Origin: Lentisphaeraceae bacterium
GTDB taxonomy: Bacteria; Verrucomicrobiota; Lentisphaeria; Lentisphaerales; Lentisphaeraceae
DNA: 64,000 bases
Direction: 5' to 3'
Assembly: GCA_021232515.1 (NCBI GenBank)
Contig: JAJPOQ010000002.1
Location: forward strand, 1-64,000
The notes below the pieces were generated by a model that was given only the letters and a program-made list of their open reading frames with translations, ran no database searches and had not been told where the DNA came from. How positions within the stretch are numbered: position 1 is the stretch's first letter; the number at the start of each line of letters is the position of its first letter. Below, in pieces: positions 1 through 64,000 of the stretch. The translations under genes were made by a program, and so were the position numbers.

Positions 1-1
1 A

Positions 2-661
2 AACTATGAATCTGAACTAGTGGCTCATATGTTCTTCACCGTGACTAATAAAATGATTAAAAATCCTAGTAAAAAGATAGAGTTTATCCGCAAAGCCTTA
101 ATTATCACAAATCCAGGAATTGAAGACCTCAACATAAACGCGAAATGGACAGACAAAGGCCTAGATCTGGATTTAAGTGATAACCCTGACCTGCAGAACA
201 TCTCTATCCTTACGCGCCTACCTCTTCATAAACTGCACCTTAAAAACTGTAACGCTATTCAAAACTTCACTTGGTTAAAAAGGTCGAAGCTAGAGCATAT
301 AGACTTGAGTGGCATTGGTTCTAAATACTTTAGAATTCACGTTCACCTCGATAACTTAAAGACAATATATATGAGGGATGTCTTTTTTAGATACCAGTGG
401 CTAAGCGGCTCTGAAGTTGAAACTGTTGACTTAAGAGGAGCTGTTGTCGATCTTGCCGCTCTTCGCATTAGAGATATTAAATACCTCAACCTCTGCTCTA
501 CCCACACGAACAGCTTCACAAAGATAGTAGATTTCCCCGAGCTAAAAAAACTTATCATCGCCGCCGATAGAAGAGTTTCGAAGACACAACGGGATCACTT
601 CAAAAAGAATAATATCGAGGTTATACGCTGCGACTGTAAAAATAAATCCTGTGAATTATAA
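2..661 (+). CDS. Leucine-rich-repeat protein, C-terminal part (5' end outside window)
   Basis: The reading frame is open to the first base of the window with no in-frame stop, so this is probably the end of a longer gene; the first start codon inside is a GTG at 20. Recurrent short strands such as LDLSDNPDL, LHLKNCNAI, IDLSGIG, VDLRGAVV and LNLCSTH are spaced about 20-25 residues apart, as in leucine-rich repeats. The last residues are basic and cysteine-containing (CDCKNKSCEL). LRR folds usually bind proteins. In PVC bacteria such tails can follow a protein kinase domain, but no kinase is visible here, so the function is unknown. The downstream pseudopilin-like gene has its own promoter-like element. 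Confidence 0.6.
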   Translation, partial: NYESELVAHMFFTVTNKMIKNPSKKIEFIRKALIITNPGIEDLNINAKWTDKGLDLDLSDNPDLQNISILTRLPLHKLHLKNCNAIQNFTWLKRSKLEHIDLSGIGSKYFRIHVHLDNLKTIYMRDVFFRYQWLSGSEVETVDLRGAVVDLAALRIRDIKYLNLCSTHTNSFTKIVDFPELKKLIIAADRRVSKTQRDHFKKNNIEVIRCDCKNKSCEL

Positions 662-672
662 AAATTTCCTGT

Positions 673-698
673 AAAGGTTCTACCAATCTATGTGTTCC
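673..698 (+). promoter_or_regulatory. Bipartite promoter-like element, copy 1
   Basis: AAAGGTT (673-679), 14 bases, GTTCC (694-698), ending 22 bases before the ATG at 721. The same two halves with exactly 14 bases between them recur in front of several other genes in the first 20 kb. The function as an alternative-sigma promoter is inferred from this geometry. Confidence 0.5.
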
Positions 699-720
699 CT
701 TACTAAACGAGAGGAAACAT

Positions 721-1521
721 ATGAAAAAATTTACACTTATAGAACTATTGGTTGTTGTTGCCATCATCGGCATCCTCATGACTATTCTACTCCCTTCATT
801 AACAAGAAGTCGCAATGAAGCAAAGTCTGTTATTTGCCTTAGTAACTTAAGAAACCTTTCTTTTGGTAACCTCCAACATGCACAAGACAACAATGGTGCA
901 TTTGCCAAAACACAACATACATCTCCTGGTATTTTTACGGGTTGGGACTACAAACTAAAGAAATATCTCGGAAGAGACTATATACATAAACGTGAGACTG
1001 GTAAAAAGCCTGGTGGCATCGCTTGGTGCCCTGCCTTTGATGATCTTTCTTTTCAATACACAAAAGCCGGTGCATCAAAACTTCAAAAACCAAAACACGG
1101 AAACGATAGCAGAGGCGCAGCTAGTCGCAACCAAAAGATTTACACATCTTATGCCGTCAATCAATTTATGAGTAATATGCAGATGAATAATACTGGCTAT
1201 CCAGGAAACGGTGTAGATGGAGCTGGTTCTTGGTATAATTCAGGCAAGACTAATGTAAAAATTGTCGACATTGATTACCCAAGTGAAACCATGTTATATG
1301 TAGAAGCATTTGATGGCATGAAGCTCACAAAGTTTGCAGATGCATACTTCAATCCAAACCACTATGGTCGCCTGCCATTCGCAAAAACAGACGGGAGCTC
1401 GGGTGTTGTACACTATAACTCTGTAGTCAATGACGGTAAAAACCTTAATACTGGTAACTTTAATGGTCTAGAAGACTGGGAAATAAGATTTTGGGGATGC
1501 TACGTCAGCCCTAAGTTTTAA
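721..1521 (+). CDS. Prepilin-type N-terminal domain protein with H-X9-DG motif
   Basis: The 266-residue product opens with a type IV pilin/type II secretion methylation motif (KKFTLIELLVVVAIIGIL), so a prepilin peptidase should cut just before the Phe and leave a hydrophobic N-terminal helix. The C-terminal half carries NPNH, nine residues, then DG, which is the H-X9-DG signature of a prepilin-associated family common in Planctomycetes, Verrucomicrobia and Lentisphaerae. The role of these multi-copy proteins is not known; secretion-system pseudopilins or surface proteins are the usual guesses. The start is supported by the GAGAGG ribosome site at 710-715. Three paralogues lie at 1987, 18258 and 19139. 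Confidence 0.85.
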   Translation: MKKFTLIELLVVVAIIGILMTILLPSLTRSRNEAKSVICLSNLRNLSFGNLQHAQDNNGAFAKTQHTSPGIFTGWDYKLKKYLGRDYIHKRETGKKPGGIAWCPAFDDLSFQYTKAGASKLQKPKHGNDSRGAASRNQKIYTSYAVNQFMSNMQMNNTGYPGNGVDGAGSWYNSGKTNVKIVDIDYPSETMLYVEAFDGMKLTKFADAYFNPNHYGRLPFAKTDGSSGVVHYNSVVNDGKNLNTGNFNGLEDWEIRFWGCYVSPKF

Positions 1522-1545
1522 AAATCACACATACACGCACACGAT

Positions 1546-1576
1546 CGAGAGTCGATTGAAAAATCGGCTCTCGTTT
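1546..1576 (+). terminator. Hairpin terminator after first pseudopilin gene
   Basis: A 12-bp stem (1546-1557 with 1562-1573, one G-U pair) closes on a GAAA tetraloop and is followed by a short T run. It is preceded by a CA-rich tract (1525-1542), a feature repeated before the next two terminators. Confidence 0.7.
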
Positions 1577-1608
1577 CCATAAAATAGATTTTTTTTGAAA
1601 TTTACAGT

Positions 1609-1634
1609 AAAGGTTCATTATCCTCGATTGTTAC
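1609..1634 (+). promoter_or_regulatory. Bipartite promoter-like element, copy 2 (no ORF downstream)
   Basis: AAAGGTT (1609-1615), 14 bases, GTTAC (1630-1634). The second half differs from the consensus GTTCC by one base. The next feature downstream is not a gene but a CA tract and terminator. Confidence 0.45.
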
Positions 1635-1635
1635 C

Positions 1636-1750
1636 ATATATAAGAAGCAACTGAACTTATCAAAGTTCATATAAGTCTTCAAACATTCTCAACACACACA
1701 TACCACACACACACGAATAAAAGCCGGCTGTCCAGCCGGCTTTTATTTTA
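1636..1750 (+). ncRNA. Candidate small RNA, unit 1
   Basis: Predicted only from layout: a promoter-like element ends at 1634, a weak hairpin (ACTTAT with ATAAGT) lies at about 1654-1675, a CA tract at 1691-1714, and the transcript would end at the terminator near 1750. There is no start codon with a ribosome site and no ORF of useful length. Boundaries are approximate and no known RNA family was recognised. Confidence 0.3.
1719..1748 (+). terminator. Strong terminator of mini-unit 1
   Basis: An 11-bp perfect stem (1719-1729 with 1734-1744) with GC-rich core GCCGGC and a 4-base loop, flanked by A run and T run, so it could act in both directions. Confidence 0.8.
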
Positions 1751-1796
1751 TATATAGACTTGAAACTAAAATAGAAACTTTATTCAGAAAGTCAGT

Positions 1797-1822
1797 AAAG
1801 GTTCACTATCCTCTATTGTTCC
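1797..1822 (+). promoter_or_regulatory. Bipartite promoter-like element, copy 3 (no ORF downstream)
   Basis: AAAGGTT (1797-1803), 14 bases, GTTCC (1818-1822), a perfect match to the consensus. The surrounding bases closely match those around copy 2, so the unit is a duplication. Confidence 0.5.
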
Positions 1823-1828
1823 ACTATA

Positions 1829-1922
1829 TGAAGCAACTAAAATTGCCTCAGTAGATTTATTCTACACTCACACACACACGCAAAAATCGGGAATAGACGA
1901 AAGTCTATTCCCGATTTTTTTT
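1829..1922 (+). ncRNA. Candidate small RNA, unit 2
   Basis: Layout as in unit 1: promoter-like element, a small hairpin (GTAGA, TTTAT loop, TCTAC at about 1850-1864), a CA tract at 1865-1879 and a very strong terminator. No ORF. The 5' end is a guess from the position of the element. It could instead be a gene remnant. Confidence 0.3.
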
Positions 1923-1923
1923 T
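1883..1923 (+). terminator. Very strong terminator of mini-unit 2
   Basis: A perfect 16-bp stem (1883-1898 with 1903-1918) capped by GAAA and followed by a run of T to 1923. It lies upstream of the next gene's own element, so it separates the unit from the gene at 1987. Confidence 0.85.
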
Positions 1924-1935
1924 AAAGTTTGCATC

Positions 1936-1961
1936 AAAAGTTGTGCCCCTCTATTTTAACT
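1936..1961 (+). promoter_or_regulatory. Degenerate bipartite element before second pseudopilin gene
   Basis: AAAAGTT (1936-1942), 14 bases, TAACT (1957-1961), 25 bases before the ATG. The first half is close to AAAGGTT. The second half is poor, and the placement is supported mainly by spacing and by a shared CCTCTATT just before it, as in copy 3. Confidence 0.3.
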
Positions 1962-1986
1962 AAGAGTTTATTAGAGGACGGGACAA

Positions 1987-2793
1987 ATGCATAAGCGTTT
2001 TACACTTATAGAACTATTGGTAGTCATCGCCATAATAGGTATACTTTCTAGTATGCTTTTGCCCTCCCTTCAAAAAGCTAGAAATGATTCTCGCTCTATC
2101 CTTTGCATAAACAATCTTAGAAATCACTCTCTTGCCGCCATGGGCTTTGCGGATGATAACAACGGCGGCATACCTAAAACTGTTTATAAAGAGCCTGGCT
2201 GGTACTTTGGCTGGTCTTATGCCATAAAGCCTTACATCGGCGAAGACTATATAAATGATCGCGAAGCTGGAGCCCCAGCTGGAGGCTCTGCTTGGTGTCC
2301 ATCTTCAAATGATCTTGCGTTTCAGTATACAAAGTCAGGAGGTTCGGTTTTGCAGCGTCCAAAATATGGATATGACGATAAAGGTTCTCCAAGTCGAGAG
2401 AATAATGGCTACATGTCTTATGGCATCAATCAATTTCTAAGTAACTCTCATATGAACAACACTGGTTACCCTGGAAATGGTGGTGGTTCTGCTGGTGGTT
2501 GGTACTCTGGATACGGGAAAGAATGGGTGAGACTAAGTGAAATAGAAAAAGCTGGGGATACGATGCTTTTTACTGAGACTTACGATACCGCTAAACTGAC
2601 GAAGTTTGAAGATGCTTACTTCAATCCAAATCATTCAGAAAAGTTACTCTACTCAAAAACTGATGGAAGTGCGACAAGAGTCTCTTATAAGTCTATCTCC
2701 AAGAATGGAGTGAACTGCAATACAGGAAACTTTAGTAGTTTAGATGAGTGGGACCTCAACTTTTGGGGATGTTCAGTCAGTCCTAGGTTTTAA
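1987..2793 (+). CDS. Prepilin-type N-terminal domain protein with H-X9-DG motif
   Basis: Product of 268 residues, clearly paralogous to the gene at 721 over its whole length (shared FTLIELLVV N-terminus, MNNTGYPGNG, FWGC.VSP.F at the C-terminus). H-X9-DG is intact in the C-terminal third. The N-terminal helix should be inserted in the inner membrane before processing by a prepilin peptidase. A GAGGACGGG stretch just before the ATG can serve as the ribosome site. The function is unknown beyond the family. The gene ends 23 bases from a convergent DUF1080-type gene. Confidence 0.85.
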   Translation: MHKRFTLIELLVVIAIIGILSSMLLPSLQKARNDSRSILCINNLRNHSLAAMGFADDNNGGIPKTVYKEPGWYFGWSYAIKPYIGEDYINDREAGAPAGGSAWCPSSNDLAFQYTKSGGSVLQRPKYGYDDKGSPSRENNGYMSYGINQFLSNSHMNNTGYPGNGGGSAGGWYSGYGKEWVRLSEIEKAGDTMLFTETYDTAKLTKFEDAYFNPNHSEKLLYSKTDGSATRVSYKSISKNGVNCNTGNFSSLDEWDLNFWGCSVSPRF

Positions 2794-2816
2794 CTCAGAA
2801 CTGACTGTATAAGATA

Positions 2817-3434
2817 CTACTTAGCGACACCAGTTGAGTATTTAAGGTTTCTAAATGAAGCGACGCCTTTAGTCGTAAAAACCATCTTATCTTTGTTTGC
2901 GCCAAAGTGATCATTTACTTTTTTATTGAAAATCACTTTACCATTTAAGTGTACGACCATATTCGCCCCTAAATACTCCAGAGTCACTTTGCTCCAAACT
3001 GAAGGACTTAAAGTTGCATATTTCTTCACTTTACCCGCATTCCTCAAAGTCTTTCCTGCCTGACTTCCGGCAATAACTATCGCTCTGCCCTCTTTAAAGA
3101 AAACAAGTCTTAGTTTGTGATCATTTGTCTTCGCATCATCTAAAACTAGCTGACAGTTCTTGCCGTCTTCTATGCGAAACTCAAACTCGATCACGCCATC
3201 TTTACATTCTTGAATAAGGTATGCAGCAGGTCCATGTTTTTGACCTTCAGTAGGCTTTCCTGTTAAAACACCATCTTTTATCGTCCATGCCCCTTTCCCC
3301 TTTACCTTATCGCCAAACTCACCTGAAAAAGCATTCTCTAAAACAGGCTTAGTTGAGCTAAATAACTGCAAGTTTTCATCTTGAGCGAAAACCGATCCAG
3401 AGACGAGCATAAATAGGAGTATTTTTTGAATCAT
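2817..3434 (-). CDS. Secreted DUF1080-like (3-keto-disaccharide hydrolase-like fold) protein
   Basis: Product of 205 residues with a signal peptide (residues 1-17, cut near VFA). The body has the beta-sandwich pattern of DUF1080/LamG-like proteins: KGKGAWTIKDGVLTG, an IEFEFRIEDG strand, a VVHLNGK strand and a closing SFRNLKY. It lacks the LFNGKDLSGW opening of canonical DUF1080 members. It is the last gene of a three-gene operon, about 11 bases after its neighbour. A role in sugar binding or hydrolysis outside the cytoplasm is inferred from the family only. Confidence 0.6.
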   Translation of the reverse strand: MIQKILLFMLVSGSVFAQDENLQLFSSTKPVLENAFSGEFGDKVKGKGAWTIKDGVLTGKPTEGQKHGPAAYLIQECKDGVIEFEFRIEDGKNCQLVLDDAKTNDHKLRLVFFKEGRAIVIAGSQAGKTLRNAGKVKKYATLSPSVWSKVTLEYLGANMVVHLNGKVIFNKKVNDHFGANKDKMVFTTKGVASFRNLKYSTGVAK

Positions 3435-3445
3435 GAAATTTACCT

Positions 3446-4036
3446 TTAATTATTTTTTGAGAGCTTAAAGTTTTTAAAAGAAGCCTTGCCACTTACGACT
3501 AGGTTTAGTTTATTTTTCGGTCCGCTAAAAGACGCGTTGACCTGACCTTTGATTAACTCTTTTGAATCTATGCTCACAGATATAGAATTATCTAAATAAG
3601 CAATTTTTGCTTTATACCATTTATCGAGACTGAAGTTACTAATTTTAGTGCTTTTGCCTACAGCCTTAAATAACTTTTGCTTTTGTGAGCCAGCACGTAA
3701 ATCAACGGTACCGTTACTGCTCACGCCAAACCTAAGTTTGGTGTCTTTCTTACCTTTCTGATTCATAAGTTTCATGAAGATTCCCTTGCCCTCTTCAATC
3801 TTAAACTCAAATTCTACTATGCTATTTGCACAATCGGCTTTTATACCGATCCCCGCCACATGTTTATCTTCTGGTAATTCTAGACCGTTTAGTACGCCAG
3901 CAGTAACAGTCCATCGACCTTTGCCCTTTACCCAACCCTGTAAAGAATTGTTATCGAAACCTGACTTCAGTACTTCAGCAGCTTGAGTCTCCCATAAACT
4001 CAAGCTCAAAATAACAATGCTAAGCAGCACTTTCAT
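3446..4036 (-). CDS. Secreted DUF1080-like protein, paralogue
   Basis: Product of 196 residues with a signal peptide (about 1-19). It shares with the downstream gene the order KGKGRWTVTAGVLNG, VEFEFKIEEGKG, a KLRFGV strand and a final SFKNFKL, so the two are paralogues. Its start overlaps the stop of the upstream DUF1080 gene by one base, a sign of translational coupling. No catalytic residues can be named with confidence. Confidence 0.6.
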   Translation of the reverse strand: MKVLLSIVILSLSLWETQAAEVLKSGFDNNSLQGWVKGKGRWTVTAGVLNGLELPEDKHVAGIGIKADCANSIVEFEFKIEEGKGIFMKLMNQKGKKDTKLRFGVSSNGTVDLRAGSQKQKLFKAVGKSTKISNFSLDKWYKAKIAYLDNSISVSIDSKELIKGQVNASFSGPKNKLNLVVSGKASFKNFKLSKNN

Positions 4037-4857
4037 TATTTTTTCTCTTCAGGAAGTTCAAGAATCTCAATATTTTTATACATAACTTCAGCGCCTTCAC
4101 ACTGAAAACCTATCTTTCCTTCTAATAATGGTTTCCAAGTATTCTTTTTTTTGCGCTTATACTCACCAACAGGATACTCAAGGCCTATCGCCTCCATGAC
4201 TTTTAAACCATTTACATAGAAAGTTGCATTGCCACCGATAACGACAGCTTCAACTGTATTCCAGATATATAAGTAATCGTTTTGGTGGCTTTTAAGGGTA
4301 CGTCCTCTAAACTCAACGAGTTGAACATTTTCCGAATTCTCGTCGTACTTATAGAAGTGATTTTTATCGCGCTGAAACTTTACTGCCGAACTCTTGATCT
4401 TAGCTCGTGGACCAATGAAGTGAAAGTCACCTGTATCCGTCTCTTGTATCTGACACTCAACAGAAAGCGGCCAAGCACCACCCCGCCAGTTATTTCGATT
4501 GTCATCATAAGCATGAACTAAAAGACCCGTGTCACGCTTAACATACTTTCTAGGAGCGAAACGCTTCTCCCCCCATTTATACTCAAACCTAAGTCGATAG
4601 TTCTTATAAGACTTTTTACTCATAATCACACCATACTCAATCATTTCATCTGGGTGAGTATCTTTGTAAATATGTAAATTGCCTTCGTGTACAGAAAAGT
4701 ACTTCCCTAGGTCCTTATTGGTGTCTTGACCTCTTATGGCTATATCCCAACCTGAAAGGTCTTTGCCATTGAACAAACTTTGCCAGTTTTCCTTTTTCTC
4801 TTCAGCATTTAAAAATACCGAAAACAAAAAGATACATATAATGGATAGTAGTTTCAT
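4036..4857 (-). CDS. Secreted DUF1080 protein (3-keto-disaccharide hydrolase family)
   Basis: Product of 273 residues with a signal peptide (1-18). The family hallmark WQSLFNGKDLSGWD follows at about residue 25, then a Y-LRFEYKWG strand, a DTGLLVHA turn and SVECQIQE near the middle, all typical of DUF1080 (PF06439). Some family members cleave 3-keto-glycosides made by Gfo/Idh-type oxidoreductases; such partners are absent here. It is the first gene of a three-gene minus-strand operon, with a promoter-like bipartite element 23 bases upstream. Confidence 0.85.
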   Translation of the reverse strand: MKLLSIICIFLFSVFLNAEEKKENWQSLFNGKDLSGWDIAIRGQDTNKDLGKYFSVHEGNLHIYKDTHPDEMIEYGVIMSKKSYKNYRLRFEYKWGEKRFAPRKYVKRDTGLLVHAYDDNRNNWRGGAWPLSVECQIQETDTGDFHFIGPRAKIKSSAVKFQRDKNHFYKYDENSENVQLVEFRGRTLKSHQNDYLYIWNTVEAVVIGGNATFYVNGLKVMEAIGLEYPVGEYKRKKKNTWKPLLEGKIGFQCEGAEVMYKNIEILELPEEKK

Positions 4858-4880
4858 TTATTAAAATCCTTTTAGACTAA

Positions 4881-4906
4881 GGAACAAATGAAATGAAGAC
4901 GCCTAT
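4881..4906 (-). promoter_or_regulatory. Bipartite promoter-like element before DUF1080 operon
   Basis: Read on the minus strand: ATAGGCG, 14 bases, GTTCC (forward 4881-4885), ending 23 bases before the ATG. The spacing and the distance to the start match the pseudopilin copies; the first half is degenerate. Confidence 0.4.
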
Positions 4907-5029
4907 ACTCATCATTGAATTATTTTATCAAGTATATTTCCGCATCAAAGAGAACCTGGGGTAAAATTCTCATTCACCAAAAAGCTTAGATTATAAAGTA
5001 TGGGTTTAGTAACACTCTGAATATTTTTT

Positions 5030-5050
5030 TGTTTATAATTATTATAAACA
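5030..5050. promoter_or_regulatory. Perfect AT-rich palindrome upstream of esterase
   Basis: A 10-bp inverted repeat (TGTTTATAAT) around a single T, 20 bases before the esterase ATG. It looks like an operator for a dimeric repressor, or could form a cruciform; which is unknown. Confidence 0.35.
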
Positions 5051-5070
5051 GATAACCCAAAGTGTTCATT

Positions 5071-6276
5071 ATGATTAAAAGCTCTACAAAACTTTTCATT
5101 CTCTTAACCTTTATTCACACTTTACTTGTAGCTCAAGAAAGTGTTGGTCCATGGAACCTTAAAGAACTCTACAAGGCTCCAAACTGGGAAAAAACAGACT
5201 TAGCTCCTAAGGCTGGTGTCACCGGTATATTGTACGATTCGATTAATTATAAAGGGAAGAGAGTTCAAACTTTTGCTTACTACAGCGCTCCAAAAGGAAC
5301 TGCTCCTGAAGGTGGTTGGCCGGCGGTCATATGTGTACATGGCGGTGGCGGAACGGCCTTTGATGCTTGGGTTAAAATCTGGAACTCACATGGTTATGCT
5401 GCCATAAGCATGGATCTAGAAGGTCACTTGCCTCTTAAAAAAAATAAGGGTGAAGTTAAAAGTGGTCGATTATCAACTCCAAACCCTGGTCCTGCTAGAG
5501 ATGGCGTTTTTCACGATTTCGAAAAACCTGTTACTAACCAGTGGTACTACCATGCTGTAACTCAAATAATTTTAGCCCATTCACTAGTCCGTTCTTTTCC
5601 TGAAGTTAATCCAGACAAAACAGGTATAATCGGTGTGAGTTGGGGCGGCAACCTCACGAGTACAACTATGGGTGTTGATAACCGCTATAAATTCGCCATT
5701 CCAGCTTATGGCTGTGGATTTCTTATAGGCTCTAGTGGTCACCAAGGTCGAGTCATCAAAAAAGGAAAACACTGGGATACAGTCGCAAAGTACTATGATG
5801 GATCTGCATATTTTAAAAATGTCAAAATCCCAACTCTTTGGGTAAACGGCACGAACGATTATCACTTCGCTTTACCGGCAACACAAAAATCTTCTCAAGC
5901 TGTAAATAGCCCCGCAACTCTACGTTATCAAGTTAAAATGAAGCATGGTCATGGTCCTGTTTGGTTTACTAAGGAGTGTTACGCCTTTGCCGATAGCGTT
6001 ATCAAGAATAAGAAGACTTTTTTAAAAGTGTCTAAGCCTAAGTTAAACAACTCTTCTCTTTCTGTTTCTACAACGGGAACTGCTCATAAGGCCACACTCG
6101 TATATACTCTAGATAAAAATCCTGTCTGGCCGGATAAAACATGGCAGGAAAGCCCGGCAAAAATTAATGGGAAAAATATCACTTCAACAGTTTCAAGTGA
6201 TGCTGTTGCTGCATTCTTCAACATTACTGATGAAAATGGTATGATGATCAGCTCAGAGTTTGTTGAGCTGAAGTAA
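5071..6276 (+). CDS. Secreted alpha/beta hydrolase, acetyl-xylan-esterase-like
   Basis: About 401 residues. A signal peptide (to about LLVAQ) precedes an alpha/beta hydrolase core: VICVHGGGG oxyanion region, nucleophile serine in GVSWGG, acidic residue in NGTNDYH, and histidine in KHGHGP, giving a full Ser-Asp-His triad. The size and motifs fit the acetyl xylan esterase/dienelactone hydrolase group acting on polysaccharide substituents in the periplasm or outside. A GTG at 5062 in the same frame is a possible start; the ATG at 5071 gives a better signal peptide. It has a short Ig-like tail after residue 330. The gene stands alone between two minus-strand blocks. Confidence 0.8.
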   Translation: MIKSSTKLFILLTFIHTLLVAQESVGPWNLKELYKAPNWEKTDLAPKAGVTGILYDSINYKGKRVQTFAYYSAPKGTAPEGGWPAVICVHGGGGTAFDAWVKIWNSHGYAAISMDLEGHLPLKKNKGEVKSGRLSTPNPGPARDGVFHDFEKPVTNQWYYHAVTQIILAHSLVRSFPEVNPDKTGIIGVSWGGNLTSTTMGVDNRYKFAIPAYGCGFLIGSSGHQGRVIKKGKHWDTVAKYYDGSAYFKNVKIPTLWVNGTNDYHFALPATQKSSQAVNSPATLRYQVKMKHGHGPVWFTKECYAFADSVIKNKKTFLKVSKPKLNNSSLSVSTTGTAHKATLVYTLDKNPVWPDKTWQESPAKINGKNITSTVSSDAVAAFFNITDENGMMISSEFVELK

Positions 6277-6326
6277 TAAAAGTTAAAGAAGCTACACCAA
6301 AAATGTAACTCCTTTAAAACTCTTAC

Positions 6327-8798
6327 TTACTGTGTTGCTTTAAGACTCAGAGTATCGATTTCGATACTCGAGTTGCCAACATTACTCAAAACAAGATCGT
6401 TCTCACCTGCTTTGAGATTTACTTCAACACTGAAGTTAGACCATCCTTCGGATTCAGTAAAAAGTGCATTACTCGGTAAAAATGAATCATTTACTAAAAG
6501 CTCCATTTCATTTGTTTCAGCCATAAGAGAATAACCGAACACAAGTGTGTACTTCCCTGTTTCTGGAACATTCACCGTCCAACCAGCAAAGCCACCTTTA
6601 GCAATAACTGCATAATTATCGCCAGATGAACCCGCTACAGAAGAGTCGGCTGCGGCATTTGACAGCAGAGCGCTTTCAGCTTCTTGAGAGTTACTCGCAT
6701 CTACACTTGAAACTAACTCAAAGCTCTCGATATCTAGTAAAGTTTTTAAACCGCCTTCAAAAGTGAAGTATAGATCTTGAGCTCCAACTGTTTGGCCAAT
6801 AAAACAGTGAACGTCTATAAAGTTGAACCAGCCGCCAGTATTTGGGACATAAACACTACCAAGTATCTCGCCGTTACGGCCTCCCAATCGACACTGAATC
6901 GTACCGCCATTTCGGCCACTAGAAACTTCAAACTTTATTGTGTCTCTACCATTCTCAAAGTCGACTTCATAACCAAGCCAGCTATTCGCTTTTACATGGC
7001 CTTTGGTATTTAGATTGTTAGAGTCAAAAAAGCTCGAAGCATTGTAAACTATCGGTTCAGATGGACCTGGGTTCGGATCTGTCGTGTCGCCACCAAATTC
7101 AAAATAGTCGATATGGACTGCTGCCCCTCGACACTCAACTGTTATGGTGTGTGAACCAGCTGACAATCCTTGTTTTGTAAAAACTAGTTGTTGCTGCTCA
7201 TTATTACCATTTAGGTTAATGTCCGTTGGTGATCCTCCATCAACTGAAACTCGGATCGTATTGCCATTTGTAGCAGTCTTACAATAAAGTTTTATCCAAG
7301 TTCCTTCGAAGTCGAGAGTCGCTTTGGCACCAATCGTCTTACTCCAATGAAGCGTATCGTTATGAGCGCCTTTGGTGTACTTATTTGCTCGATCTAAGCC
7401 CCAGCCATTATAAGTGATGGCTGAACTGTTGTCATCGACAATAGTCCCTTCTGGATCTGGAATAACAACATCTTCTTCAACGGTGATTTTTAAAGTCTTA
7501 GATGTTTTCGCACCTAAGTTATCTGTCACAACTAACTTAGCTGTGTGAGTACCGATTTTTGTATATTTATATGTTGTATTCTTCATATTTGCAGAGTTGC
7601 CGCTACCGTCTCCAAAAGTCCATTTGTAAGACTTTATGCCATCACTATCTGAAGCTGTTGCAGAAAAGCTAACTGTCAACGGAGCAAAACCTGAAGTTAA
7701 GTTTGCCGAAATACTGACTACTGGAGGAAGGTTTGGTTCTGGCTCTCCACCACCTGGCAGTGTATGAACCTTGACGTTTTTACCACCCCAGCCACTATGT
7801 TCAACCCACCAATCTTCGTGACCACCGCCACAAACGTGGAGTTTGCCATTTAGAGGTTTAGCTAATGAACTTGTTATGTGAGCTGGCATATTGCCATAGA
7901 GTGACCATGTATTGTTACTTGGATCATAAGTATAAATCTCGTTTTGAACATCGCGAGCACTATAGTTAATCCCACCAACAGACCAGATTTTGCCTTGATG
8001 AACAAATGTCGCCCACTCTGCATGTGAACGTTTTTTCGGTAATGACGCGACCTGAATCCAAGAATTATTAGCTGGATTATAGCAGAAAACTTCCGCACGG
8101 TCTCTGTCATGTGAGTGACGTTCTTCGCCACCGATAAGGTAAATCTTACCCTTTAAACCAACGACAGCAGCGTGTCCTCGTTTAGGTGCTGCGGCGGCAT
8201 TTTGCCAACCAGCTGCTTCATTATTTAAATCTAGAACCCAGTGGTTATCGAAAGCATATTTCTTTTTTATCTCACCAGTCGTCAGACCATCAACTTTAGA
8301 ATAGAAATACCCACTAACATAGTGAAGTTTATTTCCAACTATGGCAGTAGCTCCTGACCAACGTCTTTGCGGTAGACTAGGACCTTGACGCCATGTTTTC
8401 GTTCTTGCATTAAAAACAAAGACTTTATTATGTGCGCGGTAAGCAGCGTTTTTACCTCCACAAATCCAGACTTCATCGCCGTTGACACTATTACCAGCAG
8501 TAAAATGGTTATTGGTAGATATCTGTGAAGGAAAGGAAGAAACTATGGTCCACTTTTTAGTCGCTGGATCATACTCTCTAACATGGTCGTCAAACTGATC
8601 TGGCTTTATAGTCCACATCCTGCCAAATGTATAGTGTTTTCCATTTACTACAGCATTGCCAACTTCGCCCATCGAGCGTTGCATGTCGACTCCATCTGTG
8701 AATGACAATTCTGCCTTAGCACTAGAACCTAAAACTAGCAGCGCCAAAAACCATTGCAGGTTTATTCTTGAGCGGCTACCTATCGCTTTTCTGTTCAT
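6327..8798 (-). CDS. Secreted mosaic protein: kelch propeller, PKD, carbohydrate-binding modules
   Basis: Start placed at MNRKAIG (8798), which has a GGTG ribosome site and gives a proper signal peptide; the ORF runs 19 codons further upstream but that part lies in promoter-like sequence. The 823 residues carry kelch repeats (about 25-345, with GKIYLIGGEE, GKIWSVGG and GKLHVCGGG), a PKD domain (about 356-443, with WTFGDGSG), a domain with IVDDNSS and HIDYFEF (about 452-567), a CBM6-like domain (about 584-695) and a second galactose-binding-like domain (about 705-823). The likely role is glycan binding at the cell surface or in exopolymer. From the PKD domain on it is nearly the same as the gene at 13142. 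Confidence 0.8.
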   Translation of the reverse strand: MNRKAIGSRSRINLQWFLALLVLGSSAKAELSFTDGVDMQRSMGEVGNAVVNGKHYTFGRMWTIKPDQFDDHVREYDPATKKWTIVSSFPSQISTNNHFTAGNSVNGDEVWICGGKNAAYRAHNKVFVFNARTKTWRQGPSLPQRRWSGATAIVGNKLHYVSGYFYSKVDGLTTGEIKKKYAFDNHWVLDLNNEAAGWQNAAAAPKRGHAAVVGLKGKIYLIGGEERHSHDRDRAEVFCYNPANNSWIQVASLPKKRSHAEWATFVHQGKIWSVGGINYSARDVQNEIYTYDPSNNTWSLYGNMPAHITSSLAKPLNGKLHVCGGGHEDWWVEHSGWGGKNVKVHTLPGGGEPEPNLPPVVSISANLTSGFAPLTVSFSATASDSDGIKSYKWTFGDGSGNSANMKNTTYKYTKIGTHTAKLVVTDNLGAKTSKTLKITVEEDVVIPDPEGTIVDDNSSAITYNGWGLDRANKYTKGAHNDTLHWSKTIGAKATLDFEGTWIKLYCKTATNGNTIRVSVDGGSPTDINLNGNNEQQQLVFTKQGLSAGSHTITVECRGAAVHIDYFEFGGDTTDPNPGPSEPIVYNASSFFDSNNLNTKGHVKANSWLGYEVDFENGRDTIKFEVSSGRNGGTIQCRLGGRNGEILGSVYVPNTGGWFNFIDVHCFIGQTVGAQDLYFTFEGGLKTLLDIESFELVSSVDASNSQEAESALLSNAAADSSVAGSSGDNYAVIAKGGFAGWTVNVPETGKYTLVFGYSLMAETNEMELLVNDSFLPSNALFTESEGWSNFSVEVNLKAGENDLVLSNVGNSSIEIDTLSLKATQ

Positions 8799-8848
8799 AC
8801 TTACACCTTTTTTAAAGATAAGACACACAACTGACTTATCTATTTTCT

Positions 8849-8874
8849 GTTCCATTGATCACAGCAAAAGGTTC
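8849..8874 (-). promoter_or_regulatory. Bipartite element, GGAAC type, proximal
   Basis: Minus strand: GAACCTT, 14 bases, GGAAC, 50 bases before the kelch start. The 7-14-5 spacing equals that of the AAAGGTT/GTTCC elements, although the halves differ. Confidence 0.35.
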
Positions 8875-8902
8875 TTTACTTAAAAAACCTCGCCGTATGT
8901 CT

Positions 8903-8928
8903 GTTCCAGAAAAAGGGCAAAGGTAACA
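8903..8928 (-). promoter_or_regulatory. Bipartite element, TGTTACC/GGAAC type
   Basis: Minus strand: TGTTACC, 14 bases starting TTTGCC, GGAAC. The same element with the same spacing occurs before the FG-GAP mosaic gene and the sigma gene. Confidence 0.45.
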
Positions 8929-9058
8929 ACCTTTTTATATTTTTTTTGAAGTCTCGAGGTAAGTACCGTTAACTTTATAGAAAGCACGAGGAAAAGAAGG
9001 ATGGGAAGAAAAACATAACTTCATTAAAACCACCTCTAAAAAATCGAGGCATAAAAAT

Positions 9059-9090
9059 ACCCAGCTCTGCAGAACTCTGCAAAACTGGGT
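9059..9090 (-). terminator. Terminator of cytochrome/DUF1552 operon
   Basis: ACCCAG pairs with CTGGGT around an inner TGCAGA/TCTGCA stem, followed on the minus strand by ATTTTTAT. It lies 18 bases beyond the DUF1552 stop. Confidence 0.65.
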
Positions 9091-9107
9091 TTAATTCAAT
9101 AAATGAT

Positions 9108-10412
9108 CTAGCCTATTTCACTTAGAACCTTAGTTCCATGACCATGAAGGTCTTGCTGCTTTATATCGAACTTATGAAGTATGGTTAAAAGTAAGTCGGC
9201 AAGTTTTCGGTCACCTGAGATATTTACAGATTTACCTGTTTTGAGTTTACCTCCAGCACCACCGCCGATAAGTAAAGGAATGTTCTTCATATCGTGAATG
9301 TTACCATCGCTCAAACCTGAGCCAAGAAGAATTAAGCTGTTATCCAACATAGAACCATTCCCCTCATCGACTTCATCCATCTTCTTCATTAATTCATAAG
9401 TCATCTTCACGAACCAACGAGAAATATTATTGTAGGCATCTATACCTTTTTGCTCACCGCGATGGTGCGACTTCGCATGGTGGTTTCCTCCACCTTTGAG
9501 GAAGTTGTAATTTAATTGACTGATACTGACACCGTACATCATGGTTGCCACACGTGTCGTGTCTGTCCACAAACCCAAAAGTATAAGATCCAGCATAAGC
9601 TTGACATACTCTTCATGACCATTGGGCTGTCCAGTAATCTTATAGTCTTCCAACTTCGGCTCTGACTTCGGATACCAACTCTTTTTAGGTGGATTCAGAG
9701 TTTTGTTCAGTTTCAGTTCTACACTTCTAAGACTTTCAAAATACTGAGCCATCTTTGACTTATCATTTTTACTGACCTTTTTGTTCATGTACTTAGCTTG
9801 TGTCCAAACACTATCGACAATATTCTTTTGACGATTTATCGCTTTTTTAGCACCTGGAACTCGATGTCCAAATAAACTATCGAAAGCCGTACTTGGGCTT
9901 AACTCTGGTTCTATCTTAAAACCTGAAAATGAACGTGAGATAGAACTACCATGAGACTTAGCAATAGGTCCATTAAAACCTTGTAGCGCCGCTTCAACAC
10001 CTAAGTGAAGCGATGGTAAAAACGACTCTTCCTGGTACTTCTTAGCAATGATTTGGTCGATAGATACTTTTGACTTGATGATTCGTTGACCGTTTGGATG
10101 GTGATAACCATTTAAAAAACTCAGAGCATTTTTTATATGACCACCTGGGTGAAAAAGTTTATTCACCGTCATCACTTTATCTTTCAAAGGATTCATCGGC
10201 TCAAGGACACCACCAAGCTTAAAACTCTTTCCTGAACCAGAACTGTCCCATGCACCTGGGTACACGCCATTTGGAAAATAAAGCGTCACGAAACGTTGAG
10301 GAGGTTGAGCTTTTCGTTCTCCAGCGCCCATAACTTCCAAGTAAGGTAGAGCTACGGAAACACCAGCAGCTTTAAGAAGAGTTCTTCTATCTAGTAACCA
10401 ATTCTTTCTCAT
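9108..10412 (-). CDS. DUF1552 family secreted protein
   Basis: Product of 434 residues. The N-terminus DRRTLLKAAGVSVALPYLE is a twin-arginine-like export signal. The body matches the DUF1552 family: VTLYFPNGVYPGAW, FLNGYHHP, SIDQIIAKKY, and LLGSGLSDGN followed by NIPLLIGGGAGGKL near the end. DUF1552 genes almost always sit beside DUF1592 cytochrome genes in Planctomycetes and relatives, and the start here overlaps the stop of such a gene by four bases (ATGA), so the two are co-translated. The biochemical role is unknown; some relation to extracytoplasmic electron transfer is assumed from the partner. Confidence 0.85.
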   Translation of the reverse strand: MRKNWLLDRRTLLKAAGVSVALPYLEVMGAGERKAQPPQRFVTLYFPNGVYPGAWDSSGSGKSFKLGGVLEPMNPLKDKVMTVNKLFHPGGHIKNALSFLNGYHHPNGQRIIKSKVSIDQIIAKKYQEESFLPSLHLGVEAALQGFNGPIAKSHGSSISRSFSGFKIEPELSPSTAFDSLFGHRVPGAKKAINRQKNIVDSVWTQAKYMNKKVSKNDKSKMAQYFESLRSVELKLNKTLNPPKKSWYPKSEPKLEDYKITGQPNGHEEYVKLMLDLILLGLWTDTTRVATMMYGVSISQLNYNFLKGGGNHHAKSHHRGEQKGIDAYNNISRWFVKMTYELMKKMDEVDEGNGSMLDNSLILLGSGLSDGNIHDMKNIPLLIGGGAGGKLKTGKSVNISGDRKLADLLLTILHKFDIKQQDLHGHGTKVLSEIG

Positions 10413-12985
10413 AAGTTCTCCTTCTGAAGTTGCTGATTCAAAAATGGGTAAGACTGGACGACGGCTTCAATTAAGAAAAATGATTTATCGCCACTTGCCT
10501 TCACTTTGGCAATGATCTTCTGGATCGCAGGCTCATCGTAGTACTGAAGTTTACGACCCAGTGCAAAAGCTAAAACTCTTTCAACAAGGTTTCGACGGAT
10601 TTCATCTTTCTTATATTTCATCAAGTAAGACTTAAACTCGGCTACAGTTTTTGTTTTCTGACCAGTCTTTAAAATCATTGAAGAATCAATAGGCTTATGA
10701 TTGCCCTCTTCTTTTTCTCGCCAGCGACCGATCTGATCATAGTTCTCTAAAGCGAAGCCATATGGATCTATACGCGAGTGGCAGCCAGCACAACTAGCAT
10801 TTTCACGGTGTCGCTCAAGAATTTGCCGAACTGTTTTCGGACTCTTATTTTTAGCTGGAATCTCCGGTACATCATCTGGTGGAAGTGGTAACTCTTCACC
10901 GAAAATAGTCTCAACAATCCAAGCCCCACGAATAACCGGACTCGTTCTTTCTGGCAGTGAAGTCGAATTCAAAATGCCACCCATAGTCAGTAATCCACCA
11001 CGTCGTTTATCTCGAAGCTTAACCAAGCGCATTTCGTCGCCCTTCACTCCTGTTATACCATACTTTTTTGCTAGGGTTTGATTTAAAAAAGTATAGTTAG
11101 GGTCGATCAGCTCAAAGATATTTCGATTCTCTTTAAAGATCTTTCTAAACAGCAATTCTGGTTCTTTAAGTAACTGTTCCTTTATGTAACGCGAAACACC
11201 TGTTACGCCATTTATATTTAGCCATTCATGAGTAAATGAACGACAAAAGGAATCGAACTTGTCACTATTAATCATTCGTTGAAGTTGCTGTCTAAGAACT
11301 TTTGGATCGTTTATTTTTGCTGTATGTGCAGCTCTTAAAAGTGTTACGTCCGGAACTGTTTGCCATAGGAAGTAAGACAATCTGGAGACTTTCTGAAAGT
11401 CATCTATCTCTGTTCCTTTTTCTGGAAGGTCATTTCTTAATAAAAGAAAATTTGGTGAGGTCAAAAGAGAGATAAGACTATCCCGCAGTGCAACATCGTA
11501 ACTTCTAGTTTCTTTGAAAGTTAAATCATAAACTTTTAAAATAGGAGTCAGCTCTGCATTAGTCACTTTCTTGCGAAAAGCTCTTATTGCCAAGTAGCGA
11601 ATGATTGTCTCGGCACTTTTGCGAGTTTTGGGCATACTTAAGTATTTTTTAGGGTCTTGCGAATTTTCACTTAAAAATGGACCTGAGAATGAAAAGCTAT
11701 ACAAGTTCAAAGGATCGAGGCTGTCGTTATCTTGTCCATAAAGTTTATTGAACTTCTCATAATAACGGTCAGATGCCTTACTACACTCTTTAACTAAGTC
11801 TCGACCTATTGCGTCGGCAATCATCTTACGCATTTCCTTGCCAGACTTCTTAAAGATAACTTCAGCTTTTTTACACTCTAAAACTCGACTTAAACCATAG
11901 AGTTGTGAACGGTCATCTGGCAAAGGGTTTTGCTTTAATAGTACGTCAACAGCCATGATGCCACGGTAGGCTTTTTGTATCTTCTGGTTGATCTCTCGAT
12001 AAGCTACTTGATAGTTTTTATTGCCTTTATGCTTGGCTGGTATTTCCATACGCGGGTAAGCTCTTGCTGCTTTTGAGATCTCGCGAATAGTCTCTCCTTT
12101 TACCTTATGCTGAATACGGCCATCGTTATAAATGGCTGCACTGGTCTTACTAAAATGTATGACCACTGTCCCCGCTCCTTTTTCAACAAAAACTGGGAAC
12201 TCATAAGTTTGGGCTTTCTCTCCAGCAACTGATTGGTGATAGACCGCAACGTTATTTATCATGACCATAAAGCCTGTAACATTCTTCCTCGAAGCCTGAG
12301 CATTTACAGTCATTTTATAAACACCGGTAAATGGAAACTCTATTGCTTCTGTATGTGACTTGTTGTTCCTTAGCATCGCTGGCTTATCGCCTTTACCAAG
12401 CTTAAATGTCTTCGACCAAGGCTTGTTTTTATAGGACAAGAAAGCATCGGCATATCTTGAAGCTTCCCCAAAATACTTATTGAGTGAACTAATCGACATA
12501 CCTAGGTTATCTCGATCATTTGTAAAACCTGAGTCGCCCTCTGCGTCTTTGATAAAGGCCGACTTCTTATGAAAGTCTATACGGAAAACATCTTCTACAG
12601 AGTTGGTGTACTCTTTATTGGTCAATCTAGCTAAGCTTACATAACCTGGGTTTTTGATCTTGCTCCAGTCGTAGTTATTTAAAGTGCTATCCAGCCAGCG
12701 TACTACTCTGTCTAGATCTGCTTGTGGCAAGTAAGGCTTTTTCGGAGGCATCTCTTTCGATTTGATTTGCTCAAGAACTCGCAACCACTCTTTGCGGTGT
12801 TGAATAACGTGATCTTCAGTAAGTACCTGATCTAGTCGTAAGTCGCCTTTTTGAACATCTTCATCGTGACATTTATAGCAATACTTTTCGATAATCGGCT
12901 TAACCGTACTTTCAAAAGAAGCAGCGTCTATAGACTGAATAAAACACAGAGAAAGAATAACCAAGATATGTAAGTGCAGCTTCAT
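10409..12985 (-). CDS. DUF1592-type planctomycete cytochrome c
   Basis: Product of 858 residues with a signal peptide (1-21). An N-terminal haem site CYKCH (about residue 36) is followed by a DUF1587-like region (about 100-165), a beta-rich insert that may bind carbohydrate (about 195-300), DUF1595/DUF1592 regions (about 455-650), DUF1588 with SPVIRGAWIVETIFGEELP (about 690-760) containing a second haem site CAGCH near 732, and DUF1585 at the end. It is a predicted periplasmic dihaem protein of unknown substrate, paired with DUF1552. A bipartite promoter-like element lies 37 bases before the start. Confidence 0.9.
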   Translation of the reverse strand: MKLHLHILVILSLCFIQSIDAASFESTVKPIIEKYCYKCHDEDVQKGDLRLDQVLTEDHVIQHRKEWLRVLEQIKSKEMPPKKPYLPQADLDRVVRWLDSTLNNYDWSKIKNPGYVSLARLTNKEYTNSVEDVFRIDFHKKSAFIKDAEGDSGFTNDRDNLGMSISSLNKYFGEASRYADAFLSYKNKPWSKTFKLGKGDKPAMLRNNKSHTEAIEFPFTGVYKMTVNAQASRKNVTGFMVMINNVAVYHQSVAGEKAQTYEFPVFVEKGAGTVVIHFSKTSAAIYNDGRIQHKVKGETIREISKAARAYPRMEIPAKHKGNKNYQVAYREINQKIQKAYRGIMAVDVLLKQNPLPDDRSQLYGLSRVLECKKAEVIFKKSGKEMRKMIADAIGRDLVKECSKASDRYYEKFNKLYGQDNDSLDPLNLYSFSFSGPFLSENSQDPKKYLSMPKTRKSAETIIRYLAIRAFRKKVTNAELTPILKVYDLTFKETRSYDVALRDSLISLLTSPNFLLLRNDLPEKGTEIDDFQKVSRLSYFLWQTVPDVTLLRAAHTAKINDPKVLRQQLQRMINSDKFDSFCRSFTHEWLNINGVTGVSRYIKEQLLKEPELLFRKIFKENRNIFELIDPNYTFLNQTLAKKYGITGVKGDEMRLVKLRDKRRGGLLTMGGILNSTSLPERTSPVIRGAWIVETIFGEELPLPPDDVPEIPAKNKSPKTVRQILERHRENASCAGCHSRIDPYGFALENYDQIGRWREKEEGNHKPIDSSMILKTGQKTKTVAEFKSYLMKYKKDEIRRNLVERVLAFALGRKLQYYDEPAIQKIIAKVKASGDKSFFLIEAVVQSYPFLNQQLQKENL

Positions 12986-13022
12986 CCGTTCAATAGTTCC
13001 TAAATTAAGGGATTTTTAATGT

Positions 13023-13048
13023 GGAACAAAGCTGGGCAGCCGACCTAT
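13023..13048 (-). promoter_or_regulatory. Bipartite promoter-like element before cytochrome operon
   Basis: Minus strand: ATAGGTC, 14 bases, GTTCC, 37 bases before the ATG. The TTTGTTCCAC context equals that upstream of the sigma gene. Confidence 0.45.
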
Positions 13049-13080
13049 ACAGAGAAAAGCTTATTAATTGATATGAAACA

Positions 13081-13110
13081 AAAAAAAGCCCTCAAAATAA
13101 ATTGAGGGCT
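13081..13110 (-). terminator. Terminator of FG-GAP mosaic gene
   Basis: Perfect 9-bp stem AGCCCTCAA/TTGAGGGCT (13087-13095 with 13102-13110), 6-base loop, followed on the minus strand by a run of T. Confidence 0.85.
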
Positions 13111-13141
13111 CTACGTGCGGGGGTTAGGAGAATTTTAAGGT

Positions 13142-15763
13142 TTATTCAACAGATCTGATATTCATTGAATCTATTTCGATAGAACTGTTACCTGTGTTAC
13201 TTAAGATCACATCATTTTCACCGGCTTTAAGCTCAACATCTATACTGAACTTCGACCAGTCTTCCGATTGAGAAAATAACATGTAAGTTGGCAGTGAAGA
13301 ATCGTTAAGCACTAATTCCATACCATTACTTTCTGCCATAAGAGCGTAATCGAAAACCAATGTGTATTTGCCTGCTGATGGAGCATTTACAGTCCAAGCC
13401 GTAAAACCACCTTTAGCAATAACTACATAACCACCACCTGACGAACCAGAGACTGTGGAGTCTGCAGCTGCGTTGGAAAGAAGTGCAGTTTCTGCTTCTA
13501 AAGCGCTATTCGTCGCACTACTTGAAACTAACTCAAAACTTTCGATGTCTAGTAAAGTTTTCTGACTACCTTCAAAAGTGAAGTATAGATCTTGAGCTCC
13601 GATTGTTTGACCGATAAAGCAGTGAACTTCTATGAAGTTGTACCAACCACCTGTATTTGGGACAAATACGCTTCCAAGAACCTGACCATCGCGACTTCCA
13701 AGTCGACACTGAATGGTACCGCCGTTTCGGCCACTAGAAACTTCAAGTTTAACTGTGTCTCGACCATTCTCAAAGTCGACTTCATAACCAAGCCAGCTGT
13801 TTGCTTTTACGTGACCTTTTGCATTTATGTTATTCGAAGTAAAAGAGTTCGAAGCATCGTAAGGAATAGGTTCTGATGGACCTGGGTTTGGATCAGGATC
13901 AGGATCTGTTACATCACTACCAAATTCAAAGTAATCGATGTGTACAGCGGAACCACGGCCTTCAACTGAAATAGTATGAGAGCCTTCACTGAAACCTTGT
14001 TTATTGAAAACTAGCTGCTTCTGTTCGCCATTTCCTTTCAGGTCTATTTCTTTATAAGCCCCGCCATCGATTCGAACGCGAATCTTATTGCCATTTGTTG
14101 CTGTTTTGCAGTATAACTTGACCCAAGTACCTTCGAAATCCAGAATAGCTTTTGCTCCAGACTGAGTACTCCAGTGAAGCGTATTGTTATGAGCACCTTT
14201 GGTATATTTATTATTTTTATCTAGTCCCCAATTACCTTGATACACAACATTTGAACTGTTGTCATCGACGATAGTTTTCTCTGGGTTTGGTTCTGGATCA
14301 ATAACTTCTTCTTCAACTGTGATTTTAATCGTCTTAGTAGTCGTGGCGTTTTTATTATCAGTCACAACTAGCTTTGCAGTATGAGTACCAACTTTTGTAT
14401 ATTTGTATGTTGTGTTCTTCGTATTTGCAGAGTTACCGCTGCCATCACCAAAAGTCCATTTGTATGACTTGATGCCGTCGCTATCTGAAGCTGTCGCAGA
14501 AAAACTAACAGTAAGTGGCGCAAAACCTTTAGTTAAGTTTGCTGAGATGCTTACTGACGGTGGAAGATTTGGTTCACTTCCAGAATGTAGATTTCTATAC
14601 ATGAATGTATTTCCTGTATAGTTTTCACAACCAACTATGTCTAGGTCACCATCGTTATCCATGTCGATAATCGCACTTGAGTAAAGACCTTTGCCATTTA
14701 TCACAGTTTTAGGTGAACCAAAGTTACCTTTACCGTCGTTATAGAAAACACGAATAGTTTTAGGGTCCCAAGCTTGTCCTGTAACTGCGTCAAGATCACC
14801 GTCGTTATCCATATCGGCCAATTTCACTTGGTGCATACGGTTTGTGTTACTTTCTAGAACTTTCTTAGACCAGTTAGTATTGTTCGTGTTACCTGGATTT
14901 TTATACCAAGCAAGAATGTGATTCCCTCCTTTACGGAAAGTTTCAGCTGGTCCCATAAGTATATCATTGAGACCATCACCATCTATATCACCAATGGCTT
15001 CTTTTGTATTTTGATTAACAGTGTGATAGTTGGAATCCATTTTCAATCTTGTGTAACTCTGTGTACGAGGGTTACTTGGAGACTTATACCAAAATCCAGA
15101 AGCTTCGATGTCTGGAAAACGGTCATTATCAATCTTGCCAACAGTTAAACCTTCTGAGTCTGGTAATTGAGTACTAATTGACTTTCTTTGCCAAGAGCTA
15201 AGATTGTTCTGATAGAAAACGTGAATTTCATTTGGCTCTAAACTGCGACAAACAATATCGAGCTTACCGTCGTCATCCATATCGGCAATCTCCATATCAT
15301 TTATATGGTGCCAAGGCATAGTTTTTGACGTCACTTGTTCAAAGGCCCAGTTTTGAGTAACTTTATCTTTACCTGGATTAATGAAAACCCAAACTTCAGC
15401 TTCCTTCGTTGAACCGGAGTGTCGGTCTGAACTAATCGCAATATCTAGATCGCCATCGCCATCGAAGTCTGCCAGTTTTGCTGAACCAAGAAACTTTCTC
15501 AATGACTTATTGGTATTGACGTTGTGCTTAACCCAGCTACCATTTGCTTTCTGTTCGACCCAAGCAAAGACTTTACCAGCGCCATGAGCTGAGCCACCAA
15601 CAAGTAGTATGTCTGTTAAACCATCTTTATTTATATCGCCGGCATCAACAGCCGAGTGACCAAAGGTTCCTGCGTTTACATCTATGGGACCTGACCAATC
15701 AGCTGCCATAGAGTTCATTCCAAGTCCCAGCATCGCTGAGAAAAATAAGTTTTTAAAACCCAC
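13142..15763 (-). CDS. Secreted mosaic protein: FG-GAP propeller, PKD, carbohydrate-binding modules
   Basis: A GTG start at 15763 is preferred because AGGAG lies eight bases upstream and a clean signal peptide follows (GFKNLFFSAMLGLG...SMA); an ATG 12 codons earlier (15799) is the alternative. About 873 residues: an FG-GAP/VCBS beta-propeller with six or more calcium-loop repeats of the DxDxDGxxD type (about 22-395), a PKD domain (about 400-485), the IVDDNSS/HIDYFEF domain (493-613), a CBM6-like domain (633-748) and a final galactose-binding-like domain. The C-terminal half is nearly the same as in the kelch protein at 6327. The likely location is outside the cytoplasm, binding glycans. Confidence 0.8.
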   Translation of the reverse strand: MGFKNLFFSAMLGLGMNSMAADWSGPIDVNAGTFGHSAVDAGDINKDGLTDILLVGGSAHGAGKVFAWVEQKANGSWVKHNVNTNKSLRKFLGSAKLADFDGDGDLDIAISSDRHSGSTKEAEVWVFINPGKDKVTQNWAFEQVTSKTMPWHHINDMEIADMDDDGKLDIVCRSLEPNEIHVFYQNNLSSWQRKSISTQLPDSEGLTVGKIDNDRFPDIEASGFWYKSPSNPRTQSYTRLKMDSNYHTVNQNTKEAIGDIDGDGLNDILMGPAETFRKGGNHILAWYKNPGNTNNTNWSKKVLESNTNRMHQVKLADMDNDGDLDAVTGQAWDPKTIRVFYNDGKGNFGSPKTVINGKGLYSSAIIDMDNDGDLDIVGCENYTGNTFMYRNLHSGSEPNLPPSVSISANLTKGFAPLTVSFSATASDSDGIKSYKWTFGDGSGNSANTKNTTYKYTKVGTHTAKLVVTDNKNATTTKTIKITVEEEVIDPEPNPEKTIVDDNSSNVVYQGNWGLDKNNKYTKGAHNNTLHWSTQSGAKAILDFEGTWVKLYCKTATNGNKIRVRIDGGAYKEIDLKGNGEQKQLVFNKQGFSEGSHTISVEGRGSAVHIDYFEFGSDVTDPDPDPNPGPSEPIPYDASNSFTSNNINAKGHVKANSWLGYEVDFENGRDTVKLEVSSGRNGGTIQCRLGSRDGQVLGSVFVPNTGGWYNFIEVHCFIGQTIGAQDLYFTFEGSQKTLLDIESFELVSSSATNSALEAETALLSNAAADSTVSGSSGGGYVVIAKGGFTAWTVNAPSAGKYTLVFDYALMAESNGMELVLNDSSLPTYMLFSQSEDWSKFSIDVELKAGENDVILSNTGNSSIEIDSMNIRSVE

Positions 15764-15841
15764 TTTTAGCACTCCTATACTTTTAACATTCTGCATCATA
15801 AAGACAAAAAATGATGAAGTTTTTCATCTATTCAGGAGTTA

Positions 15842-15867
15842 GTTGCCGGAGCGTCAAAAAGGTAACA
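15842..15867 (-). promoter_or_regulatory. Bipartite element, TGTTACC/GGAAC type (one mismatch)
   Basis: Minus strand: TGTTACC, 14 bases, GCAAC. It is preceded by an AT-rich stretch ending in ATCACTGTTACC, very like the TGACTGTTACC before the sigma gene. Confidence 0.4.
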
Positions 15868-15982
15868 GTGATTTTGATATTTTTATTTGTTTTTGTATTC
15901 CAAAACTAAAATATCTAACCGTAAATGGAGGAAGGAAAAAGAAATAAAGAGGTTTAAAGGAAGCGAGAAACTTGATACATAA

Positions 15983-16004
15983 AGGTGTTCACTAGTAAAC
16001 ACCT
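15983..16004 (-). terminator. Probable terminator of sigma/FecR operon
   Basis: Perfect 7-bp stem AGGTGTT/AACACCT with 8-base loop, followed on the minus strand by TTTATGT; 25 bases past the FecR stop. The T run is short. Confidence 0.5.
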
Positions 16005-16028
16005 CAGCAATTTCAAAAAAAATGAAGC

Positions 16029-17483
16029 TTATTGGGCTAGTTCTCTTATTTGTACTGGCGTCAATGCTTTTCTAAAGATACGCAAGTCATCTATTTCACC
16101 GGCAAATGGTCTCGATGTTGGATCTCCAGGGTTACCGCCAATCCAAACTGGTTTTGAGCCATTGCGATTTATATTTCCAGTCTTAGCTTCACGTGATATT
16201 TCTTTACCATCTAGATAAAGAATCATTGCTTTCCCATCATAAACTGCGGCAACATGAATCCACTCGCCTACTTTCAAATCCTGTGGATCTGAAATTAAGA
16301 TACTAGTTTTATCACTAGTAGTTAAACGGAAGCGAATACCGTGACCATCCCCAGACGGATAAGGACTCAACATAAATACATGATGAAGGCCTTTAGTTTT
16401 ATTTGGTGTGACTTTAGAAATAATGCGACCTTCTCCACTTAATCCCTCAAGTGTGCGAATTTTGATCCAGCTAGATATAGTCATGACATTTGAGTTTACA
16501 TCAAACTTTCCGGCATCGACATAATCATCTATACCGTCAAAAGTTAGAGCACCTTTTCTTTTGCCTAAAACTCTCTTAGCGCCATGGATAATGGCATCAT
16601 TACCATGTTCAGATACATCTTCGGCAACATCTCCGAAACCACGGTCAAAATCCCAGAAAGCGACATAGTTATTGCTGTTTGGTACTCTTGATCGACTCAA
16701 GAACCTTTTATGATTTGCATCGGCATATTCTCGTTTATTCACCAAGACCGTTTTTTGATCTGAGTGACGTATATACTCAACTCGGCCTTCATAAACATCT
16801 AATCGCGAGTGGTGGTCACTCTTCGATACTTCTAAAACTGTACCTAAAACTCTTGCTGTAGATTTCGCAGTATGAACTAACAACGGATCGCCAGCTTTCT
16901 GCTTTATAACATCCAGGTGTACATGACCAGTTTCCAGATGAATACTTTTCGTACTCGTTCCTTTATTTAAAGTCATAAGAGAGTCTGAAGAAAGTTTAAC
17001 TAAAGTACCGTCTGTATAATTCATATAAACACGAGAACCTTCTCCCGTTTTTATCTGGTCCCCGAGTGAAAGCACGTCGCCTTTTTTCACATTTGCGCTA
17101 TTGCCATAAACTTTTTCAACAACTAAACGATCATAGACAATACTGTCTACTGGTCCTTGTTTTCTTAGCAGGACAAAAGCAAAAATGATCGATGCGGCTA
17201 TGGCAACACCAATCCAAGGCAGAACTACAGGAGCTTTCTTTTTCTTCTTACGAGAAACCCGACTCAGTTTATTTGTCTTGATCTTCTTTTTAACTGTCTT
17301 TACTTTTTGAGACTTCTCTTGTTCAAAGACATCCAACAAAGTTGCTTCTTCGTGCATAAAGTCTACCAAACGAGCCCGATTTATAGGGTCTTCCAAGTAG
17401 ACCTCGAGCTCTCTAACTTCTTCTTCAGTAATATCCCCGGAACTGAATGCAAGAAGTAAATCTTCTAAGCGTTCATCAATCAT
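16029..17483 (-). CDS. FecR-domain membrane protein with C-terminal LamG domain (putative anti-sigma factor)
   Basis: The start is set at MIDERLEDLL (17483); the ORF runs 47 codons further, but that part overlaps the sigma gene in another frame. The 484-residue product has a soluble N-terminus resembling anti-sigma regions (1-60), a basic KKKKK stretch and one membrane helix (about 90-108), a FecR domain (about 135-245, with GDQIKTGEGSRVYMNYTDGT and RLDVYEGRVEYI) and a Laminin-G/concanavalin-like domain (about 280-484, with LTFDGIDDYVD, GEWIHVAAVYDG and FAGEIDDLRIF). The layout suggests sensing of an outside glycan and control of the sigma factor, whose stop overlaps this start (ATGA). Confidence 0.8.
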   Translation of the reverse strand: MIDERLEDLLLAFSSGDITEEEVRELEVYLEDPINRARLVDFMHEEATLLDVFEQEKSQKVKTVKKKIKTNKLSRVSRKKKKKAPVVLPWIGVAIAASIIFAFVLLRKQGPVDSIVYDRLVVEKVYGNSANVKKGDVLSLGDQIKTGEGSRVYMNYTDGTLVKLSSDSLMTLNKGTSTKSIHLETGHVHLDVIKQKAGDPLLVHTAKSTARVLGTVLEVSKSDHHSRLDVYEGRVEYIRHSDQKTVLVNKREYADANHKRFLSRSRVPNSNNYVAFWDFDRGFGDVAEDVSEHGNDAIIHGAKRVLGKRKGALTFDGIDDYVDAGKFDVNSNVMTISSWIKIRTLEGLSGEGRIISKVTPNKTKGLHHVFMLSPYPSGDGHGIRFRLTTSDKTSILISDPQDLKVGEWIHVAAVYDGKAMILYLDGKEISREAKTGNINRNGSKPVWIGGNPGDPTSRPFAGEIDDLRIFRKALTPVQIRELAQ

Positions 17484-18007
17484 ATGCCGGCCTCCTCCAA
17501 CCGAACCAAAATACATTTCCTCAGTGCTTTTCGTATACGACTCATTAGCATTTTTACCGAATCCGTGGACTTCCCGAACTTCTCTCCAATAGTCTTCATG
17601 TCCATACTTTTCGAATAACGGCACTTAAGCAAGCTGCGATTGTTTTCAGGTAAATTCCCTAAACACTTTCGCAGTGCATCTCTATTGGCGGAGTGACGAG
17701 CTTCTTCTTCTGTACTTTCTTCAAAAGCTTGTTCTACAAGGTCCAGTATATCACTGTTTACTAAAACCTTATCTCGACGATTCGATCGCCAAAACTGCAA
17801 AACTCGGTTTCTTGCAACGCCACGACACCAACGGTCTAATTTATCGATAACTACATCTTTTTCTTGAGCCTTTGAAAACTGGAGCCATACATCTTGAAAT
17901 ATGTCATCTGCAACGGAACTATCTCTTACCATGCCATAAATATAGGCCGTTAAAGAATGCCGTTGCGAGATAAACTCTAAAGATAATTTTTCCCAGTCTG
18001 AACTCAT
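17480..18007 (-). CDS. ECF-type sigma-70 factor
   Basis: The 175-residue length is typical of ECF factors. Region 2 lies at about 15-75 (LTAYIYGMVRDSSVADDIFQDVWLQF, then WCRGVARNRVLQFWR) and region 4 at about 110-168 (LPENNRSLLKCRYSKSMDMKTIGEKFG with a helix-turn-helix ending in MSRIRKALRKC). It resembles the Rhodopirellula/Verrucomicrobium ECF family (TIGR02989) that is common in PVC bacteria. The partner is the membrane FecR/LamG protein downstream. Two different bipartite elements lie in its upstream region, consistent with self-regulation, which is inferred. Confidence 0.9.
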   Translation of the reverse strand: MSSDWEKLSLEFISQRHSLTAYIYGMVRDSSVADDIFQDVWLQFSKAQEKDVVIDKLDRWCRGVARNRVLQFWRSNRRDKVLVNSDILDLVEQAFEESTEEEARHSANRDALRKCLGNLPENNRSLLKCRYSKSMDMKTIGEKFGKSTDSVKMLMSRIRKALRKCILVRLEEAGI

Positions 18008-18032
18008 ACTCTTCCATATTAATTACCTCTTT

Positions 18033-18058
18033 GTTCCCGGAGGAAGGCAAAGGTAACA
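18033..18058 (-). promoter_or_regulatory. Bipartite element, TGTTACC/GGAAC type, before sigma gene
   Basis: Minus strand: TGTTACC, 14 bases starting TTTGCC, GGAAC, 25 bases before the ATG. Confidence 0.45.
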
Positions 18059-18101
18059 GTCATTTTTGAAATTATTTTGATTTTTTTTCCTCTCGACTAG
18101 T

Positions 18102-18127
18102 GGAACAAAGGAAAATGGGCAACCTTT
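18102..18127 (-). promoter_or_regulatory. Bipartite element, AAAGGTT/GTTCC type, before sigma gene
   Basis: Minus strand: AAAGGTT, 14 bases, GTTCC, a perfect match to the pseudopilin-type element. It lies 94 bases before the ATG and upstream of the TGTTACC-type element. Confidence 0.5.
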
Positions 18128-18209
18128 ACTTGGTTAGTATGATCAAATGAATAATAAGCTCAGTTACGATCAAATAAATAAGATTCACAAAAGCTAAGCC
18201 TTGAGTAAT

Positions 18210-18235
18210 TAAGAAAAGTTTTCTTGTAGTGTTCC
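18210..18235 (+). promoter_or_regulatory. Bipartite-like element before third pseudopilin gene
   Basis: TAAGAAA, 14 bases, GTTCC, 22 bases before the ATG. The second half and the distance are as in copy 1; the first half differs but is the same as in the next copy. Confidence 0.4.
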
Positions 18236-18257
18236 ACTCTAAAAAAATAGTGTGGAT

Positions 18258-19079
18258 ATGAAAAAATTTACTTTAATTGAGCTTCTCGTCGTCATCGCAA
18301 TATTTGGAATACTGCTAACTCTGCTTTTGCCATCTCTACAAAGTGCCAGAAAGAAAGGCTTCACTACTGTTTGTATAAGCAATACTCGACAAATAACTAC
18401 TGGGAATCAGTTATTCAGTGCAGACAATAATAATGCTATTGTCAAAAGTTATTTTCGCGCCGACGGTTTTTATTGGGGTTGGCACTACAGCCTAGAAGAA
18501 TACTTAGGTAGTTCCTTCGCAAGTGACCGAAATGCCGACATTCCTTCAGAATCAACAAATATTGGCTACTGCCCAGCTTTCCATGATCTCACGTTTCAGT
18601 ATGTAAAACCCGGAGTTACAGTTTCACAATCGCCTCAATTTGGCTATGACTCTAAAAGAACTCCCAGCACAACACAACTGCGTTACCTTAGTTATGGAAT
18701 TAACGAATTTCTGAGTAATGAACTCATGCTACCAGCAGGATTCCCTGGAAACGGCCTAGGCTTTAGCGGGGATTGGTATAATCAAAACATGAAAAACACA
18801 AAGTTAACTCAAGTCGATTACCCTAGTGAGACAATGCTTTTCACTGAAACCTACCAATTCGAGAAACTTTCAAAGTGGAGCCGAGCATACTTTAACCCAA
18901 ACCACGACTCTTCTGTACCTTACTCAAGAGTTGATGGTAGTGCAACAGTCTTGAGATATAGCTCAATTACTAATGATGGAGTTGGTGTGGGTTCATCTGG
19001 CAATAAAATTCGAAATAGTTTAAGTGAAAAAGAGATACGACTTTGGGGAGCTTCTATAAGTCCAAATTTCGACAATTAG
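18258..19079 (+). CDS. Prepilin-type N-terminal domain protein with H-X9-DG motif
   Basis: The ATG at 18258 (MKKFTLIELL) is chosen over the in-frame GTG at 18252, matching the exact start of the paralogues; GTGTGG lies just before it. The 273-residue product has the prepilin cleavage motif, a hydrophobic helix, a conserved mid-region (YLSYGINEFLSN, GFPGNG) and an intact H-X9-DG (NH, eight residues after the His, then VDG). It forms a tandem pair with the next gene; the two share upstream sequence as well as coding sequence, so they arose by duplication. It is divergent from the sigma operon. Confidence 0.85.
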   Translation: MKKFTLIELLVVIAIFGILLTLLLPSLQSARKKGFTTVCISNTRQITTGNQLFSADNNNAIVKSYFRADGFYWGWHYSLEEYLGSSFASDRNADIPSESTNIGYCPAFHDLTFQYVKPGVTVSQSPQFGYDSKRTPSTTQLRYLSYGINEFLSNELMLPAGFPGNGLGFSGDWYNQNMKNTKLTQVDYPSETMLFTETYQFEKLSKWSRAYFNPNHDSSVPYSRVDGSATVLRYSSITNDGVGVGSSGNKIRNSLSEKEIRLWGASISPNFDN

Positions 19080-19091
19080 GTATTAATCAAT

Positions 19092-19117
19092 TAAGAAAAC
19101 TTTATTCGCAGTGTTCC
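19092..19117 (+). promoter_or_regulatory. Bipartite-like element before fourth pseudopilin gene
   Basis: TAAGAAA, 14 bases, GTTCC, 21 bases before the ATG. It is a near copy of the element at 18210, which argues that each gene of the pair has its own promoter. Confidence 0.4.
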
Positions 19118-19138
19118 AATCTTTAAAAACGGTGTGAT

Positions 19139-19954
19139 ATGAAAAAATTTACTTTAATTGAACTTCTCGTCGTCATCTCAATTTTTGGAATACTCTTAAC
19201 TCTCCTATTACCGTCTATAGCTAATGCAAAGAAAAAAGGTTACACGGCGATCTGCCTAAGTAATCTGCGCCAAACTTCTATTGGTAATCAATTATTTAGC
19301 GTCGATAACAACGGCGCTATCGTAAAAACTTATTATAAGTCTGCTGCCTTTTACTATGGGTGGGACTTAAGCCTTGAGAAATACCTTGGCGAAAGCTTTA
19401 CCAGTCCTCGAAACAATACCTCGCCTCCAAATCCGAACGATGTAGGTTACTGCCCTTCTTACAACGATTTAAGTTTTCAATATGTTAAGCCTGGTGCCAG
19501 CGCTCTTCAAAAACCTAGCTTCGCAAAAGATGGCAATAAATACACCAGCTCACATACGAGTCGATATAGAAGTTATGGCATCAATGAATTTTTAAGTAAC
19601 TCACTTATGCTTGGTGCTGGTTATCCCGGAAATGGCAAAGCAAATAACGGTTCCTGGTACGATATGAATGTTAAGAATATAAAAATGGCTCAAGTTGACT
19701 ATCCCGGTGAAACCATGCTTTTTAGCGAAATCTATAATTCCCAAAAACTAGTAAAATGGAGTAAAGCCTACTTTAACCCAAATCATAGTAACTCTGCACT
19801 TTACAGTAAGATCGATACTAGTGCAGGCGTTATGAAGTATAGCTCAATCATCAACGATGGCATAGGCGTCAACTCTACAGGAAATGGAATTCGAAATGGC
19901 TTAACTCCTGAAGAAATACGCTTTTGGGGAGCTTCTAGCAGTCCTCGTTTTTAA
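19139..19954 (+). CDS. Prepilin-type N-terminal domain protein, H-X9-DG variant
   Basis: Product of 271 residues with FTLIELLVV at the N-terminus and strong similarity to the preceding gene. In the C-terminal motif the glycine is replaced: His, nine residues, then DT instead of DG. The rest (RSYGINEFLSN, AGYPGNG, YFNPNH, RFWGASSSPRF) is kept, so the gene is probably functional but divergent. A GGTGTG stretch is the likely ribosome site. The stop is only three bases from the convergent DUF1552 gene. Confidence 0.85.
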   Translation: MKKFTLIELLVVISIFGILLTLLLPSIANAKKKGYTAICLSNLRQTSIGNQLFSVDNNGAIVKTYYKSAAFYYGWDLSLEKYLGESFTSPRNNTSPPNPNDVGYCPSYNDLSFQYVKPGASALQKPSFAKDGNKYTSSHTSRYRSYGINEFLSNSLMLGAGYPGNGKANNGSWYDMNVKNIKMAQVDYPGETMLFSEIYNSQKLVKWSKAYFNPNHSNSALYSKIDTSAGVMKYSSIINDGIGVNSTGNGIRNGLTPEEIRFWGASSSPRF

Positions 19955-19957
19955 ACC

Positions 19958-21214
19958 TTAACTAAAGCCAACCAATGAACTTTTCTTACTGTTGCCAAAC
20001 TTGTCTAAATTGAGCCCCATATAGTTAGCCAATTGACAATGAAGGTTTGCCAAAGGTACAAAACTATGACTTGAGTAAGAACCGTGATTGAAGTTTCCTC
20101 CAGCGACTAAGACAGGTAGGTTTCTGTTATCGTGCGACGAAGCATTGCCGAGGTTCGACATAAGTAGCACTGCTGTCTGATCGAGAAGGCTTTGGTCGTT
20201 TTCCTTAACTTCTTTTAATCCCGTCAAAAACCTATTAAAGCATTTCATGACTTCAAATTCGATAAGTGTCAATTGCTTTAACTTCCCCTCATCTTTACCG
20301 TGATGTGATAAGTTATGCCACTCGGTATTCACGCCAGTAATCGCCGGAATATGAGCGCCTAACATATTGTAAGAAATGACACGAGTTGAGTCAGTTTGAA
20401 GTGCTAAAGTAAAGAGTTTATACATGAGGTCCAAACGAGCCACCGTATCAACTTTCTTCGGATCTTCAGTTAACTCGAAATCAACTTTCGGCTTAGGGGT
20501 TTTAATCCAATCCTGATTTTGCTGAAGGCGTATTTCCAGTTCTCTAACTGAAGTCAGGTATTGGTCCAACTTTGCTTTATCTTTAGCATCCAGAGTTTTA
20601 TTTACCTTAGAAGATTCGGCTAAAATAGTATCGATCACACTACGGCCACGAACTATTTCTTTAAGCTGTGCCTTAACTTCCTTCTCGCTGCCATTTACAA
20701 ATAGTTTTTTATACAAAGCCATTAGTGAATCTACTGCTTGGAGACGCGCTCCACTTTTTGTCCAAGATAAAGATCGATGAACTGCACCGGAAACTATAAG
20801 TGAAGGGTACCTAGTCGCGATTGGATCTTTAGCTGCCATAAGTTGATCAAGAGAAATACTATTCTTGAATCCTTGAGTCATAACTCCTTGAGCACCAGTT
20901 AAGGCACTTTGTTCAGTCTCGTGACTTCCGGAGCCATTGTACAAACCTGAAAATACAGAAAACTGCTGGCGATGATCTTTCAGTTCTGCCAAGTAAGGAG
21001 AAAGTTCATAGTTGCTACCGACTTTTGTTGGAAAGAAGTTCTTACTATAAAAACCCAAGTGCGCATTCACTGCGACAAAGCGGCGAGTTTCTGAAGACTT
21101 TTCTTGGGTAAAAGCAGGCTGCATAGCTCCTAAAAGAGGCAATGCGAGCGAAACTCCTGAACCTCTTAGAAAAGTTCGGCGGTCAATAGATTTTTTAAAT
21201 GAAAAATAAGCCAT
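19958..21214 (-). CDS. DUF1552 family secreted protein, second copy
   Basis: Product of 418 residues with a twin-arginine-like signal (DRRTFLRGSGVSLALPLLG). Family features include FSGLYNGSGSHE, SLDQLMAAKDP, DSTRVISYNMLG, and a late NLPVLVAGGNF. It is the partner of the DUF1592 cytochrome gene just upstream (nine-base gap), the same arrangement as at 9108-12985, but the two pairs are clearly diverged and not a recent duplication. The activity is unknown. Confidence 0.85.
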   Translation of the reverse strand: MAYFSFKKSIDRRTFLRGSGVSLALPLLGAMQPAFTQEKSSETRRFVAVNAHLGFYSKNFFPTKVGSNYELSPYLAELKDHRQQFSVFSGLYNGSGSHETEQSALTGAQGVMTQGFKNSISLDQLMAAKDPIATRYPSLIVSGAVHRSLSWTKSGARLQAVDSLMALYKKLFVNGSEKEVKAQLKEIVRGRSVIDTILAESSKVNKTLDAKDKAKLDQYLTSVRELEIRLQQNQDWIKTPKPKVDFELTEDPKKVDTVARLDLMYKLFTLALQTDSTRVISYNMLGAHIPAITGVNTEWHNLSHHGKDEGKLKQLTLIEFEVMKCFNRFLTGLKEVKENDQSLLDQTAVLLMSNLGNASSHDNRNLPVLVAGGNFNHGSYSSHSFVPLANLHCQLANYMGLNLDKFGNSKKSSLVGFS

Positions 21215-21223
21215 AGAAGTATC

Positions 21224-23629
21224 CTACTTAGTCAAAAATATTTTAGATTTCACAACTTCCAAAAGTAAATCTTGAAAGCGATAACCGTCTGATGAGATCT
21301 CTTGAACAATACGGTCTATTTCTGGACGGTCTGAAAAACCCATTTCACGACCAGAGGCAAAAGTTAGTAGCTTTTCTGTCATAGCTTTTGTCAATGCTTC
21401 TTCATCTTTAGCAAGATGGTCTCTAAACTCTCTGAAGTCTTTAAATTTATGGCCACTTGAAAACTCTCCAGAGGAATCAACTGGACCGCCTAAGCGATAA
21501 CGCACTTGCTTGCCATTCATCTTCTGATCAACCTTTTTACCGTTTCCTAAAGTTCGGAAAGTCTCTCGATAGAAACCTGTAGGATCAAAGCCTTCTAAGG
21601 CGAAGCCAAGTGGGTCTATTTTACTATGACAAGAGTTACAGTTTCCTGTGCTTCTGTGTTTAGCTAATAGTTCTCTCAGCGTCTTCGCACCACGAATATC
21701 TGGCTCTACTCCTGGTACATTTTCCGGTGGTGGCGGTGGGATGATCCCAAGAATTCTCTCTAACACCCATACTCCTCGTAAAATTGGCGATGTCGTTGTT
21801 CCATCTGCCGATACTTTAAGAATACTGGATTGTGACAAAATCCCTCCCCGAACGCTGTCTTCTGGCAACTGAACTTTGCGGATATCTGTATGATCTACAC
21901 CTGAAATACCATAGTGTTTAGCTAAGCGTGAATTGAGCATACTAAAGTCAGACTTGATGATGTTCTTTACGGGTAGGTTTGCTATGATTAACTCTTTAAC
22001 AAAAAGTCGTGTTTCTTGTACTGAAAAGTGATTCAAAACAGGATCGTATTCTGGATAAAGTCGAGAGTCTGGCTGCGTTGCTTCGATACTCTTCAAAGAC
22101 AACCATGCGTCGGTAAAGTCTTTAATAAAACGCTCAAACTGCGGCTTCGTCAAAAGTCTTTTAAGTTCATCGCCTAGGACATTTTTATTACTAGCCAATT
22201 CCTTGTTTGCCGCGCGATCCAACAGTTGTTTATCTGGAAAGCTTCTATTAATAAAGTATGACAAACGCTGAGCAAGGGCAACATCACTTAACTCTCCTGA
22301 GTTTTCATTTATATAGAGAAAGTCTCGGCTATTTAAAATTCCCAACAAAGCTGTTCGAAGAGCATCTTCAAAGTTTTGGTTTAACTCGTATTCTTGCTTA
22401 AAAAGATCGAGGTAAGGCTGAGTATTGTATTCTTCTGATGCAAAAGTTCGCTTCGCAATAGTATCGAGAACTTTTCGTGCGTCTTCAACTGGGTTCGTCG
22501 AGACTATTTTATAGTTAAGCTGAAAGTTCGAAATCTTTAATTGATGCTTATACTTAGGCATTATTTGTTCTCGAGGAATGCTATTTAGAACCGAGATTTT
22601 TTCTTCATGAACACGATCAACTAAAATTGGTCCAGTCAGAGTAATTTTCTTTATGGCTAATCCCGGACCATTATAGAGATGAATGTTCGCTTTCTTACGA
22701 TCCTTTATGTCCTTAGGCAGCATTGGCAACTGATAAGGCTCTACCTGGATATCGTAATTTGCAGGAAGGTAAGTAACACACTCAACTGTCGCCTCTTTGT
22801 TTGGTTCAAACTTATATAGACCATAGTAGTTTATGTCTGTTTTCTGTTTGGCTGAACGACTGCCGATAGTAAAATAAAGCGGCTTCTCACTCTCATGAGC
22901 ATAGCCAGTCACACTAATCTTATAGTAACCACCACGCTTAACTCTTGAATAAGAAATAACGGAGTGTGGGTAACCTGCATTGTAGCGAACAACGGCGCCA
23001 TCATCGAGCTTTTTGTAGTTTTTGCCGATAACAGACTTTATCGCTGGTGTCGACTCAAGTGTATAGTTAACCTTCAGTGGATTTTTCGGCCTTAAAAACA
23101 ATCGAAAGGCTTCATCTATGATAAGGTTACTAGCTTCCATATAGCTTTTGAGGTGCTGCATAGAAACATCTAGTGATGCGCCAAGATTATAGAAGCCGTG
23201 AGATTCATTGTCTTCAGGTAGAACTTTTGTTAAGTTTAAGTCTGTACCGAACAGGTCATTTAAAGTGTTTTGATACTCTTCGCGATTCATGCGGCGAAGC
23301 ACTGTCGTTTTAGTACTTGAGTGAGCTAGAAAAAGCTCTCGACCGAGATAGTCATCCAGCACTTTGAAATCATCTGAGGTTGGACGCTTCTTCTTTTTTT
23401 TAGGCGGCATATCGCCATTGATTATATTATCGTAAATCGCCTGCCACTTGGCGTAGTATTTTTTATCTTTTAAATCGTACTTAAGTTCATCAAGATCTAA
23501 ACCACCTTTCGAGACGCCAGCTGCATGACAGTCTGAGCAGTATCTTTCTAAAAGAGCACTCACCTTCTCTGGGATCTCTTGTGAATAAGCTGTAAGTAGA
23601 ATAAAAAAGAAAGCTAAAGTGTATTTCAT
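21224..23629 (-). CDS. DUF1592-type planctomycete cytochrome c, second copy
   Basis: Product of 801 residues with a signal peptide (1-16). Haem sites are CSDCH (about residue 32) and CNSCH (about 663). Between them are DUF1587-like (about 105-165), a beta-rich insert, and DUF1595/DUF1592-like regions (about 385-520), then DUF1588 with SPILRGVWVLERILG, and DUF1585 at the end (KLLTFASGREMGF). Predicted periplasmic dihaem protein. The upstream region does not show a convincing copy of the bipartite element, unlike the first cytochrome operon. Confidence 0.9.
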   Translation of the reverse strand: MKYTLAFFFILLTAYSQEIPEKVSALLERYCSDCHAAGVSKGGLDLDELKYDLKDKKYYAKWQAIYDNIINGDMPPKKKKKRPTSDDFKVLDDYLGRELFLAHSSTKTTVLRRMNREEYQNTLNDLFGTDLNLTKVLPEDNESHGFYNLGASLDVSMQHLKSYMEASNLIIDEAFRLFLRPKNPLKVNYTLESTPAIKSVIGKNYKKLDDGAVVRYNAGYPHSVISYSRVKRGGYYKISVTGYAHESEKPLYFTIGSRSAKQKTDINYYGLYKFEPNKEATVECVTYLPANYDIQVEPYQLPMLPKDIKDRKKANIHLYNGPGLAIKKITLTGPILVDRVHEEKISVLNSIPREQIMPKYKHQLKISNFQLNYKIVSTNPVEDARKVLDTIAKRTFASEEYNTQPYLDLFKQEYELNQNFEDALRTALLGILNSRDFLYINENSGELSDVALAQRLSYFINRSFPDKQLLDRAANKELASNKNVLGDELKRLLTKPQFERFIKDFTDAWLSLKSIEATQPDSRLYPEYDPVLNHFSVQETRLFVKELIIANLPVKNIIKSDFSMLNSRLAKHYGISGVDHTDIRKVQLPEDSVRGGILSQSSILKVSADGTTTSPILRGVWVLERILGIIPPPPPENVPGVEPDIRGAKTLRELLAKHRSTGNCNSCHSKIDPLGFALEGFDPTGFYRETFRTLGNGKKVDQKMNGKQVRYRLGGPVDSSGEFSSGHKFKDFREFRDHLAKDEEALTKAMTEKLLTFASGREMGFSDRPEIDRIVQEISSDGYRFQDLLLEVVKSKIFLTK

Positions 23630-24320
23630 ATAAAACTGTTATCCATGAGTTCTACCTGCTGCCCGACAATAGACAACTAGGTTAATTGTCCCAAGTATAC
23701 CGCAAGTGCTATGCACATACTTATAAAATAGCCTCGTTGAATATTACACTTTTTTGATTAGGGATTAGGGGGTTAGGACGCTGCGCTTTAGGGAATGGGG
23801 AGGAGTGACGAGAAATGAGGAATGAGAGATATTAGACAGGGTCTACAAGATAAACAGGAAGTGGATATAGGCTAGAGTCTCTAGGACGAATGAAGAAGCG
23901 AGAGAGAGATAACGAAGAGATATTAGACAGGATCAACAAGATAAACAAGATTAGGATCTTGGCGGGAGACTTTAGGAGGAGTGACGAGAAATGAAGAGAT
24001 ATTAGACAAGATCAACAAGATTAGGGTCTTGGCGGGAGACTTTAGAATGAATGAGGAGGAGTGACGAGAAAAGCTAAGAAAGTTTGGAATGAGATGAAGA
24101 GAATTAGACAGGAGTTAGGACAAACTCAGAGAAGCTAAAAATTCTTCCGGGGGCAAAGTAGGTGAAAATCAATTGCATTCTTCATAGGAAATCTTTCTTC
24201 CTGAACTTCTACTCTTCGTGGTTTAATCATTTTCACTCTGTCACTAGAACACTGCACTTAAAATGAATTAGACAGGATTTACTAAATTGACGAATGGTGA
24301 GAAAGTAAGTGCTCTTGCAA
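23630..24320. other. Long gene-less region
   Basis: About 700 bases with no credible ORF between the cytochrome gene and the groEL terminator. It is purine-rich on the plus strand in its first half and carries the degenerate direct repeats listed separately; the part from about 24130 to 24250 shows nothing recognisable. Confidence 0.6.
23796..24285 (+). repeat. Degenerate direct repeats with ATTAGACAGGATC core
   Basis: The phrase GAGATATTAGACAG or a close variant occurs near 23826, 23917 and 23996, with shortened versions (GAATTAGACAGGA) near 24101 and 24266. GGAGGAGTGACGAGAAA recurs near 23799, 23976 and 24054, and CTTGGCGGGAGACTTTAG occurs twice (about 23958 and 24028). The 23917 and 23996 units are about 79 bases apart. 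Units decay with distance and have no constant spacers, so it is not a CRISPR. Short AGACAGGAT-type intergenic repeats occur in several bacterial phyla; their origin is unclear. Confidence 0.75.
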
Positions 24321-24326
24321 AACGCA

Positions 24327-24350
24327 AAAGGCCCGCCGAAGCGAGCCTTT
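24327..24350 (-). terminator. groEL terminator
   Basis: Ten-base-pair stem AAAGGCTCGC/GCGGGCCTTT (one G-U) closed by a TTCG tetraloop, reading on the minus strand, 27 bases after the groEL stop. It is followed by TTGCGTTTTG rather than a clean T run. Confidence 0.8.
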
Positions 24351-24376
24351 TCTAAGAATTATGTATCTCTAAAAGA

Positions 24377-26026
<1,650 letters not shown>

Positions 26027-26042
26027 TTATAATGTCCCGATA

Positions 26043-26336
26043 TTATTTTTTGATAATTGCAAGAATTTCTGTTTGAGCGAAGATTTTGTACTCTTGCCCG
26101 TCAACTTTAACTTCAGTACCACCGTACTTAGAAGTAAGAACTGTATCACCAGCAGCAACGTGGAATTCGATTTTGTTGCCGTCTTTATCAACACCACCAG
26201 TACCTAGAGTAACTACTTTAGATTCCATTGGCTTTTCTTTGGCAGAATCTGGTAGAAGAATCCCACCAATTTCTTGTACCTCAGACTCAATCGCTTCAAC
26301 TAGAACACGATCCCCTAAAGGCTGAATACTACTCAT
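26043..26336 (-). CDS. groES: Co-chaperonin GroES (Hsp10)
   Basis: Product of 97 residues with the typical [13 protein letters not shown] start, the mobile loop ([15 protein letters not shown], about 22-36) and the closing [16 protein letters not shown]...ILAII. It caps the GroEL ring. A GGAG ribosome site precedes the ATG. No CIRCE operator (TTAGCACTC-N9-GAGTGCTAA) is seen upstream, so the classical HrcA control is not evident here. Confidence 0.98.
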
Positions 26337-26365
26337 ATTATTATTCTCCGTTTGTGGTTTTTAAA

Positions 26366-26390
26366 AAACACCCCGGCACCGGCCGGGGAA
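26366..26390 (-). terminator. Terminator between dnaK and groES
   Basis: Minus strand: CCCCGGC, four bases, GCCGGGG, then TGTTTTTT. A perfect 7-bp GC stem placed directly before groES, so it should end or attenuate dnaK transcripts and let groESL be expressed separately. Confidence 0.75.
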
Positions 26391-26405
26391 ATTCATTTCA
26401 GTAAA

Positions 26406-28331
26406 TTATTTCTTCTCGTCGTCGACCATGTCGAAGTCAGCATCGATAACATCATCTTCTGCAGCTTTTTCTTCGCCAGCAGCGCCTGCTTCAGGAGCTG
26501 GGCCAGCGCCTGGTGCTGCACCTTCTGGACCTGCACCAGCAGCTTGGAAGTGCTGATAAAGTTCAGGAAGCTTAGCTTCAAGTTCTGCAGTTAGAGAAGC
26601 GATTTTCTCGTAATCATTTGCAGTTAGGGCTTCTTTAACTTGAGTCATAAGAGCTTCAACTGGCTCTTTAGCCTCAGCTGGAACTTTCTCACCGTGCTCA
26701 GTAAGCTGCTTCTCTACTTCGTAAACCATAGAGTCTGCTTTATTTTTGATTTCGATATTTTCTTTTTGCTTCTTATCTGCGTCAGCATTTGCTTCTGCAT
26801 CTTTAACCATTTTCTCGATCTCAGCTTCACTTAGGCCTGAATCTGGCTGGATAGTAATCTTCTGCTCTTTACCTGTGTTCATATCTTTAGCAGATACGTT
26901 TAGGATACCGTTGGCATCTAGGTCAAAAGTAACTGTGATCTTTGGAATACCACGAGGTGAAGGCTGGATACCGTCTAGACGGAAGTCACCAATCTTCTTA
27001 TTTTGCTGAGCCATAGGACGCTCACCTTGGTAAACTTGGATATCAACAGCAGTCTGGTTGTCAGCAGCAGTTGAGAAAGTTTCTTCCTTACGAGTAGGAA
27101 TAGTAGTGTTACGCTCGATAAGAGCAGTAAGAACACCACCTTGAGTTTCGATACCAAGAGTAAGTGGCGTTACGTCAAGAAGAAGTACGTCATTTACATC
27201 ACCAGTAAGAACACCACCCTGAATAGCAGCACCAAGTGCAACTACTTCGTCCGGGTTAACGCCTTTGTGAGGCTCTTTACCGAATAGTTCTTTAACAGCT
27301 TCAGCAACTTTAGGCATACGAGTCTGACCACCAACCATGATGATCTCGTTGATTTCGCCAGCGCTGTAGTTTGCATCTTTAAGACAGTTTCTAACAGGTT
27401 CAAGAGAACGCGATACTAGAGAGTCAGTAAGTTGCTCAAGTTTTGCACGAGTTAGGCTAACCTGTAAATGTTTAGGGCCAGTTGCGTCTGCAGTGATGAA
27501 CGGCAGGTTGATCTCAGATGCCTGACTTGTAGAAAGTTCACACTTAGCTTTTTCTGCAGCTTCTTTAAGACGCTGAAGAGCCATAGGGTCATCTTTAAGA
27601 TTTACGTTGTTTTCGCTTTTGAATTCGTCAACAAGCCACTGGATGATTGCTTCGTCGAAGTCATCGCCACCAAGGTGAGTGTCACCGTTAGTTGCTTTTA
27701 CTTCGAATACACCGTCACCAAGTTCTAGTGCAGATACGTCGAAAGTACCGCCACCAAGGTCATATACACAGATATGCTGGTCGCTCTTTTTGTCCATACC
27801 GTAAGCAAGTGATGCTGCAGTTGGTTCATTGATGATACGTTTAACTTCTAGACCAGCGATACGACCGGCATCTTTAGTTGCCTGACGCTGTGAGTCATTG
27901 AAGTAAGCAGGAACTGTGATTACAGCTTCAGTGATAGTTTCACCTAGGTAAGCTTCTGCATCAGCTTTTAGTTTCTGAAGAACTTTAGCTGAGATCTCTG
28001 GTGGAGAGTAAACTTTACCTTCAACTTCGATGTGAGCATCGCCGTTAGCTGCTTTAACAATACCGTAAGGAACAAGATCAGTCTCATGCTTAACTTCATC
28101 GAACTTACGTCCCATGAAACGCTTAGCTGAGAAAATTGTGCTTGTTGGGTTTGTTACTGCCTGACGTTTAGCAGTTTGACCAACTAGTAGTTCTCCACTC
28201 TTAGCGAATGCAACTACTGAAGGTGTAGTTCTGTGACCTTCTGCATTTGGAATAACAGTGGCTTCACCACCTTCCATTACGGCCATACAAGAGTTTGTAG
28301 TACCGAGGTCTATACCTAATATCTTACCCAT
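26406..28331 (-). CDS. dnaK: Chaperone DnaK (Hsp70)
   Basis: Product of 641 residues. The N-terminal ATPase carries [29 protein letters not shown], the phosphate loop [10 protein letters not shown] and [10 protein letters not shown]; the substrate-binding domain starts near 385 ([16 protein letters not shown]), and the helical lid ends in a Gly/Ala/Pro/Glu-rich linker with [16 protein letters not shown], a typical DnaK tail. It works with DnaJ and GrpE, which are not in this window. The start follows a TTGGAG ribosome site. Confidence 0.98.
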
Positions 28332-28790
28332 GATAAATATTCTCCAATTTTAAATTTAAATCATTTCTTGCCTGCAGTATAAGCAGCCGAGCAACCAAAA
28401 TCGCCACATAAGACATAAGTCATTGGTTTATAAAACAATAAAATTTTAAATAATCTTCACAGGCAACATTACTGTCACACTATGCCCACTTTCTTTTGGG
28501 CGCGCTGGCCCACTGTGCCACTTTGGCGCACTCAGAAACTTCCGAAGAAACTAAGCACAAAAGCAGCACGACCTGAGCTCGTTATCTATTACACCAACAC
28601 AAGCAGCACTGTATCCATCTATTTATCCAAATAGTTCTCTCTTTGTTGTTAGTAATGCTTCTCCTAAAAAGTATTAAGTTTCACATTCTTAACACAGCTT
28701 TAAATGGTCTTTTAATGAGTGTTTTAACGATGGCATATATAATGCGAAATCGTGTAGTAACGAAACTTTTGCTACTTTAGGAAAACAAAA
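28332..28790. other. Divergent intergenic region upstream of dnaK and radical SAM gene
   Basis: No ORF. On the minus strand TATACT (forward 28376-28381) could be a -10 box for dnaK without a good -35. A cluster of short GC-rich hairpins around GCCCA...TGGGC and GTGCC...GGC lies at about 28485-28530. On the plus strand TATAAT at 28738-28743 is a possible -10 for the radical SAM gene. Confidence 0.4.
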
Positions 28791-30026
28791 ATGGATATAG
28801 ACTCTCCAGAGGCTTTTCAATCTTGGCTTGATGAACTCATGAGTAAGGGACATTTAAAACGAGACGTATTTAAAAAAATCTGTCACATTTTAAAGTTAAA
28901 CAAAAAAAACACCTCGTGGTACAGCAAGTTTGACTGGTTCCATTTAATGCCAACTTATTTAAATCTGCAATTTGTCGAGGGTTCATGTAACGCAAATTGC
29001 CGTATGTGCTCAGCTGGTAAAGGTATACCCTTAAGTTGGATGACTGCAGAACAGGTCGCAAGTATCCTAGACCACGCACCTACTGTTAGTTCAGTCACAT
29101 TAAGCTCGGGAAATAGTGAGCCCACTCTAAACCCTGAAATGATCAATATTCTCGACCTCTTTGCAAAGAGACATATAACCGTTGACTTTTATAGTAATGC
29201 TCTATCTCTCAGCAAAGAATTAAGTGATTCCATTTTAGAAACAGAAACTGTAAATGTTATAAACTTTTCATTAGATGCTGCGACACACAAAACATATGCA
29301 AAAATTAGAAGAAGTAATTTTGCGCAAGTTCTAGAAAACATTAATTATCTTGTTGAAAGAAAAAAAGTTTTAGGAAAAGAGTATCCTAATATCTCTGTTT
29401 CCATGGTAGAAATGCACGACAATATTCAAGAGCTTCCTGAACTAGTCGACTATGCAGCTTCTATAGGAGCATTTCGAGTCTATGTCGAATCTCTCCTTCA
29501 TGAAGATGAACTTCTTAGAGGTTTAAAAAATCAATCTGCTCTACAAAACCCAAACTATAAAGAATTCATTTCTGAAGCTCAAGAACGCGCGCTCAAACAC
29601 GGCATACATCTACAACTGCCTCCAAAGCTGAGGATTAGTTCTATTTCTACCAAGAATACTATAGATGCTCCCAAACAATCAGAAATTTCAACTAAGCCTA
29701 TTAATACTGATGGAAGTAGGAATCTAAATTCGTCGCCTACTCCGTTAAATCAAAACCTTCCCAAAAAATGTGGTTGGATAAATGGATTATGGGTAAATAT
29801 AAATGGTTCGATGGGGCTCTGTTGTGTAAATCAAGAACCGAAACTTGGCAATATTTATGACGCTCCATTAAGAGAAAATAAAGCTTACTTGGAAATTAAA
29901 CAGTTACTTGACCAAGGGAAAGTATTCCCCTCATGTATGAAAGTTCTCAATACTTGTGGTTACCTTTCAGAAAATAAAGAAGCTGGTGTCGATGTAAAAA
30001 AATGGATAGTGACTGAGAAAGTCTAA
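28791..30026 (+). CDS. Radical SAM protein with C-terminal SPASM-like cysteines
   Basis: Product of 411 residues. Radical SAM cluster motif CNANCRMC (CxxxCxxC, about residues 67-74) sits in a barrel that includes SSGNSEPTLNPE and NFSLDAAT. A low-complexity Ser/Thr/Asn-rich linker (about 285-322) separates it from a C-terminal region with cysteines in CGW, CCVNQ, SCMK and TCGY, as in SPASM-type enzymes that bind extra Fe-S clusters. Such enzymes modify peptides or make cofactors. No peptide precursor gene is seen next to it, so the substrate is unknown. It stands alone. Confidence 0.75.
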   Translation: MDIDSPEAFQSWLDELMSKGHLKRDVFKKICHILKLNKKNTSWYSKFDWFHLMPTYLNLQFVEGSCNANCRMCSAGKGIPLSWMTAEQVASILDHAPTVSSVTLSSGNSEPTLNPEMINILDLFAKRHITVDFYSNALSLSKELSDSILETETVNVINFSLDAATHKTYAKIRRSNFAQVLENINYLVERKKVLGKEYPNISVSMVEMHDNIQELPELVDYAASIGAFRVYVESLLHEDELLRGLKNQSALQNPNYKEFISEAQERALKHGIHLQLPPKLRISSISTKNTIDAPKQSEISTKPINTDGSRNLNSSPTPLNQNLPKKCGWINGLWVNINGSMGLCCVNQEPKLGNIYDAPLRENKAYLEIKQLLDQGKVFPSCMKVLNTCGYLSENKEAGVDVKKWIVTEKV

Positions 30027-30227
30027 AACAGAACCTCTATACTCAACTCATTTATACTTCCCAACCTTTATGCAAAGGCTAATCAAAACATCCTATATCG
30101 TCATACTCTCAACTATTAATCCACACGATTGCCTTTCATAACTTCAATAACAACAATCAGCTTACGATTAATTCTACGAATAAAGGCTACAAAACTGCTT
30201 TTATAAAGGTTGGTAACACATAAAAAT

Positions 30228-30257
30228 AAATTAGTCGCCTGCAAAGGCGACTAATTT
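30228..30257. terminator. Bidirectional terminator between radical SAM gene and fliK
   Basis: Perfect 12-bp stem AAATTAGTCGCC/GGCGACTAATTT with 6-base loop, A run on one side and T run on the other. A second hairpin (TACATCAA/TTGATGTA, 30258-30282) and a third (CCTGT/ACAGG, about 30284-30299) follow directly before the fliK stop. Confidence 0.85.
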
Positions 30258-30302
30258 TACATCAACCCCGTCGATTGATGTAGCCTGTGCTAGAACAGGA
30301 TA

Positions 30303-32144
30303 CTAAGAAGCGTTAAATGACTGTAGCCAAGTGCTTATTTCGGCTAAATCTGCTAGGTAGTCTCCTGGAAGTTTCACTGGATCTTTCTGGCGTTTTTCTT
30401 CCATTTGATCTTCAAATGGATTTTTACCAGATTCATCTCCATCGCCAAAATCAAAACCAAGGTCGACATCATCAAAACCAAGCGCTTTAAGATCTTCACT
30501 AAGCTCTTGACGAATGCTGATTAATTCTGCTCGGACATTCTGGTTTAAACTAGATAGGTTTAGAGAAAGCTTGGCGCCAGTTACTTCTGCGGCAACTTTC
30601 ATCTCCCCTAAACCTGGAGTTTGAAGTGTCAGGTTAGTCGATTTTACATTTGTCGCTTTAAGAAAGCGGTCGAGTTTATCAACTATCTGTTTCGCTAAGT
30701 TTGAACCATTCATTTTTTCAATAAACGCCAATTTATTCTTAACGTTCACCTGCTTATTCGAAAACTCACTAACTGGTATTTCTGAGCTTTCATTTTTATT
30801 GACGATACTCTTAAGCTTTTTGAGGAAATTAAGAGGTTGAGACTTTTCTTTGGCCGAAGACTTATCCTCTGTACCACTTTTGTTGTCTGAAAGTTGTTGG
30901 TCTATTTCTTTTTCTAAAGCATTCTTAGCGTGTAAAGAAGGAGCCTGAGCACCCTTAGTAGCTTGCTGAGAATTTAAGTTTGTATTCTTTTTCGCAGCTT
31001 CACTTTGAAGTAACTCTTTACCATCTGCATTGTGGAACTTGCTTTCTACAGTCATATTTTTGACTGACTTCATTACATTTTTCTGAACATCCGACATTTC
31101 AGCTTTAGGAAGTTTATCCTGTAAATCGGCAACCTTCACTTTGCCTTCTCCCATTGCAGCTGGAGCAAACTTCTTCTGTCCTTCAACAACTGGTGTTTTC
31201 ACATCTACTGGTTTCGTTTTCTCTGATTTTGCTGAAAGGTCAACAGCTTTAAAGTCTGCATCGGCCTCTTGCTGTACTGGTTGAGACTTTGATTGTACTG
31301 CTACATCTTTAGCTTGAACCTCAGGTTTTACTTCGGTCACAATTTTCGATGATGGCACCTCTTTCGTAACGACTGCCTTTGACTTTTCTGTTGAGACTAC
31401 TTGAGCTGAATTCACAACAGCTTTTTCTAGCTTTCCTGTATCATCGGCTACAGTATTCTCCTTATCAAATAAAGCCGCTAGACCTTTTGAGTCATTTCCT
31501 GAAAGAACTTCATCCAACTTTTCTGCTATATCAGCTACATCTCCAACACTTATCGCTTTCTTTAAACCTTGTAAAACAGCAACTGCCTTGGTCACTTGAC
31601 CATGCGTTAGTTCTGAAGTCTGTGTGCCTGCGATATTTTTAAGAAGCGAAACAAGTTTATCTACTTTTTTGAGTAACTTACTTAAGACTTCTGGTACTTC
31701 GCCATCGCCTTTAGTACTTTGCTGAATCTGTGCAAATTTTTCAGGTGAGATATTTATGGAATCTAAAAGTAGTTTACGAACGGTCTTTTCAATTTTCTTT
31801 ACATCTTCTGCATCCAACTCGACAACAGCGTCCTCGGTGTTTTCTGAAGACTCATCTTTAACTTTTGATTCTTCTTTAACTGCGTCTTTTTTAGAAACAG
31901 GCTTTTTCTCTGTTTGCTTCACATCACTTGTCTGTACCTGAGTTGCCACTTCTTGTTTAAGAGGTTTTTCGTCATCAGCCAAATACTCTTTAAAATCTTT
32001 TTGCTCAGTTTGATGTGGTTCATTTGAGTGAACTGGATTCGATTCAAAACTCTTTCTGTTCAATGAATCTTTTGAATGGTCAACCTTTGAGTAATTTGCA
32101 TTTTGCTGATTACCAAAGTTGTGAGATAATATTGATAAATTCAT
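30303..32144 (-). CDS. fliK: FliK-like flagellar hook-length control protein
   Basis: Product of 613 residues. The first 480 or so are low-complexity, Lys/Ser/Glu/Val-rich with no fold recognised, as in FliK rulers. The C-terminal part matches the Flg_hook domain: LTLQTPGLGEMKVAAEVTGAKLSLNLSSLNQNVRAELISIRQELSEDLKALGF, the pattern that switches export specificity at FlhB. The start overlaps the stop of the upstream MotE-like gene by one base (TAATG), the gene order known in Bacillus (ylxF/motE-fliK). Other flagellar genes are absent from the window. Confidence 0.7.
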   Translation of the reverse strand: MNLSILSHNFGNQQNANYSKVDHSKDSLNRKSFESNPVHSNEPHQTEQKDFKEYLADDEKPLKQEVATQVQTSDVKQTEKKPVSKKDAVKEESKVKDESSENTEDAVVELDAEDVKKIEKTVRKLLLDSINISPEKFAQIQQSTKGDGEVPEVLSKLLKKVDKLVSLLKNIAGTQTSELTHGQVTKAVAVLQGLKKAISVGDVADIAEKLDEVLSGNDSKGLAALFDKENTVADDTGKLEKAVVNSAQVVSTEKSKAVVTKEVPSSKIVTEVKPEVQAKDVAVQSKSQPVQQEADADFKAVDLSAKSEKTKPVDVKTPVVEGQKKFAPAAMGEGKVKVADLQDKLPKAEMSDVQKNVMKSVKNMTVESKFHNADGKELLQSEAAKKNTNLNSQQATKGAQAPSLHAKNALEKEIDQQLSDNKSGTEDKSSAKEKSQPLNFLKKLKSIVNKNESSEIPVSEFSNKQVNVKNKLAFIEKMNGSNLAKQIVDKLDRFLKATNVKSTNLTLQTPGLGEMKVAAEVTGAKLSLNLSSLNQNVRAELISIRQELSEDLKALGFDDVDLGFDFGDGDESGKNPFEDQMEEKRQKDPVKLPGDYLADLAEISTWLQSFNAS

Positions 32145-32902
32145 TACTCGGTTGCCTCTGGTGCTTGTGGTTCTACTTTTAATTCACGTAATTTTCTGAT
32201 AATTTCATTTGCTTTTCTGCGGAAGTTTATCTTATCGGAAACGCTTAGTTTGTTTCCATCTACTTGAGTAACTTCGATCATTTGAGATAATACTTGGGCT
32301 CGTTTTTCCTTGCTCATTGCATTTAGCAAACGAGACGCTTCATCTATCTCTAAGTCATTGATAATTAACATAGAGGTCAACGGTTGCATAGACTCTAAAG
32401 TGGAAGATATCTTCTTGACTATGTTGGTATCTAAAAGCTTCTTGCTATCAACAAAGGATTGTTTCTGAGCTGCGATTTCTGCTTTTTGTGCTTCGAAGTC
32501 TTTCTTAGCGTCTGCTCGCTCTTTTTTAACAGACTCCAAAACTTCAACTGTTTTCTTTCGACTAGTTTCAGCATTTAGTAATAGAGATTTTACTAGTCCT
32601 TCTTTTTCAACAACTCTTTCTTCTCGACTAATAAGTGTCTGCTCTTTTTCTTTCATTTCTTTGTGTAAGGTTCTCAGGGTTACCTCATCTATTGAGTTTT
32701 CTTGAATAGGTAACTCTGCTGCCTTTAATTCAATTTTCGCCGCTCCGTATGTTTCATCCCTAAACTGAGCATGAGCTTCTAAATCGAAAGGTAACTCGCC
32801 TGTTATATGCGTATATGTTGCAAGAGCTAAACTTAAACTACAAACGGCACTGAGCAGCAGTACTATGAGTAGTAGCATCCTGATTTTTTTTGAATCATCC
32901 AT
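32144..32902 (-). CDS. MotE/YlxF-like membrane coiled-coil protein
   Basis: Product of 252 residues. One N-terminal membrane helix (about 8-28) is followed by a long charged coiled coil (about 65-165), then a short MgtE-N-like helical segment (MQPLTSMLIINDLEIDEASRLLNAMSKEKRAQVLSQM, about 170-208). This is the layout of YlxF/MotE, a chaperone of stator or hook assembly encoded upstream of fliK in many flagellated bacteria. The assignment rests on architecture and gene order rather than on conserved catalytic residues. Confidence 0.6.
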   Translation of the reverse strand: MDDSKKIRMLLLIVLLLSAVCSLSLALATYTHITGELPFDLEAHAQFRDETYGAAKIELKAAELPIQENSIDEVTLRTLHKEMKEKEQTLISREERVVEKEGLVKSLLLNAETSRKKTVEVLESVKKERADAKKDFEAQKAEIAAQKQSFVDSKKLLDTNIVKKISSTLESMQPLTSMLIINDLEIDEASRLLNAMSKEKRAQVLSQMIEVTQVDGNKLSVSDKINFRRKANEIIRKLRELKVEPQAPEATE

Positions 32903-33099
32903 AACTTTGCAGTTCCTAAAAATTTTTCTGTAAATGGTGTTTATGCAAAAAGCTTGCCAATTCTCTTAAGCACTGTTTCTAAGGGCTATAGATGGTCAAG
33001 ATTTCCTACTATGGAATATTTTTCCCTCTGACTTAAGTTTGGGAAGCTGACATTTATAAAGAAGATGTTACTGTTGCCATAATGATCGAAGGAAGCTGA

Positions 33100-33756
33100 A
33101 TGAATAGTAATTTTAAAATCGTTGGTACAGTCTCTAAAGCTGATACTTTATTTGACCTTTTAAAAACCCCTGAAAAGCTAGAGGGATGCGACCTCATCGA
33201 ACTCAGGTTTGATGAACATATGGATAAATTTGAGTGTTTATCTCTTTGCCAAAAGTTACGCAAGTATAAAAAAGTTCTTCTAACTATCAGAACAGACCGT
33301 GAGGGAGGAACTTGGACGATTAATGACAATGACCGTTATGAGTTATTTAAGTTCTTTGAAAAAGATGTCGACATGATTGACATTGAACTAAAAAGTGAAC
33401 TTTTTGCCAAATACAAACGCGAAGATTTCAGCCAAGATCTTACAATCATCTCATCTTTCCACGACTATAAAAACACTCCTAATAATGAAGTTATTGCCAG
33501 GTTGATAGAGCAAGGCAAAAACTGGAACGTCGACATAGTAAAATTAGCCGTCTACACAAACACTGAAGAAGACCTTAACAGACTTGAGTCATTTTTAAAT
33601 ACTAAGTCAATCTGTCTCATTGGCATGGGTAATTTAGGTGTGAAAACTAGAACGGAGTTTACTAAAAAAGGTTCATGCTTAACCTACGGTTACCTAGATG
33701 AATCCGCAGCACCTGGTCAACTATCTGCCAAAGAACTTAGTAGTATATTAAGATAA
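33100..33756 (+). CDS. aroD: 3-dehydroquinate dehydratase, type I
   Basis: Product of 218 residues, the usual type I length. The Schiff-base fold motifs are visible: ELRFD near residue 32, LLTIRTDREGG (about 60-70), catalytic His in ISSFHDY (about 125), Schiff-base Lys in VKLAVYT (about 148), MGNLGVKTR and the closing APGQLSAKEL. It converts 3-dehydroquinate to 3-dehydroshikimate in the shikimate pathway. A GAAGGAAG ribosome site precedes the ATG. It is convergent with phoR, with two bases between stops. Confidence 0.9.
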   Translation: MNSNFKIVGTVSKADTLFDLLKTPEKLEGCDLIELRFDEHMDKFECLSLCQKLRKYKKVLLTIRTDREGGTWTINDNDRYELFKFFEKDVDMIDIELKSELFAKYKREDFSQDLTIISSFHDYKNTPNNEVIARLIEQGKNWNVDIVKLAVYTNTEEDLNRLESFLNTKSICLIGMGNLGVKTRTEFTKKGSCLTYGYLDESAAPGQLSAKELSSILR

Positions 33757-33758
33757 GC

Positions 33759-35516
33759 CTAACTGACTATCTGTGCCTTTGTTGCATAAGGAATAGTAAC
33801 AACAAACTCACAGCCTTCCCCTTCTACTGAGTTCAGTATAACGTTGCCATTGTGAACTCTCAAGATGTGTTTAACAATCGCCAAGCCGAGGCCTGATCCA
33901 CCTGTTTGACGGTCTCGTGATTTATCGACACGATAAAACCTTTCAAATATTTTCTGATGATGTTCTTTAGCCAAACCAGGCCCATTATCTTTTACTCGAA
34001 TCTCTATATTCCCCTGATTTATCTTACTTCGTATCGATACATTTGAGTATTCAGGAGAGTAACGGATTGCATTTTCGATGAGGTTTCTAAGTGATTGCTC
34101 TAATAAACGATGATTTGCGTACATAGCTGGCTTCTTGTAGTACTTAGAGTCTTCTAGTTCTATTTTTAATTGGATATTTTTCTTTTTTGCTTCATAAGAG
34201 CATACATCTATGGCAGCATATATGGTTTCTTCTATTGGTCTCTTTTCAAAGTCTTTCCTTATCAGCACCTCATTTTGTTCAAGTTTTGACAAACTTAAGA
34301 GGTCATCAATTACCATAGACAGTCGAGCTGTGTTCTTTTCTATGATATTTATGAAACGTAGACTACTATCGGGATCATCTGTGCAGTCTTTTAAAGTTTC
34401 CACAAAACCACCAATAATAGAAATGGGTGTCTTTAGTTCGTGAGAAACATTTGCGACAAAATCTTTACGCATGTTTTCTAAACGTCTTAGAGCAGTTATG
34501 TTTTCTATAATCACTAAGGCGCCTGGTTCTTTATTTAACTTTTTAAGCTTGAGCTTAACACAAACTACTTTAAAGGTTTCAACAATATTCTCGACAGCCT
34601 GTTCAAACTCATACTCTTTAATGTATTCGCCAGAATCTAAAAAGTTCTTGGTAACATTATTTAAGTCGGCATTTCGAAATACAGCCATAACGCTTGCACC
34701 AATTGACTCATCTACATCTTTGCTTTGCAAGCTAATCATGTCTAGGGAATGTTGATTACAATTGATGATTACCCTTTCAAAATCTATCGCCAAAACACCT
34801 CGAGGTAGGGTAGAGAAAAAAACCTTCCACTGACCAACATCTTTCCGAAGTTTAAAGTACTCTTTTTTTACTTTTGACGATAGTTTTTCCAAATTCGTAT
34901 AAAGATCAGCTGTCTCAATGGTCTCTAACTCATTTGATCCTAAGTGGTAGTACTCTTTGCGAATATTCTTTAAGTCATCGGTGATTTGACAAATAAACTT
35001 TTCAAACTGAGTGGCAAGACTTTTCGTCAAAATTGATACAAAAAATAGTACAACTATCAAATTTAAAATTAAGCTTGTAATAAAAAATTCAAAAAAAGAG
35101 GATTCATATTTCGTCTTGACCATAACAACATGTGGTTTACCATTGAGTAAAAATGGGGTCCAATAGACTAAGTACTTTCTACCTTTTTCTCTTTGATCTG
35201 TAAGAGAAGAAATACCATTGAGTGATTTTTTAAAAAACTCTACATCTTTTAAAGATGTTCCTGAACCAAACTCGCCATTGTTTAAAACTAACCCCTCTTC
35301 GCTAATTAAAGTTACTTTGAACTTATCATTTATAGAGGAGCTAAAATCTGACTTTGCTAGAACTGTTGAGCAATAGCGAAAAAGATCTGTCTTAATGATG
35401 TTTAAGTTATGTTGGTATGAGCTTTCACCATGACGCCAAGCGACTAAAAACGCTAACGGTACTAAGATATAAAAAATCTTACGAAAAAACCAACTAAACA
35501 GGCTTCTGAGGTGCAT
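33759..35516 (-). CDS. phoR: Phosphate-responsive sensor histidine kinase PhoR
   Basis: Product of 585 residues. Two membrane helices (about 12-28 and 143-165) enclose an outer domain of about 110 residues; a linker and a PAS domain (about 225-335) come next, then HisKA with the phosphorylated His in VANVSHELKTPIS (about 355) and a HATPase domain with N-box NLIENAIRYS, G1 KDNGPGL and G2 GGSGLGLAIV. The assignment as PhoR rests on the position directly after phoB (one base apart) in a pst-phoU cluster. Confidence 0.9.
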   Translation of the reverse strand: MHLRSLFSWFFRKIFYILVPLAFLVAWRHGESSYQHNLNIIKTDLFRYCSTVLAKSDFSSSINDKFKVTLISEEGLVLNNGEFGSGTSLKDVEFFKKSLNGISSLTDQREKGRKYLVYWTPFLLNGKPHVVMVKTKYESSFFEFFITSLILNLIVVLFFVSILTKSLATQFEKFICQITDDLKNIRKEYYHLGSNELETIETADLYTNLEKLSSKVKKEYFKLRKDVGQWKVFFSTLPRGVLAIDFERVIINCNQHSLDMISLQSKDVDESIGASVMAVFRNADLNNVTKNFLDSGEYIKEYEFEQAVENIVETFKVVCVKLKLKKLNKEPGALVIIENITALRRLENMRKDFVANVSHELKTPISIIGGFVETLKDCTDDPDSSLRFINIIEKNTARLSMVIDDLLSLSKLEQNEVLIRKDFEKRPIEETIYAAIDVCSYEAKKKNIQLKIELEDSKYYKKPAMYANHRLLEQSLRNLIENAIRYSPEYSNVSIRSKINQGNIEIRVKDNGPGLAKEHHQKIFERFYRVDKSRDRQTGGSGLGLAIVKHILRVHNGNVILNSVEGEGCEFVVTIPYATKAQIVS

Positions 35517-35517
35517 C

Positions 35518-36213
35518 CTAATCCTGTACTTTGTAACCTATTCCACGAACTGTCTCGATCATATCTGAAGCAGCACCCAATTTTCGACGAAGGGATAATA
35601 TATGTACATCTACGGTTCTACCGGTAATAATCACGTCATCGCCACGAACTTGTTCTATGATGCGCTCACGAGTGTAAACTCTACCTGGCTTGCGAGCAAG
35701 AAAGTACAAAATCTTATATTCAACAGCAGTTAACTTCAAAAGTTCGTCATTGTATGAAATTGAAAAATCATTTGGGTTCATATATAACCCCTTGAAGCGA
35801 ATAACCGGCTCTTCACCTTGTTGGCTACTTGAGACAACCTCACCACGACGAAGAATGGCACCAATTTTGGCGACTAAAACTTTTGGACTGAAGGGCTTAA
35901 CAAGGTAATCATCTGCTCCTAGTTTAAGACCTACAAGCTGGTCTGATTCGTCTGACTTTGCAGAAAGCATAACGATAGGTATAGATTTGTATGATATGTC
36001 TGACTTCAATTTAAAACAAACTTCAGTACCATCCATACCAGGCAACATAACATCCAGTAAAATGAGGTCTGGCTGGCGCAAGCGTGCCTCTTCTAGAGCT
36101 GACTCGCCATCTGCTACGGAAATGACTTCAAAACCTTCTTTCTCAAGATTAAAACGAATCAATTCACGTATATCTTCTTCATCGTCAACAACCATAATCT
36201 TCTTATTTTTCAC
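35518..36213 (-). CDS. phoB: Phosphate regulon response regulator PhoB
   Basis: Product of 231 residues. The receiver domain (1-120) has DDEED, phospho-acceptor Asp in LLDVMLPGMDG and Lys in VKPFSPK; the C-terminal winged helix is OmpR/PhoB type (TAVEYKILYFLARKPGRVYTRERIIEQV...GRTVDVHILSLRRKLG...IETVRGIGYKV). The start is a GTG with AGGAGG six bases upstream; it overlaps the phoU stop by one base. It should bind Pho boxes such as those proposed between pstS and the cotransporter gene. Confidence 0.93.
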   Translation of the reverse strand: MKNKKIMVVDDEEDIRELIRFNLEKEGFEVISVADGESALEEARLRQPDLILLDVMLPGMDGTEVCFKLKSDISYKSIPIVMLSAKSDESDQLVGLKLGADDYLVKPFSPKVLVAKIGAILRRGEVVSSSQQGEEPVIRFKGLYMNPNDFSISYNDELLKLTAVEYKILYFLARKPGRVYTRERIIEQVRGDDVIITGRTVDVHILSLRRKLGAASDMIETVRGIGYKVQD

Positions 36214-36905
36214 TAACTTCCTCCTGAATTGGCTGTTAAAAACTCATCTGCATGGTGACGAACAATTTGACCACTAACCATATAGTATACATCTTCAGCG
36301 ATGTTTGTTGCAAAATCACCAATTCTTTCAACAGTACGACATATTGATAGCATGAACAAAAGTGAATTCACTGGCTCAGTGTTATTTTCATCTTTTAAAG
36401 TTGCCTGTATTTCTTTGATAATTTCAATATTGAACTGATCTACAGCTTTGTCTTTTTCGCAAACTTCAGAAGCAAGAACAACGTCTTCATTTAAAAATGA
36501 ATCTAGACTTTTTCTAACCATGTCTAAACAAGCTTCGAACATTGGTCTAAAGCGTGAAGAAACTTGAATTTCACCATTCTCTTTAATTTTTAGTATGTAA
36601 CGACAAATATTTACTGCCAAGTCAGCCATTCTTTCAAGGTCATTGTTTATCTTCAAAACTGACACAACTATTCTTAGGTCATGGGCAACAGGTTGATAAA
36701 GAGCAAGTATTTTAAGACAGTCTTCTTCAATATTTACTTCAAGTTCATTTATACGATCATCACTATCTATAACTTTGTAAGCCAAAGGTTCATCGAAGTT
36801 ATCAAGTGCTCTTCCTGAAGAGCTTATATTTTTCTCTACTTCAGCACTAAGCTCCAGTAGACCGTCTTTAAGTCGACGGATTTCTCTATGCATGTGTGTT
36901 ATCAT
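36213..36905 (-). CDS. phoU: Phosphate transport regulator PhoU
   Basis: Product of 230 residues made of two PhoU three-helix repeats (about 7-95 and 115-210), with DLAVNICRYIL and DFATNIAEDVYYMVSG carrying the repeated metal-binding (E/D)xxx(D)-like pattern. PhoU links the Pst transporter to PhoR and represses the regulon when phosphate is plentiful. It sits between pstB (two-base gap) and phoB. Confidence 0.93.
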   Translation of the reverse strand: MITHMHREIRRLKDGLLELSAEVEKNISSSGRALDNFDEPLAYKVIDSDDRINELEVNIEEDCLKILALYQPVAHDLRIVVSVLKINNDLERMADLAVNICRYILKIKENGEIQVSSRFRPMFEACLDMVRKSLDSFLNEDVVLASEVCEKDKAVDQFNIEIIKEIQATLKDENNTEPVNSLLFMLSICRTVERIGDFATNIAEDVYYMVSGQIVRHHADEFLTANSGGS

Positions 36906-36907
36906 CT

Positions 36908-37729
36908 CTATCCAAACCTACCGCTTATATAATCTTCTGTTTTCTTTTCTTTGGGAGTACTAAACAACTGGTCAGTATCTGAGTACTCTATTAGTTCGCC
37001 TAAGTAGAAAAAAGCTGTTTTATCTGATACACGAGATGCTTGTTGCATACTATGCGTCACTATAACAATCGTATAGTTTTTCTTAAGTTCGTGAATAAGC
37101 TCTTCAATCTTCAAAGTCGCTATTGGGTCAAGTGCAGAACAAGGTTCATCCATTAGAATAATTTCAGGCCCACTTGCTATAGCTCGTGCTATGCAAAGTC
37201 TCTGCATTTGTCCACCAGAAAGACCAAGGGCTGAATCTTTTAATCTATCTTTCACTTCTTCCCATAAAAAAGATGCTCTTAAACTTCTTTCAACAGCTTC
37301 ATCTAAAACTGATCTATTTTTAACACCTGCAATCCGCAGTCCATAGACTACATTTTCATAGATAGATTTTGGGAATGGATTTGACTTCTGAAAAACCATG
37401 CCGACTCTGCGTCTTAAACTTATAACGTCCAAGTGTGGATCATAGTTACTTTGACCATTGATAGTTATGTCGCCATTATGGTGAACTCCATCTACTAAAT
37501 CATTCATCCTGTTGATATTTCTAAGCAAGGTTGATTTACCACAACCACTTGGACCAATAAAGGAGACTATCTGCTTCGCTGGTATATCCATGTTCACATC
37601 AAAGAGAACCTGTTTATCTCCATAAAAAAAGTCATAATTCTGAATATTAATCAGGGAATTTTCTTGAGGACTGTCATTATCTGAAGCTTTGCTCATTATT
37701 TTCTCTTCTAAAATTGCTTTGTCTGTCAT
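36908..37729 (-). CDS. pstB: Phosphate ABC transporter ATP-binding protein PstB
   Basis: Product of 273 residues. Walker [10 protein letters not shown] (about 59-67), signature [16 protein letters not shown] and Walker [16 protein letters not shown], followed by the switch His in [25 protein letters not shown], the usual PstB sequence. It energises phosphate import through PstC-PstA. The first 20-25 residues are an extra, poorly conserved N-terminus; a second in-frame ATG 11 codons in (MSKAS) is a possible start. Confidence 0.95.
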
Positions 37730-37741
37730 TTTAAAATTTTC

Positions 37742-39580
37742 CTAAAACGCGCTGGTTGCGTATCTTTTCTTAAGTCTCTGACGAATAATTATGCCTGCTA
37801 AATTCAGCAAAGCGACAATACTTATCAGTAGTAACGTGGTTGCAAAAACTAGTGGTTGAGATGCTTCCGAATCAACTGTTTTAAAGCCAACATGATAAAC
37901 ATTGTAACCTAAGTGCAAAAACTTTCTTTCTAAACCAAACGGGAATGCTGAATCTATAGGAAGCTCTGATGCAATGTCCGCCACTCCAACTAACATAAGT
38001 GGTGCTACTTCCCCTGCTCCACGCGCCATGGCGAGAATCATGCCAGTAATAATACCTGGAGCACATGCAGGTAAAACGACGGTCTTTATCATTTGCCATT
38101 TTGAAGCCCCACACCCAAGAGCTCCTTCACGAATACCCCTAGGAACTGCAGCTAGAGCTTCTTCTGTTGCCACTATAACAACTGGAACTGTTAGTAAAGC
38201 AAGTGTGAGAGATGCCCAAAGCATACCGCCGGTGCCAAACATGGCACCATTGCCAGACTTAACCCAATCACCATAAAACAACTCATCAATTGATCCACCA
38301 ACATAATACACAAAGAACGCCAAACCAAAAGCACCATATACAATTGAAGGGACACCTGCTAGATTATTAATAGCAATCCTAACCATTCGAACAATTGTAC
38401 CTTGTTTGGCATATTCATGAAGAAAAATTGCCGCGATAACACCAAAAGGAGTTACAAAGATACACATAAGTATGGTCATCATGAGTGTTCCGACAATTGC
38501 GGGAAAAACACCACCTTCTGTATTTGCATGCCTAGGATCCTCAGTGAGAAAATTCCAAGCGTTTGAAAAGAACATCCCTATTTTATTTCCAGTGGAAAGT
38601 CTATTTGGGTAAAAATAGTGAATAACGTTACCAATAGTTACTTTTGAGTTATAACCTGAAGCTGTCGTAAACTCAAGAGTATGCTTATTTAGGTCTTTCT
38701 GTAAAGAAGTAACTTGTTTGACTAATTCACTTTCTTCTACTTTACCTTTTGATATTTTCTCCTGAATTTCCTGATAGTTTTTAAAGTCACTTCCACCTAT
38801 TTCAGATAATTTTAACTGAGCTTCACTAAATAGCTTTAAGTATTCTTTACTCTCTGGGTATTTAGCTTGCTCGTCACTGGGTAACCCTAAAAAACCAATT
38901 GAAATCTTATCAAGTGATTCAACTGCATTTCTATACTGTTCCAAGTACTGGATAGTTTCATTGTTAAACTTTAGTTTCTCGTAGTAGGGATACTGATCAA
39001 CTACTAGATTTTTATTTTTCTTAACAATGTCTGAAATAGGCCCAACCTGAATATCATAAGCCTTATCACGAATATTTTCCGCCTCTTGTACAAGCTTTGA
39101 AAACTCAGCTTCAAAACTAGCATCTTCAAAAGGAATCTCAGTTTTATCTTCTTTAATCAATTTTGTTGGAATAATGATCGCTTTACTATCATTCAGTCGT
39201 TCAACCATCATTAAGTTTTCTGGGTATTTTTTTTGCTCTATATCTTTTTTGTCGATATATATGAACGACAGATTATAAAGATCTCTATTTGCGACAAAGA
39301 GTTGTAATTCTTGAACGTCTTTAAACTCACCATTTATTTCTTTACGTTTTATTTGATCCTTTACGACAACACCAGCTATTGTCTTGCTGCCATTTATATT
39401 TACGCTAGAGTCTGGGTTTACCTTTACTTGAGCGACATCTTTAGGCCAAAAAGCGCTCAAACCTTGGCAAAGTATGTAGATTAGAATTCCCGTCACCATC
39501 AACAATCCAGTCGAAAGGCCAAGAGAAGTAAACCAAACCCAAGAGTCCCCTTTAGGTTTGTTTGTGTTATTTTTTTTCAT
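37742..39580 (-). CDS. pstA: Phosphate ABC transporter permease PstA, long form
   Basis: Product of 612 residues, about twice the short E. coli form. One N-terminal membrane helix (about 15-35) is followed by an insert of about 300 residues predicted outside the membrane with coiled-coil-like stretches, then the permease domain with membrane helices and the ABC coupling loop (EEALAAVPRGIREGALGCGASKWQMIKTVVLP). Long PstA and PstC forms are known in marine gammaproteobacteria and Pseudomonas. Confidence 0.92.
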   Translation of the reverse strand: MKKNNTNKPKGDSWVWFTSLGLSTGLLMVTGILIYILCQGLSAFWPKDVAQVKVNPDSSVNINGSKTIAGVVVKDQIKRKEINGEFKDVQELQLFVANRDLYNLSFIYIDKKDIEQKKYPENLMMVERLNDSKAIIIPTKLIKEDKTEIPFEDASFEAEFSKLVQEAENIRDKAYDIQVGPISDIVKKNKNLVVDQYPYYEKLKFNNETIQYLEQYRNAVESLDKISIGFLGLPSDEQAKYPESKEYLKLFSEAQLKLSEIGGSDFKNYQEIQEKISKGKVEESELVKQVTSLQKDLNKHTLEFTTASGYNSKVTIGNVIHYFYPNRLSTGNKIGMFFSNAWNFLTEDPRHANTEGGVFPAIVGTLMMTILMCIFVTPFGVIAAIFLHEYAKQGTIVRMVRIAINNLAGVPSIVYGAFGLAFFVYYVGGSIDELFYGDWVKSGNGAMFGTGGMLWASLTLALLTVPVVIVATEEALAAVPRGIREGALGCGASKWQMIKTVVLPACAPGIITGMILAMARGAGEVAPLMLVGVADIASELPIDSAFPFGLERKFLHLGYNVYHVGFKTVDSEASQPLVFATTLLLISIVALLNLAGIIIRQRLKKRYATSAF

Positions 39581-39586
39581 AAACTT

Positions 39587-41869
39587 TTAAACCGTCTTAT
39601 ATTTATTTCTGATGTGCTGACGGATAATCTCAGCCACAGTATTGATGATAAATGTGAGCACAAATAGAATAAGCGCACCAAAGAAAAGAGTTCTATACAA
39701 GGTTCCTTGTTTCGCTGCTTCAGGAAGCTCCGTTGCAAGGTTGAGTGAAAGAGTTCTCATACCATTAAAAATATTCATTTCCATAAGCCCTGTACCTCCA
39801 GCAGCGCACAGTACTATCATGGTTTCTCCAACAGCTCTACCTAAACCGATCATACATGCTGAAAATATACCTGCTGAAGCAGTTGGAATAACCACACGCC
39901 AAGTTGTCTGCCAACGACTTGCACCTAAGGCAAGAGAAGCTGAGGTAAGTGACTTAGGAACATTACTAAGAGAGTCTTCTGCGATAGTGAATATTATAGG
40001 TATGACTGCAAACCCCATTGCAAATCCAACAATCATTGCATTTTTCTGTGTATATTCGTAACCAAGCGACTCACTCCACCAACGAGAAAAACTAATTATT
40101 TCACGTCCCTGAGAGTCTACCACAGTAAAAAACCATGACTCAAGAACGGGTCCCATATTCCAAGCTACAACTGTCACCAAAATAAGAATTGGCGCAAAAA
40201 AGACAAATTCCATACCTTCAGTACATTTATAGCGAATCTTTGGAGGTAAGTAACTCCAAGCAGACCCCATTATAAAAGCTGCTAAAGGAACAGAAACAAT
40301 AACAAGAATAATGGAAGGAACCTTTGCTTCAACCATAGGAGCTAATATCAAGGCAGCAAGAAAACCGATAATTACCGATGGCAGTGAGGCCATAACTTCC
40401 ATCAAAGGTTTTATAATAGTTTTCCAAGAATCAGGCAAAAACTGTGACGTATAAATTGCCGCCAATATCGCGATAGGGACTGCAAAGAGCATTGCATAAA
40501 ACGTTGCTTTTAGGGTACCAAAGATTAATGGCATCATCGAAAGTTGTTTCTCTGCCTCTTCTGTCCCTCCAGTAGATGACCATAAGTACTTTGGTTCTGG
40601 TTGTCCTTCGTACCAGACTTTACTAAAGTATGTTTTTACACTTGCCTCAGGGTGAGGATCTGAAAGTTTTAAGATATTTAATTTGTTTTTATCATCTACT
40701 AGAAGAATACGATCATACTTACCAGAGATAATTGAGTGTTTAATGTCATAATCAAGAGTGTCTTCCCAGTTAACTGATTCGCTGGTTGAGTACATCAACT
40801 TAATTCTTTTACCGTTACTCACTAGGAAAGATTTATTTCTAAGACTTCTTGAGAACACTTCAGCGCCCCCATCTAGATCATCAAAAGTAGTCTTGGTAAG
40901 GCCAAAAACCCGAGGCATATCTTCACTCGGTTTATAAATTGAAAAACCTAAGAAACGCCCGGTTTTATTTGAAAAAATGACAGTACTACTACCAAATAGA
41001 TAGTTCATAGAAGCGATTTCTTTGTCTGCTTCGTCTTTAAATGGCTCAAACTTCTGAGAAAAACCAATTTTACCATTCTTAGTTCTGAAAGAAAACACTT
41101 CATTTTTGTCTGTGTAAACAAGTATAGAGTCGGCTTGACTGGAAATAATTATTTTTTGAATTTTACCTGTTATGTACTCTGTAAAGTTCAACTTTTCATC
41201 TACAGTAAGATCATCCGACACGTTACCGAACAAATCTACTGATTGTTTCAATGTAACGACCAAAAGCTGCTGTTGATTATTTTTCTCTGTAACGGCAGCT
41301 ACTATTTTCGTAGATTCACTTTGATTTGCAGCTATCTTTATCACCTTGGCTTCGTCTTCTGCGAGAGCTAAGTAAGGTTTTTGAGACATGGTAAAAATAG
41401 TTTTACTTTTTTGCCGACCGTTTTCATATTTATCTAGAAACTCTTGAGAGTAATTCAACTCGACAAGAGATACATGGCCCTTAGAGTTTCCAAGAGCAAC
41501 TAGCTGACGCTCTTGATCGTAGTTTACAGCAGTTATTGGCGAGTTATTTTCAAGTTCAAATTGTTTACTGGATATCTCATTATTCTTTTGCAGGTTTACA
41601 AGATATACTGAGTTTTTAGTTATAAATGCAGGTAGAGTAGTCCACTCGTCTACCGCAACATGTTCTATATCAACCTTAGGCAAATCAATTGTTTCAAGAG
41701 GAGAAACTTTAGCTTCTTCTAGAAGTGGAATAACTTCTTTTCCGATAAATATAAGGATTAGTAAAACTGCAGCTATGACTGACAGTCCTCCAACAGTAAT
41801 AAACTTCGACATAAAGCTATCGACGAAGAGCGTCCATTTAGAGATTTGATATTTTTCTGGTTGATCCAT
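39587..41869 (-). CDS. pstC: Phosphate ABC transporter permease PstC, long form
   Basis: Start taken at ATG 41869 (MDQPEKYQ); an in-frame TTG four codons earlier is possible. About 760 residues. A first membrane helix (about 25-48) precedes a beta-strand-rich insert of about 380 residues that may form a propeller outside the membrane. The permease part follows with LMEVMASLPSVIIGFLAAL and coupling loop DSLSNVPKSLTSASLALGASRWQTTWRVVIP. It pairs with PstA, whose gene is six bases away. Confidence 0.92.
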   Translation of the reverse strand: MDQPEKYQISKWTLFVDSFMSKFITVGGLSVIAAVLLILIFIGKEVIPLLEEAKVSPLETIDLPKVDIEHVAVDEWTTLPAFITKNSVYLVNLQKNNEISSKQFELENNSPITAVNYDQERQLVALGNSKGHVSLVELNYSQEFLDKYENGRQKSKTIFTMSQKPYLALAEDEAKVIKIAANQSESTKIVAAVTEKNNQQQLLVVTLKQSVDLFGNVSDDLTVDEKLNFTEYITGKIQKIIISSQADSILVYTDKNEVFSFRTKNGKIGFSQKFEPFKDEADKEIASMNYLFGSSTVIFSNKTGRFLGFSIYKPSEDMPRVFGLTKTTFDDLDGGAEVFSRSLRNKSFLVSNGKRIKLMYSTSESVNWEDTLDYDIKHSIISGKYDRILLVDDKNKLNILKLSDPHPEASVKTYFSKVWYEGQPEPKYLWSSTGGTEEAEKQLSMMPLIFGTLKATFYAMLFAVPIAILAAIYTSQFLPDSWKTIIKPLMEVMASLPSVIIGFLAALILAPMVEAKVPSIILVIVSVPLAAFIMGSAWSYLPPKIRYKCTEGMEFVFFAPILILVTVVAWNMGPVLESWFFTVVDSQGREIISFSRWWSESLGYEYTQKNAMIVGFAMGFAVIPIIFTIAEDSLSNVPKSLTSASLALGASRWQTTWRVVIPTASAGIFSACMIGLGRAVGETMIVLCAAGGTGLMEMNIFNGMRTLSLNLATELPEAAKQGTLYRTLFFGALILFVLTFIINTVAEIIRQHIRNKYKTV

Positions 41870-41896
41870 TTCTTTTTCCAAGGAATTAATAAAAAG

Positions 41897-41919
41897 GGCT
41901 ACAACTTAGCTGTAGCCCA
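41897..41919 (-). terminator. Hairpin between pstS and pstC
   Basis: Perfect 8-bp stem GGGCTACA/TGTAGCCC, loop of 7, followed on the minus strand by TTTTTATT. It probably ends most pstS transcripts so that the binding protein is made in excess over the membrane subunits. Confidence 0.8.
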
Positions 41920-41944
41920 AGGTAAAGTTTTTTAACAGTTGCTA

Positions 41945-42907
41945 TTATTTCTCAAGTGCACTTAAGAACGCTTTAGCTGCTGCTGCAGGTAATGGGTAGT
42001 ATCCATCTTTAACGACTATTTCCTGACCTTGCTTAGAAAGAGCAAACTTAATAAACTCTATCGTTAGCTTGTTTAGTTTCTGGCCTGGTTTTTTATTAAC
42101 ATAAATATTTAAGATACGAGCTAGCGGGTAAGATTTATTCAAACAGTTGCCAAGAGTTGGCTCGTTGTAGCTTTTGCCTGACTTTGAAAGAGGTAGAGCT
42201 CTTACACCTGAAGTCTTGTAGCCAATGCCAGAGTATCCTATTCCCGATATGTCGTTTGCTATAGAGTTTACAACTGCTGCTGATCCTGGCTGTTCTTTTA
42301 CGGTAGTTTTGTAGGAACCCTTACCTAGAGCTGTCTTAAGAAAAAAACCGTAAGTTCCAGATGCACTGTTACGACCATACAGTGAAATTGGTTTATCTTT
42401 AAATGAACCTTCAAGTCCAAAATCACCCCATACCTTGGCATCCTTACCACCAAGTTTGTATGTAGAAGAAAACGCTGAGTCTACGTCAACAAGACTCATA
42501 CCTTTAATTGGGCTATCCTTGTGAACAAATACAGCTAATGCATCAATTGCCACGCCAACTTTAGTTGGTTTGTAACCAAACCTTTTTTCAAACACATCGA
42601 CTTCTTTAGATTTCATTTCTCTGCTCATAGGGCCTAACTGAGAAGAGCCTTCAATAAGAGCTGGTGGTGCAGTAGAAGAGCCTTTACCTTCAATCTGTAC
42701 AGTAACGTTAGGGTATAGTCTTTTAAAAGCTTCTGCCCATAAAGTCATCATATTATTAAGAGTATCCGAACCGATACTATTTAGAGTACCTGAAACACCA
42801 GGAACAACCTCATATTTTTTAAGCCCAGAATCGACTTTCACAGATTCTGCATTTACAACACCAACAAGTGCCAGCAGTGTTACTAAAGTAGCGATTGCTT
42901 TTTTCAT
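41945..42907 (-). CDS. pstS: Phosphate-binding protein PstS
   Basis: Product of 320 residues with a signal peptide (1-20). Family motifs: GSDTLNNMMTLWAEAF, the phosphate loop region GKGSSTAPPALIEG, SREMKSKE, and GRNSASGTYGFFLK for the second phosphate loop, plus IGYSGIGYKT. It delivers phosphate to PstCA from the periplasm. It is the first gene of the operon, separated from pstC by a terminator hairpin, and has candidate Pho boxes about 95 bases upstream. Confidence 0.95.
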   Translation of the reverse strand: MKKAIATLVTLLALVGVVNAESVKVDSGLKKYEVVPGVSGTLNSIGSDTLNNMMTLWAEAFKRLYPNVTVQIEGKGSSTAPPALIEGSSQLGPMSREMKSKEVDVFEKRFGYKPTKVGVAIDALAVFVHKDSPIKGMSLVDVDSAFSSTYKLGGKDAKVWGDFGLEGSFKDKPISLYGRNSASGTYGFFLKTALGKGSYKTTVKEQPGSAAVVNSIANDISGIGYSGIGYKTSGVRALPLSKSGKSYNEPTLGNCLNKSYPLARILNIYVNKKPGQKLNKLTIEFIKFALSKQGQEIVVKDGYYPLPAAAAKAFLSALEK

Positions 42908-43002
42908 TCGTTTCTTACCGTATTTAATTATTAGTTAGACTTGCATACCCTTTCGGTATTTGCTGTAATTAAAGTCCTATAAACTGAATTTTATCCAATA
43001 AG

Positions 43003-43035
43003 CATTCAGTCAAACTGTCATTAATGTTCCATTAA
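43003..43035 (-). promoter_or_regulatory. Candidate Pho box for pstS
   Basis: Minus strand: three consecutive 11-base units beginning TTAATGG, TTAATGA and TTGACTG. The 11-base period (7-base repeat plus 4) is what PhoB/PhoP dimers recognise. The exact sequence differs from the E. coli consensus. Confidence 0.45.
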
Positions 43036-43148
43036 TTATTCATTCAGCAAAACTTGATATTATTAAAGAAATATTAATTTAGGGGGGGCTTATTAAAATT
43101 TTGTTAATTTTATGAAGATACGATTTGTAAAATCACATTGAAAATTGA

Positions 43149-43181
43149 TTGTTAAGCGATTTTAACAATGTTAAGATTCAT
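43149..43181 (+). promoter_or_regulatory. Candidate Pho box for Na/Pi cotransporter gene
   Basis: Three consecutive 11-base units beginning TTGTTAA, TTTTAAC and TTAAGAT, 25 bases before the start codon. Less regular than the pstS site. Confidence 0.3.
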
Positions 43182-43205
43182 AAAATATAAATTAACAGAG
43201 AAACG

Positions 43206-45140
43206 ATGAAATTACTCAAAATACTAAGTCTGAACATTCTCATGCTGGGATCAATGCTTTCAGGAACTGCGCATGCACAGGAAAAGCAAGATAGCAAAAT
43301 TGAACAAAGTGTTGAAGATACAAAAAGCAATGTTGTCGACCTCAAAAATGAATTTAATGAACCCTTAACAAATAAAAAGAATGAACCCTCCACCAGCGAG
43401 CTGGTACCAGAAACTCCTCAAAAAGGAAGTTCTAAACAGAAGAAAAGCGTTGACTCTAAAATCATAACTACAATGATCTTTAACCTTCTAGGTGGTCTAG
43501 GTATTTTCCTTCTCGGTATGCGTTACATGTCCGATGGTCTCCAAACTATCGCTGGTAGTAGTCTTAAAAAACTTATCAAAGCAGTAACAGACAACCGTTT
43601 CATGGCTTGTGGTGTTGGTGTCATGGTAACTCTTCTCGTTCAATCATCTTCAGTAACTACGGTTATGGCCGTTGGTTTTGTTAACAGTACAATCATGGAA
43701 CTTCACCAAGCTATCGGTATTATCCTTGGTGCAAACATCGGTACAACTATTACTGGTTGGGTTCTTTTCCTTAAAATCGGTAAGTGGGGTCTGCCTATCC
43801 TAGGTATTGCTGCATTTGTATATCTCTTCAATAGAAAAGAAAGTGTTAAGTACTTTGCTATGGCTGTTATGGGCATTGGTATGGTGTTCTTTGGTCTAGA
43901 ACTAATGAAAGCTGGTTTTAAACCTATTAAAAGTATTCCTGCCTTCGAAGCTGCATTTCTTCAATTTAGTGCGACATCATACTGGGGTGTTCTCAAATGT
44001 GCTTTTGTCGGTTGTCTGCTAACTGTTATTGTACAGTCATCGTCGGCTACACTGGGTATAACTATTGCTTTAGCGTCAACTGGTGCTATTAACTTTCAAA
44101 CTGCAGCTGCCTTAGTACTTGGGGAAAACATCGGTACAACTATAACAGCATTTTTAGCATCAATCGGTTCTTCATCAAATGCAAAAAAGGCCGCTTATTT
44201 CCATATATTCTTTAATGTAGTTGGGGTGCTTTGGATAACCGCCCTATTTAACCCATATCTAGATATGATACGCTATATCATGACTAACTTCATGAACATA
44301 ACCGATATTAATGCCACACAAATGATTGATGGCAAAATGCAATATATAAATGTCACGGGTGCTATAGCCATGGTGCACTCAGTCTTCAATATTACAAACG
44401 TTATTCTTTTCCTACCTTTTACTGGAATTGCCGCAAACATCTTAAATAAGTTTGTTGCTCGTCAAAAAGGGGAAGGTCAGTATCTTACTCACCTCGATTT
44501 TCAAATATATGATACTGCGTTCGCTGCTATTGAACAAAGTGCATTCGAAATTGAAAAAATGAATGAAAAAACTAAAGACATGCTTGGACTTTTAGAAGAA
44601 TCTCTTGAAAAACCTAAAAAGAAAATTTCCGACAAAATTTTTGAAGGTGAACAAATTCTCGATGTTGTCCAAACCGAAATCACTCAATTTTTAACCGATG
44701 TCCTTTCCGGCACACTTTCTCATGAACAAACTGAAGAAGCTAAGAAACAAATACTTTTAGCTGATGAGTACGAGTCTATCTCTGACTACATCATGCAACT
44801 TCTAAAGTTCTTTTTAAGACTAGAAGAAAATGACCTTTCTCTGAGCCCTGAACAAAAAAGTGAAATACTTGACCTTCATAAGCTTATCAAAAAACAATAT
44901 GAAAAAGTTCATGAAAGTGACACCGACCTTGCTCAGCTATTTACCGAATCTAAAAACTTGGCTGACTCTTTAACTGTTCATATCAAAAAACTTCGTGCTA
45001 CACATTTGGATAGGATCTCAAATGAAAAAATGCCTCCACTCCTGAGTACATCATACTCCGACATCATCAATGCATACCGTAAGATTAACAACTTGCTAAC
45101 TCACGTTGTTGAGACTAAAACAAATAAGAAACATTCATAG
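43206..45140 (+). CDS. Na+/phosphate cotransporter family protein with PhoU-like tail
   Basis: Product of 644 residues. Signal-like N-terminus (1-24), then a charged linker of about 65 residues, then the duplicated Na/Pi-cotransporter core: GVMVTLLVQSSSVTTVMAVGFVN and the second QSS repeat VIVQSSSATLGITIALA, with matching GANIGTTITGW and GENIGTTITAF. A cytoplasmic PhoU-like helical domain follows (about 430-640). It is low-affinity sodium-driven phosphate import, divergent from the pst operon. The acidic linker before the first membrane helix is unusual. Confidence 0.88.
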   Translation: MKLLKILSLNILMLGSMLSGTAHAQEKQDSKIEQSVEDTKSNVVDLKNEFNEPLTNKKNEPSTSELVPETPQKGSSKQKKSVDSKIITTMIFNLLGGLGIFLLGMRYMSDGLQTIAGSSLKKLIKAVTDNRFMACGVGVMVTLLVQSSSVTTVMAVGFVNSTIMELHQAIGIILGANIGTTITGWVLFLKIGKWGLPILGIAAFVYLFNRKESVKYFAMAVMGIGMVFFGLELMKAGFKPIKSIPAFEAAFLQFSATSYWGVLKCAFVGCLLTVIVQSSSATLGITIALASTGAINFQTAAALVLGENIGTTITAFLASIGSSSNAKKAAYFHIFFNVVGVLWITALFNPYLDMIRYIMTNFMNITDINATQMIDGKMQYINVTGAIAMVHSVFNITNVILFLPFTGIAANILNKFVARQKGEGQYLTHLDFQIYDTAFAAIEQSAFEIEKMNEKTKDMLGLLEESLEKPKKKISDKIFEGEQILDVVQTEITQFLTDVLSGTLSHEQTEEAKKQILLADEYESISDYIMQLLKFFLRLEENDLSLSPEQKSEILDLHKLIKKQYEKVHESDTDLAQLFTESKNLADSLTVHIKKLRATHLDRISNEKMPPLLSTSYSDIINAYRKINNLLTHVVETKTNKKHS

Positions 45141-45172
45141 TTGACAGTATTCATTTTTGCTTAATCGTTGTC

Positions 45173-45178
45173 TATAAT
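45173..45178 (+). promoter_or_regulatory. Probable -10 box of the PP2C gene
   Basis: TATAAT located 33 bases before the ATG. The -35 is unclear: TTGACA at 45141-45146 is too far (26-base spacer) and TTCATT at 17 bases is weak. Confidence 0.35.
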
Positions 45179-45210
45179 TGTAAATTAAATTAATTTAAGA
45201 ATGGTTTGAT

Positions 45211-46422
45211 ATGCAAATCAAGGGAACTGGCCTGACTGACATAGGTGTCATCAGGGAGCAAAATGAAGACTACCACTTTATCGACGACGAGCTCGGTCTA
45301 TACATCGTTTGTGACGGTGTAGGCGGAGCTCAAGGCGGCGAAGTTGCTTCTAAACTTGCCGCCGAGACCTGTGCGAACTTCATTCGCGAAAATCAACAAA
45401 CCATCGAAGAATACTACTGCCTTGGAAACAATGACAGCTTAGTAAGGAACCTGCTTAGAAGCGCCATCCTAGAAAGCTGCCAAACTGTTTACAATGAAGG
45501 TCTCAAAAACCGAGATCTCGCTGGCATGTCTACAACCCTTTCTGCCGTCCTCATTCTGAACAGCAAAGTAGTTTTGGGCCATGTTGGCGATAGCCGACTT
45601 TACCTCATTCGAAACAACCAAATTTTCCAAGCTACTGAAGATCATACAATTGGTCAAGAAATGCGAGAACGCAGTATTAACTTCGAAGGCAAAAAGGCTG
45701 CTAGCCGGTTCGATAGTGTCCTAAAGCGCTCTATTGGCTATACTGAACTTGTTGAAGTTGACACTATGGTTTTTGACTTAGTCCCAAACGACAAGCTTCT
45801 ACTTTGCTCTGACGGTTTCTATAACTACATCTCCTGTCCTCTCGAAATCATCCCTATGACTAAAGAGAACTCAGAGAAAAATCTCAAGACCATGATTAAC
45901 TTTGCCATTCACCGAGGTGGTAGAGACAACATAACTTGTATCCTTATAGAGACATCTCTTGAAGAGAAAGCTTATGAAGGGCTAGAGTCTGACCGCTCTG
46001 AACTTCTCAGTAACCTGTCCATACTCGACAACTACTTGTTTAAAGACTTAAACTTCATCAGAACGAATCGTCTCTTATCTCATTTCGATACCTACGAGTT
46101 AGCCGAAGGGGAAGAGATTTGCGAAAAAGGACAAAGTCCGCATGGTCTTTTCATTGTCTTTTCTGGTGAAGTGCATGTTTTTGAAAATGAAGACAAACAA
46201 TTTGGTACTTTGAAGAAAGGACAGTTTTTCGGACAGTTCTCCTTAATGATGGAGAAAAGAGAAAAGTATACTTATAAGGCAGGTAAGAATTGCCGCACTA
46301 TCTACCTTTCATCGGACAGCTACAGAACTCTTTGTCGTAACCATCCTAAGTTTGGCGTTAAGCTTCTAGAAAACTTTATTCACGGCTGTGAAGGTATAAT
46401 CGCTTCGTCTTTGCCGAAATAA
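45211..46422 (+). CDS. PP2C-type protein phosphatase fused to cyclic-nucleotide-binding domain
   Basis: Product of 403 residues. The N-terminal PP2C domain (1-250) shows the metal-binding motifs REQNEDYHF, VCDGVGGAQGGE, GMSTTLSAVL, GHVGDSRLYLI, CSDGFYNYI and GRDNITCILI. The C-terminal domain (about 275-395) is a cNMP-binding beta-barrel (YELAEGEEICEKGQSPHGLFIVFSGEVHVF, GQFFGQFSLM) as in CRP and protein kinase A. Dephosphorylation of Ser/Thr proteins gated by a nucleotide is inferred. The arginine of the classic phosphate-binding cassette is not obvious, so the ligand may differ. Its 3' end overlaps the convergent RND gene by 43 bases. Confidence 0.85.
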   Translation: MQIKGTGLTDIGVIREQNEDYHFIDDELGLYIVCDGVGGAQGGEVASKLAAETCANFIRENQQTIEEYYCLGNNDSLVRNLLRSAILESCQTVYNEGLKNRDLAGMSTTLSAVLILNSKVVLGHVGDSRLYLIRNNQIFQATEDHTIGQEMRERSINFEGKKAASRFDSVLKRSIGYTELVEVDTMVFDLVPNDKLLLCSDGFYNYISCPLEIIPMTKENSEKNLKTMINFAIHRGGRDNITCILIETSLEEKAYEGLESDRSELLSNLSILDNYLFKDLNFIRTNRLLSHFDTYELAEGEEICEKGQSPHGLFIVFSGEVHVFENEDKQFGTLKKGQFFGQFSLMMEKREKYTYKAGKNCRTIYLSSDSYRTLCRNHPKFGVKLLENFIHGCEGIIASSLPK

Positions 46423-49400
46423 ACCTCTTTAAACTTCTTCACTACAGTTTCCACAAGATAGTAATAACACGGCATAAAGAACAGTGTATAGACAGTTACA
46501 CTCAGCAAGCCAAAGGAAATAGTTACACCTATTGGAATAAGAAACTGAGCCTGAAAACTCTTTTCAGATAGAAGCGGCAGTAAACTGGCAAAAGTAGTTA
46601 TAGAAGTAAGTAGTATCGGTCGTATCCTACTCTTTGCGCCATAAATACATGCATCTAAAATAGAGTACCCATTTTTACGTAAACGGTTTATCGCATCGAC
46701 TAAAACAACTGAGTCATTTACCACTATACCTGAAAGTCCGATCATCCCGATCATCGATAAAATCGTCCAGTCTATACCGACTACAACATGTCCCAAGGCT
46801 GCGCCGACAAAGCCAAAAGGAATCATTGATAAAACCATAAATGATTGGATGTAAGACTTAAATAAAAGTGCTACTAAGATGAGCATAAAAATCAAAGCTA
46901 AAGGAAAGCCAAGCTTCATTGAATTATTCGTTTTATTTCGTTCAACCTTCTGACCTGCAACTTTAATTTTTACTCCTGGAACAGCAGCTTCTATTTCTGG
47001 GAATAAAGTTTCACTATAACCATCTAGTATTTCTGTGGCATTTACCGTAGATTCATCTATATCTGCAATGATCTCCATAAGACGTCTTCGGTCTTCACGA
47101 ACTATCTTTGAAATACCTTCTTTTATCGAATAAGATGCAACATCTTCCAAGGCAACTCGCGAACCATCTTTAAGCTTTATTTCTACTTGATCTATATTCT
47201 CAAAACTTGCTCGGTATTTATCATCGTATCGAACCCACATCTCAACAGAGTCACGGCCACGCTGAACTTCCAAAGCTTCAATTCCATAAAATGCTTCACG
47301 GACCTGTCGAGCTATATCTAGCTTTGTAAGACCTAGAACCTCACCTTTGTCTTTCAATTCAAAAACCAATTCATCTTTACCTGTATAGCGCAGTAGCTGT
47401 ATGTCGAAAACACCTTTCTCTTTTTGCAGTGCATCTCGAACCATGTCTGTTGCACTTGCTAAACCTTCTATGTCACGACCTGTCAACTGGATTGTTATAG
47501 CAGGGCCAAATGGGTGACCACCAAAGCGTTCAAAAGAAACATTTCTCGCTCCATTTATCTTTCCCACTTCATTTCGCCAAGCGCCAATCACTGCTTGTGC
47601 TGTCAGTACACTTTCTTTTACTGAGCCATCTCTTCCTTTAGAGGCCACCGTTATGTTCTTCCTCATCTCACCTTGCAGTAGCTGAAGAGCAACTCGGCCA
47701 TATTCTGAACTTTGCTTTCCGCCAGAACCTCCGGCAACCATCCAAACCTTGCGAACCATCGATTGGCCATTTAACTGATCAGCATACTTTTTATCTAAAT
47801 TAAAGGCTGCATCCCGGATACGCTGTAGTACTTCCTCGGTATTTTCCTGAGAAGTTCCTGGCTCCATCTCAAGCTCAGCAATAATAAAGTCTGAATCAAT
47901 TTTCGGGAAAAAAGAAAATTTAAGGTGACCGCCTTTCATGACAGCTATTGTTAAAATGAATATAGAAAGACCTGCAGCTGCACAAACAATCGGATACTCT
48001 AAACACTTCTTGATTGGTTTAAAAAACAATGAAGACATGACATAGTCGAGAGACTTGTTTATCCAACGACGAATAACAAAAACGTTTTTCTCTGACTTCT
48101 TTTCTAAAGCATGTTTTAAATGAGCTGGAAGTATAAGAACTGATTCAACCAAACTTAGTAATAAGCAAGCAATAACAATTGCTGCCATATGCCAAATAAA
48201 TTTACCGAAACTTCCAATGATGAAGAAAAAAGGAATAAAGGCAACAACCGTTGTTAAAATACTTACAAAAACAGCAGGCAGTACTTCAAGGGTTCCTTCG
48301 ATCGCAGCATCTCGTGAAGACATGCCCTCTTCCCTCTTTTCGAAAATATTTTCACCGATAACGATCGCATCATCAACTAATATTCCAGAAACGAGAATCA
48401 TTCCGAAAAGTGAAACTAAGTTGATTGTCACTGGCGTAAAAACAATAACGATAAAACTCGCCAAGAAAGCAAAAGGCAGTCCCATTGAAACCCAAAAGGC
48501 CAATTTTATGTTCAAAAACAAACCTAAACATATAAGGATGAGGACTAAGCCGATAACACCATTTCTAGTTAACAGTTCAATCCTGTCTGTTAAACTTATG
48601 GTTCCATCTCGCCAATTGTCTATCTTAATAGAGTCCGGAAGTGTGGGCTTTATCTCTTCAATGTAATCGAAAGTCTTATTGCGAATCTCGAGTATATCTT
48701 CTTCTGGTGTTTTCGTAATGTCTAAACTAACTGCATTTTGACTCTTAAGGCCATACTTCAACCAATTTGGATCTTCCTCCCAGCCCTCTTCAACTTTAGC
48801 AACATCTCGAAGGCGAATAACACCACCTACTGAATCTGTTTTAACAACTAAGTCTCGTAGATCTTTGGCCCAATAAGAACGTCCATAAAGCCTTAAACGA
48901 TACTCATACTCATCTGTAATCAATCGACCGGCAGATATATTTAAATTATCTGTCCGAAGTTTCTCTGCTATCTGCTGAATGCTCAGATCAAACTGTCTCA
49001 ATAAATCTTGATCTGCTTTTATCTCGACCGTTCTTTTGGGAACTCCCGTCAAATTTACTTGAGAAATACCATCAACACTAAGTAAACCGTCTCTTATCTC
49101 ATCTGCTTTCTCTCTAAGAACTGAGTAGTCTTCATCGCCATAGATAATGACTGAAGTAACAGCTCGACGCTTAGTTTGCAGTAAAGTTCGAGGACGCTCT
49201 ATATCGTCTGGGAAAGTATTTATCTGTTCTACAGCATCTCGTATATCTCGAAATGCTAAGTCTGGATCATAGCCTGATTGTATCTCTACACTAACCTGAC
49301 CAAAGTTTTCATAGGCGTTACTCGTTACTTTATCTATGCCCTGAACAGAATCGACAGACTCTTCAATTGGCATAAGAATACCCTCTTCAACTTCAAGTGG

Positions 49401-49568
49401 GCTGGCACCAGGAAGAGCAACTGTTATCGACACTATATCTGGAACAGTTTCAGGAAAACTTTCCTTGTTCATGTTTGATAGCGACAAGAAGCCAAAGATT
49501 GCTGCAAAAACAATCAGAGTATTGCCGTAGATAGGATTATCTACAAAGAACGCGACCATTCGTCTCAT
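46380..49568 (-). CDS. RND-family efflux transporter (AcrB/HAE1-like)
   Basis: Product of 1062 residues with the duplicated RND layout: N-terminal helix, a large periplasmic loop (about 30-330), six helices, a second loop and six more helices. Motifs include GASPLEVEEGILMPIEESV near the start, VDDAIVIGENIFEKREEGMS after the second helix of block one, and GIVVNDSVVLVDAINRLR in block two. It exports drugs or other compounds using the proton gradient with the adaptor encoded two bases upstream. No TolC-type gene is in the window. Confidence 0.92.
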   Translation of the reverse strand: MRRMVAFFVDNPIYGNTLIVFAAIFGFLSLSNMNKESFPETVPDIVSITVALPGASPLEVEEGILMPIEESVDSVQGIDKVTSNAYENFGQVSVEIQSGYDPDLAFRDIRDAVEQINTFPDDIERPRTLLQTKRRAVTSVIIYGDEDYSVLREKADEIRDGLLSVDGISQVNLTGVPKRTVEIKADQDLLRQFDLSIQQIAEKLRTDNLNISAGRLITDEYEYRLRLYGRSYWAKDLRDLVVKTDSVGGVIRLRDVAKVEEGWEEDPNWLKYGLKSQNAVSLDITKTPEEDILEIRNKTFDYIEEIKPTLPDSIKIDNWRDGTISLTDRIELLTRNGVIGLVLILICLGLFLNIKLAFWVSMGLPFAFLASFIVIVFTPVTINLVSLFGMILVSGILVDDAIVIGENIFEKREEGMSSRDAAIEGTLEVLPAVFVSILTTVVAFIPFFFIIGSFGKFIWHMAAIVIACLLLSLVESVLILPAHLKHALEKKSEKNVFVIRRWINKSLDYVMSSLFFKPIKKCLEYPIVCAAAGLSIFILTIAVMKGGHLKFSFFPKIDSDFIIAELEMEPGTSQENTEEVLQRIRDAAFNLDKKYADQLNGQSMVRKVWMVAGGSGGKQSSEYGRVALQLLQGEMRKNITVASKGRDGSVKESVLTAQAVIGAWRNEVGKINGARNVSFERFGGHPFGPAITIQLTGRDIEGLASATDMVRDALQKEKGVFDIQLLRYTGKDELVFELKDKGEVLGLTKLDIARQVREAFYGIEALEVQRGRDSVEMWVRYDDKYRASFENIDQVEIKLKDGSRVALEDVASYSIKEGISKIVREDRRRLMEIIADIDESTVNATEILDGYSETLFPEIEAAVPGVKIKVAGQKVERNKTNNSMKLGFPLALIFMLILVALLFKSYIQSFMVLSMIPFGFVGAALGHVVVGIDWTILSMIGMIGLSGIVVNDSVVLVDAINRLRKNGYSILDACIYGAKSRIRPILLTSITTFASLLPLLSEKSFQAQFLIPIGVTISFGLLSVTVYTLFFMPCYYYLVETVVKKFKEVYFGKDEAIIPSQP

Positions 49569-49570
49569 CG

Positions 49571-50764
49571 TTAGCGGCCACTCACATTTACTAGAGTTCC
49601 TGTCGGCAATTCATTTAATCTTGAAGTAACAACAGTCGTTCCTTCATCTATGCCATTTTCTATATAAACGCTGCCATTTGAAATGAGTGAATATGAAACT
49701 TGGTTGATCGCTAACTTCCCATCTTTGACGATGTAGATAGACTCTCGATCTGTTCTAAGAGCACTTTCCGGAAGTTTTATAACATCCTTTAAGACCTCAC
49801 CGTAAGCTTCTATTTGAACAAGCTGGCCTGCTAGTAGCTGATCATTTTTGAAATCAAAAATCATATAATCAGATTGAGTTTGATTGTCCAGTGATTGAGC
49901 GAATCTAAAGTTTTGAATTTTTTGCCCAAGTATATCGATGTAGTCAACATCTCTCAACTTCTTCTTTTCCGCGACACCAACCTTTACCCAAATTTCAAAG
50001 TGCGACTTTTCGGCTAACTCACAAATACTGTCACCTTTTCTTATGTAGTCGCCTACATCTATATCTGTCTTGGTTATAAGGGCTTCAAATGGGCTCTTCA
50101 CCGAGCTATCCTTAATATCCCGATGAATCTTCGCCTTAGTGGCCTCTAAGCTCTCCAATTGAGCTTTGAGAGAAGATTTCCTTTCAGGTAATATCTCTAA
50201 ACGGCTTATGAGCTGCTGACGCGAAGACTTTTGCTTAATTAAATTTTGCTGAAAAGTGCTCAGAGTGATTTTGCTAGCACTATTACTTTTAACTAAGCCG
50301 ATATAGCGCTCTACATCTTTTAAAATAAGAGCGACGGACTGATTGGCCAACTCTATTTCATTTTCTAAAGTCTTGGCTTCAACTTCAAGTTGTTTTATAT
50401 TTGCTGCCGTGACTTTTCGATTGGCTTCTATTTCAGTCAACTGCAACTTGAGCCTTTCTGAATCGAGTTTAATGAGCTGCTTACCTTTACCGATTGTATT
50501 TCCCGGACGCAATAAATTATTGGCTTCTAAAACCTTTCCTTCGACTTCAGCTTTGATATTTACATGATTGCGATAACGCACTTCGGCCCAAAGTTTCATT
50601 TTTATCTGAGTCGATCCCTTTTTTGCATCTATGGCTTTAACCAAAACACCTTTTTGAGAAATCTTTGTTTTAGGAGCTTCTTCTTTTGCCCCTATTATTT
50701 TGAACGCAACAATAGTGAGTCCAAAGATCAGAACCGTTCCTACTATATTTATAAGTGTTTTCAA
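49571..50764 (-). CDS. RND efflux periplasmic adaptor (membrane fusion protein)
   Basis: Product of 397 residues: N-terminal membrane anchor (about 5-25), lipoyl half (VNIKAEVEGKVLEANNLLRPGNTIGKGKQLIKLD), a long coiled-coil hairpin (about 100-215), second lipoyl half (SPFEALITKTDIDVGDYIRKGDSICELA) and a beta-barrel/proximal domain ending in GIDEGTTVVTSRLNELPTGTLVNV. It bridges the RND pump to an outer-membrane channel. It is the first gene of a two-gene operon. Confidence 0.9.
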   Translation of the reverse strand: MKTLINIVGTVLIFGLTIVAFKIIGAKEEAPKTKISQKGVLVKAIDAKKGSTQIKMKLWAEVRYRNHVNIKAEVEGKVLEANNLLRPGNTIGKGKQLIKLDSERLKLQLTEIEANRKVTAANIKQLEVEAKTLENEIELANQSVALILKDVERYIGLVKSNSASKITLSTFQQNLIKQKSSRQQLISRLEILPERKSSLKAQLESLEATKAKIHRDIKDSSVKSPFEALITKTDIDVGDYIRKGDSICELAEKSHFEIWVKVGVAEKKKLRDVDYIDILGQKIQNFRFAQSLDNQTQSDYMIFDFKNDQLLAGQLVQIEAYGEVLKDVIKLPESALRTDRESIYIVKDGKLAINQVSYSLISNGSVYIENGIDEGTTVVTSRLNELPTGTLVNVSGR

Positions 50765-50930
50765 TGCTTTCTCTTTAGTGTGATAATTAACTAGTCAAAA
50801 ATTAACACTGTTTTGATTTCAAAAAAGAGTAACCGCGGCATTTTACAGAGGAAAAAGTGCTATTTACTATTTTGTAATTTATTTTTCAATTAAAATAATT
50901 ATGTGATAAAATTGCATGGATGACTTTAAA

Positions 50931-50960
50931 ACGCAGCAACTTACTGTAAATGTTGTGCGT
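50931..50960 (+). other. Leader hairpin upstream of pyk
   Basis: ACGCA-CAAC pairs with GTTG-TGCGT (single bulged G), loop of about 11 bases, 19 bases before the pyk start. It has no T run, so a regulatory or RNA-stability role is possible, or chance. Confidence 0.3.
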
Positions 50961-50979
50961 AAAGCTATAAGGAATAAAT

Positions 50980-52434
50980 ATGAATCTAACAGATTTTAGA
51001 AAAACAAAAATTGTTGCTACTCTCGGACCTACATCTGTCGAAAGAGTTAAAGAACTCATCATCGCAGGTGTTAACGTTTTTAGATTGAACTTCTCTCACG
51101 GTACTCAGGACGTTCACGCAGCGAACATCCAAACTATCCGTAAATATGCTAAAGAACTAGATACAAACATCGCTATTCTTGGTGACCTTCAAGGTCCAAA
51201 GATCCGCGTTGGCATGGTTAAAGAACCTGGTATCCTTCTTGAAGTTGGTCAAGAATTCATCATCTCTACTGAAGAGTGTCTTGGCGAAGGCAATCGTGTT
51301 TCTACTATCTACACTCCTCTTTCTGACGAAGTTAAGCCTGGTAACAGCATCCTTCTTGATGACGGCCTACTTGAGCTTGAAGTTGTAGATGTTAAAGGTA
51401 AAGACATTTACACTAAAGTTATCGTTGGTGGTAAACTTACTTCTAGAAAAGGCATCAACCTACCTAACGTTGACATCAAGAGTCCTGCTCTTACTACTAA
51501 AGACGTTGAAGACCTAAGATTTATCCTTACTCAAGACATCGACTACGTTGCATTGTCTTTCGTAAGAAAACCTGAAGACCTAGATCTAGTTCATGACATC
51601 ATGGATGAAGTTGGTCGTCGCTTGAGTGTTATCTCTAAAATTGAGAAACCTGAAGCTCTTGTTCACCTAGACGCTATCATTGAAAAATCAGACGGCCTTA
51701 TGGTGGCTCGTGGTGACCTCGGTGTTGAGATCCCAGCTGAAGAAGTTCCTACTGAACAGAAGAGAATGATCGCTAAGTGTAACGAAGTCGGTAAGCCGGT
51801 TATCGTTGCTACACAGATGCTTGACTCTATGATCCGTAACCCAAGACCAACTAGAGCTGAAGCAAGTGATGTTGCAAATGCTGTACTAGACGGTGCTTCT
51901 GCGGTTATGCTTTCTGGCGAAACAGCTAGTGGCGACTACCCAATCAAGTCAGTTGAATTCATGTCTCGTATCATCAAGAACGCTGAAGATAACTTCTTCA
52001 CTGAGTCTGGTCTTAAGAGAAACCTACTTGAGTACAACATCAATAATGATGTTGAAGGTATAACTTACTCTGCTGTAAATCTTTCAGATATGCTTAAAGC
52101 TAAGCTTATCGTATGTGTAACTGACTCTGGTAGCACAGTTAAACAAACTGCACGTTATAGACCACTACCTCCGATCATTGCTGTTTCTGACGTTGAAAAC
52201 CCAGTGACTAAGCAACTTGCTCTAACTTGGGGTGTAAATGTTCTACCTGTTGAAGATCTAGCTCACACAGATGAGTGTTTCCTAAGAATTGAAAATGCTA
52301 TCAAAGATCTAGACTACCTTAAAGATGGTGACTTGGTTGTTATTACAGCTGGTCTTCCGCTTCTTAAGAAGACTACAACAAATATGATAAAAGTTTACAG
52401 AGTTGATAGAAACGAACGCAACATGTTCCTCTAG
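50980..52434 (+). CDS. pyk: Pyruvate kinase
   Basis: Product of 484 residues, the normal length. Motifs: KIVATLGPTS at the start, the conserved NFSHG, GDLQGPKIRVG, the active-site ISKIEKPEALVHLDAI...SDGLMVARGDLGVEIP, ATQMLDSMIRNPRPTRAEASDVANAVLDG and SGETASGDYP. It makes ATP and pyruvate from PEP and ADP, the last glycolytic step. A strong terminator follows. The gene stands alone, with AAGGA as ribosome site. Confidence 0.98.
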   Translation: MNLTDFRKTKIVATLGPTSVERVKELIIAGVNVFRLNFSHGTQDVHAANIQTIRKYAKELDTNIAILGDLQGPKIRVGMVKEPGILLEVGQEFIISTEECLGEGNRVSTIYTPLSDEVKPGNSILLDDGLLELEVVDVKGKDIYTKVIVGGKLTSRKGINLPNVDIKSPALTTKDVEDLRFILTQDIDYVALSFVRKPEDLDLVHDIMDEVGRRLSVISKIEKPEALVHLDAIIEKSDGLMVARGDLGVEIPAEEVPTEQKRMIAKCNEVGKPVIVATQMLDSMIRNPRPTRAEASDVANAVLDGASAVMLSGETASGDYPIKSVEFMSRIIKNAEDNFFTESGLKRNLLEYNINNDVEGITYSAVNLSDMLKAKLIVCVTDSGSTVKQTARYRPLPPIIAVSDVENPVTKQLALTWGVNVLPVEDLAHTDECFLRIENAIKDLDYLKDGDLVVITAGLPLLKKTTTNMIKVYRVDRNERNMFL

Positions 52435-52453
52435 TTAACACATAAACTGTACG

Positions 52454-52494
52454 AATCCGGAAATGTGACTCTGTCCATTTCCGGATTTTTTTTG
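52454..52494 (+). terminator. pyk terminator
   Basis: Perfect 12-bp stem AATCCGGAAATG/CATTTCCGGATT, 10-base loop and a run of seven T, 19 bases after the pyk stop. Confidence 0.92.
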
Positions 52495-52532
52495 TCTATA
52501 TAAAATTTTTGCATACTCCTTTACAACTTTTT

Positions 52533-52561
52533 TTGTAGTTTGGCTTTGATTATGCTATAAT
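52533..52561 (+). promoter_or_regulatory. Sigma-70 promoter of the Usp gene
   Basis: TTGTAG (52533-52538), 17-base spacer, TATAAT (52556-52561). The predicted transcript starts near 52568, so the in-frame ATG at 52566 is too early for translation, and the ATG at 52590 is preferred. Confidence 0.65.
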
Positions 52562-52589
52562 CTTTATGAACAAAAAAAAGGCGGCGACC

Positions 52590-53489
52590 ATGGCACGATA
52601 TAAATCTATACTCATTGCTCTCGACTTCCGTGACGGCAATAATCTACTTTGTCAGGAAGCTATAAATGTAGCAAAAAACCTTAAGTCTGAAGTAACTCTA
52701 GTTCATGCAGTAGAGTACCTACCTTATTACAACCATTTTCCATATGATGAAAAAAAGGTTGAAGCAGACCTTATAAAAGAGCTAACAGCCAAACTCGATG
52801 AAGTTGCCAAGTACTTTAAAGATGCTGGTGTCACTGTCAACAAACACATGATTCGCAAAGGCAAAGCAATTGATATAATATGCGATGGTGCTGAAGACAT
52901 AGATGCTTGTGCTATACTTGTTGGTGTTGGTGAACATCACATTCTAGAAAATATCATCGGCTCAACTGCGGATAAAGTAATCAACAAAGCTAAAAGGCCT
53001 GTTTTTTTACTCAATCCAGTTAGTCATAACGATGGCATCAAGAAAATCATCTGTGCCTATGATTTTTCTAAAAACGCAGAAAAAGCACTGATTAATGCAA
53101 TGCACATGGCTGAAAACCACAAAGCCCATTTAGATATAATCCATGTTGTCCAAGAACATTTTTACTTTAATCCCGTATCACCTGTTGTAGACCCAAAATC
53201 AGAGCTCTTCTTGGATCATAAAGAAGAAATGAAAAAAGCTAGTGACGACGTAAATAGCAAATTAGATTCTGCAATCAAAAAGCATCACATCGAAGGAGTC
53301 GATTACACTATTCACATAAGCCAAGGTGATCCAGTCAGAGAAATTTTTAAACATATTGATTCTTTAAAAAGTAATCTACTTGTTTTGGGTGGCAGTGGTC
53401 AAAATGCTCTAATGAGATTTGTACTTGGTAGCACTAGTGAAAAAATTATTCGCAAAGCTCCTTGCAGTGTCATGACAATTAAAGGTTAA
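52590..53489 (+). CDS. Universal stress protein with two Usp domains
   Basis: The start at 52590 is chosen because the promoter's -10 box lies just before the earlier ATG at 52566 and AAGGCGGCG precedes this one. About 299 residues. Domain 1 (about 1-145) begins YKSILIALDF and ends VGVGEHHILENIIGSTADKVINKAKRPVFLL; domain 2 (about 150-299) begins KKIICAYDFSKNAEKAL and ends LVLGGSGQNALMRFVLGSTSEKIIRKAPCSVM. The GxxG-N-GS/T-type nucleotide site is clear in the second domain. Stress-linked ATP or AMP binding is the family role. Confidence 0.9.
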   Translation: MARYKSILIALDFRDGNNLLCQEAINVAKNLKSEVTLVHAVEYLPYYNHFPYDEKKVEADLIKELTAKLDEVAKYFKDAGVTVNKHMIRKGKAIDIICDGAEDIDACAILVGVGEHHILENIIGSTADKVINKAKRPVFLLNPVSHNDGIKKIICAYDFSKNAEKALINAMHMAENHKAHLDIIHVVQEHFYFNPVSPVVDPKSELFLDHKEEMKKASDDVNSKLDSAIKKHHIEGVDYTIHISQGDPVREIFKHIDSLKSNLLVLGGSGQNALMRFVLGSTSEKIIRKAPCSVMTIKG

Positions 53490-53500
53490 GACTTTTATAT

Positions 53501-53526
53501 TCGGGAGTTAAACACTCCCGATTTTT
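53501..53526 (+). terminator. Usp terminator, possibly bidirectional
   Basis: Perfect 8-bp stem TCGGGAGT/ACTCCCGA, 5-base loop, then TTTTT. It lies between convergent genes. Confidence 0.85.
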
Positions 53527-54805
53527 AAGCCTTTTCTATATTTGCCAATATCTCTTCTGCCATGGTTTTATCTGAGAAAACCTCTTTACAGGTAACTCTC
53601 GCCTTCTTTGCCTTTTCTGAGTAAAGACTAAACTCATTTATACACTCTGCGATCTTATTTGCCAAAGACTTATAATCTCCAGTTTTGTAAAGTAAGCCAG
53701 TGTCTAGCTTTTCTAAAATCTCTGGGAATGCAGCTGAATCCGGCTGCACTACAGGAAGACCTGAAGCTGCGGCTTCAACAACATACAGACCAAATGATTC
53801 GCCATACTCTGCGGGTGTAGAAAAGACTGTTAAGCTAGCTAGGTAATCAACCTTCTCTTCTGCCGTAAGGTTGTACTTAAACTCGACTTCATTCGCTAAA
53901 TTTGCATGAGTCAACTTTTCTTGGACAGATTTCAAAAAAGGTTCATCACTTTTAAGTTTACTGCCGGCAATTTTCAACTTTAAGTTCGGCACCAAGTTAT
54001 TTTCTCGAATGTGGATAAATGCATCTGTTAGTATATCCACTCCTTTACCAGGTATAAGACGAGCCAACATCCCTAGGACTGGAGGCTCTAAAGAAAGGTT
54101 GGATTCTTTAAACTCACTTAAATTTAAACCATTGTGAACTGACTTCACTTTAGATTCTGGAAGTCCCAATCGCTTAATCATGACATCGCCATAGTAGTGA
54201 CTGACTGGGGTAAATAAATCAACATACTCACAATGTTCATGAAGAAGCTGCCAAGCTTTCTTAGAATGCTCAGCAGGTAGTGAATCGAGAAATGTATCCT
54301 CTCCTTGCAGCGTAACTACGATCTTACAGCCGATCTCTTTCTTCAAGGCTGGAATTAGTCCAGTAAGCAGTACATTTGAGATCATTATCACATCTGGCTT
54401 TTCTTTACCTTTGAGAAAAGAAACCAAATGATCGATTTCCTTTTTCTGAAAACCTTCAGTTCCTTTAAGAGTAGAAACCGTTATAGCACCTAACTCATTG
54501 GCTGAAGTCATTCCGGCATTTACTGAGACCTTTCTCAGCAAACTAGGGTGATCAAATATACGGTCCATCCATTTCGGTAATTTGCGAAAGACTTTAGATT
54601 TCTGCTGAAGATAAGCATTGACTCCACCAAGAAAGACTGGAACGCCTTCGCTTGAGTCTTTGCCGTCATGAACAAATGGAAGATAAAGTGGCACCATCAA
54701 AACATCGTGGCCCAATTCCCGCATCGCCAGTACTAAAGCATTATCGCGAATGCACGAACCACAATGGAAACTACCCGTTCCAGGAGTTAAAGAAATGATC
54801 TTCAT
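53525..54805 (-). CDS. Glycosyltransferase family 4-type (GT-B)
   Basis: Product of 426 residues. N-terminal acceptor half starts IISLTPGTGSFHCGSCIRDNALVLAMRELGHDVLMVPLY (about 3-41); the donor half has GMLARLIPGKGVDILTDAFIHI (about 245-266) and the GT4 motif with EYGESFGLYVVEAAASGLPVV (about 340-360), whose two glutamates flank the nucleotide-sugar site. The substrate is not known. It is the last gene of a three-gene cassette, three bases after the halogenase-like fusion, which suggests that it decorates the product of that enzyme. Confidence 0.85.
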   Translation of the reverse strand: MKIISLTPGTGSFHCGSCIRDNALVLAMRELGHDVLMVPLYLPFVHDGKDSSEGVPVFLGGVNAYLQQKSKVFRKLPKWMDRIFDHPSLLRKVSVNAGMTSANELGAITVSTLKGTEGFQKKEIDHLVSFLKGKEKPDVIMISNVLLTGLIPALKKEIGCKIVVTLQGEDTFLDSLPAEHSKKAWQLLHEHCEYVDLFTPVSHYYGDVMIKRLGLPESKVKSVHNGLNLSEFKESNLSLEPPVLGMLARLIPGKGVDILTDAFIHIRENNLVPNLKLKIAGSKLKSDEPFLKSVQEKLTHANLANEVEFKYNLTAEEKVDYLASLTVFSTPAEYGESFGLYVVEAAASGLPVVQPDSAAFPEILEKLDTGLLYKTGDYKSLANKIAECINEFSLYSEKAKKARVTCKEVFSDKTMAEEILANIEKA

Positions 54806-54808
54806 AGG

Positions 54809-56602
54809 TTAATTACTGCTTACAGTCTCTTCTTTTGGCTTACCATGTGACAATGGTTCCGGAAGATCGGCAAAGTCACGCATAGCCTTAAATAACTCAT
54901 CAAAGTCTCGATAAAGGTTACCAATCAAACAGTCTGTTAAATCTGAGTGTAGATGAGGATACTTCTTGATAAATTTTCCGAAACTGAAGTCTTGATCATA
55001 AAATGCATAGACAAGAGCTCGCATCGCTTCTATGCCATTGCAAAATTTCTGACCATATTCAGTAAAAGATGCAGCTCGAGTATCATTTTTTCTAAATGCT
55101 TCAACTACACTTTCTCCTGCCAGAACTCCACTATAAAGAGCCAAGAAAACTCCTGAGGAAAATACAGGATCTAAAAATGCAAAAGCATCGCCAACCAATA
55201 AAAGGTTGTCTTCAGCACAATACTTAGATCTATAAGAAAATTCGCTAGTCACTTTGTGATCTACAACGACTTCACCTTGTGACAAGTGATCTTTAATCCA
55301 TAAATTCTTTTCGACTTCTCTATCAAAAATAGTCTTAAGGTCGCGACCTTCATTAAACAAATAATCTTTTTCGCCAACGACACCGACTGACACCATGTCA
55401 TCGTGCAACGGGATATACCAAAACCAACCTTTTTCATCGACATAAGCAACTGTTGTAGCACCTTCATCTATGCCTTCATCTCGCTTGGCTCCTTTGTAGT
55501 AAGTCCAGATCGCCATCTTTTTAAGTTCTTTGTCTGTCACTCGCCATTTCTGCTGTGACATAGTGACTGTGTCTTTTCCCGTACAGTCTAAGAACATACG
55601 AGCAGACAAAACTTCGCTCTTACCGTCACGACTTATCTCGACTTTCTGTGGTGTATTTTCATCATCGCGAATTAGCTTTTCAAAATTCGTCCCTTCACGG
55701 AACTCGGCTCCAGCTTCGACGGCGTTGTCGCGCATCATTATATCGAATTCAGAACGTTTAACCTGCCAAGTATTCGCAGCTTCGTGCTCCATGTGCTTCA
55801 TGAAATAAAATGGTGCTGAAAGCTTACCATCCTGAGTTACAAACTGGACACTTTTCTTTGATTGAAAGTGAGAACTTTGCATCTTTTCAATCATGCCAAG
55901 ACGCTTAAGTGGATAGTAACAATAAGGAATAAGTGACTCACCGACTCTGTAGCGAGGGAAAGTTTCTTTTTCGACAACTAAAACATTGAAACCTTCATCA
56001 GCAATTATCTTCGCTGCTGAAGAGCCTGAAGGCCCACCACCCAAAATGATTACATCGTAGTCTTTGTCGATCTCTTGTTCCAAAGGTAGTATCTCCACTA
56101 TTTCTGCTATGGCTTCTCTATCTGGAGAATATAAAGTATTCCTACGACCATACAATAATGAGCCTTTCTCAACGTCTAACTTTTCAGCGATAAAACTACC
56201 TGCTTGAATCTTAAAGTAACCCGATGGCTCACTACTATGTTCGACTTTGAACTCTGCGAGAATTCCACCAAGTGGCTCTTTTTCGGCAAGTACTTTTTGT
56301 GCAGTTGGCTCTGGCAGAAGGTCGATATTTATCTTAATACCACCGTAGAGCAAAGGTCTATCAGAAGCTTTACTAAACAGTAAAACCTCTCTGTAGTACA
56401 TCTGCTTTGACTGCCAAGAGTGTAAAGCCTCAATACGAATGTCAGACTTATGAAAGTTACACAAAGTCGGCGTCATGTCATGCTGATGAACTAAAAGGCC
56501 TCTGTATGGTTGAGGAACCTCTGTAGAAGTCTGAGGCACTAGTTCTGGAAGTGACCGACCATTATTTTCATAGATTTCATTTAAAGGGTACTCAATACTC
56601 AT
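54809..56602 (-). CDS. Fusion of chorismate-lyase-like domain and flavin-dependent halogenase-like enzyme
   Basis: Product of 597 residues. The first 180 or so resemble the UbiC/DUF98 chorismate-lyase fold: LLVHQHDMTPTLCNFH, YYREVLLF, LLYGGIKINIDLLP, EPLGGILAEF and YGRRNTLYSPDREAIAEIVEILPL. From about 183 a FAD enzyme follows: VIILGGGPSGSSAA, FPRYRVGESLIPYCYYPLKRLGM, the WxWxIP halogenase motif (GWFWYIPL), and VGDAFAFLDPVFSSGVFLA. CmlS-type phenol halogenases and geranylgeranyl-reductase-like enzymes share much of this pattern. Making and then modifying a 4-hydroxybenzoate-type ring is an inference. The start is one base from the upstream HemW-like gene's stop. Confidence 0.65.
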   Translation of the reverse strand: MSIEYPLNEIYENNGRSLPELVPQTSTEVPQPYRGLLVHQHDMTPTLCNFHKSDIRIEALHSWQSKQMYYREVLLFSKASDRPLLYGGIKINIDLLPEPTAQKVLAEKEPLGGILAEFKVEHSSEPSGYFKIQAGSFIAEKLDVEKGSLLYGRRNTLYSPDREAIAEIVEILPLEQEIDKDYDVIILGGGPSGSSAAKIIADEGFNVLVVEKETFPRYRVGESLIPYCYYPLKRLGMIEKMQSSHFQSKKSVQFVTQDGKLSAPFYFMKHMEHEAANTWQVKRSEFDIMMRDNAVEAGAEFREGTNFEKLIRDDENTPQKVEISRDGKSEVLSARMFLDCTGKDTVTMSQQKWRVTDKELKKMAIWTYYKGAKRDEGIDEGATTVAYVDEKGWFWYIPLHDDMVSVGVVGEKDYLFNEGRDLKTIFDREVEKNLWIKDHLSQGEVVVDHKVTSEFSYRSKYCAEDNLLLVGDAFAFLDPVFSSGVFLALYSGVLAGESVVEAFRKNDTRAASFTEYGQKFCNGIEAMRALVYAFYDQDFSFGKFIKKYPHLHSDLTDCLIGNLYRDFDELFKAMRDFADLPEPLSHGKPKEETVSSN

Positions 56603-57910
56603 CTATGCGTACCTTTGATTCTGATGCTTCTCCAAGTAAAATCTTTTTATCAGGCCATCTACTTGCAGCAAAGCTTCGCGACTAAGTTTTATACTATCTC
56701 CATCACGAGTCATGAAACCTTCAGATTCCAGAGATTTATACTGAGTATTAAACTTTTCATATATATCAACAGAAAACTTATTATTGAAGTAAGACTGGCT
56801 TATTTCACCTTTCTTAAGTTGAAGAATCATTTCGCGAATTAAGCGTTCGTCATCTGTAGGAGTCAATCCTCTAAAGACTGGTAGTTCTCCTTTTTCAACA
56901 CTTTCCATGTAAGGTTCAAAGTTGTGTTTATTTTGATAATGAACACCGTTGATATGCCCAAAAGAAGAAACTCCAAGGCCAATCAAGTCTGCTCCTGCCC
57001 AAAGTGAGTCTCTATAAACAAATCGCGTCTTTTGCTTACTCTTAACCATAGTATAAGCACTGCCAACTTCGTAACCGTGCTTAGCAAGTTCATTGAAGGC
57101 ATAGTTAACCCAATCACGCTTTGTTTGCCAATCAGCAACAGGAGCGGTCAACTTGCCCTCTTCTTTCATTTTTTTGTAAATACCTGTGTTGTAAGGTATT
57201 TCCATCTGATAAATTGTTACACAGTCAGGATCCAACTCAATCGTTTTCTTGATGTTGTATTCCCAGTTTCCCCAAGTCTCATTTATCATACCGGCAATAA
57301 GGTCGATATTTATCTGATTAAAACCAACTTCTTTGGCAAACTCATAGGAACGATAAATCTCTTTTGATAAATGGGCGCGACCATTTATTTCGAGAATCTC
57401 ATCCGTAAAATTCTCAACACCAAAACTCAAACGCGTTACACCAAAGTCTTTAAGAGCTTGAAGTTTTTTAGGATTCACCGTGCTTGGTTCACACTCAAAA
57501 GTGACTTCTTCCATATCGTCCCAAGAAAGTGTATTGTGTATTTCCTTACGTAAAACCTCTAATTGGGAAATGGATAAATAAGATGGAGTTCCACCACCCA
57601 TATATAAGAACTGAGGCTTTCGGCCATCCAAGAACTTTTTCTGAGAGTAGGTTTTTAATTCTCTAAGAACAGCATCGACATAGGCGCGTATTTCTTTCGC
57701 TTCTTTATCGGTATAAACTCTGAAGTAGCAAAAGTGGCAACGCTTGCGGCAAAAAGGAACGTGAATGTAAATACCTAAAGGTGTACCGGGAACAGGCTCA
57801 GAGTTAATTGCCGTATGAGCTTCATTTACTCTATCTTCTGACCAACATGAATAAGGTGGATAATTGGAAACAAAGTAGTTTCCCACGGTTGTTTTATCAT
57901 TCTCTGCCAT
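56603..57910 (-). CDS. HemW/HemN-like radical SAM protein
   Basis: The start is set at MAENDKTT (57910), with AGGG as ribosome site; the ORF extends 37 codons upstream without support. About 435 residues. IYIHVPFCRKRCHFCYF carries the CxxxCxxC cluster motif, GGGTPSYLS and FECEPSTV follow, then SFGVENFTDEILEINGR and LIAGM. These match the coproporphyrinogen-dehydrogenase-like superfamily (HemN/HemW and relatives). The position directly before the chorismate-lyase/halogenase fusion argues for a biosynthetic task different from haem synthesis, as HemW members act in methyl transfer, ring formation or haem handling. Confidence 0.8.
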   Translation of the reverse strand: MAENDKTTVGNYFVSNYPPYSCWSEDRVNEAHTAINSEPVPGTPLGIYIHVPFCRKRCHFCYFRVYTDKEAKEIRAYVDAVLRELKTYSQKKFLDGRKPQFLYMGGGTPSYLSISQLEVLRKEIHNTLSWDDMEEVTFECEPSTVNPKKLQALKDFGVTRLSFGVENFTDEILEINGRAHLSKEIYRSYEFAKEVGFNQINIDLIAGMINETWGNWEYNIKKTIELDPDCVTIYQMEIPYNTGIYKKMKEEGKLTAPVADWQTKRDWVNYAFNELAKHGYEVGSAYTMVKSKQKTRFVYRDSLWAGADLIGLGVSSFGHINGVHYQNKHNFEPYMESVEKGELPVFRGLTPTDDERLIREMILQLKKGEISQSYFNNKFSVDIYEKFNTQYKSLESEGFMTRDGDSIKLSREALLQVDGLIKRFYLEKHQNQRYA

Positions 57911-58126
57911 AAGTATCCCTGTCCAGTAAAAATTTTTATTATCGGTACGGAATCTCCAAGAGGGAAAGTCCATACTAAAACAAGCTAAACTAATTCTACT
58001 GCTATGAGTCCTATGAAACAAAAAATATTCGCTAAAAAGTAACAGTTTCCTCCAAAACTGACACTTTAATCGACCATAAAGCTACTTTTCTGTATAAAAC
58101 CTATAAAATCCGGGCACAAAAAAGCC

Positions 58127-58149
58127 CCCTAGTTAGCATACCAGAGGGC
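58127..58149 (-). terminator. hpf terminator
   Basis: Minus strand GCCCTCT...AGGGGGC stem with one mismatch followed by TTTTTT, 15 bases after the hpf stop. Confidence 0.75.
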
Positions 58150-58163
58150 GACATACTTAGATT

Positions 58164-58562
58164 TTATTGAGCTTTTTCAAATTCGTAATCGTCGAATTCC
58201 GCTTCGTACTCACTCATTGAGTAGTTTATGTTCAGTAGCTCTACTTCTAACTCGCCTAAGTGTTTCGAGTTGTGCCTCTTTTTTCGATCTAGTTTTTTGT
58301 GTAGCTGCTTTTCTAGTCTTTCTGAAGCTTGATGAATTGCTTCGTATAGGTTTGCCGTATAATCAGATTTAGCCTCCAGGTTTATTCCCTTTCCATGTAA
58401 CACAATTTCTGCAAAACTACCGTTCTTAGTTTTATCCAGGACGACTTCAGCTTTTGTCAATTTCGGAAATTTTTCTGATAATCTAGAGATTAGATTTTCA
58501 GCTTCAGCTTTCATTGACACTGGAGATTTAGTCATGTGGCGGGCAGAAACAATTACTTCCAT
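58164..58562 (-). CDS. hpf: Ribosome hibernation-promoting factor / sigma-54 modulation family
   Basis: The start at 58562 (MEVIVSARH) is supported by AAAGGGGA six bases upstream; the longer frame to 58616 adds 18 unlikely residues. About 132 residues: the S30AE/HPF domain (1-100) has KAEVVLDKTKNGSFAEIVLHGKGINLEAKS and DLYEAI-like NLYEAIHQASERLEKQLHKKLDRKKRH. This is the short form, lacking the long HPF C-terminal dimerisation domain. It binds the 30S decoding centre during slow growth. The tail after 100 is acidic and Tyr-rich. Confidence 0.88.
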   Translation of the reverse strand: MEVIVSARHMTKSPVSMKAEAENLISRLSEKFPKLTKAEVVLDKTKNGSFAEIVLHGKGINLEAKSDYTANLYEAIHQASERLEKQLHKKLDRKKRHNSKHLGELEVELLNINYSMSEYEAEFDDYEFEKAQ

Positions 58563-58875
58563 AGTAATCCCCTTTCGTTTATGTTTTAACGACTTCTTAG
58601 GTACTAAAAATGACATAAAATCATTAAGTACATAAATATAGTAGTTGCTCCAGATAGCAAAAAAAAGAGAAGCATAAATCTCTCCACCGATTTAACACAA
58701 AAGCCATAAACCACTAAAAATAAAATAATTACACTTAAGTCTATTTTTGATCGAATTATTTTTTTTGATTTTTTTTAAGTTTTTACAGATTTCGAACATA
58801 TTTACGATTCTATCTCGCACTTAATGAAAGCTAAACTATTTTCCAGCAAAATTAATGGACTGTAAACTAGGATTT
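58563..58875. other. AT-rich intergenic region, divergent
   Basis: About 310 bases between hpf and the small gene at 58876. It is AT-rich with runs of T at 58750-58780 but no convincing promoter box or ORF. Confidence 0.4.
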
Positions 58876-59211
58876 ATGAAACCGATCAATCTACAAGTTT
58901 TGAATATTTTCCAAAATCATCTTCCTTCTGAATTAATCAAAAGAGGCAATGCCTTTTCTCAGATTTCACTAAAAGAGGAAGATCAGATAAAAGCTATTTG
59001 GGAAAATTTTGACTTTGAAGAGATTTGCCTATCCAATAATCAAAATGATTTAGTGAAGGGAGAATGCTTTCTAGTAGATAACTTTGGCAGAGAAGAAGAG
59101 TTTTATGTAGAGGTTAAAGGAATAAGTTCATTGAACCAGAACAACATGACTGTCGAGCAATTCATCATCGATTGCTGCGCTCAAGAAATATCCCTTACTC
59201 TATCCTCTTAG
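58876..59211 (+). CDS. Small protein of unknown function
   Basis: Start chosen at 58876, where TAGGATTT precedes the ATG; the frame extends seven codons upstream to 58855. About 111 residues, acidic, no membrane segment or recognised domain. It has LSNNQNDLVKGECFLVDNFGREEEFYVEVKGIS and ends CCAQEISLTLSS. It overlaps the convergent small gene by four bases at the 3' end. Not recognised. Confidence 0.5.
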   Translation: MKPINLQVLNIFQNHLPSELIKRGNAFSQISLKEEDQIKAIWENFDFEEICLSNNQNDLVKGECFLVDNFGREEEFYVEVKGISSLNQNNMTVEQFIIDCCAQEISLTLSS

Positions 59212-59405
59212 AATTTAACCTTAGTATTCCTTAAGGAATCTAAAGTCCCAAGATCATTTAAAACCATTTCCAGGGTACTTATTTTCAGCTCACATAAAGA
59301 ACGAGTTTTAAGATCTGCATGTCTTGTGTGAACTTCTTTAAAATAGGCGATTCGTTTAGAAATCACCTCTTTTATGGAATCAGAGCTATTGATTTTAAAA
59401 TTCAT
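59208..59405 (-). CDS. Small protein of unknown function
   Basis: Product of 65 residues, predicted all-helical, basic and rich in Ser/Lys/Leu, with one cysteine. A very good AAGGAGG ribosome site lies five bases before the ATG, so it is likely translated. No family recognised. Convergent, with a four-base overlap with the gene at 58876. Confidence 0.55.
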   Translation of the reverse strand: MNFKINSSDSIKEVISKRIAYFKEVHTRHADLKTRSLCELKISTLEMVLNDLGTLDSLRNTKVKF

Positions 59406-59509
59406 TTTATCCTCCTTTCCATTTAGCTTAACCTCAAAGTGTAAAACGAAATGAAATAGAGAATTTACGCACGAAATACAAAGAAAAGTTTCGAGGAATT
59501 AGAGTTCAA

Positions 59510-60355
59510 CTATTTTATGTAGCCATTTTTCTTTAAAAAAGCGTCCATTTTGGCGACTATCTCTTTATAGATTGGACCACCATCTTTACCTTTAAAGTTA
59601 AAGAAACCGTGAGTTTGACCGTCCCAAACATGAAGCTCAGACTGCTTGCCTTGTTCTTTTATCTTTGCATCCCAAGCCTCTCCAGTAGAAACTGGAATGA
59701 GCTTATCTTTAGAGCCAAGAAAGAAGATACTGTTTGGTGTTTCTTTCGTGATATTGTGCAAAGGAGAGATCTGCTGCCAGTAAGCCTTTACTCGGTCGTA
59801 ACCATAGCCTTTTTCACCATTATCAATCACTGGATTGCAAAGGACTAATAAGTTAGGCCAAGAACTGATAGATTTATCTTCAGACTCTTCTTCAAAAGAA
59901 GTCTTTGTTGCTGTCGAAGCAGCTACATGTCCTCCTGCAGAACCACCGCCAGCTGCAAGTTTATCTGGGTCTATACCATAAGTAGCTGCATTTGCTCTCA
60001 ACCAACGAACGGCTGACTTGCCATCTTTAACGCATTCTTGTGGGATAACGCCATGACTTTTCTTCGTTCTATACTGTGCTGAAACTGCGACCATGCCTTG
60101 TTTTGCCAAGTGACGGGCAAAAGGGTAAAACTGCTTTGGTGCACCGCCTACCCAGCCTCCACCAAAAAAGAAAACTATTGAAGGTCTTTTTATACCATCA
60201 TTCTTTTTATGCCCTTCCGGAAAAAAGAAATGTAGTTTCAGATCGCCTTTGGCATCTTTCTTATAAACAACAGACTCATCTGGAGTATTTCCTTTTGACT
60301 CTGCAGCGACACTAAAACTATTCAGAAGCAGTACTAAACAAACAAACAATTTCAC
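59510..60355 (-). CDS. Secreted alpha/beta hydrolase (esterase/lipase type)
   Basis: Product of 281 residues with a signal peptide (1-18). The core has the oxyanion region SIVFFFGGGWVGG, nucleophile serine in GGGSAGGHVAA (about 140), acid residue in GSKDKLIPVS and His in WDGQTHGFFNF, a complete triad. It belongs to the BD-FAE/acetylesterase type of the Abhydrolase_3 group and probably acts on ester groups of polysaccharides in the periplasm. Flanked by unrelated genes. Confidence 0.85.
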   Translation of the reverse strand: MKLFVCLVLLLNSFSVAAESKGNTPDESVVYKKDAKGDLKLHFFFPEGHKKNDGIKRPSIVFFFGGGWVGGAPKQFYPFARHLAKQGMVAVSAQYRTKKSHGVIPQECVKDGKSAVRWLRANAATYGIDPDKLAAGGGSAGGHVAASTATKTSFEEESEDKSISSWPNLLVLCNPVIDNGEKGYGYDRVKAYWQQISPLHNITKETPNSIFFLGSKDKLIPVSTGEAWDAKIKEQGKQSELHVWDGQTHGFFNFKGKDGGPIYKEIVAKMDAFLKKNGYIK

Positions 60356-60434
60356 AACGAGACTCCTACTTTCACACTATTAAGATTTATAAATTCAAAT
60401 ACGCTAAAAGTAGAAGACATGTGACAAGTCATCG

Positions 60435-61211
60435 CTACTTTTCTTTTGTTGGAAATACACCTTTAAATGCATTGCGGATGATGTCCTTGGTATCTTCAGG
60501 AAATTCACCACGAAGAATCCAATCGAGATAACCTTTATCTTTTTTGACAAGATCTTTAAGAAGCTCGCCTTGTTTCTTACCAAAGCCAACAGAAACTTCG
60601 CCATCTTTCCAATGTAAACGCCCAGCTGTATCAACCCAACGATCGTCTTTACAAAAAGCAGCAATAGAAGCTACATCTTTATCCAACTCTTCATACTTGG
60701 CTAACTGACCTTCAAGAACTTTGATCGTTCCTTCAACATCATTTTCTGCAGCATGAGCACCAGATAACTCTTCATTGCAGTAAAAACGCATAGCTGCTTC
60801 TAGCGTACGAGGTTCCATTTTGTGATAAATTCTCTGAACGTCGATAACTTCAACATCTTTCATAGAGAACTCAACTTCGGCTCTTTTGAACTCTTCCACT
60901 AAAACTGGTATATCAAAACGAAGTATGTTGTAACCGCTAATGTCACAGCCTTCCATAAATGACTTTATACCTTTCGCAAACTGAGTAAATGTCGGACAAT
61001 CTTTGACATCTTCATCTGAAATACCCGTTATTTCAGAAGACTCTTTTGAAATAGGAATAGTTGGATTAACTCGTTTAGTTTTGATTTCTTTTTGACCATC
61101 TGGGTGAAGTTTTATCACACATATTTCAATTATGCGATCCACTTTAGTGTTTAGACCTGTGGTCTCTAAATCAAAAAATACGATAGGGCGAGTCAATTTG
61201 AGGTTCATCAA
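60435..61211 (-). CDS. 3'-5' exonuclease, DnaQ-like (DEDDh)
   Basis: Product of 258 residues. Exo I motif VFFDLETTGLNTKVDRIIEI (about 12-31), Exo II GYNILRFDIPVLVEEF (about 93-108) and Exo III with HAAENDVEGTIKVLEGQ (about 150-166) give the DEDDh set. A C-terminal extension (about 185-258) with WVDTAGRLHWKDGEVSVGFGKKQGELLKDL is typical of stand-alone bacterial epsilon-like nucleases. Proofreading or DNA repair is plausible; polymerase contact is not shown. Confidence 0.88.
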   Translation of the reverse strand: MMNLKLTRPIVFFDLETTGLNTKVDRIIEICVIKLHPDGQKEIKTKRVNPTIPISKESSEITGISDEDVKDCPTFTQFAKGIKSFMEGCDISGYNILRFDIPVLVEEFKRAEVEFSMKDVEVIDVQRIYHKMEPRTLEAAMRFYCNEELSGAHAAENDVEGTIKVLEGQLAKYEELDKDVASIAAFCKDDRWVDTAGRLHWKDGEVSVGFGKKQGELLKDLVKKDKGYLDWILRGEFPEDTKDIIRNAFKGVFPTKEK

Positions 61212-61356
61212 TTATTCCAAAATTTTCAGAGGTTTTATAGTATTCTGTAGCTTACATGGAGCTTGACCAATGTCCAGAAGAACACCTTGTAAATACTTTG
61301 GTGATTGTGACAAGAAAATCCTAAATTCGCTCTAGTTTAGTTATGAAGAAGGTGTT

Positions 61357-62022
61357 ATGGTGAGGCACGAAAAAAATTTAGGAATACCCATGGACATTCA
61401 AGCATTAAATGAAGAGTACAGAAATAAAACACCTCAAGAAATCATTGCTAAAGCTCTCGAGCTCGCAGATGGCGAGATAATTGTCTCAACTAACTTCAGG
61501 CCTTTAGAAGCTGTGATTCTTCACATGTGCACAACTTTAAAGCCAGACATGACCACTATTTGGGCGGACTCTGGTTATATGATGGAAGAAACTTACCGTT
61601 TTGCTGAAAAGGCAATTCAGTCACTTAAACTAAACATCAAAGTTTACAATCCACTGATGACGGCTGCACGTCGCGACGCTATCTACGGCGCTGTACCTGG
61701 GCTTGAAAGTGAAGAAGAAGTTGAAGCCTTTTCTGAAATGGTAAAACTTGAGCCGTTTCGTCGTGCCCTAGATGAGACTAAACCAAAAGTTTGGTTCACT
61801 AGTTTACGCAAAGAGCAAAATGCTTTTAGAGATACACTCGATGTTTTCGTTAAAGATGGAAATGGCCCGTTAAAAGTAAACCCAGTGTTTTACTGGAGCG
61901 AAGCACAGATGGAAGAGTATATCAGTCAGCATAACCTTCCTGATGAAAAGATTTACTTTGATCCAACTAAGATCAATGAAAAAAGAGAGTGTGGCCTACA
62001 CAAGCCAAGCTTTAGCAAATAA
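61357..62022 (+). CDS. cysH: Phosphoadenylyl/adenylyl-sulfate reductase family protein
   Basis: Product of 221 residues (210 if the ATG at 61390, before MDIQALNEEY, is the start; both have acceptable ribosome sites). It has an ATP-PP-loop-like opening IIVSTNFRPLEAVILHM, DMTTIWADSGYM, YNPLMTAA, WFTSLRKEQNAFRDTLD and the catalytic ECGLH near the C-terminus. The paired cysteines that bind Fe-S in APS reductases are missing, so it is probably of the PAPS type using thioredoxin. It reduces activated sulfate to sulfite. No other cys genes are nearby. Confidence 0.82.
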   Translation: MVRHEKNLGIPMDIQALNEEYRNKTPQEIIAKALELADGEIIVSTNFRPLEAVILHMCTTLKPDMTTIWADSGYMMEETYRFAEKAIQSLKLNIKVYNPLMTAARRDAIYGAVPGLESEEEVEAFSEMVKLEPFRRALDETKPKVWFTSLRKEQNAFRDTLDVFVKDGNGPLKVNPVFYWSEAQMEEYISQHNLPDEKIYFDPTKINEKRECGLHKPSFSK

Positions 62023-62028
62023 GAGAAT

Positions 62029-63126
62029 TTAGTTTTTTCTTTCAAATGAAGTCCGACGCCAGTTGGACTTCATTTTTTTTACCAAGTCTTGATACACCTT
62101 GCGCTTTGCTTCATCTAACAATGCCCAAGACTCTTCTTCCTTAACTTTTTGAGTTATAAGACTCTCTCCTTCTTCAACCCAAATCGCCATCAACTTTTCT
62201 TGATCGAACACTTCTTCTCCAAAGACTAATCTCTTATCCTTTGGCAAATACTGAAGAGAGCAAAAGAGTGCACTCGACATGTCATCGAACTGCCAAGCTG
62301 AAAGCTGGTTACCATGGTACCAAGGAGACTCTAGCTGTACCGTTTCATTCATTCTCATGAAGTCTAACATCATACCAGTAACAATGGCCCAATTCTCTAG
62401 TTCATTGTCAGCCCTCACCATTTCGTAAGCACAAGTAAAGGACACTGGAATTTTCAAAGGAGTGACCCACGACTCGGTCATCTCAACTTTTTCACCTCCA
62501 CTTTCCAAGGCTTTCATAAAGTGTTCAAAGTGATCTGGTCGATAGTGAACTTTATCCACCCAGCCCCAACCTGATTGATAGTACATCTTACCTTTTAAGA
62601 TATGACGCTTTTTATACTCAAAGAGAAAATCATCGCGTATCGAGCCATCCATAAAAACACATGCGGCCATTGTTAATGGGACGATGATAAAACCCCAACA
62701 CATATGCCATATAGAAAACGTTAACCAGTCTTTACTTTTCAAATAATAAATGCTTAAAAAAGCACCGATGACAAATGAATAAATGTAGCCAATAAGTCCA
62801 AAGCGACTGTGAATCAAAATATTAATTAATAGTGGAACAATCAGAGCTAAAAACTTTATACCTTTCTTCTCAGCCGCAAGTAATTTATCTTGAACTACAC
62901 GTCTCAAAAACAACTCGAGAAAAAAACCATAAACGGCTAATGACAATAGATAAATCGAAAAGTCTTTGACTGTTAGTATATGTACTGCAACTTCGCGAAC
63001 ATATGGTCTAAAAGCGTCACCTCCTAAAAGAAAAAACGCTAAAACGGTTATACACAGTACTCCGAGATTCAAAACAATAATCTCAAGTGCCCTTGGCCTT
63101 AATCCATCTATAATTTTCTTAAACAC
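62029..63126 (-). CDS. Membrane protein with CPBP-like intramembrane-protease region
   Basis: Product of 365 residues with six or so membrane helices in the first 160, then a soluble tail of about 200 residues (Trp-, Glu- and Asp-rich) of unknown fold. VYGFFLELFLRRVV and GAFLSIYYLKSKDWLTFSIWHMCWGF resemble the CPBP (Abi) motifs, but the usual EExxxR is reduced to one Glu, so activity is doubtful. It is convergent with cysH, whose terminator lies inside the end of this gene. Confidence 0.55.
   Translation of the reverse strand: MFKKIIDGLRPRALEIIVLNLGVLCITVLAFFLLGGDAFRPYVREVAVHILTVKDFSIYLLSLAVYGFFLELFLRRVVQDKLLAAEKKGIKFLALIVPLLINILIHSRFGLIGYIYSFVIGAFLSIYYLKSKDWLTFSIWHMCWGFIIVPLTMAACVFMDGSIRDDFLFEYKKRHILKGKMYYQSGWGWVDKVHYRPDHFEHFMKALESGGEKVEMTESWVTPLKIPVSFTCAYEMVRADNELENWAIVTGMMLDFMRMNETVQLESPWYHGNQLSAWQFDDMSSALFCSLQYLPKDKRLVFGEEVFDQEKLMAIWVEEGESLITQKVKEEESWALLDEAKRKVYQDLVKKMKSNWRRTSFERKN
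62044..62080 (+). terminator. cysH terminator
   Basis: Perfect 11-bp stem AAATGAAGTCC/GGACTTCATTT, 10-base loop and a run of T. It lies within the 3' end of the convergent CPBP-like gene. Confidence 0.85.
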
Positions 63127-63251
63127 TCAAACCCTTTTGACTACAACAATCATATCGCCTTATACCATATAAACGCTTTATCGCAAGAAGAATCGTTTGA
63201 CTTTCATCGCCACAAGTATAATTTCTGGCCGATTTACAATTGGAGAATGAA

Positions 63252-64000
63252 TTGACTAACTTTTGGCAACAAACAGATAAACCACTTATGGCACTGGCTC
63301 CTATGGAGGAAGTAACAGACACGGTATTTCGCGAAATCGTCTTATCTCAAACTGTTCCTGGTAACCTGCATGTAGTTTATACTGAGTTCGCCAACACAGA
63401 CGGACTTTGTCACCCAATAGGCAAAGAAAAAGTTATTCATCGTCTTCAAGTTAACCCATCTGAAAGAAAACTTCTTAAAGAAAAAAATGTAAAGCTCGTC
63501 GCTCAAATCTGGGGTTCAAAACCAGAGAAGTATGCCGAGACTTGCAAAATGATCTGTGAAGAGATGGACTATGACGGCATTGATATAAATATGGGCTGCC
63601 CTGTTCCCAAAATCGTCAAACAAGGCTCGTGTTCAAAACTCATAACGACGCCAACTCTAGCTAGTGAAATAATCCACGCTTGCCAAGAGAATAGTAACAT
63701 CCCGGTTAGCGTAAAAACTCGAATTGGCTTTAAAGAAGTTATCACTGAAGAATGGATTGGTCATCTTCTCGATCACAACCTACCGGCCGTACTCATTCAT
63801 GGCAGAACTCAATCGATGATGTCTGAGGGACTCGCAGACTGGAACGAGATCGCCAAAGGTGGAATTTTACGTGATGCCAAAAATAAGAAGACTGCAATCA
63901 TCGGAAATGGTGACGTTAAGAGTATCGCCGAAAGTGAAGAGAAATGCGAAACTCATAATATCGACGGAGTTATGATTGGTAGAGGAATATTTCACAACCC
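63252..64000 (+). CDS. tRNA-dihydrouridine synthase family (Dus), 3' end outside window
   Basis: The frame is open to the end of the window. A TTG start at 63252 is chosen with GGAGA seven bases upstream; no ATG precedes the conserved region. The 249 visible residues include LMALAPMEEVTDTVFRE, NMGCPVPKIVKQGSCSKL with the catalytic Cys, VSVKTRIGF and IHGRTQSMMSEGLADW, all FMN-binding-barrel features of Dus enzymes, which reduce uridines in tRNA D-loops. Closest in style to the DusB/DusC groups; the subtype is not certain. Confidence 0.85.
   Translation, partial: MTNFWQQTDKPLMALAPMEEVTDTVFREIVLSQTVPGNLHVVYTEFANTDGLCHPIGKEKVIHRLQVNPSERKLLKEKNVKLVAQIWGSKPEKYAETCKMICEEMDYDGIDINMGCPVPKIVKQGSCSKLITTPTLASEIIHACQENSNIPVSVKTRIGFKEVITEEWIGHLLDHNLPAVLIHGRTQSMMSEGLADWNEIAKGGILRDAKNKKTAIIGNGDVKSIAESEEKCETHNIDGVMIGRGIFHN

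Follow-up and report, generated by a model that had tools for sequence, protein, structure and literature searches.

The window, a stretch of 64,000 nucleotides from a Lentisphaeraceae bacterium (contig JAJPOQ010000002.1), carries a gene for an ECF sigma factor in the midst of genes for pseudopilins, cytochromes, and large surface proteins (Table 1). The sigma factor scores 76.4 bits against TIGR02937 (cut-off, 42.9) and contains only sigma2 and sigma4 domains in its 175 aa, which places it among the ECF (group IV) factors. Its best NCBIfam model is TIGR02989 (Sig-70_gvs1, the Rhodopirellula/Verrucomicrobium family), at 113.7 bits, which is yet under the curated cut-off of 124.55. The best relative shares only 32% identity and the protein sits on a long branch whose placement in the tree is not settled, so that its promoter specificity cannot be borrowed from a relative; comparative footprinting via orthologues was ruled out because no relative exceeds 32% identity. 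The overlapping gene encodes a putative anti-sigma factor with, in order, a cytoplasmic N terminus, one membrane segment (this part being read from the sequence), a FecR domain, and a C-terminal LamG domain. A gene for a DUF1080/3-keto-disaccharide hydrolase (4036-4857; PF06439) leads one operon, together with two related small genes, and the gene at 9108-10412 in the cytochrome operon appears to be DUF1552-like.

Table 1. Positions of the two promoter-like elements and of the units around them in the window
Feature	Position	Strand	Context
m1 GTAAAGG-N16-GTTCC	671..698	+	before pseudopilin gene 721-1521; 22 nt to ATG
m1 GTAAAGG-N16-GTTAC	1607..1634	+	before gene-less unit A
Candidate small RNA A	1640..1752	+	5' hairpin, CA-rich linker, 15-bp terminator hairpin + T run
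m1 GTAAAGG-N16-GTTCC	1795..1822	+	before gene-less unit B
Candidate small RNA B	1827..1926	+	two 5' hairpins, CA-rich linker, long terminator hairpin + T run
DUF1080-led operon	2817..4857	-	ORFs; PF06439
m1 GTATAGG-N16-GTTCC	4881..4908	-	before DUF1080-type operon; 23 nt to ATG
m2 TGTTACC-N14-GGAAC	8903..8928	-	before Kelch/PKD/CBM6 gene 6327-8798
Cytochrome operon	9108..12985	-	PSCyt1/DUF1587/DUF1592/DUF1588/DUF1585 gene (domain scan) + gene 9108-10412
m1 GTATAGG-N16-GTTCC	13023..13050	-	before cytochrome operon; 37 nt to ATG
m2 TGTTACC-N14-GCAAC	15842..15867	-	before FG-GAP/PKD/CBM6 gene 13142-15763
Putative anti-sigma factor (FecR-LamG)	16029..17489	-	PF04773, PF13385; overlaps ECF gene end
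ECF sigma factor, 175 aa	17480..18007	-	sigma2 + sigma4 domains; PF04542, PF04545, PF08281 above gathering scores
m2 TGTTACC-N14-GGAAC	18033..18058	-	before ECF gene; 25 nt to ATG
m1 GTAAAGG-N16-GTTCC	18102..18129	-	before ECF gene; 94 nt to ATG
m1 variant ATTAAGA-N16-GTTCC	18208..18235	+	before pseudopilin gene, ATG 18258; 22 nt
m1 variant ATTAAGA-N16-GTTCC	19090..19117	+	before pseudopilin gene 19139-19954; 21 nt

A two-part element, m1, recurs in front of these units. An earlier note on this DNA had spelled it AAAGGTT-N14-GTTCC, and exact copies do lie at 673 (+), 1797 (+), and 18102 (-), three of the four exact matches in the genome. That spelling is slightly off, and we redrew m1 by conservation as GTAWAGG-N16-GTTCC, a pattern that is partly fitted to the same sites it describes. 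All five genome matches (5.26 Mb) to the redrawn pattern lie in the window, intergenic and facing the unit downstream, and the reversed control yields 0. With the earlier spelling and at most two mismatches, the window holds 11 matches versus 8.4 expected, which is not above chance, and the genome 80 versus 56 in the control; the signal emerges only with the refined boundaries. Among the copies first reported as degenerate, those at 4881 (-) and 13023 (-) are real and fit the redrawn pattern, those at 18210 and 19092 share just 3/7 bases with AAAGGTT and are better placed at 18208 and 19090, where they fit the looser form RTWWAGR-N16-GTTCC, and that at 1936 falls away, its second half (TAACT) matching at 1/5 positions. 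The copy at 1609 has one mismatch (GTTAC).

The looser form has 25 matches in the genome, 16 within long open frames and 9 in front of a unit, with or without a gene; 7 of these 9 are in the window, and the 2 before distant PSCyt cytochrome genes (contigs C114 and C154) are the only gene-facing copies found in the remaining genome. Counting the 1607 copy, the window contains eight m1 sites over ~18 kb, all of them intergenic, although within the first 20 kb just 1,826 bp lie between genes. When 83 loci were scanned for dyads with the earlier pattern withheld, the m1 word was recovered as the largest dispersed cluster, with six sites (bigger clusters being closely spaced repeat arrays). Furthermore, this locus has five other sites matching its ECF upstream region, a number reached in a foreign locus by 0 of 1,896 swapped upstream regions. 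Across ten m1 sites, the invariant columns are T..AG in the putative -35 half, TGTT and C in the putative -10 half, as well as an A located nine bases beyond the latter. That m1 recurs as a by-product of gene duplication or by chance is hardly credible: the sites before the pilin genes at 18258 and 19139 do sit within a duplicated 48-nt block (79%), as tandem pilin cassettes might produce, and units A and B are alike, but the copies upstream of the ECF, DUF1080, and PSCyt genes (the distant ones included) face unrelated genes and have nothing in common beyond the two halves, and chance is excluded by the local confinement of the strict matches and by the swap test.

The targets named earlier (pseudopilin-like genes, the DUF1080 operon, the cytochrome operon, and the sigma gene) each have an m1 site upstream. 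Orientation toward the downstream unit also holds as first described, but for the copies at 1609 and 1797 that unit is not a protein gene: each faces a gene-less stretch of ~100 nt closed by a strong terminator hairpin. These units, A and B, are candidate small RNAs, with folds of -29.9 kcal/mol (z -7.4) and -35.0 kcal/mol (z -9.6), respectively. The two resemble each other, an Rfam search of the window gave no match, and no homologue of candidate A was found in the six relatives searched. Genome-wide, only three CA-rich tracts before terminators were found downstream of genes.

As the earlier note stated, the halves of m1 (RTWWAGR/TGTTCC) resemble neither sigma-70 nor classic ECF promoters. 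In a TTGACA-N16-18-TATAAT test at m1 sites, no promoter-like match coincided with the conserved halves, and sigma-70-like matches in the region were fewer (31) than in shuffles (43.9). The classic AAC (-35)/CGT (-10) hallmark is absent from m1; according to a review, this hallmark no longer defines ECFs (PMC8103513). The opposite-strand reading GGAAC-N14-AACCTTT as a classic ECF -35 was rejected, no conserved block lying ~16 nt downstream that way. In four copies (673, 4881, 18208, and 19090), 21-23 nt separate the end of the second half of m1 from the start codon, instead of the 21-25 in five copies claimed before; the distances are larger for the cytochrome operon and the sigma gene. With its conserved halves separated by about two helical turns, m1 could also be the operator of a two-domain or dimeric transcription factor, a very unlikely reading given that the halves are neither a palindrome nor direct repeats of each other, that 21-37 nt to most start codons leave no space for a separate downstream promoter, and that the ORFs of the locus revealed no further DNA-binding regulator.

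Since the m1 sites are largely confined to the locus, intergenic, and directed toward units, with an N16 spacer fitting ECF promoters, the predicted alternative-sigma-like regulon is well supported as a local one; the two distant PSCyt genes with good m1 copies indicate that it is not purely local, as had been supposed. In keeping with the earlier proposal that the ECF at 17480-18007 serves this regulon, we infer that the ECF/FecR-LamG pair (18007-16029) most likely autoregulates itself from m1 as its promoter, because the ECF upstream region carries m1 and the locus shows no regulator besides the ECF. An m1 copy upstream of the sigma gene is as expected of autoregulated ECFs (PMC8103513). We put a probability of roughly 0.68 on the reading that the ECF (18007-17480), restrained by FecR-LamG, would transcribe the whole regulon from m1 as -35/-10. 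Counting against this link, m1 is farther from the start codon of the sigma gene than from those of the other genes, and a second candidate element, m2, is nearer.

The m2 element (TGTTACC-N14-GSAAC) is restricted to the window, where it has three sites, and a stricter form, GTTACCTTT-N11-GNAAC, has 3 of its 4 genome matches there. Conceivably, the local ECF recognizes m2 as its promoter and m1 is owned by a different sigma factor, whose gene may lie just beyond the left end of the contig: m2 precedes the sigma gene and two large surface-protein genes, ECF-proximal elements elsewhere in many cases stop 25-54 nt short of the ECF start, and by eye the sigma4 recognition helix SVKMLMSRIRKAL resembles SIKVRMFRLRKSL in the L101 ECF, a factor with a private element that starts with TGTAACC. 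Moreover, the contig (C151) starts at window position 1, so that another sigma factor may lie just off it. We consider this arrangement unlikely, as m1 is also upstream of the sigma gene and has eight sites versus three, as a second ECF gene preceded by m1 was not found in the assembled genome (~87% complete), and as m2 may belong to a sigma factor of another ECF clade, being close to that clade's element, TGTAACA-N14-GGAA, before L094 and L154.

Because m2 precedes the sigma gene and resembles the promoters of that other clade, a second sigma factor may feed in. Such a cascade, in which the local ECF would use m1 and a distant one m2, is compatible with m1 as the local ECF promoter, and the two readings are not mutually exclusive. 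The ECF gene on contig C145 is preceded at 25 nt by TGTAACA-N14-GGAAA, a pattern that also stands before PSCyt genes on C7 and C25, and m2 differs from it mainly in TGTTACC versus TGTAACA. However, the -35 is unlike at two positions, the CTTT common to the m2 copies is absent at C145, and the likeness is one of short motifs only; we therefore treat the cascade as a tentative possibility.

In the reading that we prefer, m1 (RTWWAGR-N16-TGTTCC) would be the -35/-10 promoter of the ECF at 18007-17480, and the co-encoded membrane protein FecR-LamG would act as an anti-sigma factor that holds it inactive. A presumed extra-membrane signal would free the sigma factor, and the released holoenzyme would initiate transcription from m1, at predicted start sites. 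The sigma gene would itself be switched on via m1, giving positive feedback, and the other outputs would comprise three pseudopilins, the DUF1080 and PSCyt/DUF1552 operons, the two distant PSCyt genes, and the pair of small RNAs that end in terminators. With eight local copies and only two gene-facing ones elsewhere, this looks like a small self-reinforcing circuit with a private signal.

Circuits of this general type are known, and the present one would be a new case among them. Autoregulated ECF/anti-sigma circuits (PMC8103513) share with it a sigma2-sigma4 protein, an overlapping membrane partner gene, and a two-part element, here a putative promoter, before both the sigma gene and its proposed targets, but m1 lacks the AAC/CGT hallmarks given in that review, and the units it would control encode pseudopilins, PSCyt cytochromes, and candidate small RNAs. 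The ECF/anti-sigma pairs of Bacteroides polysaccharide utilization loci (PMC12596196) likewise occur as many paralogues per genome amid surface/glycan-related genes; distant targets have been reported for these ECFs, and SigW-1 targets have a TGTT motif near -10. They belong, however, to a different phylum and accompany SusC/SusD instead of PSCyt/DUF1552/pilin genes, and no TonB receptor was seen here. The paralogous sigma-I factors of cellulolytic clostridia (PMC6056542) are not ECFs, and their promoters are described as three motifs.

Similar private elements also occur at further ECF loci of this genome, where the statistics are weaker. At locus L086, GGTCAGG-N16-CGTTA stands before the ECF and at three neighbouring sites, in the m1 geometry with different letters. 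Dyad clusters with at least two other sites occur in 13/79 ECF loci versus 18% of swapped controls, hence no general excess of private dyad elements; the only outliers are the present locus (five other sites) and L086 (three). A longer-alignment test gave 7 own-locus matches of at least 24 bits versus 0.50 expected (4 with the window excluded; P ~0.002), which face a gene in 6/7 cases versus 3/20 otherwise (Fisher P 0.002). At the ECF loci of three related genomes, own-locus matches in this test were of low complexity only. Some pilin-only alignment matches (L105) were set aside as artefacts of coding homology. It is possible, if doubtful, that each of the 40-odd paralogous gvs1-like ECFs owns a private promoter common to adjacent pilin/PSCyt modules and a few distant PSCyt genes, with elements like m2 cross-wiring the circuits and the present ECF also driving the small-RNA pair.

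Planctomycete-type PSCyt/PSD cytochromes, DUF1552/DUF1501 proteins, and large pseudopilin families are abundant in these bacteria. A promoter linking PSCyt, DUF1552, and pilin genes to one sensor pair, ECF and FecR-LamG, would provide a testable handle on genes that act together and on the signal sensed by the LamG domain. More broadly, promoter words that are unique and limited to one locus may be the means by which a bacterium carrying around 44 similar sigma factors separates its circuits.

The window carries a two-part element, strikingly confined to one locus, that lies ahead of genes and faces them as a promoter would. The earlier note had spelled it AAAGGTT-N14-GTTCC, a form with three exact matches in the window and a single one elsewhere in the genome, but with two mismatches allowed its window count falls to chance level. 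Alignment of the sites corrects the boundaries: what is conserved is GTAWAGG and GTTCC, separated by 16 bases. All five genome-wide matches to this strict form lie in the window (reversed control, 0). The relaxed form, RTWWAGR-N16-GTTCC (m1), gives 25 matches, 16 of them within long open frames and nine ahead of a gene or unit. Of these nine, seven are in the window and one each on contigs C114 and C154, which add two distant targets to those listed earlier. Both stand 22-23 nt ahead of PSCyt genes; the one on C114 codes for PSCyt1, DUF1587 and DUF1595 domains, and the C154 site is intergenic relative to the ATG, but an upstream TTG would stretch the open frame across it. The copy claimed at 1936 was not supported. 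Across ten aligned sites, the invariant positions are T..AG in the first block, TGTT plus C in the second and, nine bases farther along, an A that could be the transcript start.

Positions of the two elements, the gene-less units and the sites of another ECF locus
Feature	Position	Strand	Form	Downstream	Distance (nt)
m1	671	+	strict	pseudopilin gene	22 (to ATG)
m1	1607	+	second block GTTAC	unit A	
m1	1795	+	strict	unit B	
m1	4881	-	strict	DUF1080 operon	23
m1	13023	-	strict	PSCyt + DUF1552-like operon	37
m1	18102	-	strict	ECF gene	94
m1	18208	+	relaxed	pseudopilin gene	22
m1	19090	+	relaxed	pseudopilin gene	21
m2	8903-8928	-	TGTTACC-N14-GSAAC	Kelch/CBM6 gene	
m2	15842-15867	-	TGTTACC-N14-GSAAC	FG-GAP/CBM6 gene	
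m2	18033-18058	-	TGTTACC-N14-GSAAC	ECF gene	25
Units A, B (~100-113 nt)	1640-1752, 1827-1926				
Dyad of locus L086	10507-10534, 14444-14471, 15782-15809, 19254-19281	-	GGTCAGG-N16-CGTTA	downstream genes	

Because the sites themselves had helped to shape the m1 pattern, two controls independent of the pattern were made. A scan of all 7+5-base dyads in the intergenic DNA of 83 loci recovered GTAAAGG-16-GTTCC in the window at six dispersed sites; the larger clusters, in four loci, were closely spaced repeat arrays. When the regions upstream of ECF genes at other loci served as reference, none of 1,896 foreign-locus swaps reached the five other sites that match the window's own ECF upstream region. 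Within the first 20 kb only 1,826 bp are intergenic, yet every m1 site of the window falls in such DNA.

Where genes had been proposed as targets of the copies at 1609 and 1797, there are instead two tandem gene-less units with terminators, each behind an m1 site and with a CACACACAC tract. Both begin with small 5' hairpins, continue through a CA-rich linker and end in a terminator of very high stability (z -7.4 and -9.6), and we regard them as candidate small RNAs that would be transcribed from these sites. They had no Rfam match and no homologues in the six relatives searched. A similar CA-rich stretch with a hairpin (1524-1575) lies at the end of the pseudopilin gene 721-1521. The locus also holds PSCyt cytochrome, DUF1552 and DUF1080 genes, a gene content that, together with the affinity of the ECF, suggests a member of the PVC group, probably close to Lentisphaera; upstream of a second PSCyt gene, a long gene-less stretch (24380-23650, minus strand) carries repeated 'cttgttgatcctgtctaatatctc' phrases.

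The ECF protein, closest to the Rhodopirellula/Verrucomicrobium sigma family, contains only sigma2 and sigma4 domains, and the next gene, which overlaps the end of the ECF gene, codes for FecR and LamG domains after a membrane segment read by eye. Since an ECF as a rule drives transcription of its own gene and is restrained by a co-encoded anti-sigma factor (PMC8103513), the simplest reading is a self-amplifying local regulon, in which the ECF would read m1 as promoter, switch on its own gene through it and be held back by the FecR-LamG protein. The second element, m2, complicates this picture. Three of the four genome matches to its strict form, GTTACCTTT-N11-GNAAC, fall in the window, and it resembles the element of a different ECF clade, TGTAACA-N14-GGAA, before the ECFs of two loci, L094 on contig C145 of this genome and L154 from the same genus. 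TGTAACA-N14-GGAAA likewise stands 22-27 nt ahead of the start codons of an ECF gene (L192, C145) and of distant PSCyt genes on C7 (L187) and C25 (L188), likely a trans-acting ECF regulon. Because of this resemblance, the sigma gene may receive input from both m1 and m2, or m2 may be the ECF's own promoter and m1 may serve an unseen sigma factor. The window covers positions 1-64000 of the 69.5-kb contig C151, which ends at window position 1 (draft genome of 5.26 Mb in 177 contigs, ~87% complete). The ECF forms a long, unplaced branch in the protein tree, its nearest relatives reaching at most 32% identity, so that protein comparison does not decide between m1 and m2. Overlapping m2 is a short open frame, MTVTFAFLREQRGN (18019-18058, minus strand), which lies in the leader that separates m1 from the start of the ECF gene.

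The genome holds 44 matches to the window ECF, and at several of these loci a private element is common to the ECF and a neighbor. At L086 the dyad precedes the ECF, a DUF1549/DUF1553 PSCyt gene and two further downstream genes; at L100 the element is shared with two pseudopilin genes, at L093 with one, and at L101, L111, L087, L108 and L103 with a neighbor. The alignment test gave a significant excess whether the window was counted (P ~1e-6) or left out (P ~0.002). No excess appeared in the dyad test when at least two sites were required, or in three related genomes, and the generalization is therefore a lead rather than a result. In a same-genus genome, ACTGTCC-N16-GACTT lies immediately upstream of the ECF genes of L155 and L156; a similar sequence occurs in its locus L158 and in L104.

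The earlier note was thus right about a real, promoter-like element, with its boundaries redrawn and two of its targets changed to candidate small RNAs. In kind, the m1 circuit is ordinary ECF biology; what is new is the private word, its PSCyt, pseudopilin and small-RNA targets, and a possible second sigma input.

Follow-up and report, generated by a model that had tools for sequence, protein, structure and literature searches.

In E. coli the small RNAs RybB, MicA and MicL are dependent on sigma-E, an arrangement in which an ECF sigma factor lowers, by way of sRNAs, the synthesis of envelope proteins. GcvB carries a GU-rich seed, R1, and its CA-rich targets are situated at ribosome-binding sites (PMC3879156). 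FopS of Bacteroides thetaiotaomicron is a multi-copy family whose sRNAs combine a single-stranded seed with a terminator; members are intergenic or derived from 3' UTRs and act near the start codons of surface-system mRNAs, and the family involves the RRM protein RbpB and has been deposited in Rfam (PMC11697453). In the Lentisphaera lineage the genomes are very rich in pseudopilin genes without an assigned use, and a full-text search for Lentisphaera together with sRNA returned no papers devoted to sRNAs in this lineage.

The window, meaning the whole stretch of 64,000 nucleotides that was analysed, is contig C151 of a 5.26-Mb genome in 177 contigs, whose source we take to be an uncultured marine Lentisphaerota bacterium. 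Near its start two pseudopilin-like genes of the plus strand, pilin 1 (721-1521, with an N_methyl motif slightly under the Pfam cut-off) and its downstream neighbour pilin 2 (1987-2793), which are 55% identical, enclose two gene-less stretches, unit 1 (1605-1750) and unit 2 (1793-1921). Both units have the same build, as a sequence-only reading of this DNA had described it and at the positions it gave: a bipartite element, a CA tract and, last, a terminator of great stability. In both, GAAGCAACT follows the element. We consider it likely that the two units are transcribed as small RNAs. Our main reading, to which we give a probability of roughly 45%, is more complete: the units would be tandem small-RNA genes, paralogous to each other and driven by an ECF sigma factor, with a CA seed directed at the GU-rich starts of surface-protein genes.

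Each unit would yield an RNA of approximately 95-110 nt with a conserved 5' end and a small hairpin, in which a CA tract stays unpaired ahead of a strong intrinsic terminator. It would start just 3' of TTGTTACC/TTGTTCC and end at approximately 1750 in unit 1 and 1922 in unit 2; the predicted RNAs are of ~108 nt (1642-1750, with the start placed about 7 nt past the right box) and ~93 nt (1829-1921), both on the plus strand. The CA tracts (1691-1715 and 1863-1881) are predicted to be single-stranded, and are followed in unit 1 by a terminator hairpin with a T-rich tail (1716-1750) and in unit 2 by a GAAA-loop terminator with a T tail (1882-1923). The earlier reading was right in calling these terminators very stable, but its stems of 11 and 16 bp were too short, the hairpins being stronger with about 15 bp in unit 1 and 17 bp in unit 2. 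Folding of the predicted transcripts from 1640 (unit 1) and 1826 (unit 2) to the terminator ends gave z-scores of -8.4 and -10.4, respectively, and none of 200 shuffles folded equally well. No ORF of at least 40 aa was found in either unit, and the sole micro-ORFs, of 8 and 12 codons with a TTG start within the element, are not conserved from one unit to the other. BLASTn against the own genome and 60 relatives found no homologues of the units, giving only self matches, inverted matches of the hairpins and chance-level matches, and no Rfam match above the gathering score was obtained for the window region or for 13 other loci.

The bipartite element has the form CAGTAAAGGTTC-N7-TCTATTGTTCC and precedes unit 1 (1605-1641), unit 2 (1793-1829) and pilin 1 (669-698) on the plus strand. 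The two 37-nt copies of the units are 86% identical and the shared GAAGCAACT comes directly after them; a weak and degenerate copy lies before pilin 2, at about 1932. The element is no chance occurrence: across the 5.26-Mb genome the pattern AAAGGTTC-N8..18-TGTTCC has three sites, and two of these are in the window (pilin 1 and unit 2), whereas the reversed control has none. The third site looks like a chance match, with another spacing and with neither a pilin nor a CA tract nearby. A weight matrix was built from the three window copies, of which that of pilin 1 scores 30.4 bits, and was run with 30 dinucleotide shuffles as controls. A single additional site, on the minus strand at 18131-18102, stood well clear of all others; it scores 22.9 bits against a shuffle maximum of 20.7, again has a spacing of 7 nt and beats all 30 shuffles. 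No comparable site was present in 131 kb of other sequence from the same genome.

This fourth element ends 95 nt upstream of a gene encoding an ECF-type sigma factor of 175 aa with regions 2 and 4 (Sigma70_r2 and Sigma70_r4; 17480-18007, minus strand), and the gene of a FecR/LamG-domain protein, its partner, comes next (16029-17624, minus strand, the true start being probably further in). This sigma factor and FecR/LamG operon (16029-18131) adjoins two sister pilin genes, with start codons at 18258 and 19139, and points away from both. ECF sigma factors often recognise a promoter upstream of their own gene. With an equally spaced copy standing in front of an ECF sigma gene, the simplest view is that the element is the promoter which that sigma factor reads. 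The identical motif, at a fixed spacing before the sigma gene, the units and pilin 1, is the sequence signature that an ECF regulon would leave, and probably the element is the promoter of the ECF factor at 18.0 kb, with pilin 1 and units 1 and 2 as its candidate regulon. As judged by the shared motif, the factor would transcribe each unit, and from the same promoter it would also drive pilin 1 and, by autoregulation, its own gene. The right half of the element (TGTTCC or TGTTACC) is found upstream of five of 29 pilin genes, where 0.4 would be expected, and its carriers include pilin 1 and both pilin genes beside the sigma gene.

The 3' end of the units, the CA tract plus terminator, has a distribution of its own. 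Pilin 1 has at its 3' end (1526-1573) a CA-rich stretch (1526-1542) followed by a hairpin of 12 bp with a GAAA loop (1546-1573), and the earlier description of this gene as ending in a CA tract and a GAAA-loop terminator stands, with the qualification that the T tail right behind the hairpin is poor. The string CACACACACACG is present three times in the genome, twice in the window and once on another contig (C33), where it runs straight into a terminator. The module was seen about 25 times in the own genome and many times in the sister species (the same-genus relative G001), against none at 37 sampled CA tracts of Lentisphaera marina, all genome-wide counts coming from pattern searches. Among the tracts fetched from the own genome, a terminator-like hairpin directly follows CACACAC[A/G] in 18 of 84 cases, against 1-4 at shifted offsets or antisense, and the stem begins 0-8 nt after the tract. 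An automatic classification of tracts of at least 8 nt, which does not count units 1 and 2 as they lie outside its central zone, assigned a terminator to 13 of 72 tracts in the own genome, 11 of 37 in the sister species and 0 of 37 in L. marina. Further cases were sought with a covariance model, R1, made from nine training sequences brought into register, in some of which spacer or loop bases had been cut to make them fit. A score of at least 34.6 bits is reached by 14 sites in the own genome and 6 in the sister species, and by a single site in the 38 other genomes combined; when the training sequences are left out, the two species have 7 and 5. Unit 1 scores 39.8 bits, unit 2, itself a training sequence, 45.3 bits, and the end of pilin 1 19.6 bits. 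The strong covariation within the R1 alignment was discarded as evidence: it is circular, the sequences having been picked for pairing and not all being homologous. Because both the tract counts and the R1 matches concentrate in two species, we regard the CA tract plus terminator as a trait of this genus, and we are confident that the 3' end of the units is a functional module of it.

Roughly one half of the cases listed stand at the end of an mRNA, no more than 60 nt past the stop codon, and the other half are stand-alone (about a dozen units). The mRNAs concerned include those of DUF1501, DUF1552-like, cytochrome c and TIM-barrel proteins, pilin 1 and others. The module shares with ordinary intrinsic terminators the G+C-rich perfect stem, the short loop (often GAAA or TTCG) and the T tail; it differs from them in the CA tract 0-8 nt upstream, often with ATTCTY before it, and in its restriction to this genus and to some transcripts only. 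We ruled out that the tract is a general property of terminators, as most of those in the window lack it. We also considered whether it could encode a leader peptide, CAC ACA being read as His-Thr; this was rejected because no ORF runs across the tract in units 1 and 2 and because at this place the reading frame is not the same in the two C33 copies. Our search found no relevant literature on CA tracts preceding terminators.

Some other occurrences of the module were recorded. On C33 (L069, G000:C33:19251-22262, minus strand, locus ~1860-1150) there is a second tandem gene-less array, with convergent genes on either side and three CA-tract terminators, two of which belong to repeats that are 90% identical and lie about 280 bp from each other. 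A gene beside this array encodes a leucine-rich-repeat-like C-terminus weakly similar (E 3e-6) to the window gene 2-661. In the sister species, three CA-terminators (C10:1548, C10:3421 and C141:4098; L276, L074 and L431) have in common 70-97 nt of upstream sequence, 91-96% identical, where a small ORF may end (...VGFTDELYSS.KIL.KEN). At L138 (G000:C12:19468-20268, locus ~400) CCCCTCACACACAGGGG places the CA tract inside the hairpin loop; a further CA tract lies nearby, and read on the GT strand this one stands before the start of a gene for an exported protein. Beyond the genus, R1 has a strong match in one genome only, that of a class relative, G037, with 12 matches in total, among them C127:35241 (35.9 bits) and C44:8869 (32.8 bits).

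In the genomes searched no orthologue of units 1 and 2 was found, and four other module members could be compared between the own genome and the sister species. At C8_38/C7a, where the upstream proteins are 89% identical, stem pairing is kept through a double change from C-G to U-A, and at C8_34/C7b (91%) it is kept through two changes. At C43/C47 (61%) the stem is entirely replaced and the CA tract is retained. The fourth, C14/C228, is a stand-alone unit in a conserved intergenic position, with tract and terminator 84% identical over 82 nt and a diverged spacer upstream of the tract. The compensatory changes for which the sequence-only reading had proposed to look in the stems of units 1 and 2 were therefore sought in these four members: pairing survives substitutions in three, and the fourth, C43/C47, departs from it by its new stem. 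Within the own genome, the tandem C33 pair shows stem differences that preserve pairing as well. As orthologous members keep pairing or tract, selection on tract and hairpin is supported for the family; this evidence favours selection on the module as seen in members other than the focal pair. Judged by sequence, units 1 and 2 possess the attributes of sRNA genes, namely a promoter of their own, no ORF and an intrinsic terminator, and this view of them is well supported. The small-RNA alternative, one of two that had been offered for them, fits the promoter-like element, the lack of an ORF, the strong terminator, the tandem paralogy and the genus-wide stand-alone units, one of them at an orthologous site.

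Candidate partners for the CA tract were found at gene starts. In the translation-initiation regions of the two genus species 16 tracts have the GU strand and 2 the CA strand, against 2 and 2 in L. marina (p 0.24 when compared against L. marina alone), an enrichment to be read with the low complexity and low specificity of the seed in mind and with some of the cases falling in signal-peptide codons. As judged from translations, the genes with GU starts are mostly those of pilins, DUF1549/cytochrome-like and other exported proteins. GTGTG lies 3-9 nt upstream of ATGAAAAA 7 and 12 times in the two genus species (2 and 3 in the reversed controls) and 2, 2 and 4 times in Lentisphaera genomes (controls 2, 2 and 1), and the sites inspected are mostly true gene starts in the genus, few being so in Lentisphaera. 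A GU pentamer precedes 9 of 45 pilin starts in the genus versus 3 of 94 elsewhere (p 0.002), in pilin sets that were not selected for it, and predicted duplexes between tract and pilin start reach -9 kcal/mol or better in 12 of 45 and 2 of 94, respectively. Two candidate targets are the sister pilin genes beside the sigma factor, both on the plus strand: that at 18250-19079 has GTGTG at 18250-18254 before the start codon at 18258 (duplex of -13.8 kcal/mol), and that at 19132-19954 has it at 19132-19136 before the start codon at 19139 (-10.9 kcal/mol). The start regions of pilins 1 and 2 themselves are not GU-rich. The pairing hypothesis arose on the same genome that supplied much of its testing, and we propose only tentatively, at somewhat less than even odds, that the CA tract serves as a seed directed at gene starts rich in GU.

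A different reading of the tract is a protein-binding tag of 3' ends, by which, for example, a small RRM protein would stabilise or localise mRNAs and short RNAs with no pairing in trans, units 1 and 2 being sponges. The module is found on mRNA ends as often as on stand-alone units, the C43/C47 pair holds on to its tract through the replacement of the stem, and RRM proteins exist in both genus species and not in the one Lentisphaera genome tested, all of which suits a tag. Nevertheless RRM proteins are also present in the tract-less relatives G002, G006 and G007, and a tag leaves the GU tracts at gene starts unexplained. We hold this reading to be unlikely. RRM_1 proteins number two in the own genome (G000:C115:3583-3795 and G000:C98:38497-38700), one in G001, three in G002 and none in G003 (Lentisphaera).

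Still less probable, in our view, is that the tract is a passive spacer, unpairable since it is made of A and C only, which helps the terminator to fold, the units being short transcripts with no role in trans or leader attenuators of pilin 2. This would agree with the position of the tract 0-8 nt upstream of the stem and with the end of the unit 2 terminator 64 bp short of pilin 2. However, a folding aid of this kind is dispensed with by most terminators in the window; the sequence is CACACA and not any unpaired mixture of A and C, and it is kept at orthologous sites and confined to one genus. For an attenuator, two full terminators in series would be unusual, and the one element that pilin 2 has for itself is weak.

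The other alternative of the earlier reading, gene remnants, here of tandem pilin genes that kept promoter and terminator and lost the body, is very improbable. Pilin 1 does have the same element and a similar 3' end, and pilins flank the units on both sides, but tblastn found no pilin coding similarity in them (best E ~0.7, in a tiny database), and the likeness between their 5' ends does not extend to the 5' UTR of pilin 1. The units have kept stems that differ from each other and are both perfect, and stand-alone units exist elsewhere away from pilins, one of them conserved between species.

We therefore return to the reading as tandem small RNAs under an ECF sigma factor. The CA tract plus terminator would be a 3'-end module which both stand-alone RNAs and some mRNAs carry, and the tract would pair with translation-initiation regions rich in GU, on the mRNAs of pilins and other exported proteins, so that an active sigma factor would most likely mean less translation of those mRNAs. 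A broader extension, which we regard as doubtful, would be a CA/GU code across the genus, in which mRNA 3' ends and stand-alone RNAs carry CA, the mRNA starts of exported proteins (pilins, DUF1549/cytochrome-type) carry GU, and the synthesis of surface proteins is tuned in trans. If the main reading is right, the Lentisphaera lineage gains definite sRNA genes, a candidate regulon for a sigma factor and a seed that can be predicted.

Among the known systems, RybB, MicA and MicL are alike in that an ECF sigma factor would drive sRNAs lowering envelope-protein synthesis; they differ in sequence, targets and promoter, and here the dependence on sigma is suggested solely by the shared motif. With FopS the likeness is one of organisation, a single-stranded seed plus terminator with intergenic and 3'-UTR members. 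The FopS seed, R1, is however 5'-terminal and conserved in sequence, whereas here a CA repeat stands directly before the terminator and the rest is variable, and the units gave no match to that Rfam family. GcvB of enteric bacteria resembles the units in its unstructured two-letter seed, applied at the ribosome-binding sites of many mRNAs of one functional class (PMC3879156). It differs in that the units are unrelated to it in sequence, are multi-copy and have a tract common to mRNA 3' UTRs; in place of a GU-rich R1 they have CA, and they gave no Rfam match above threshold. Because no Rfam match reaches the gathering score, membership in GcvB or FopS is not claimed. The polarity of GcvB is reversed, with CA-rich units and GU-rich candidate targets, and if our reading is right one repeat-like seed can, with this reversed polarity, serve both 3' UTRs and sRNAs.
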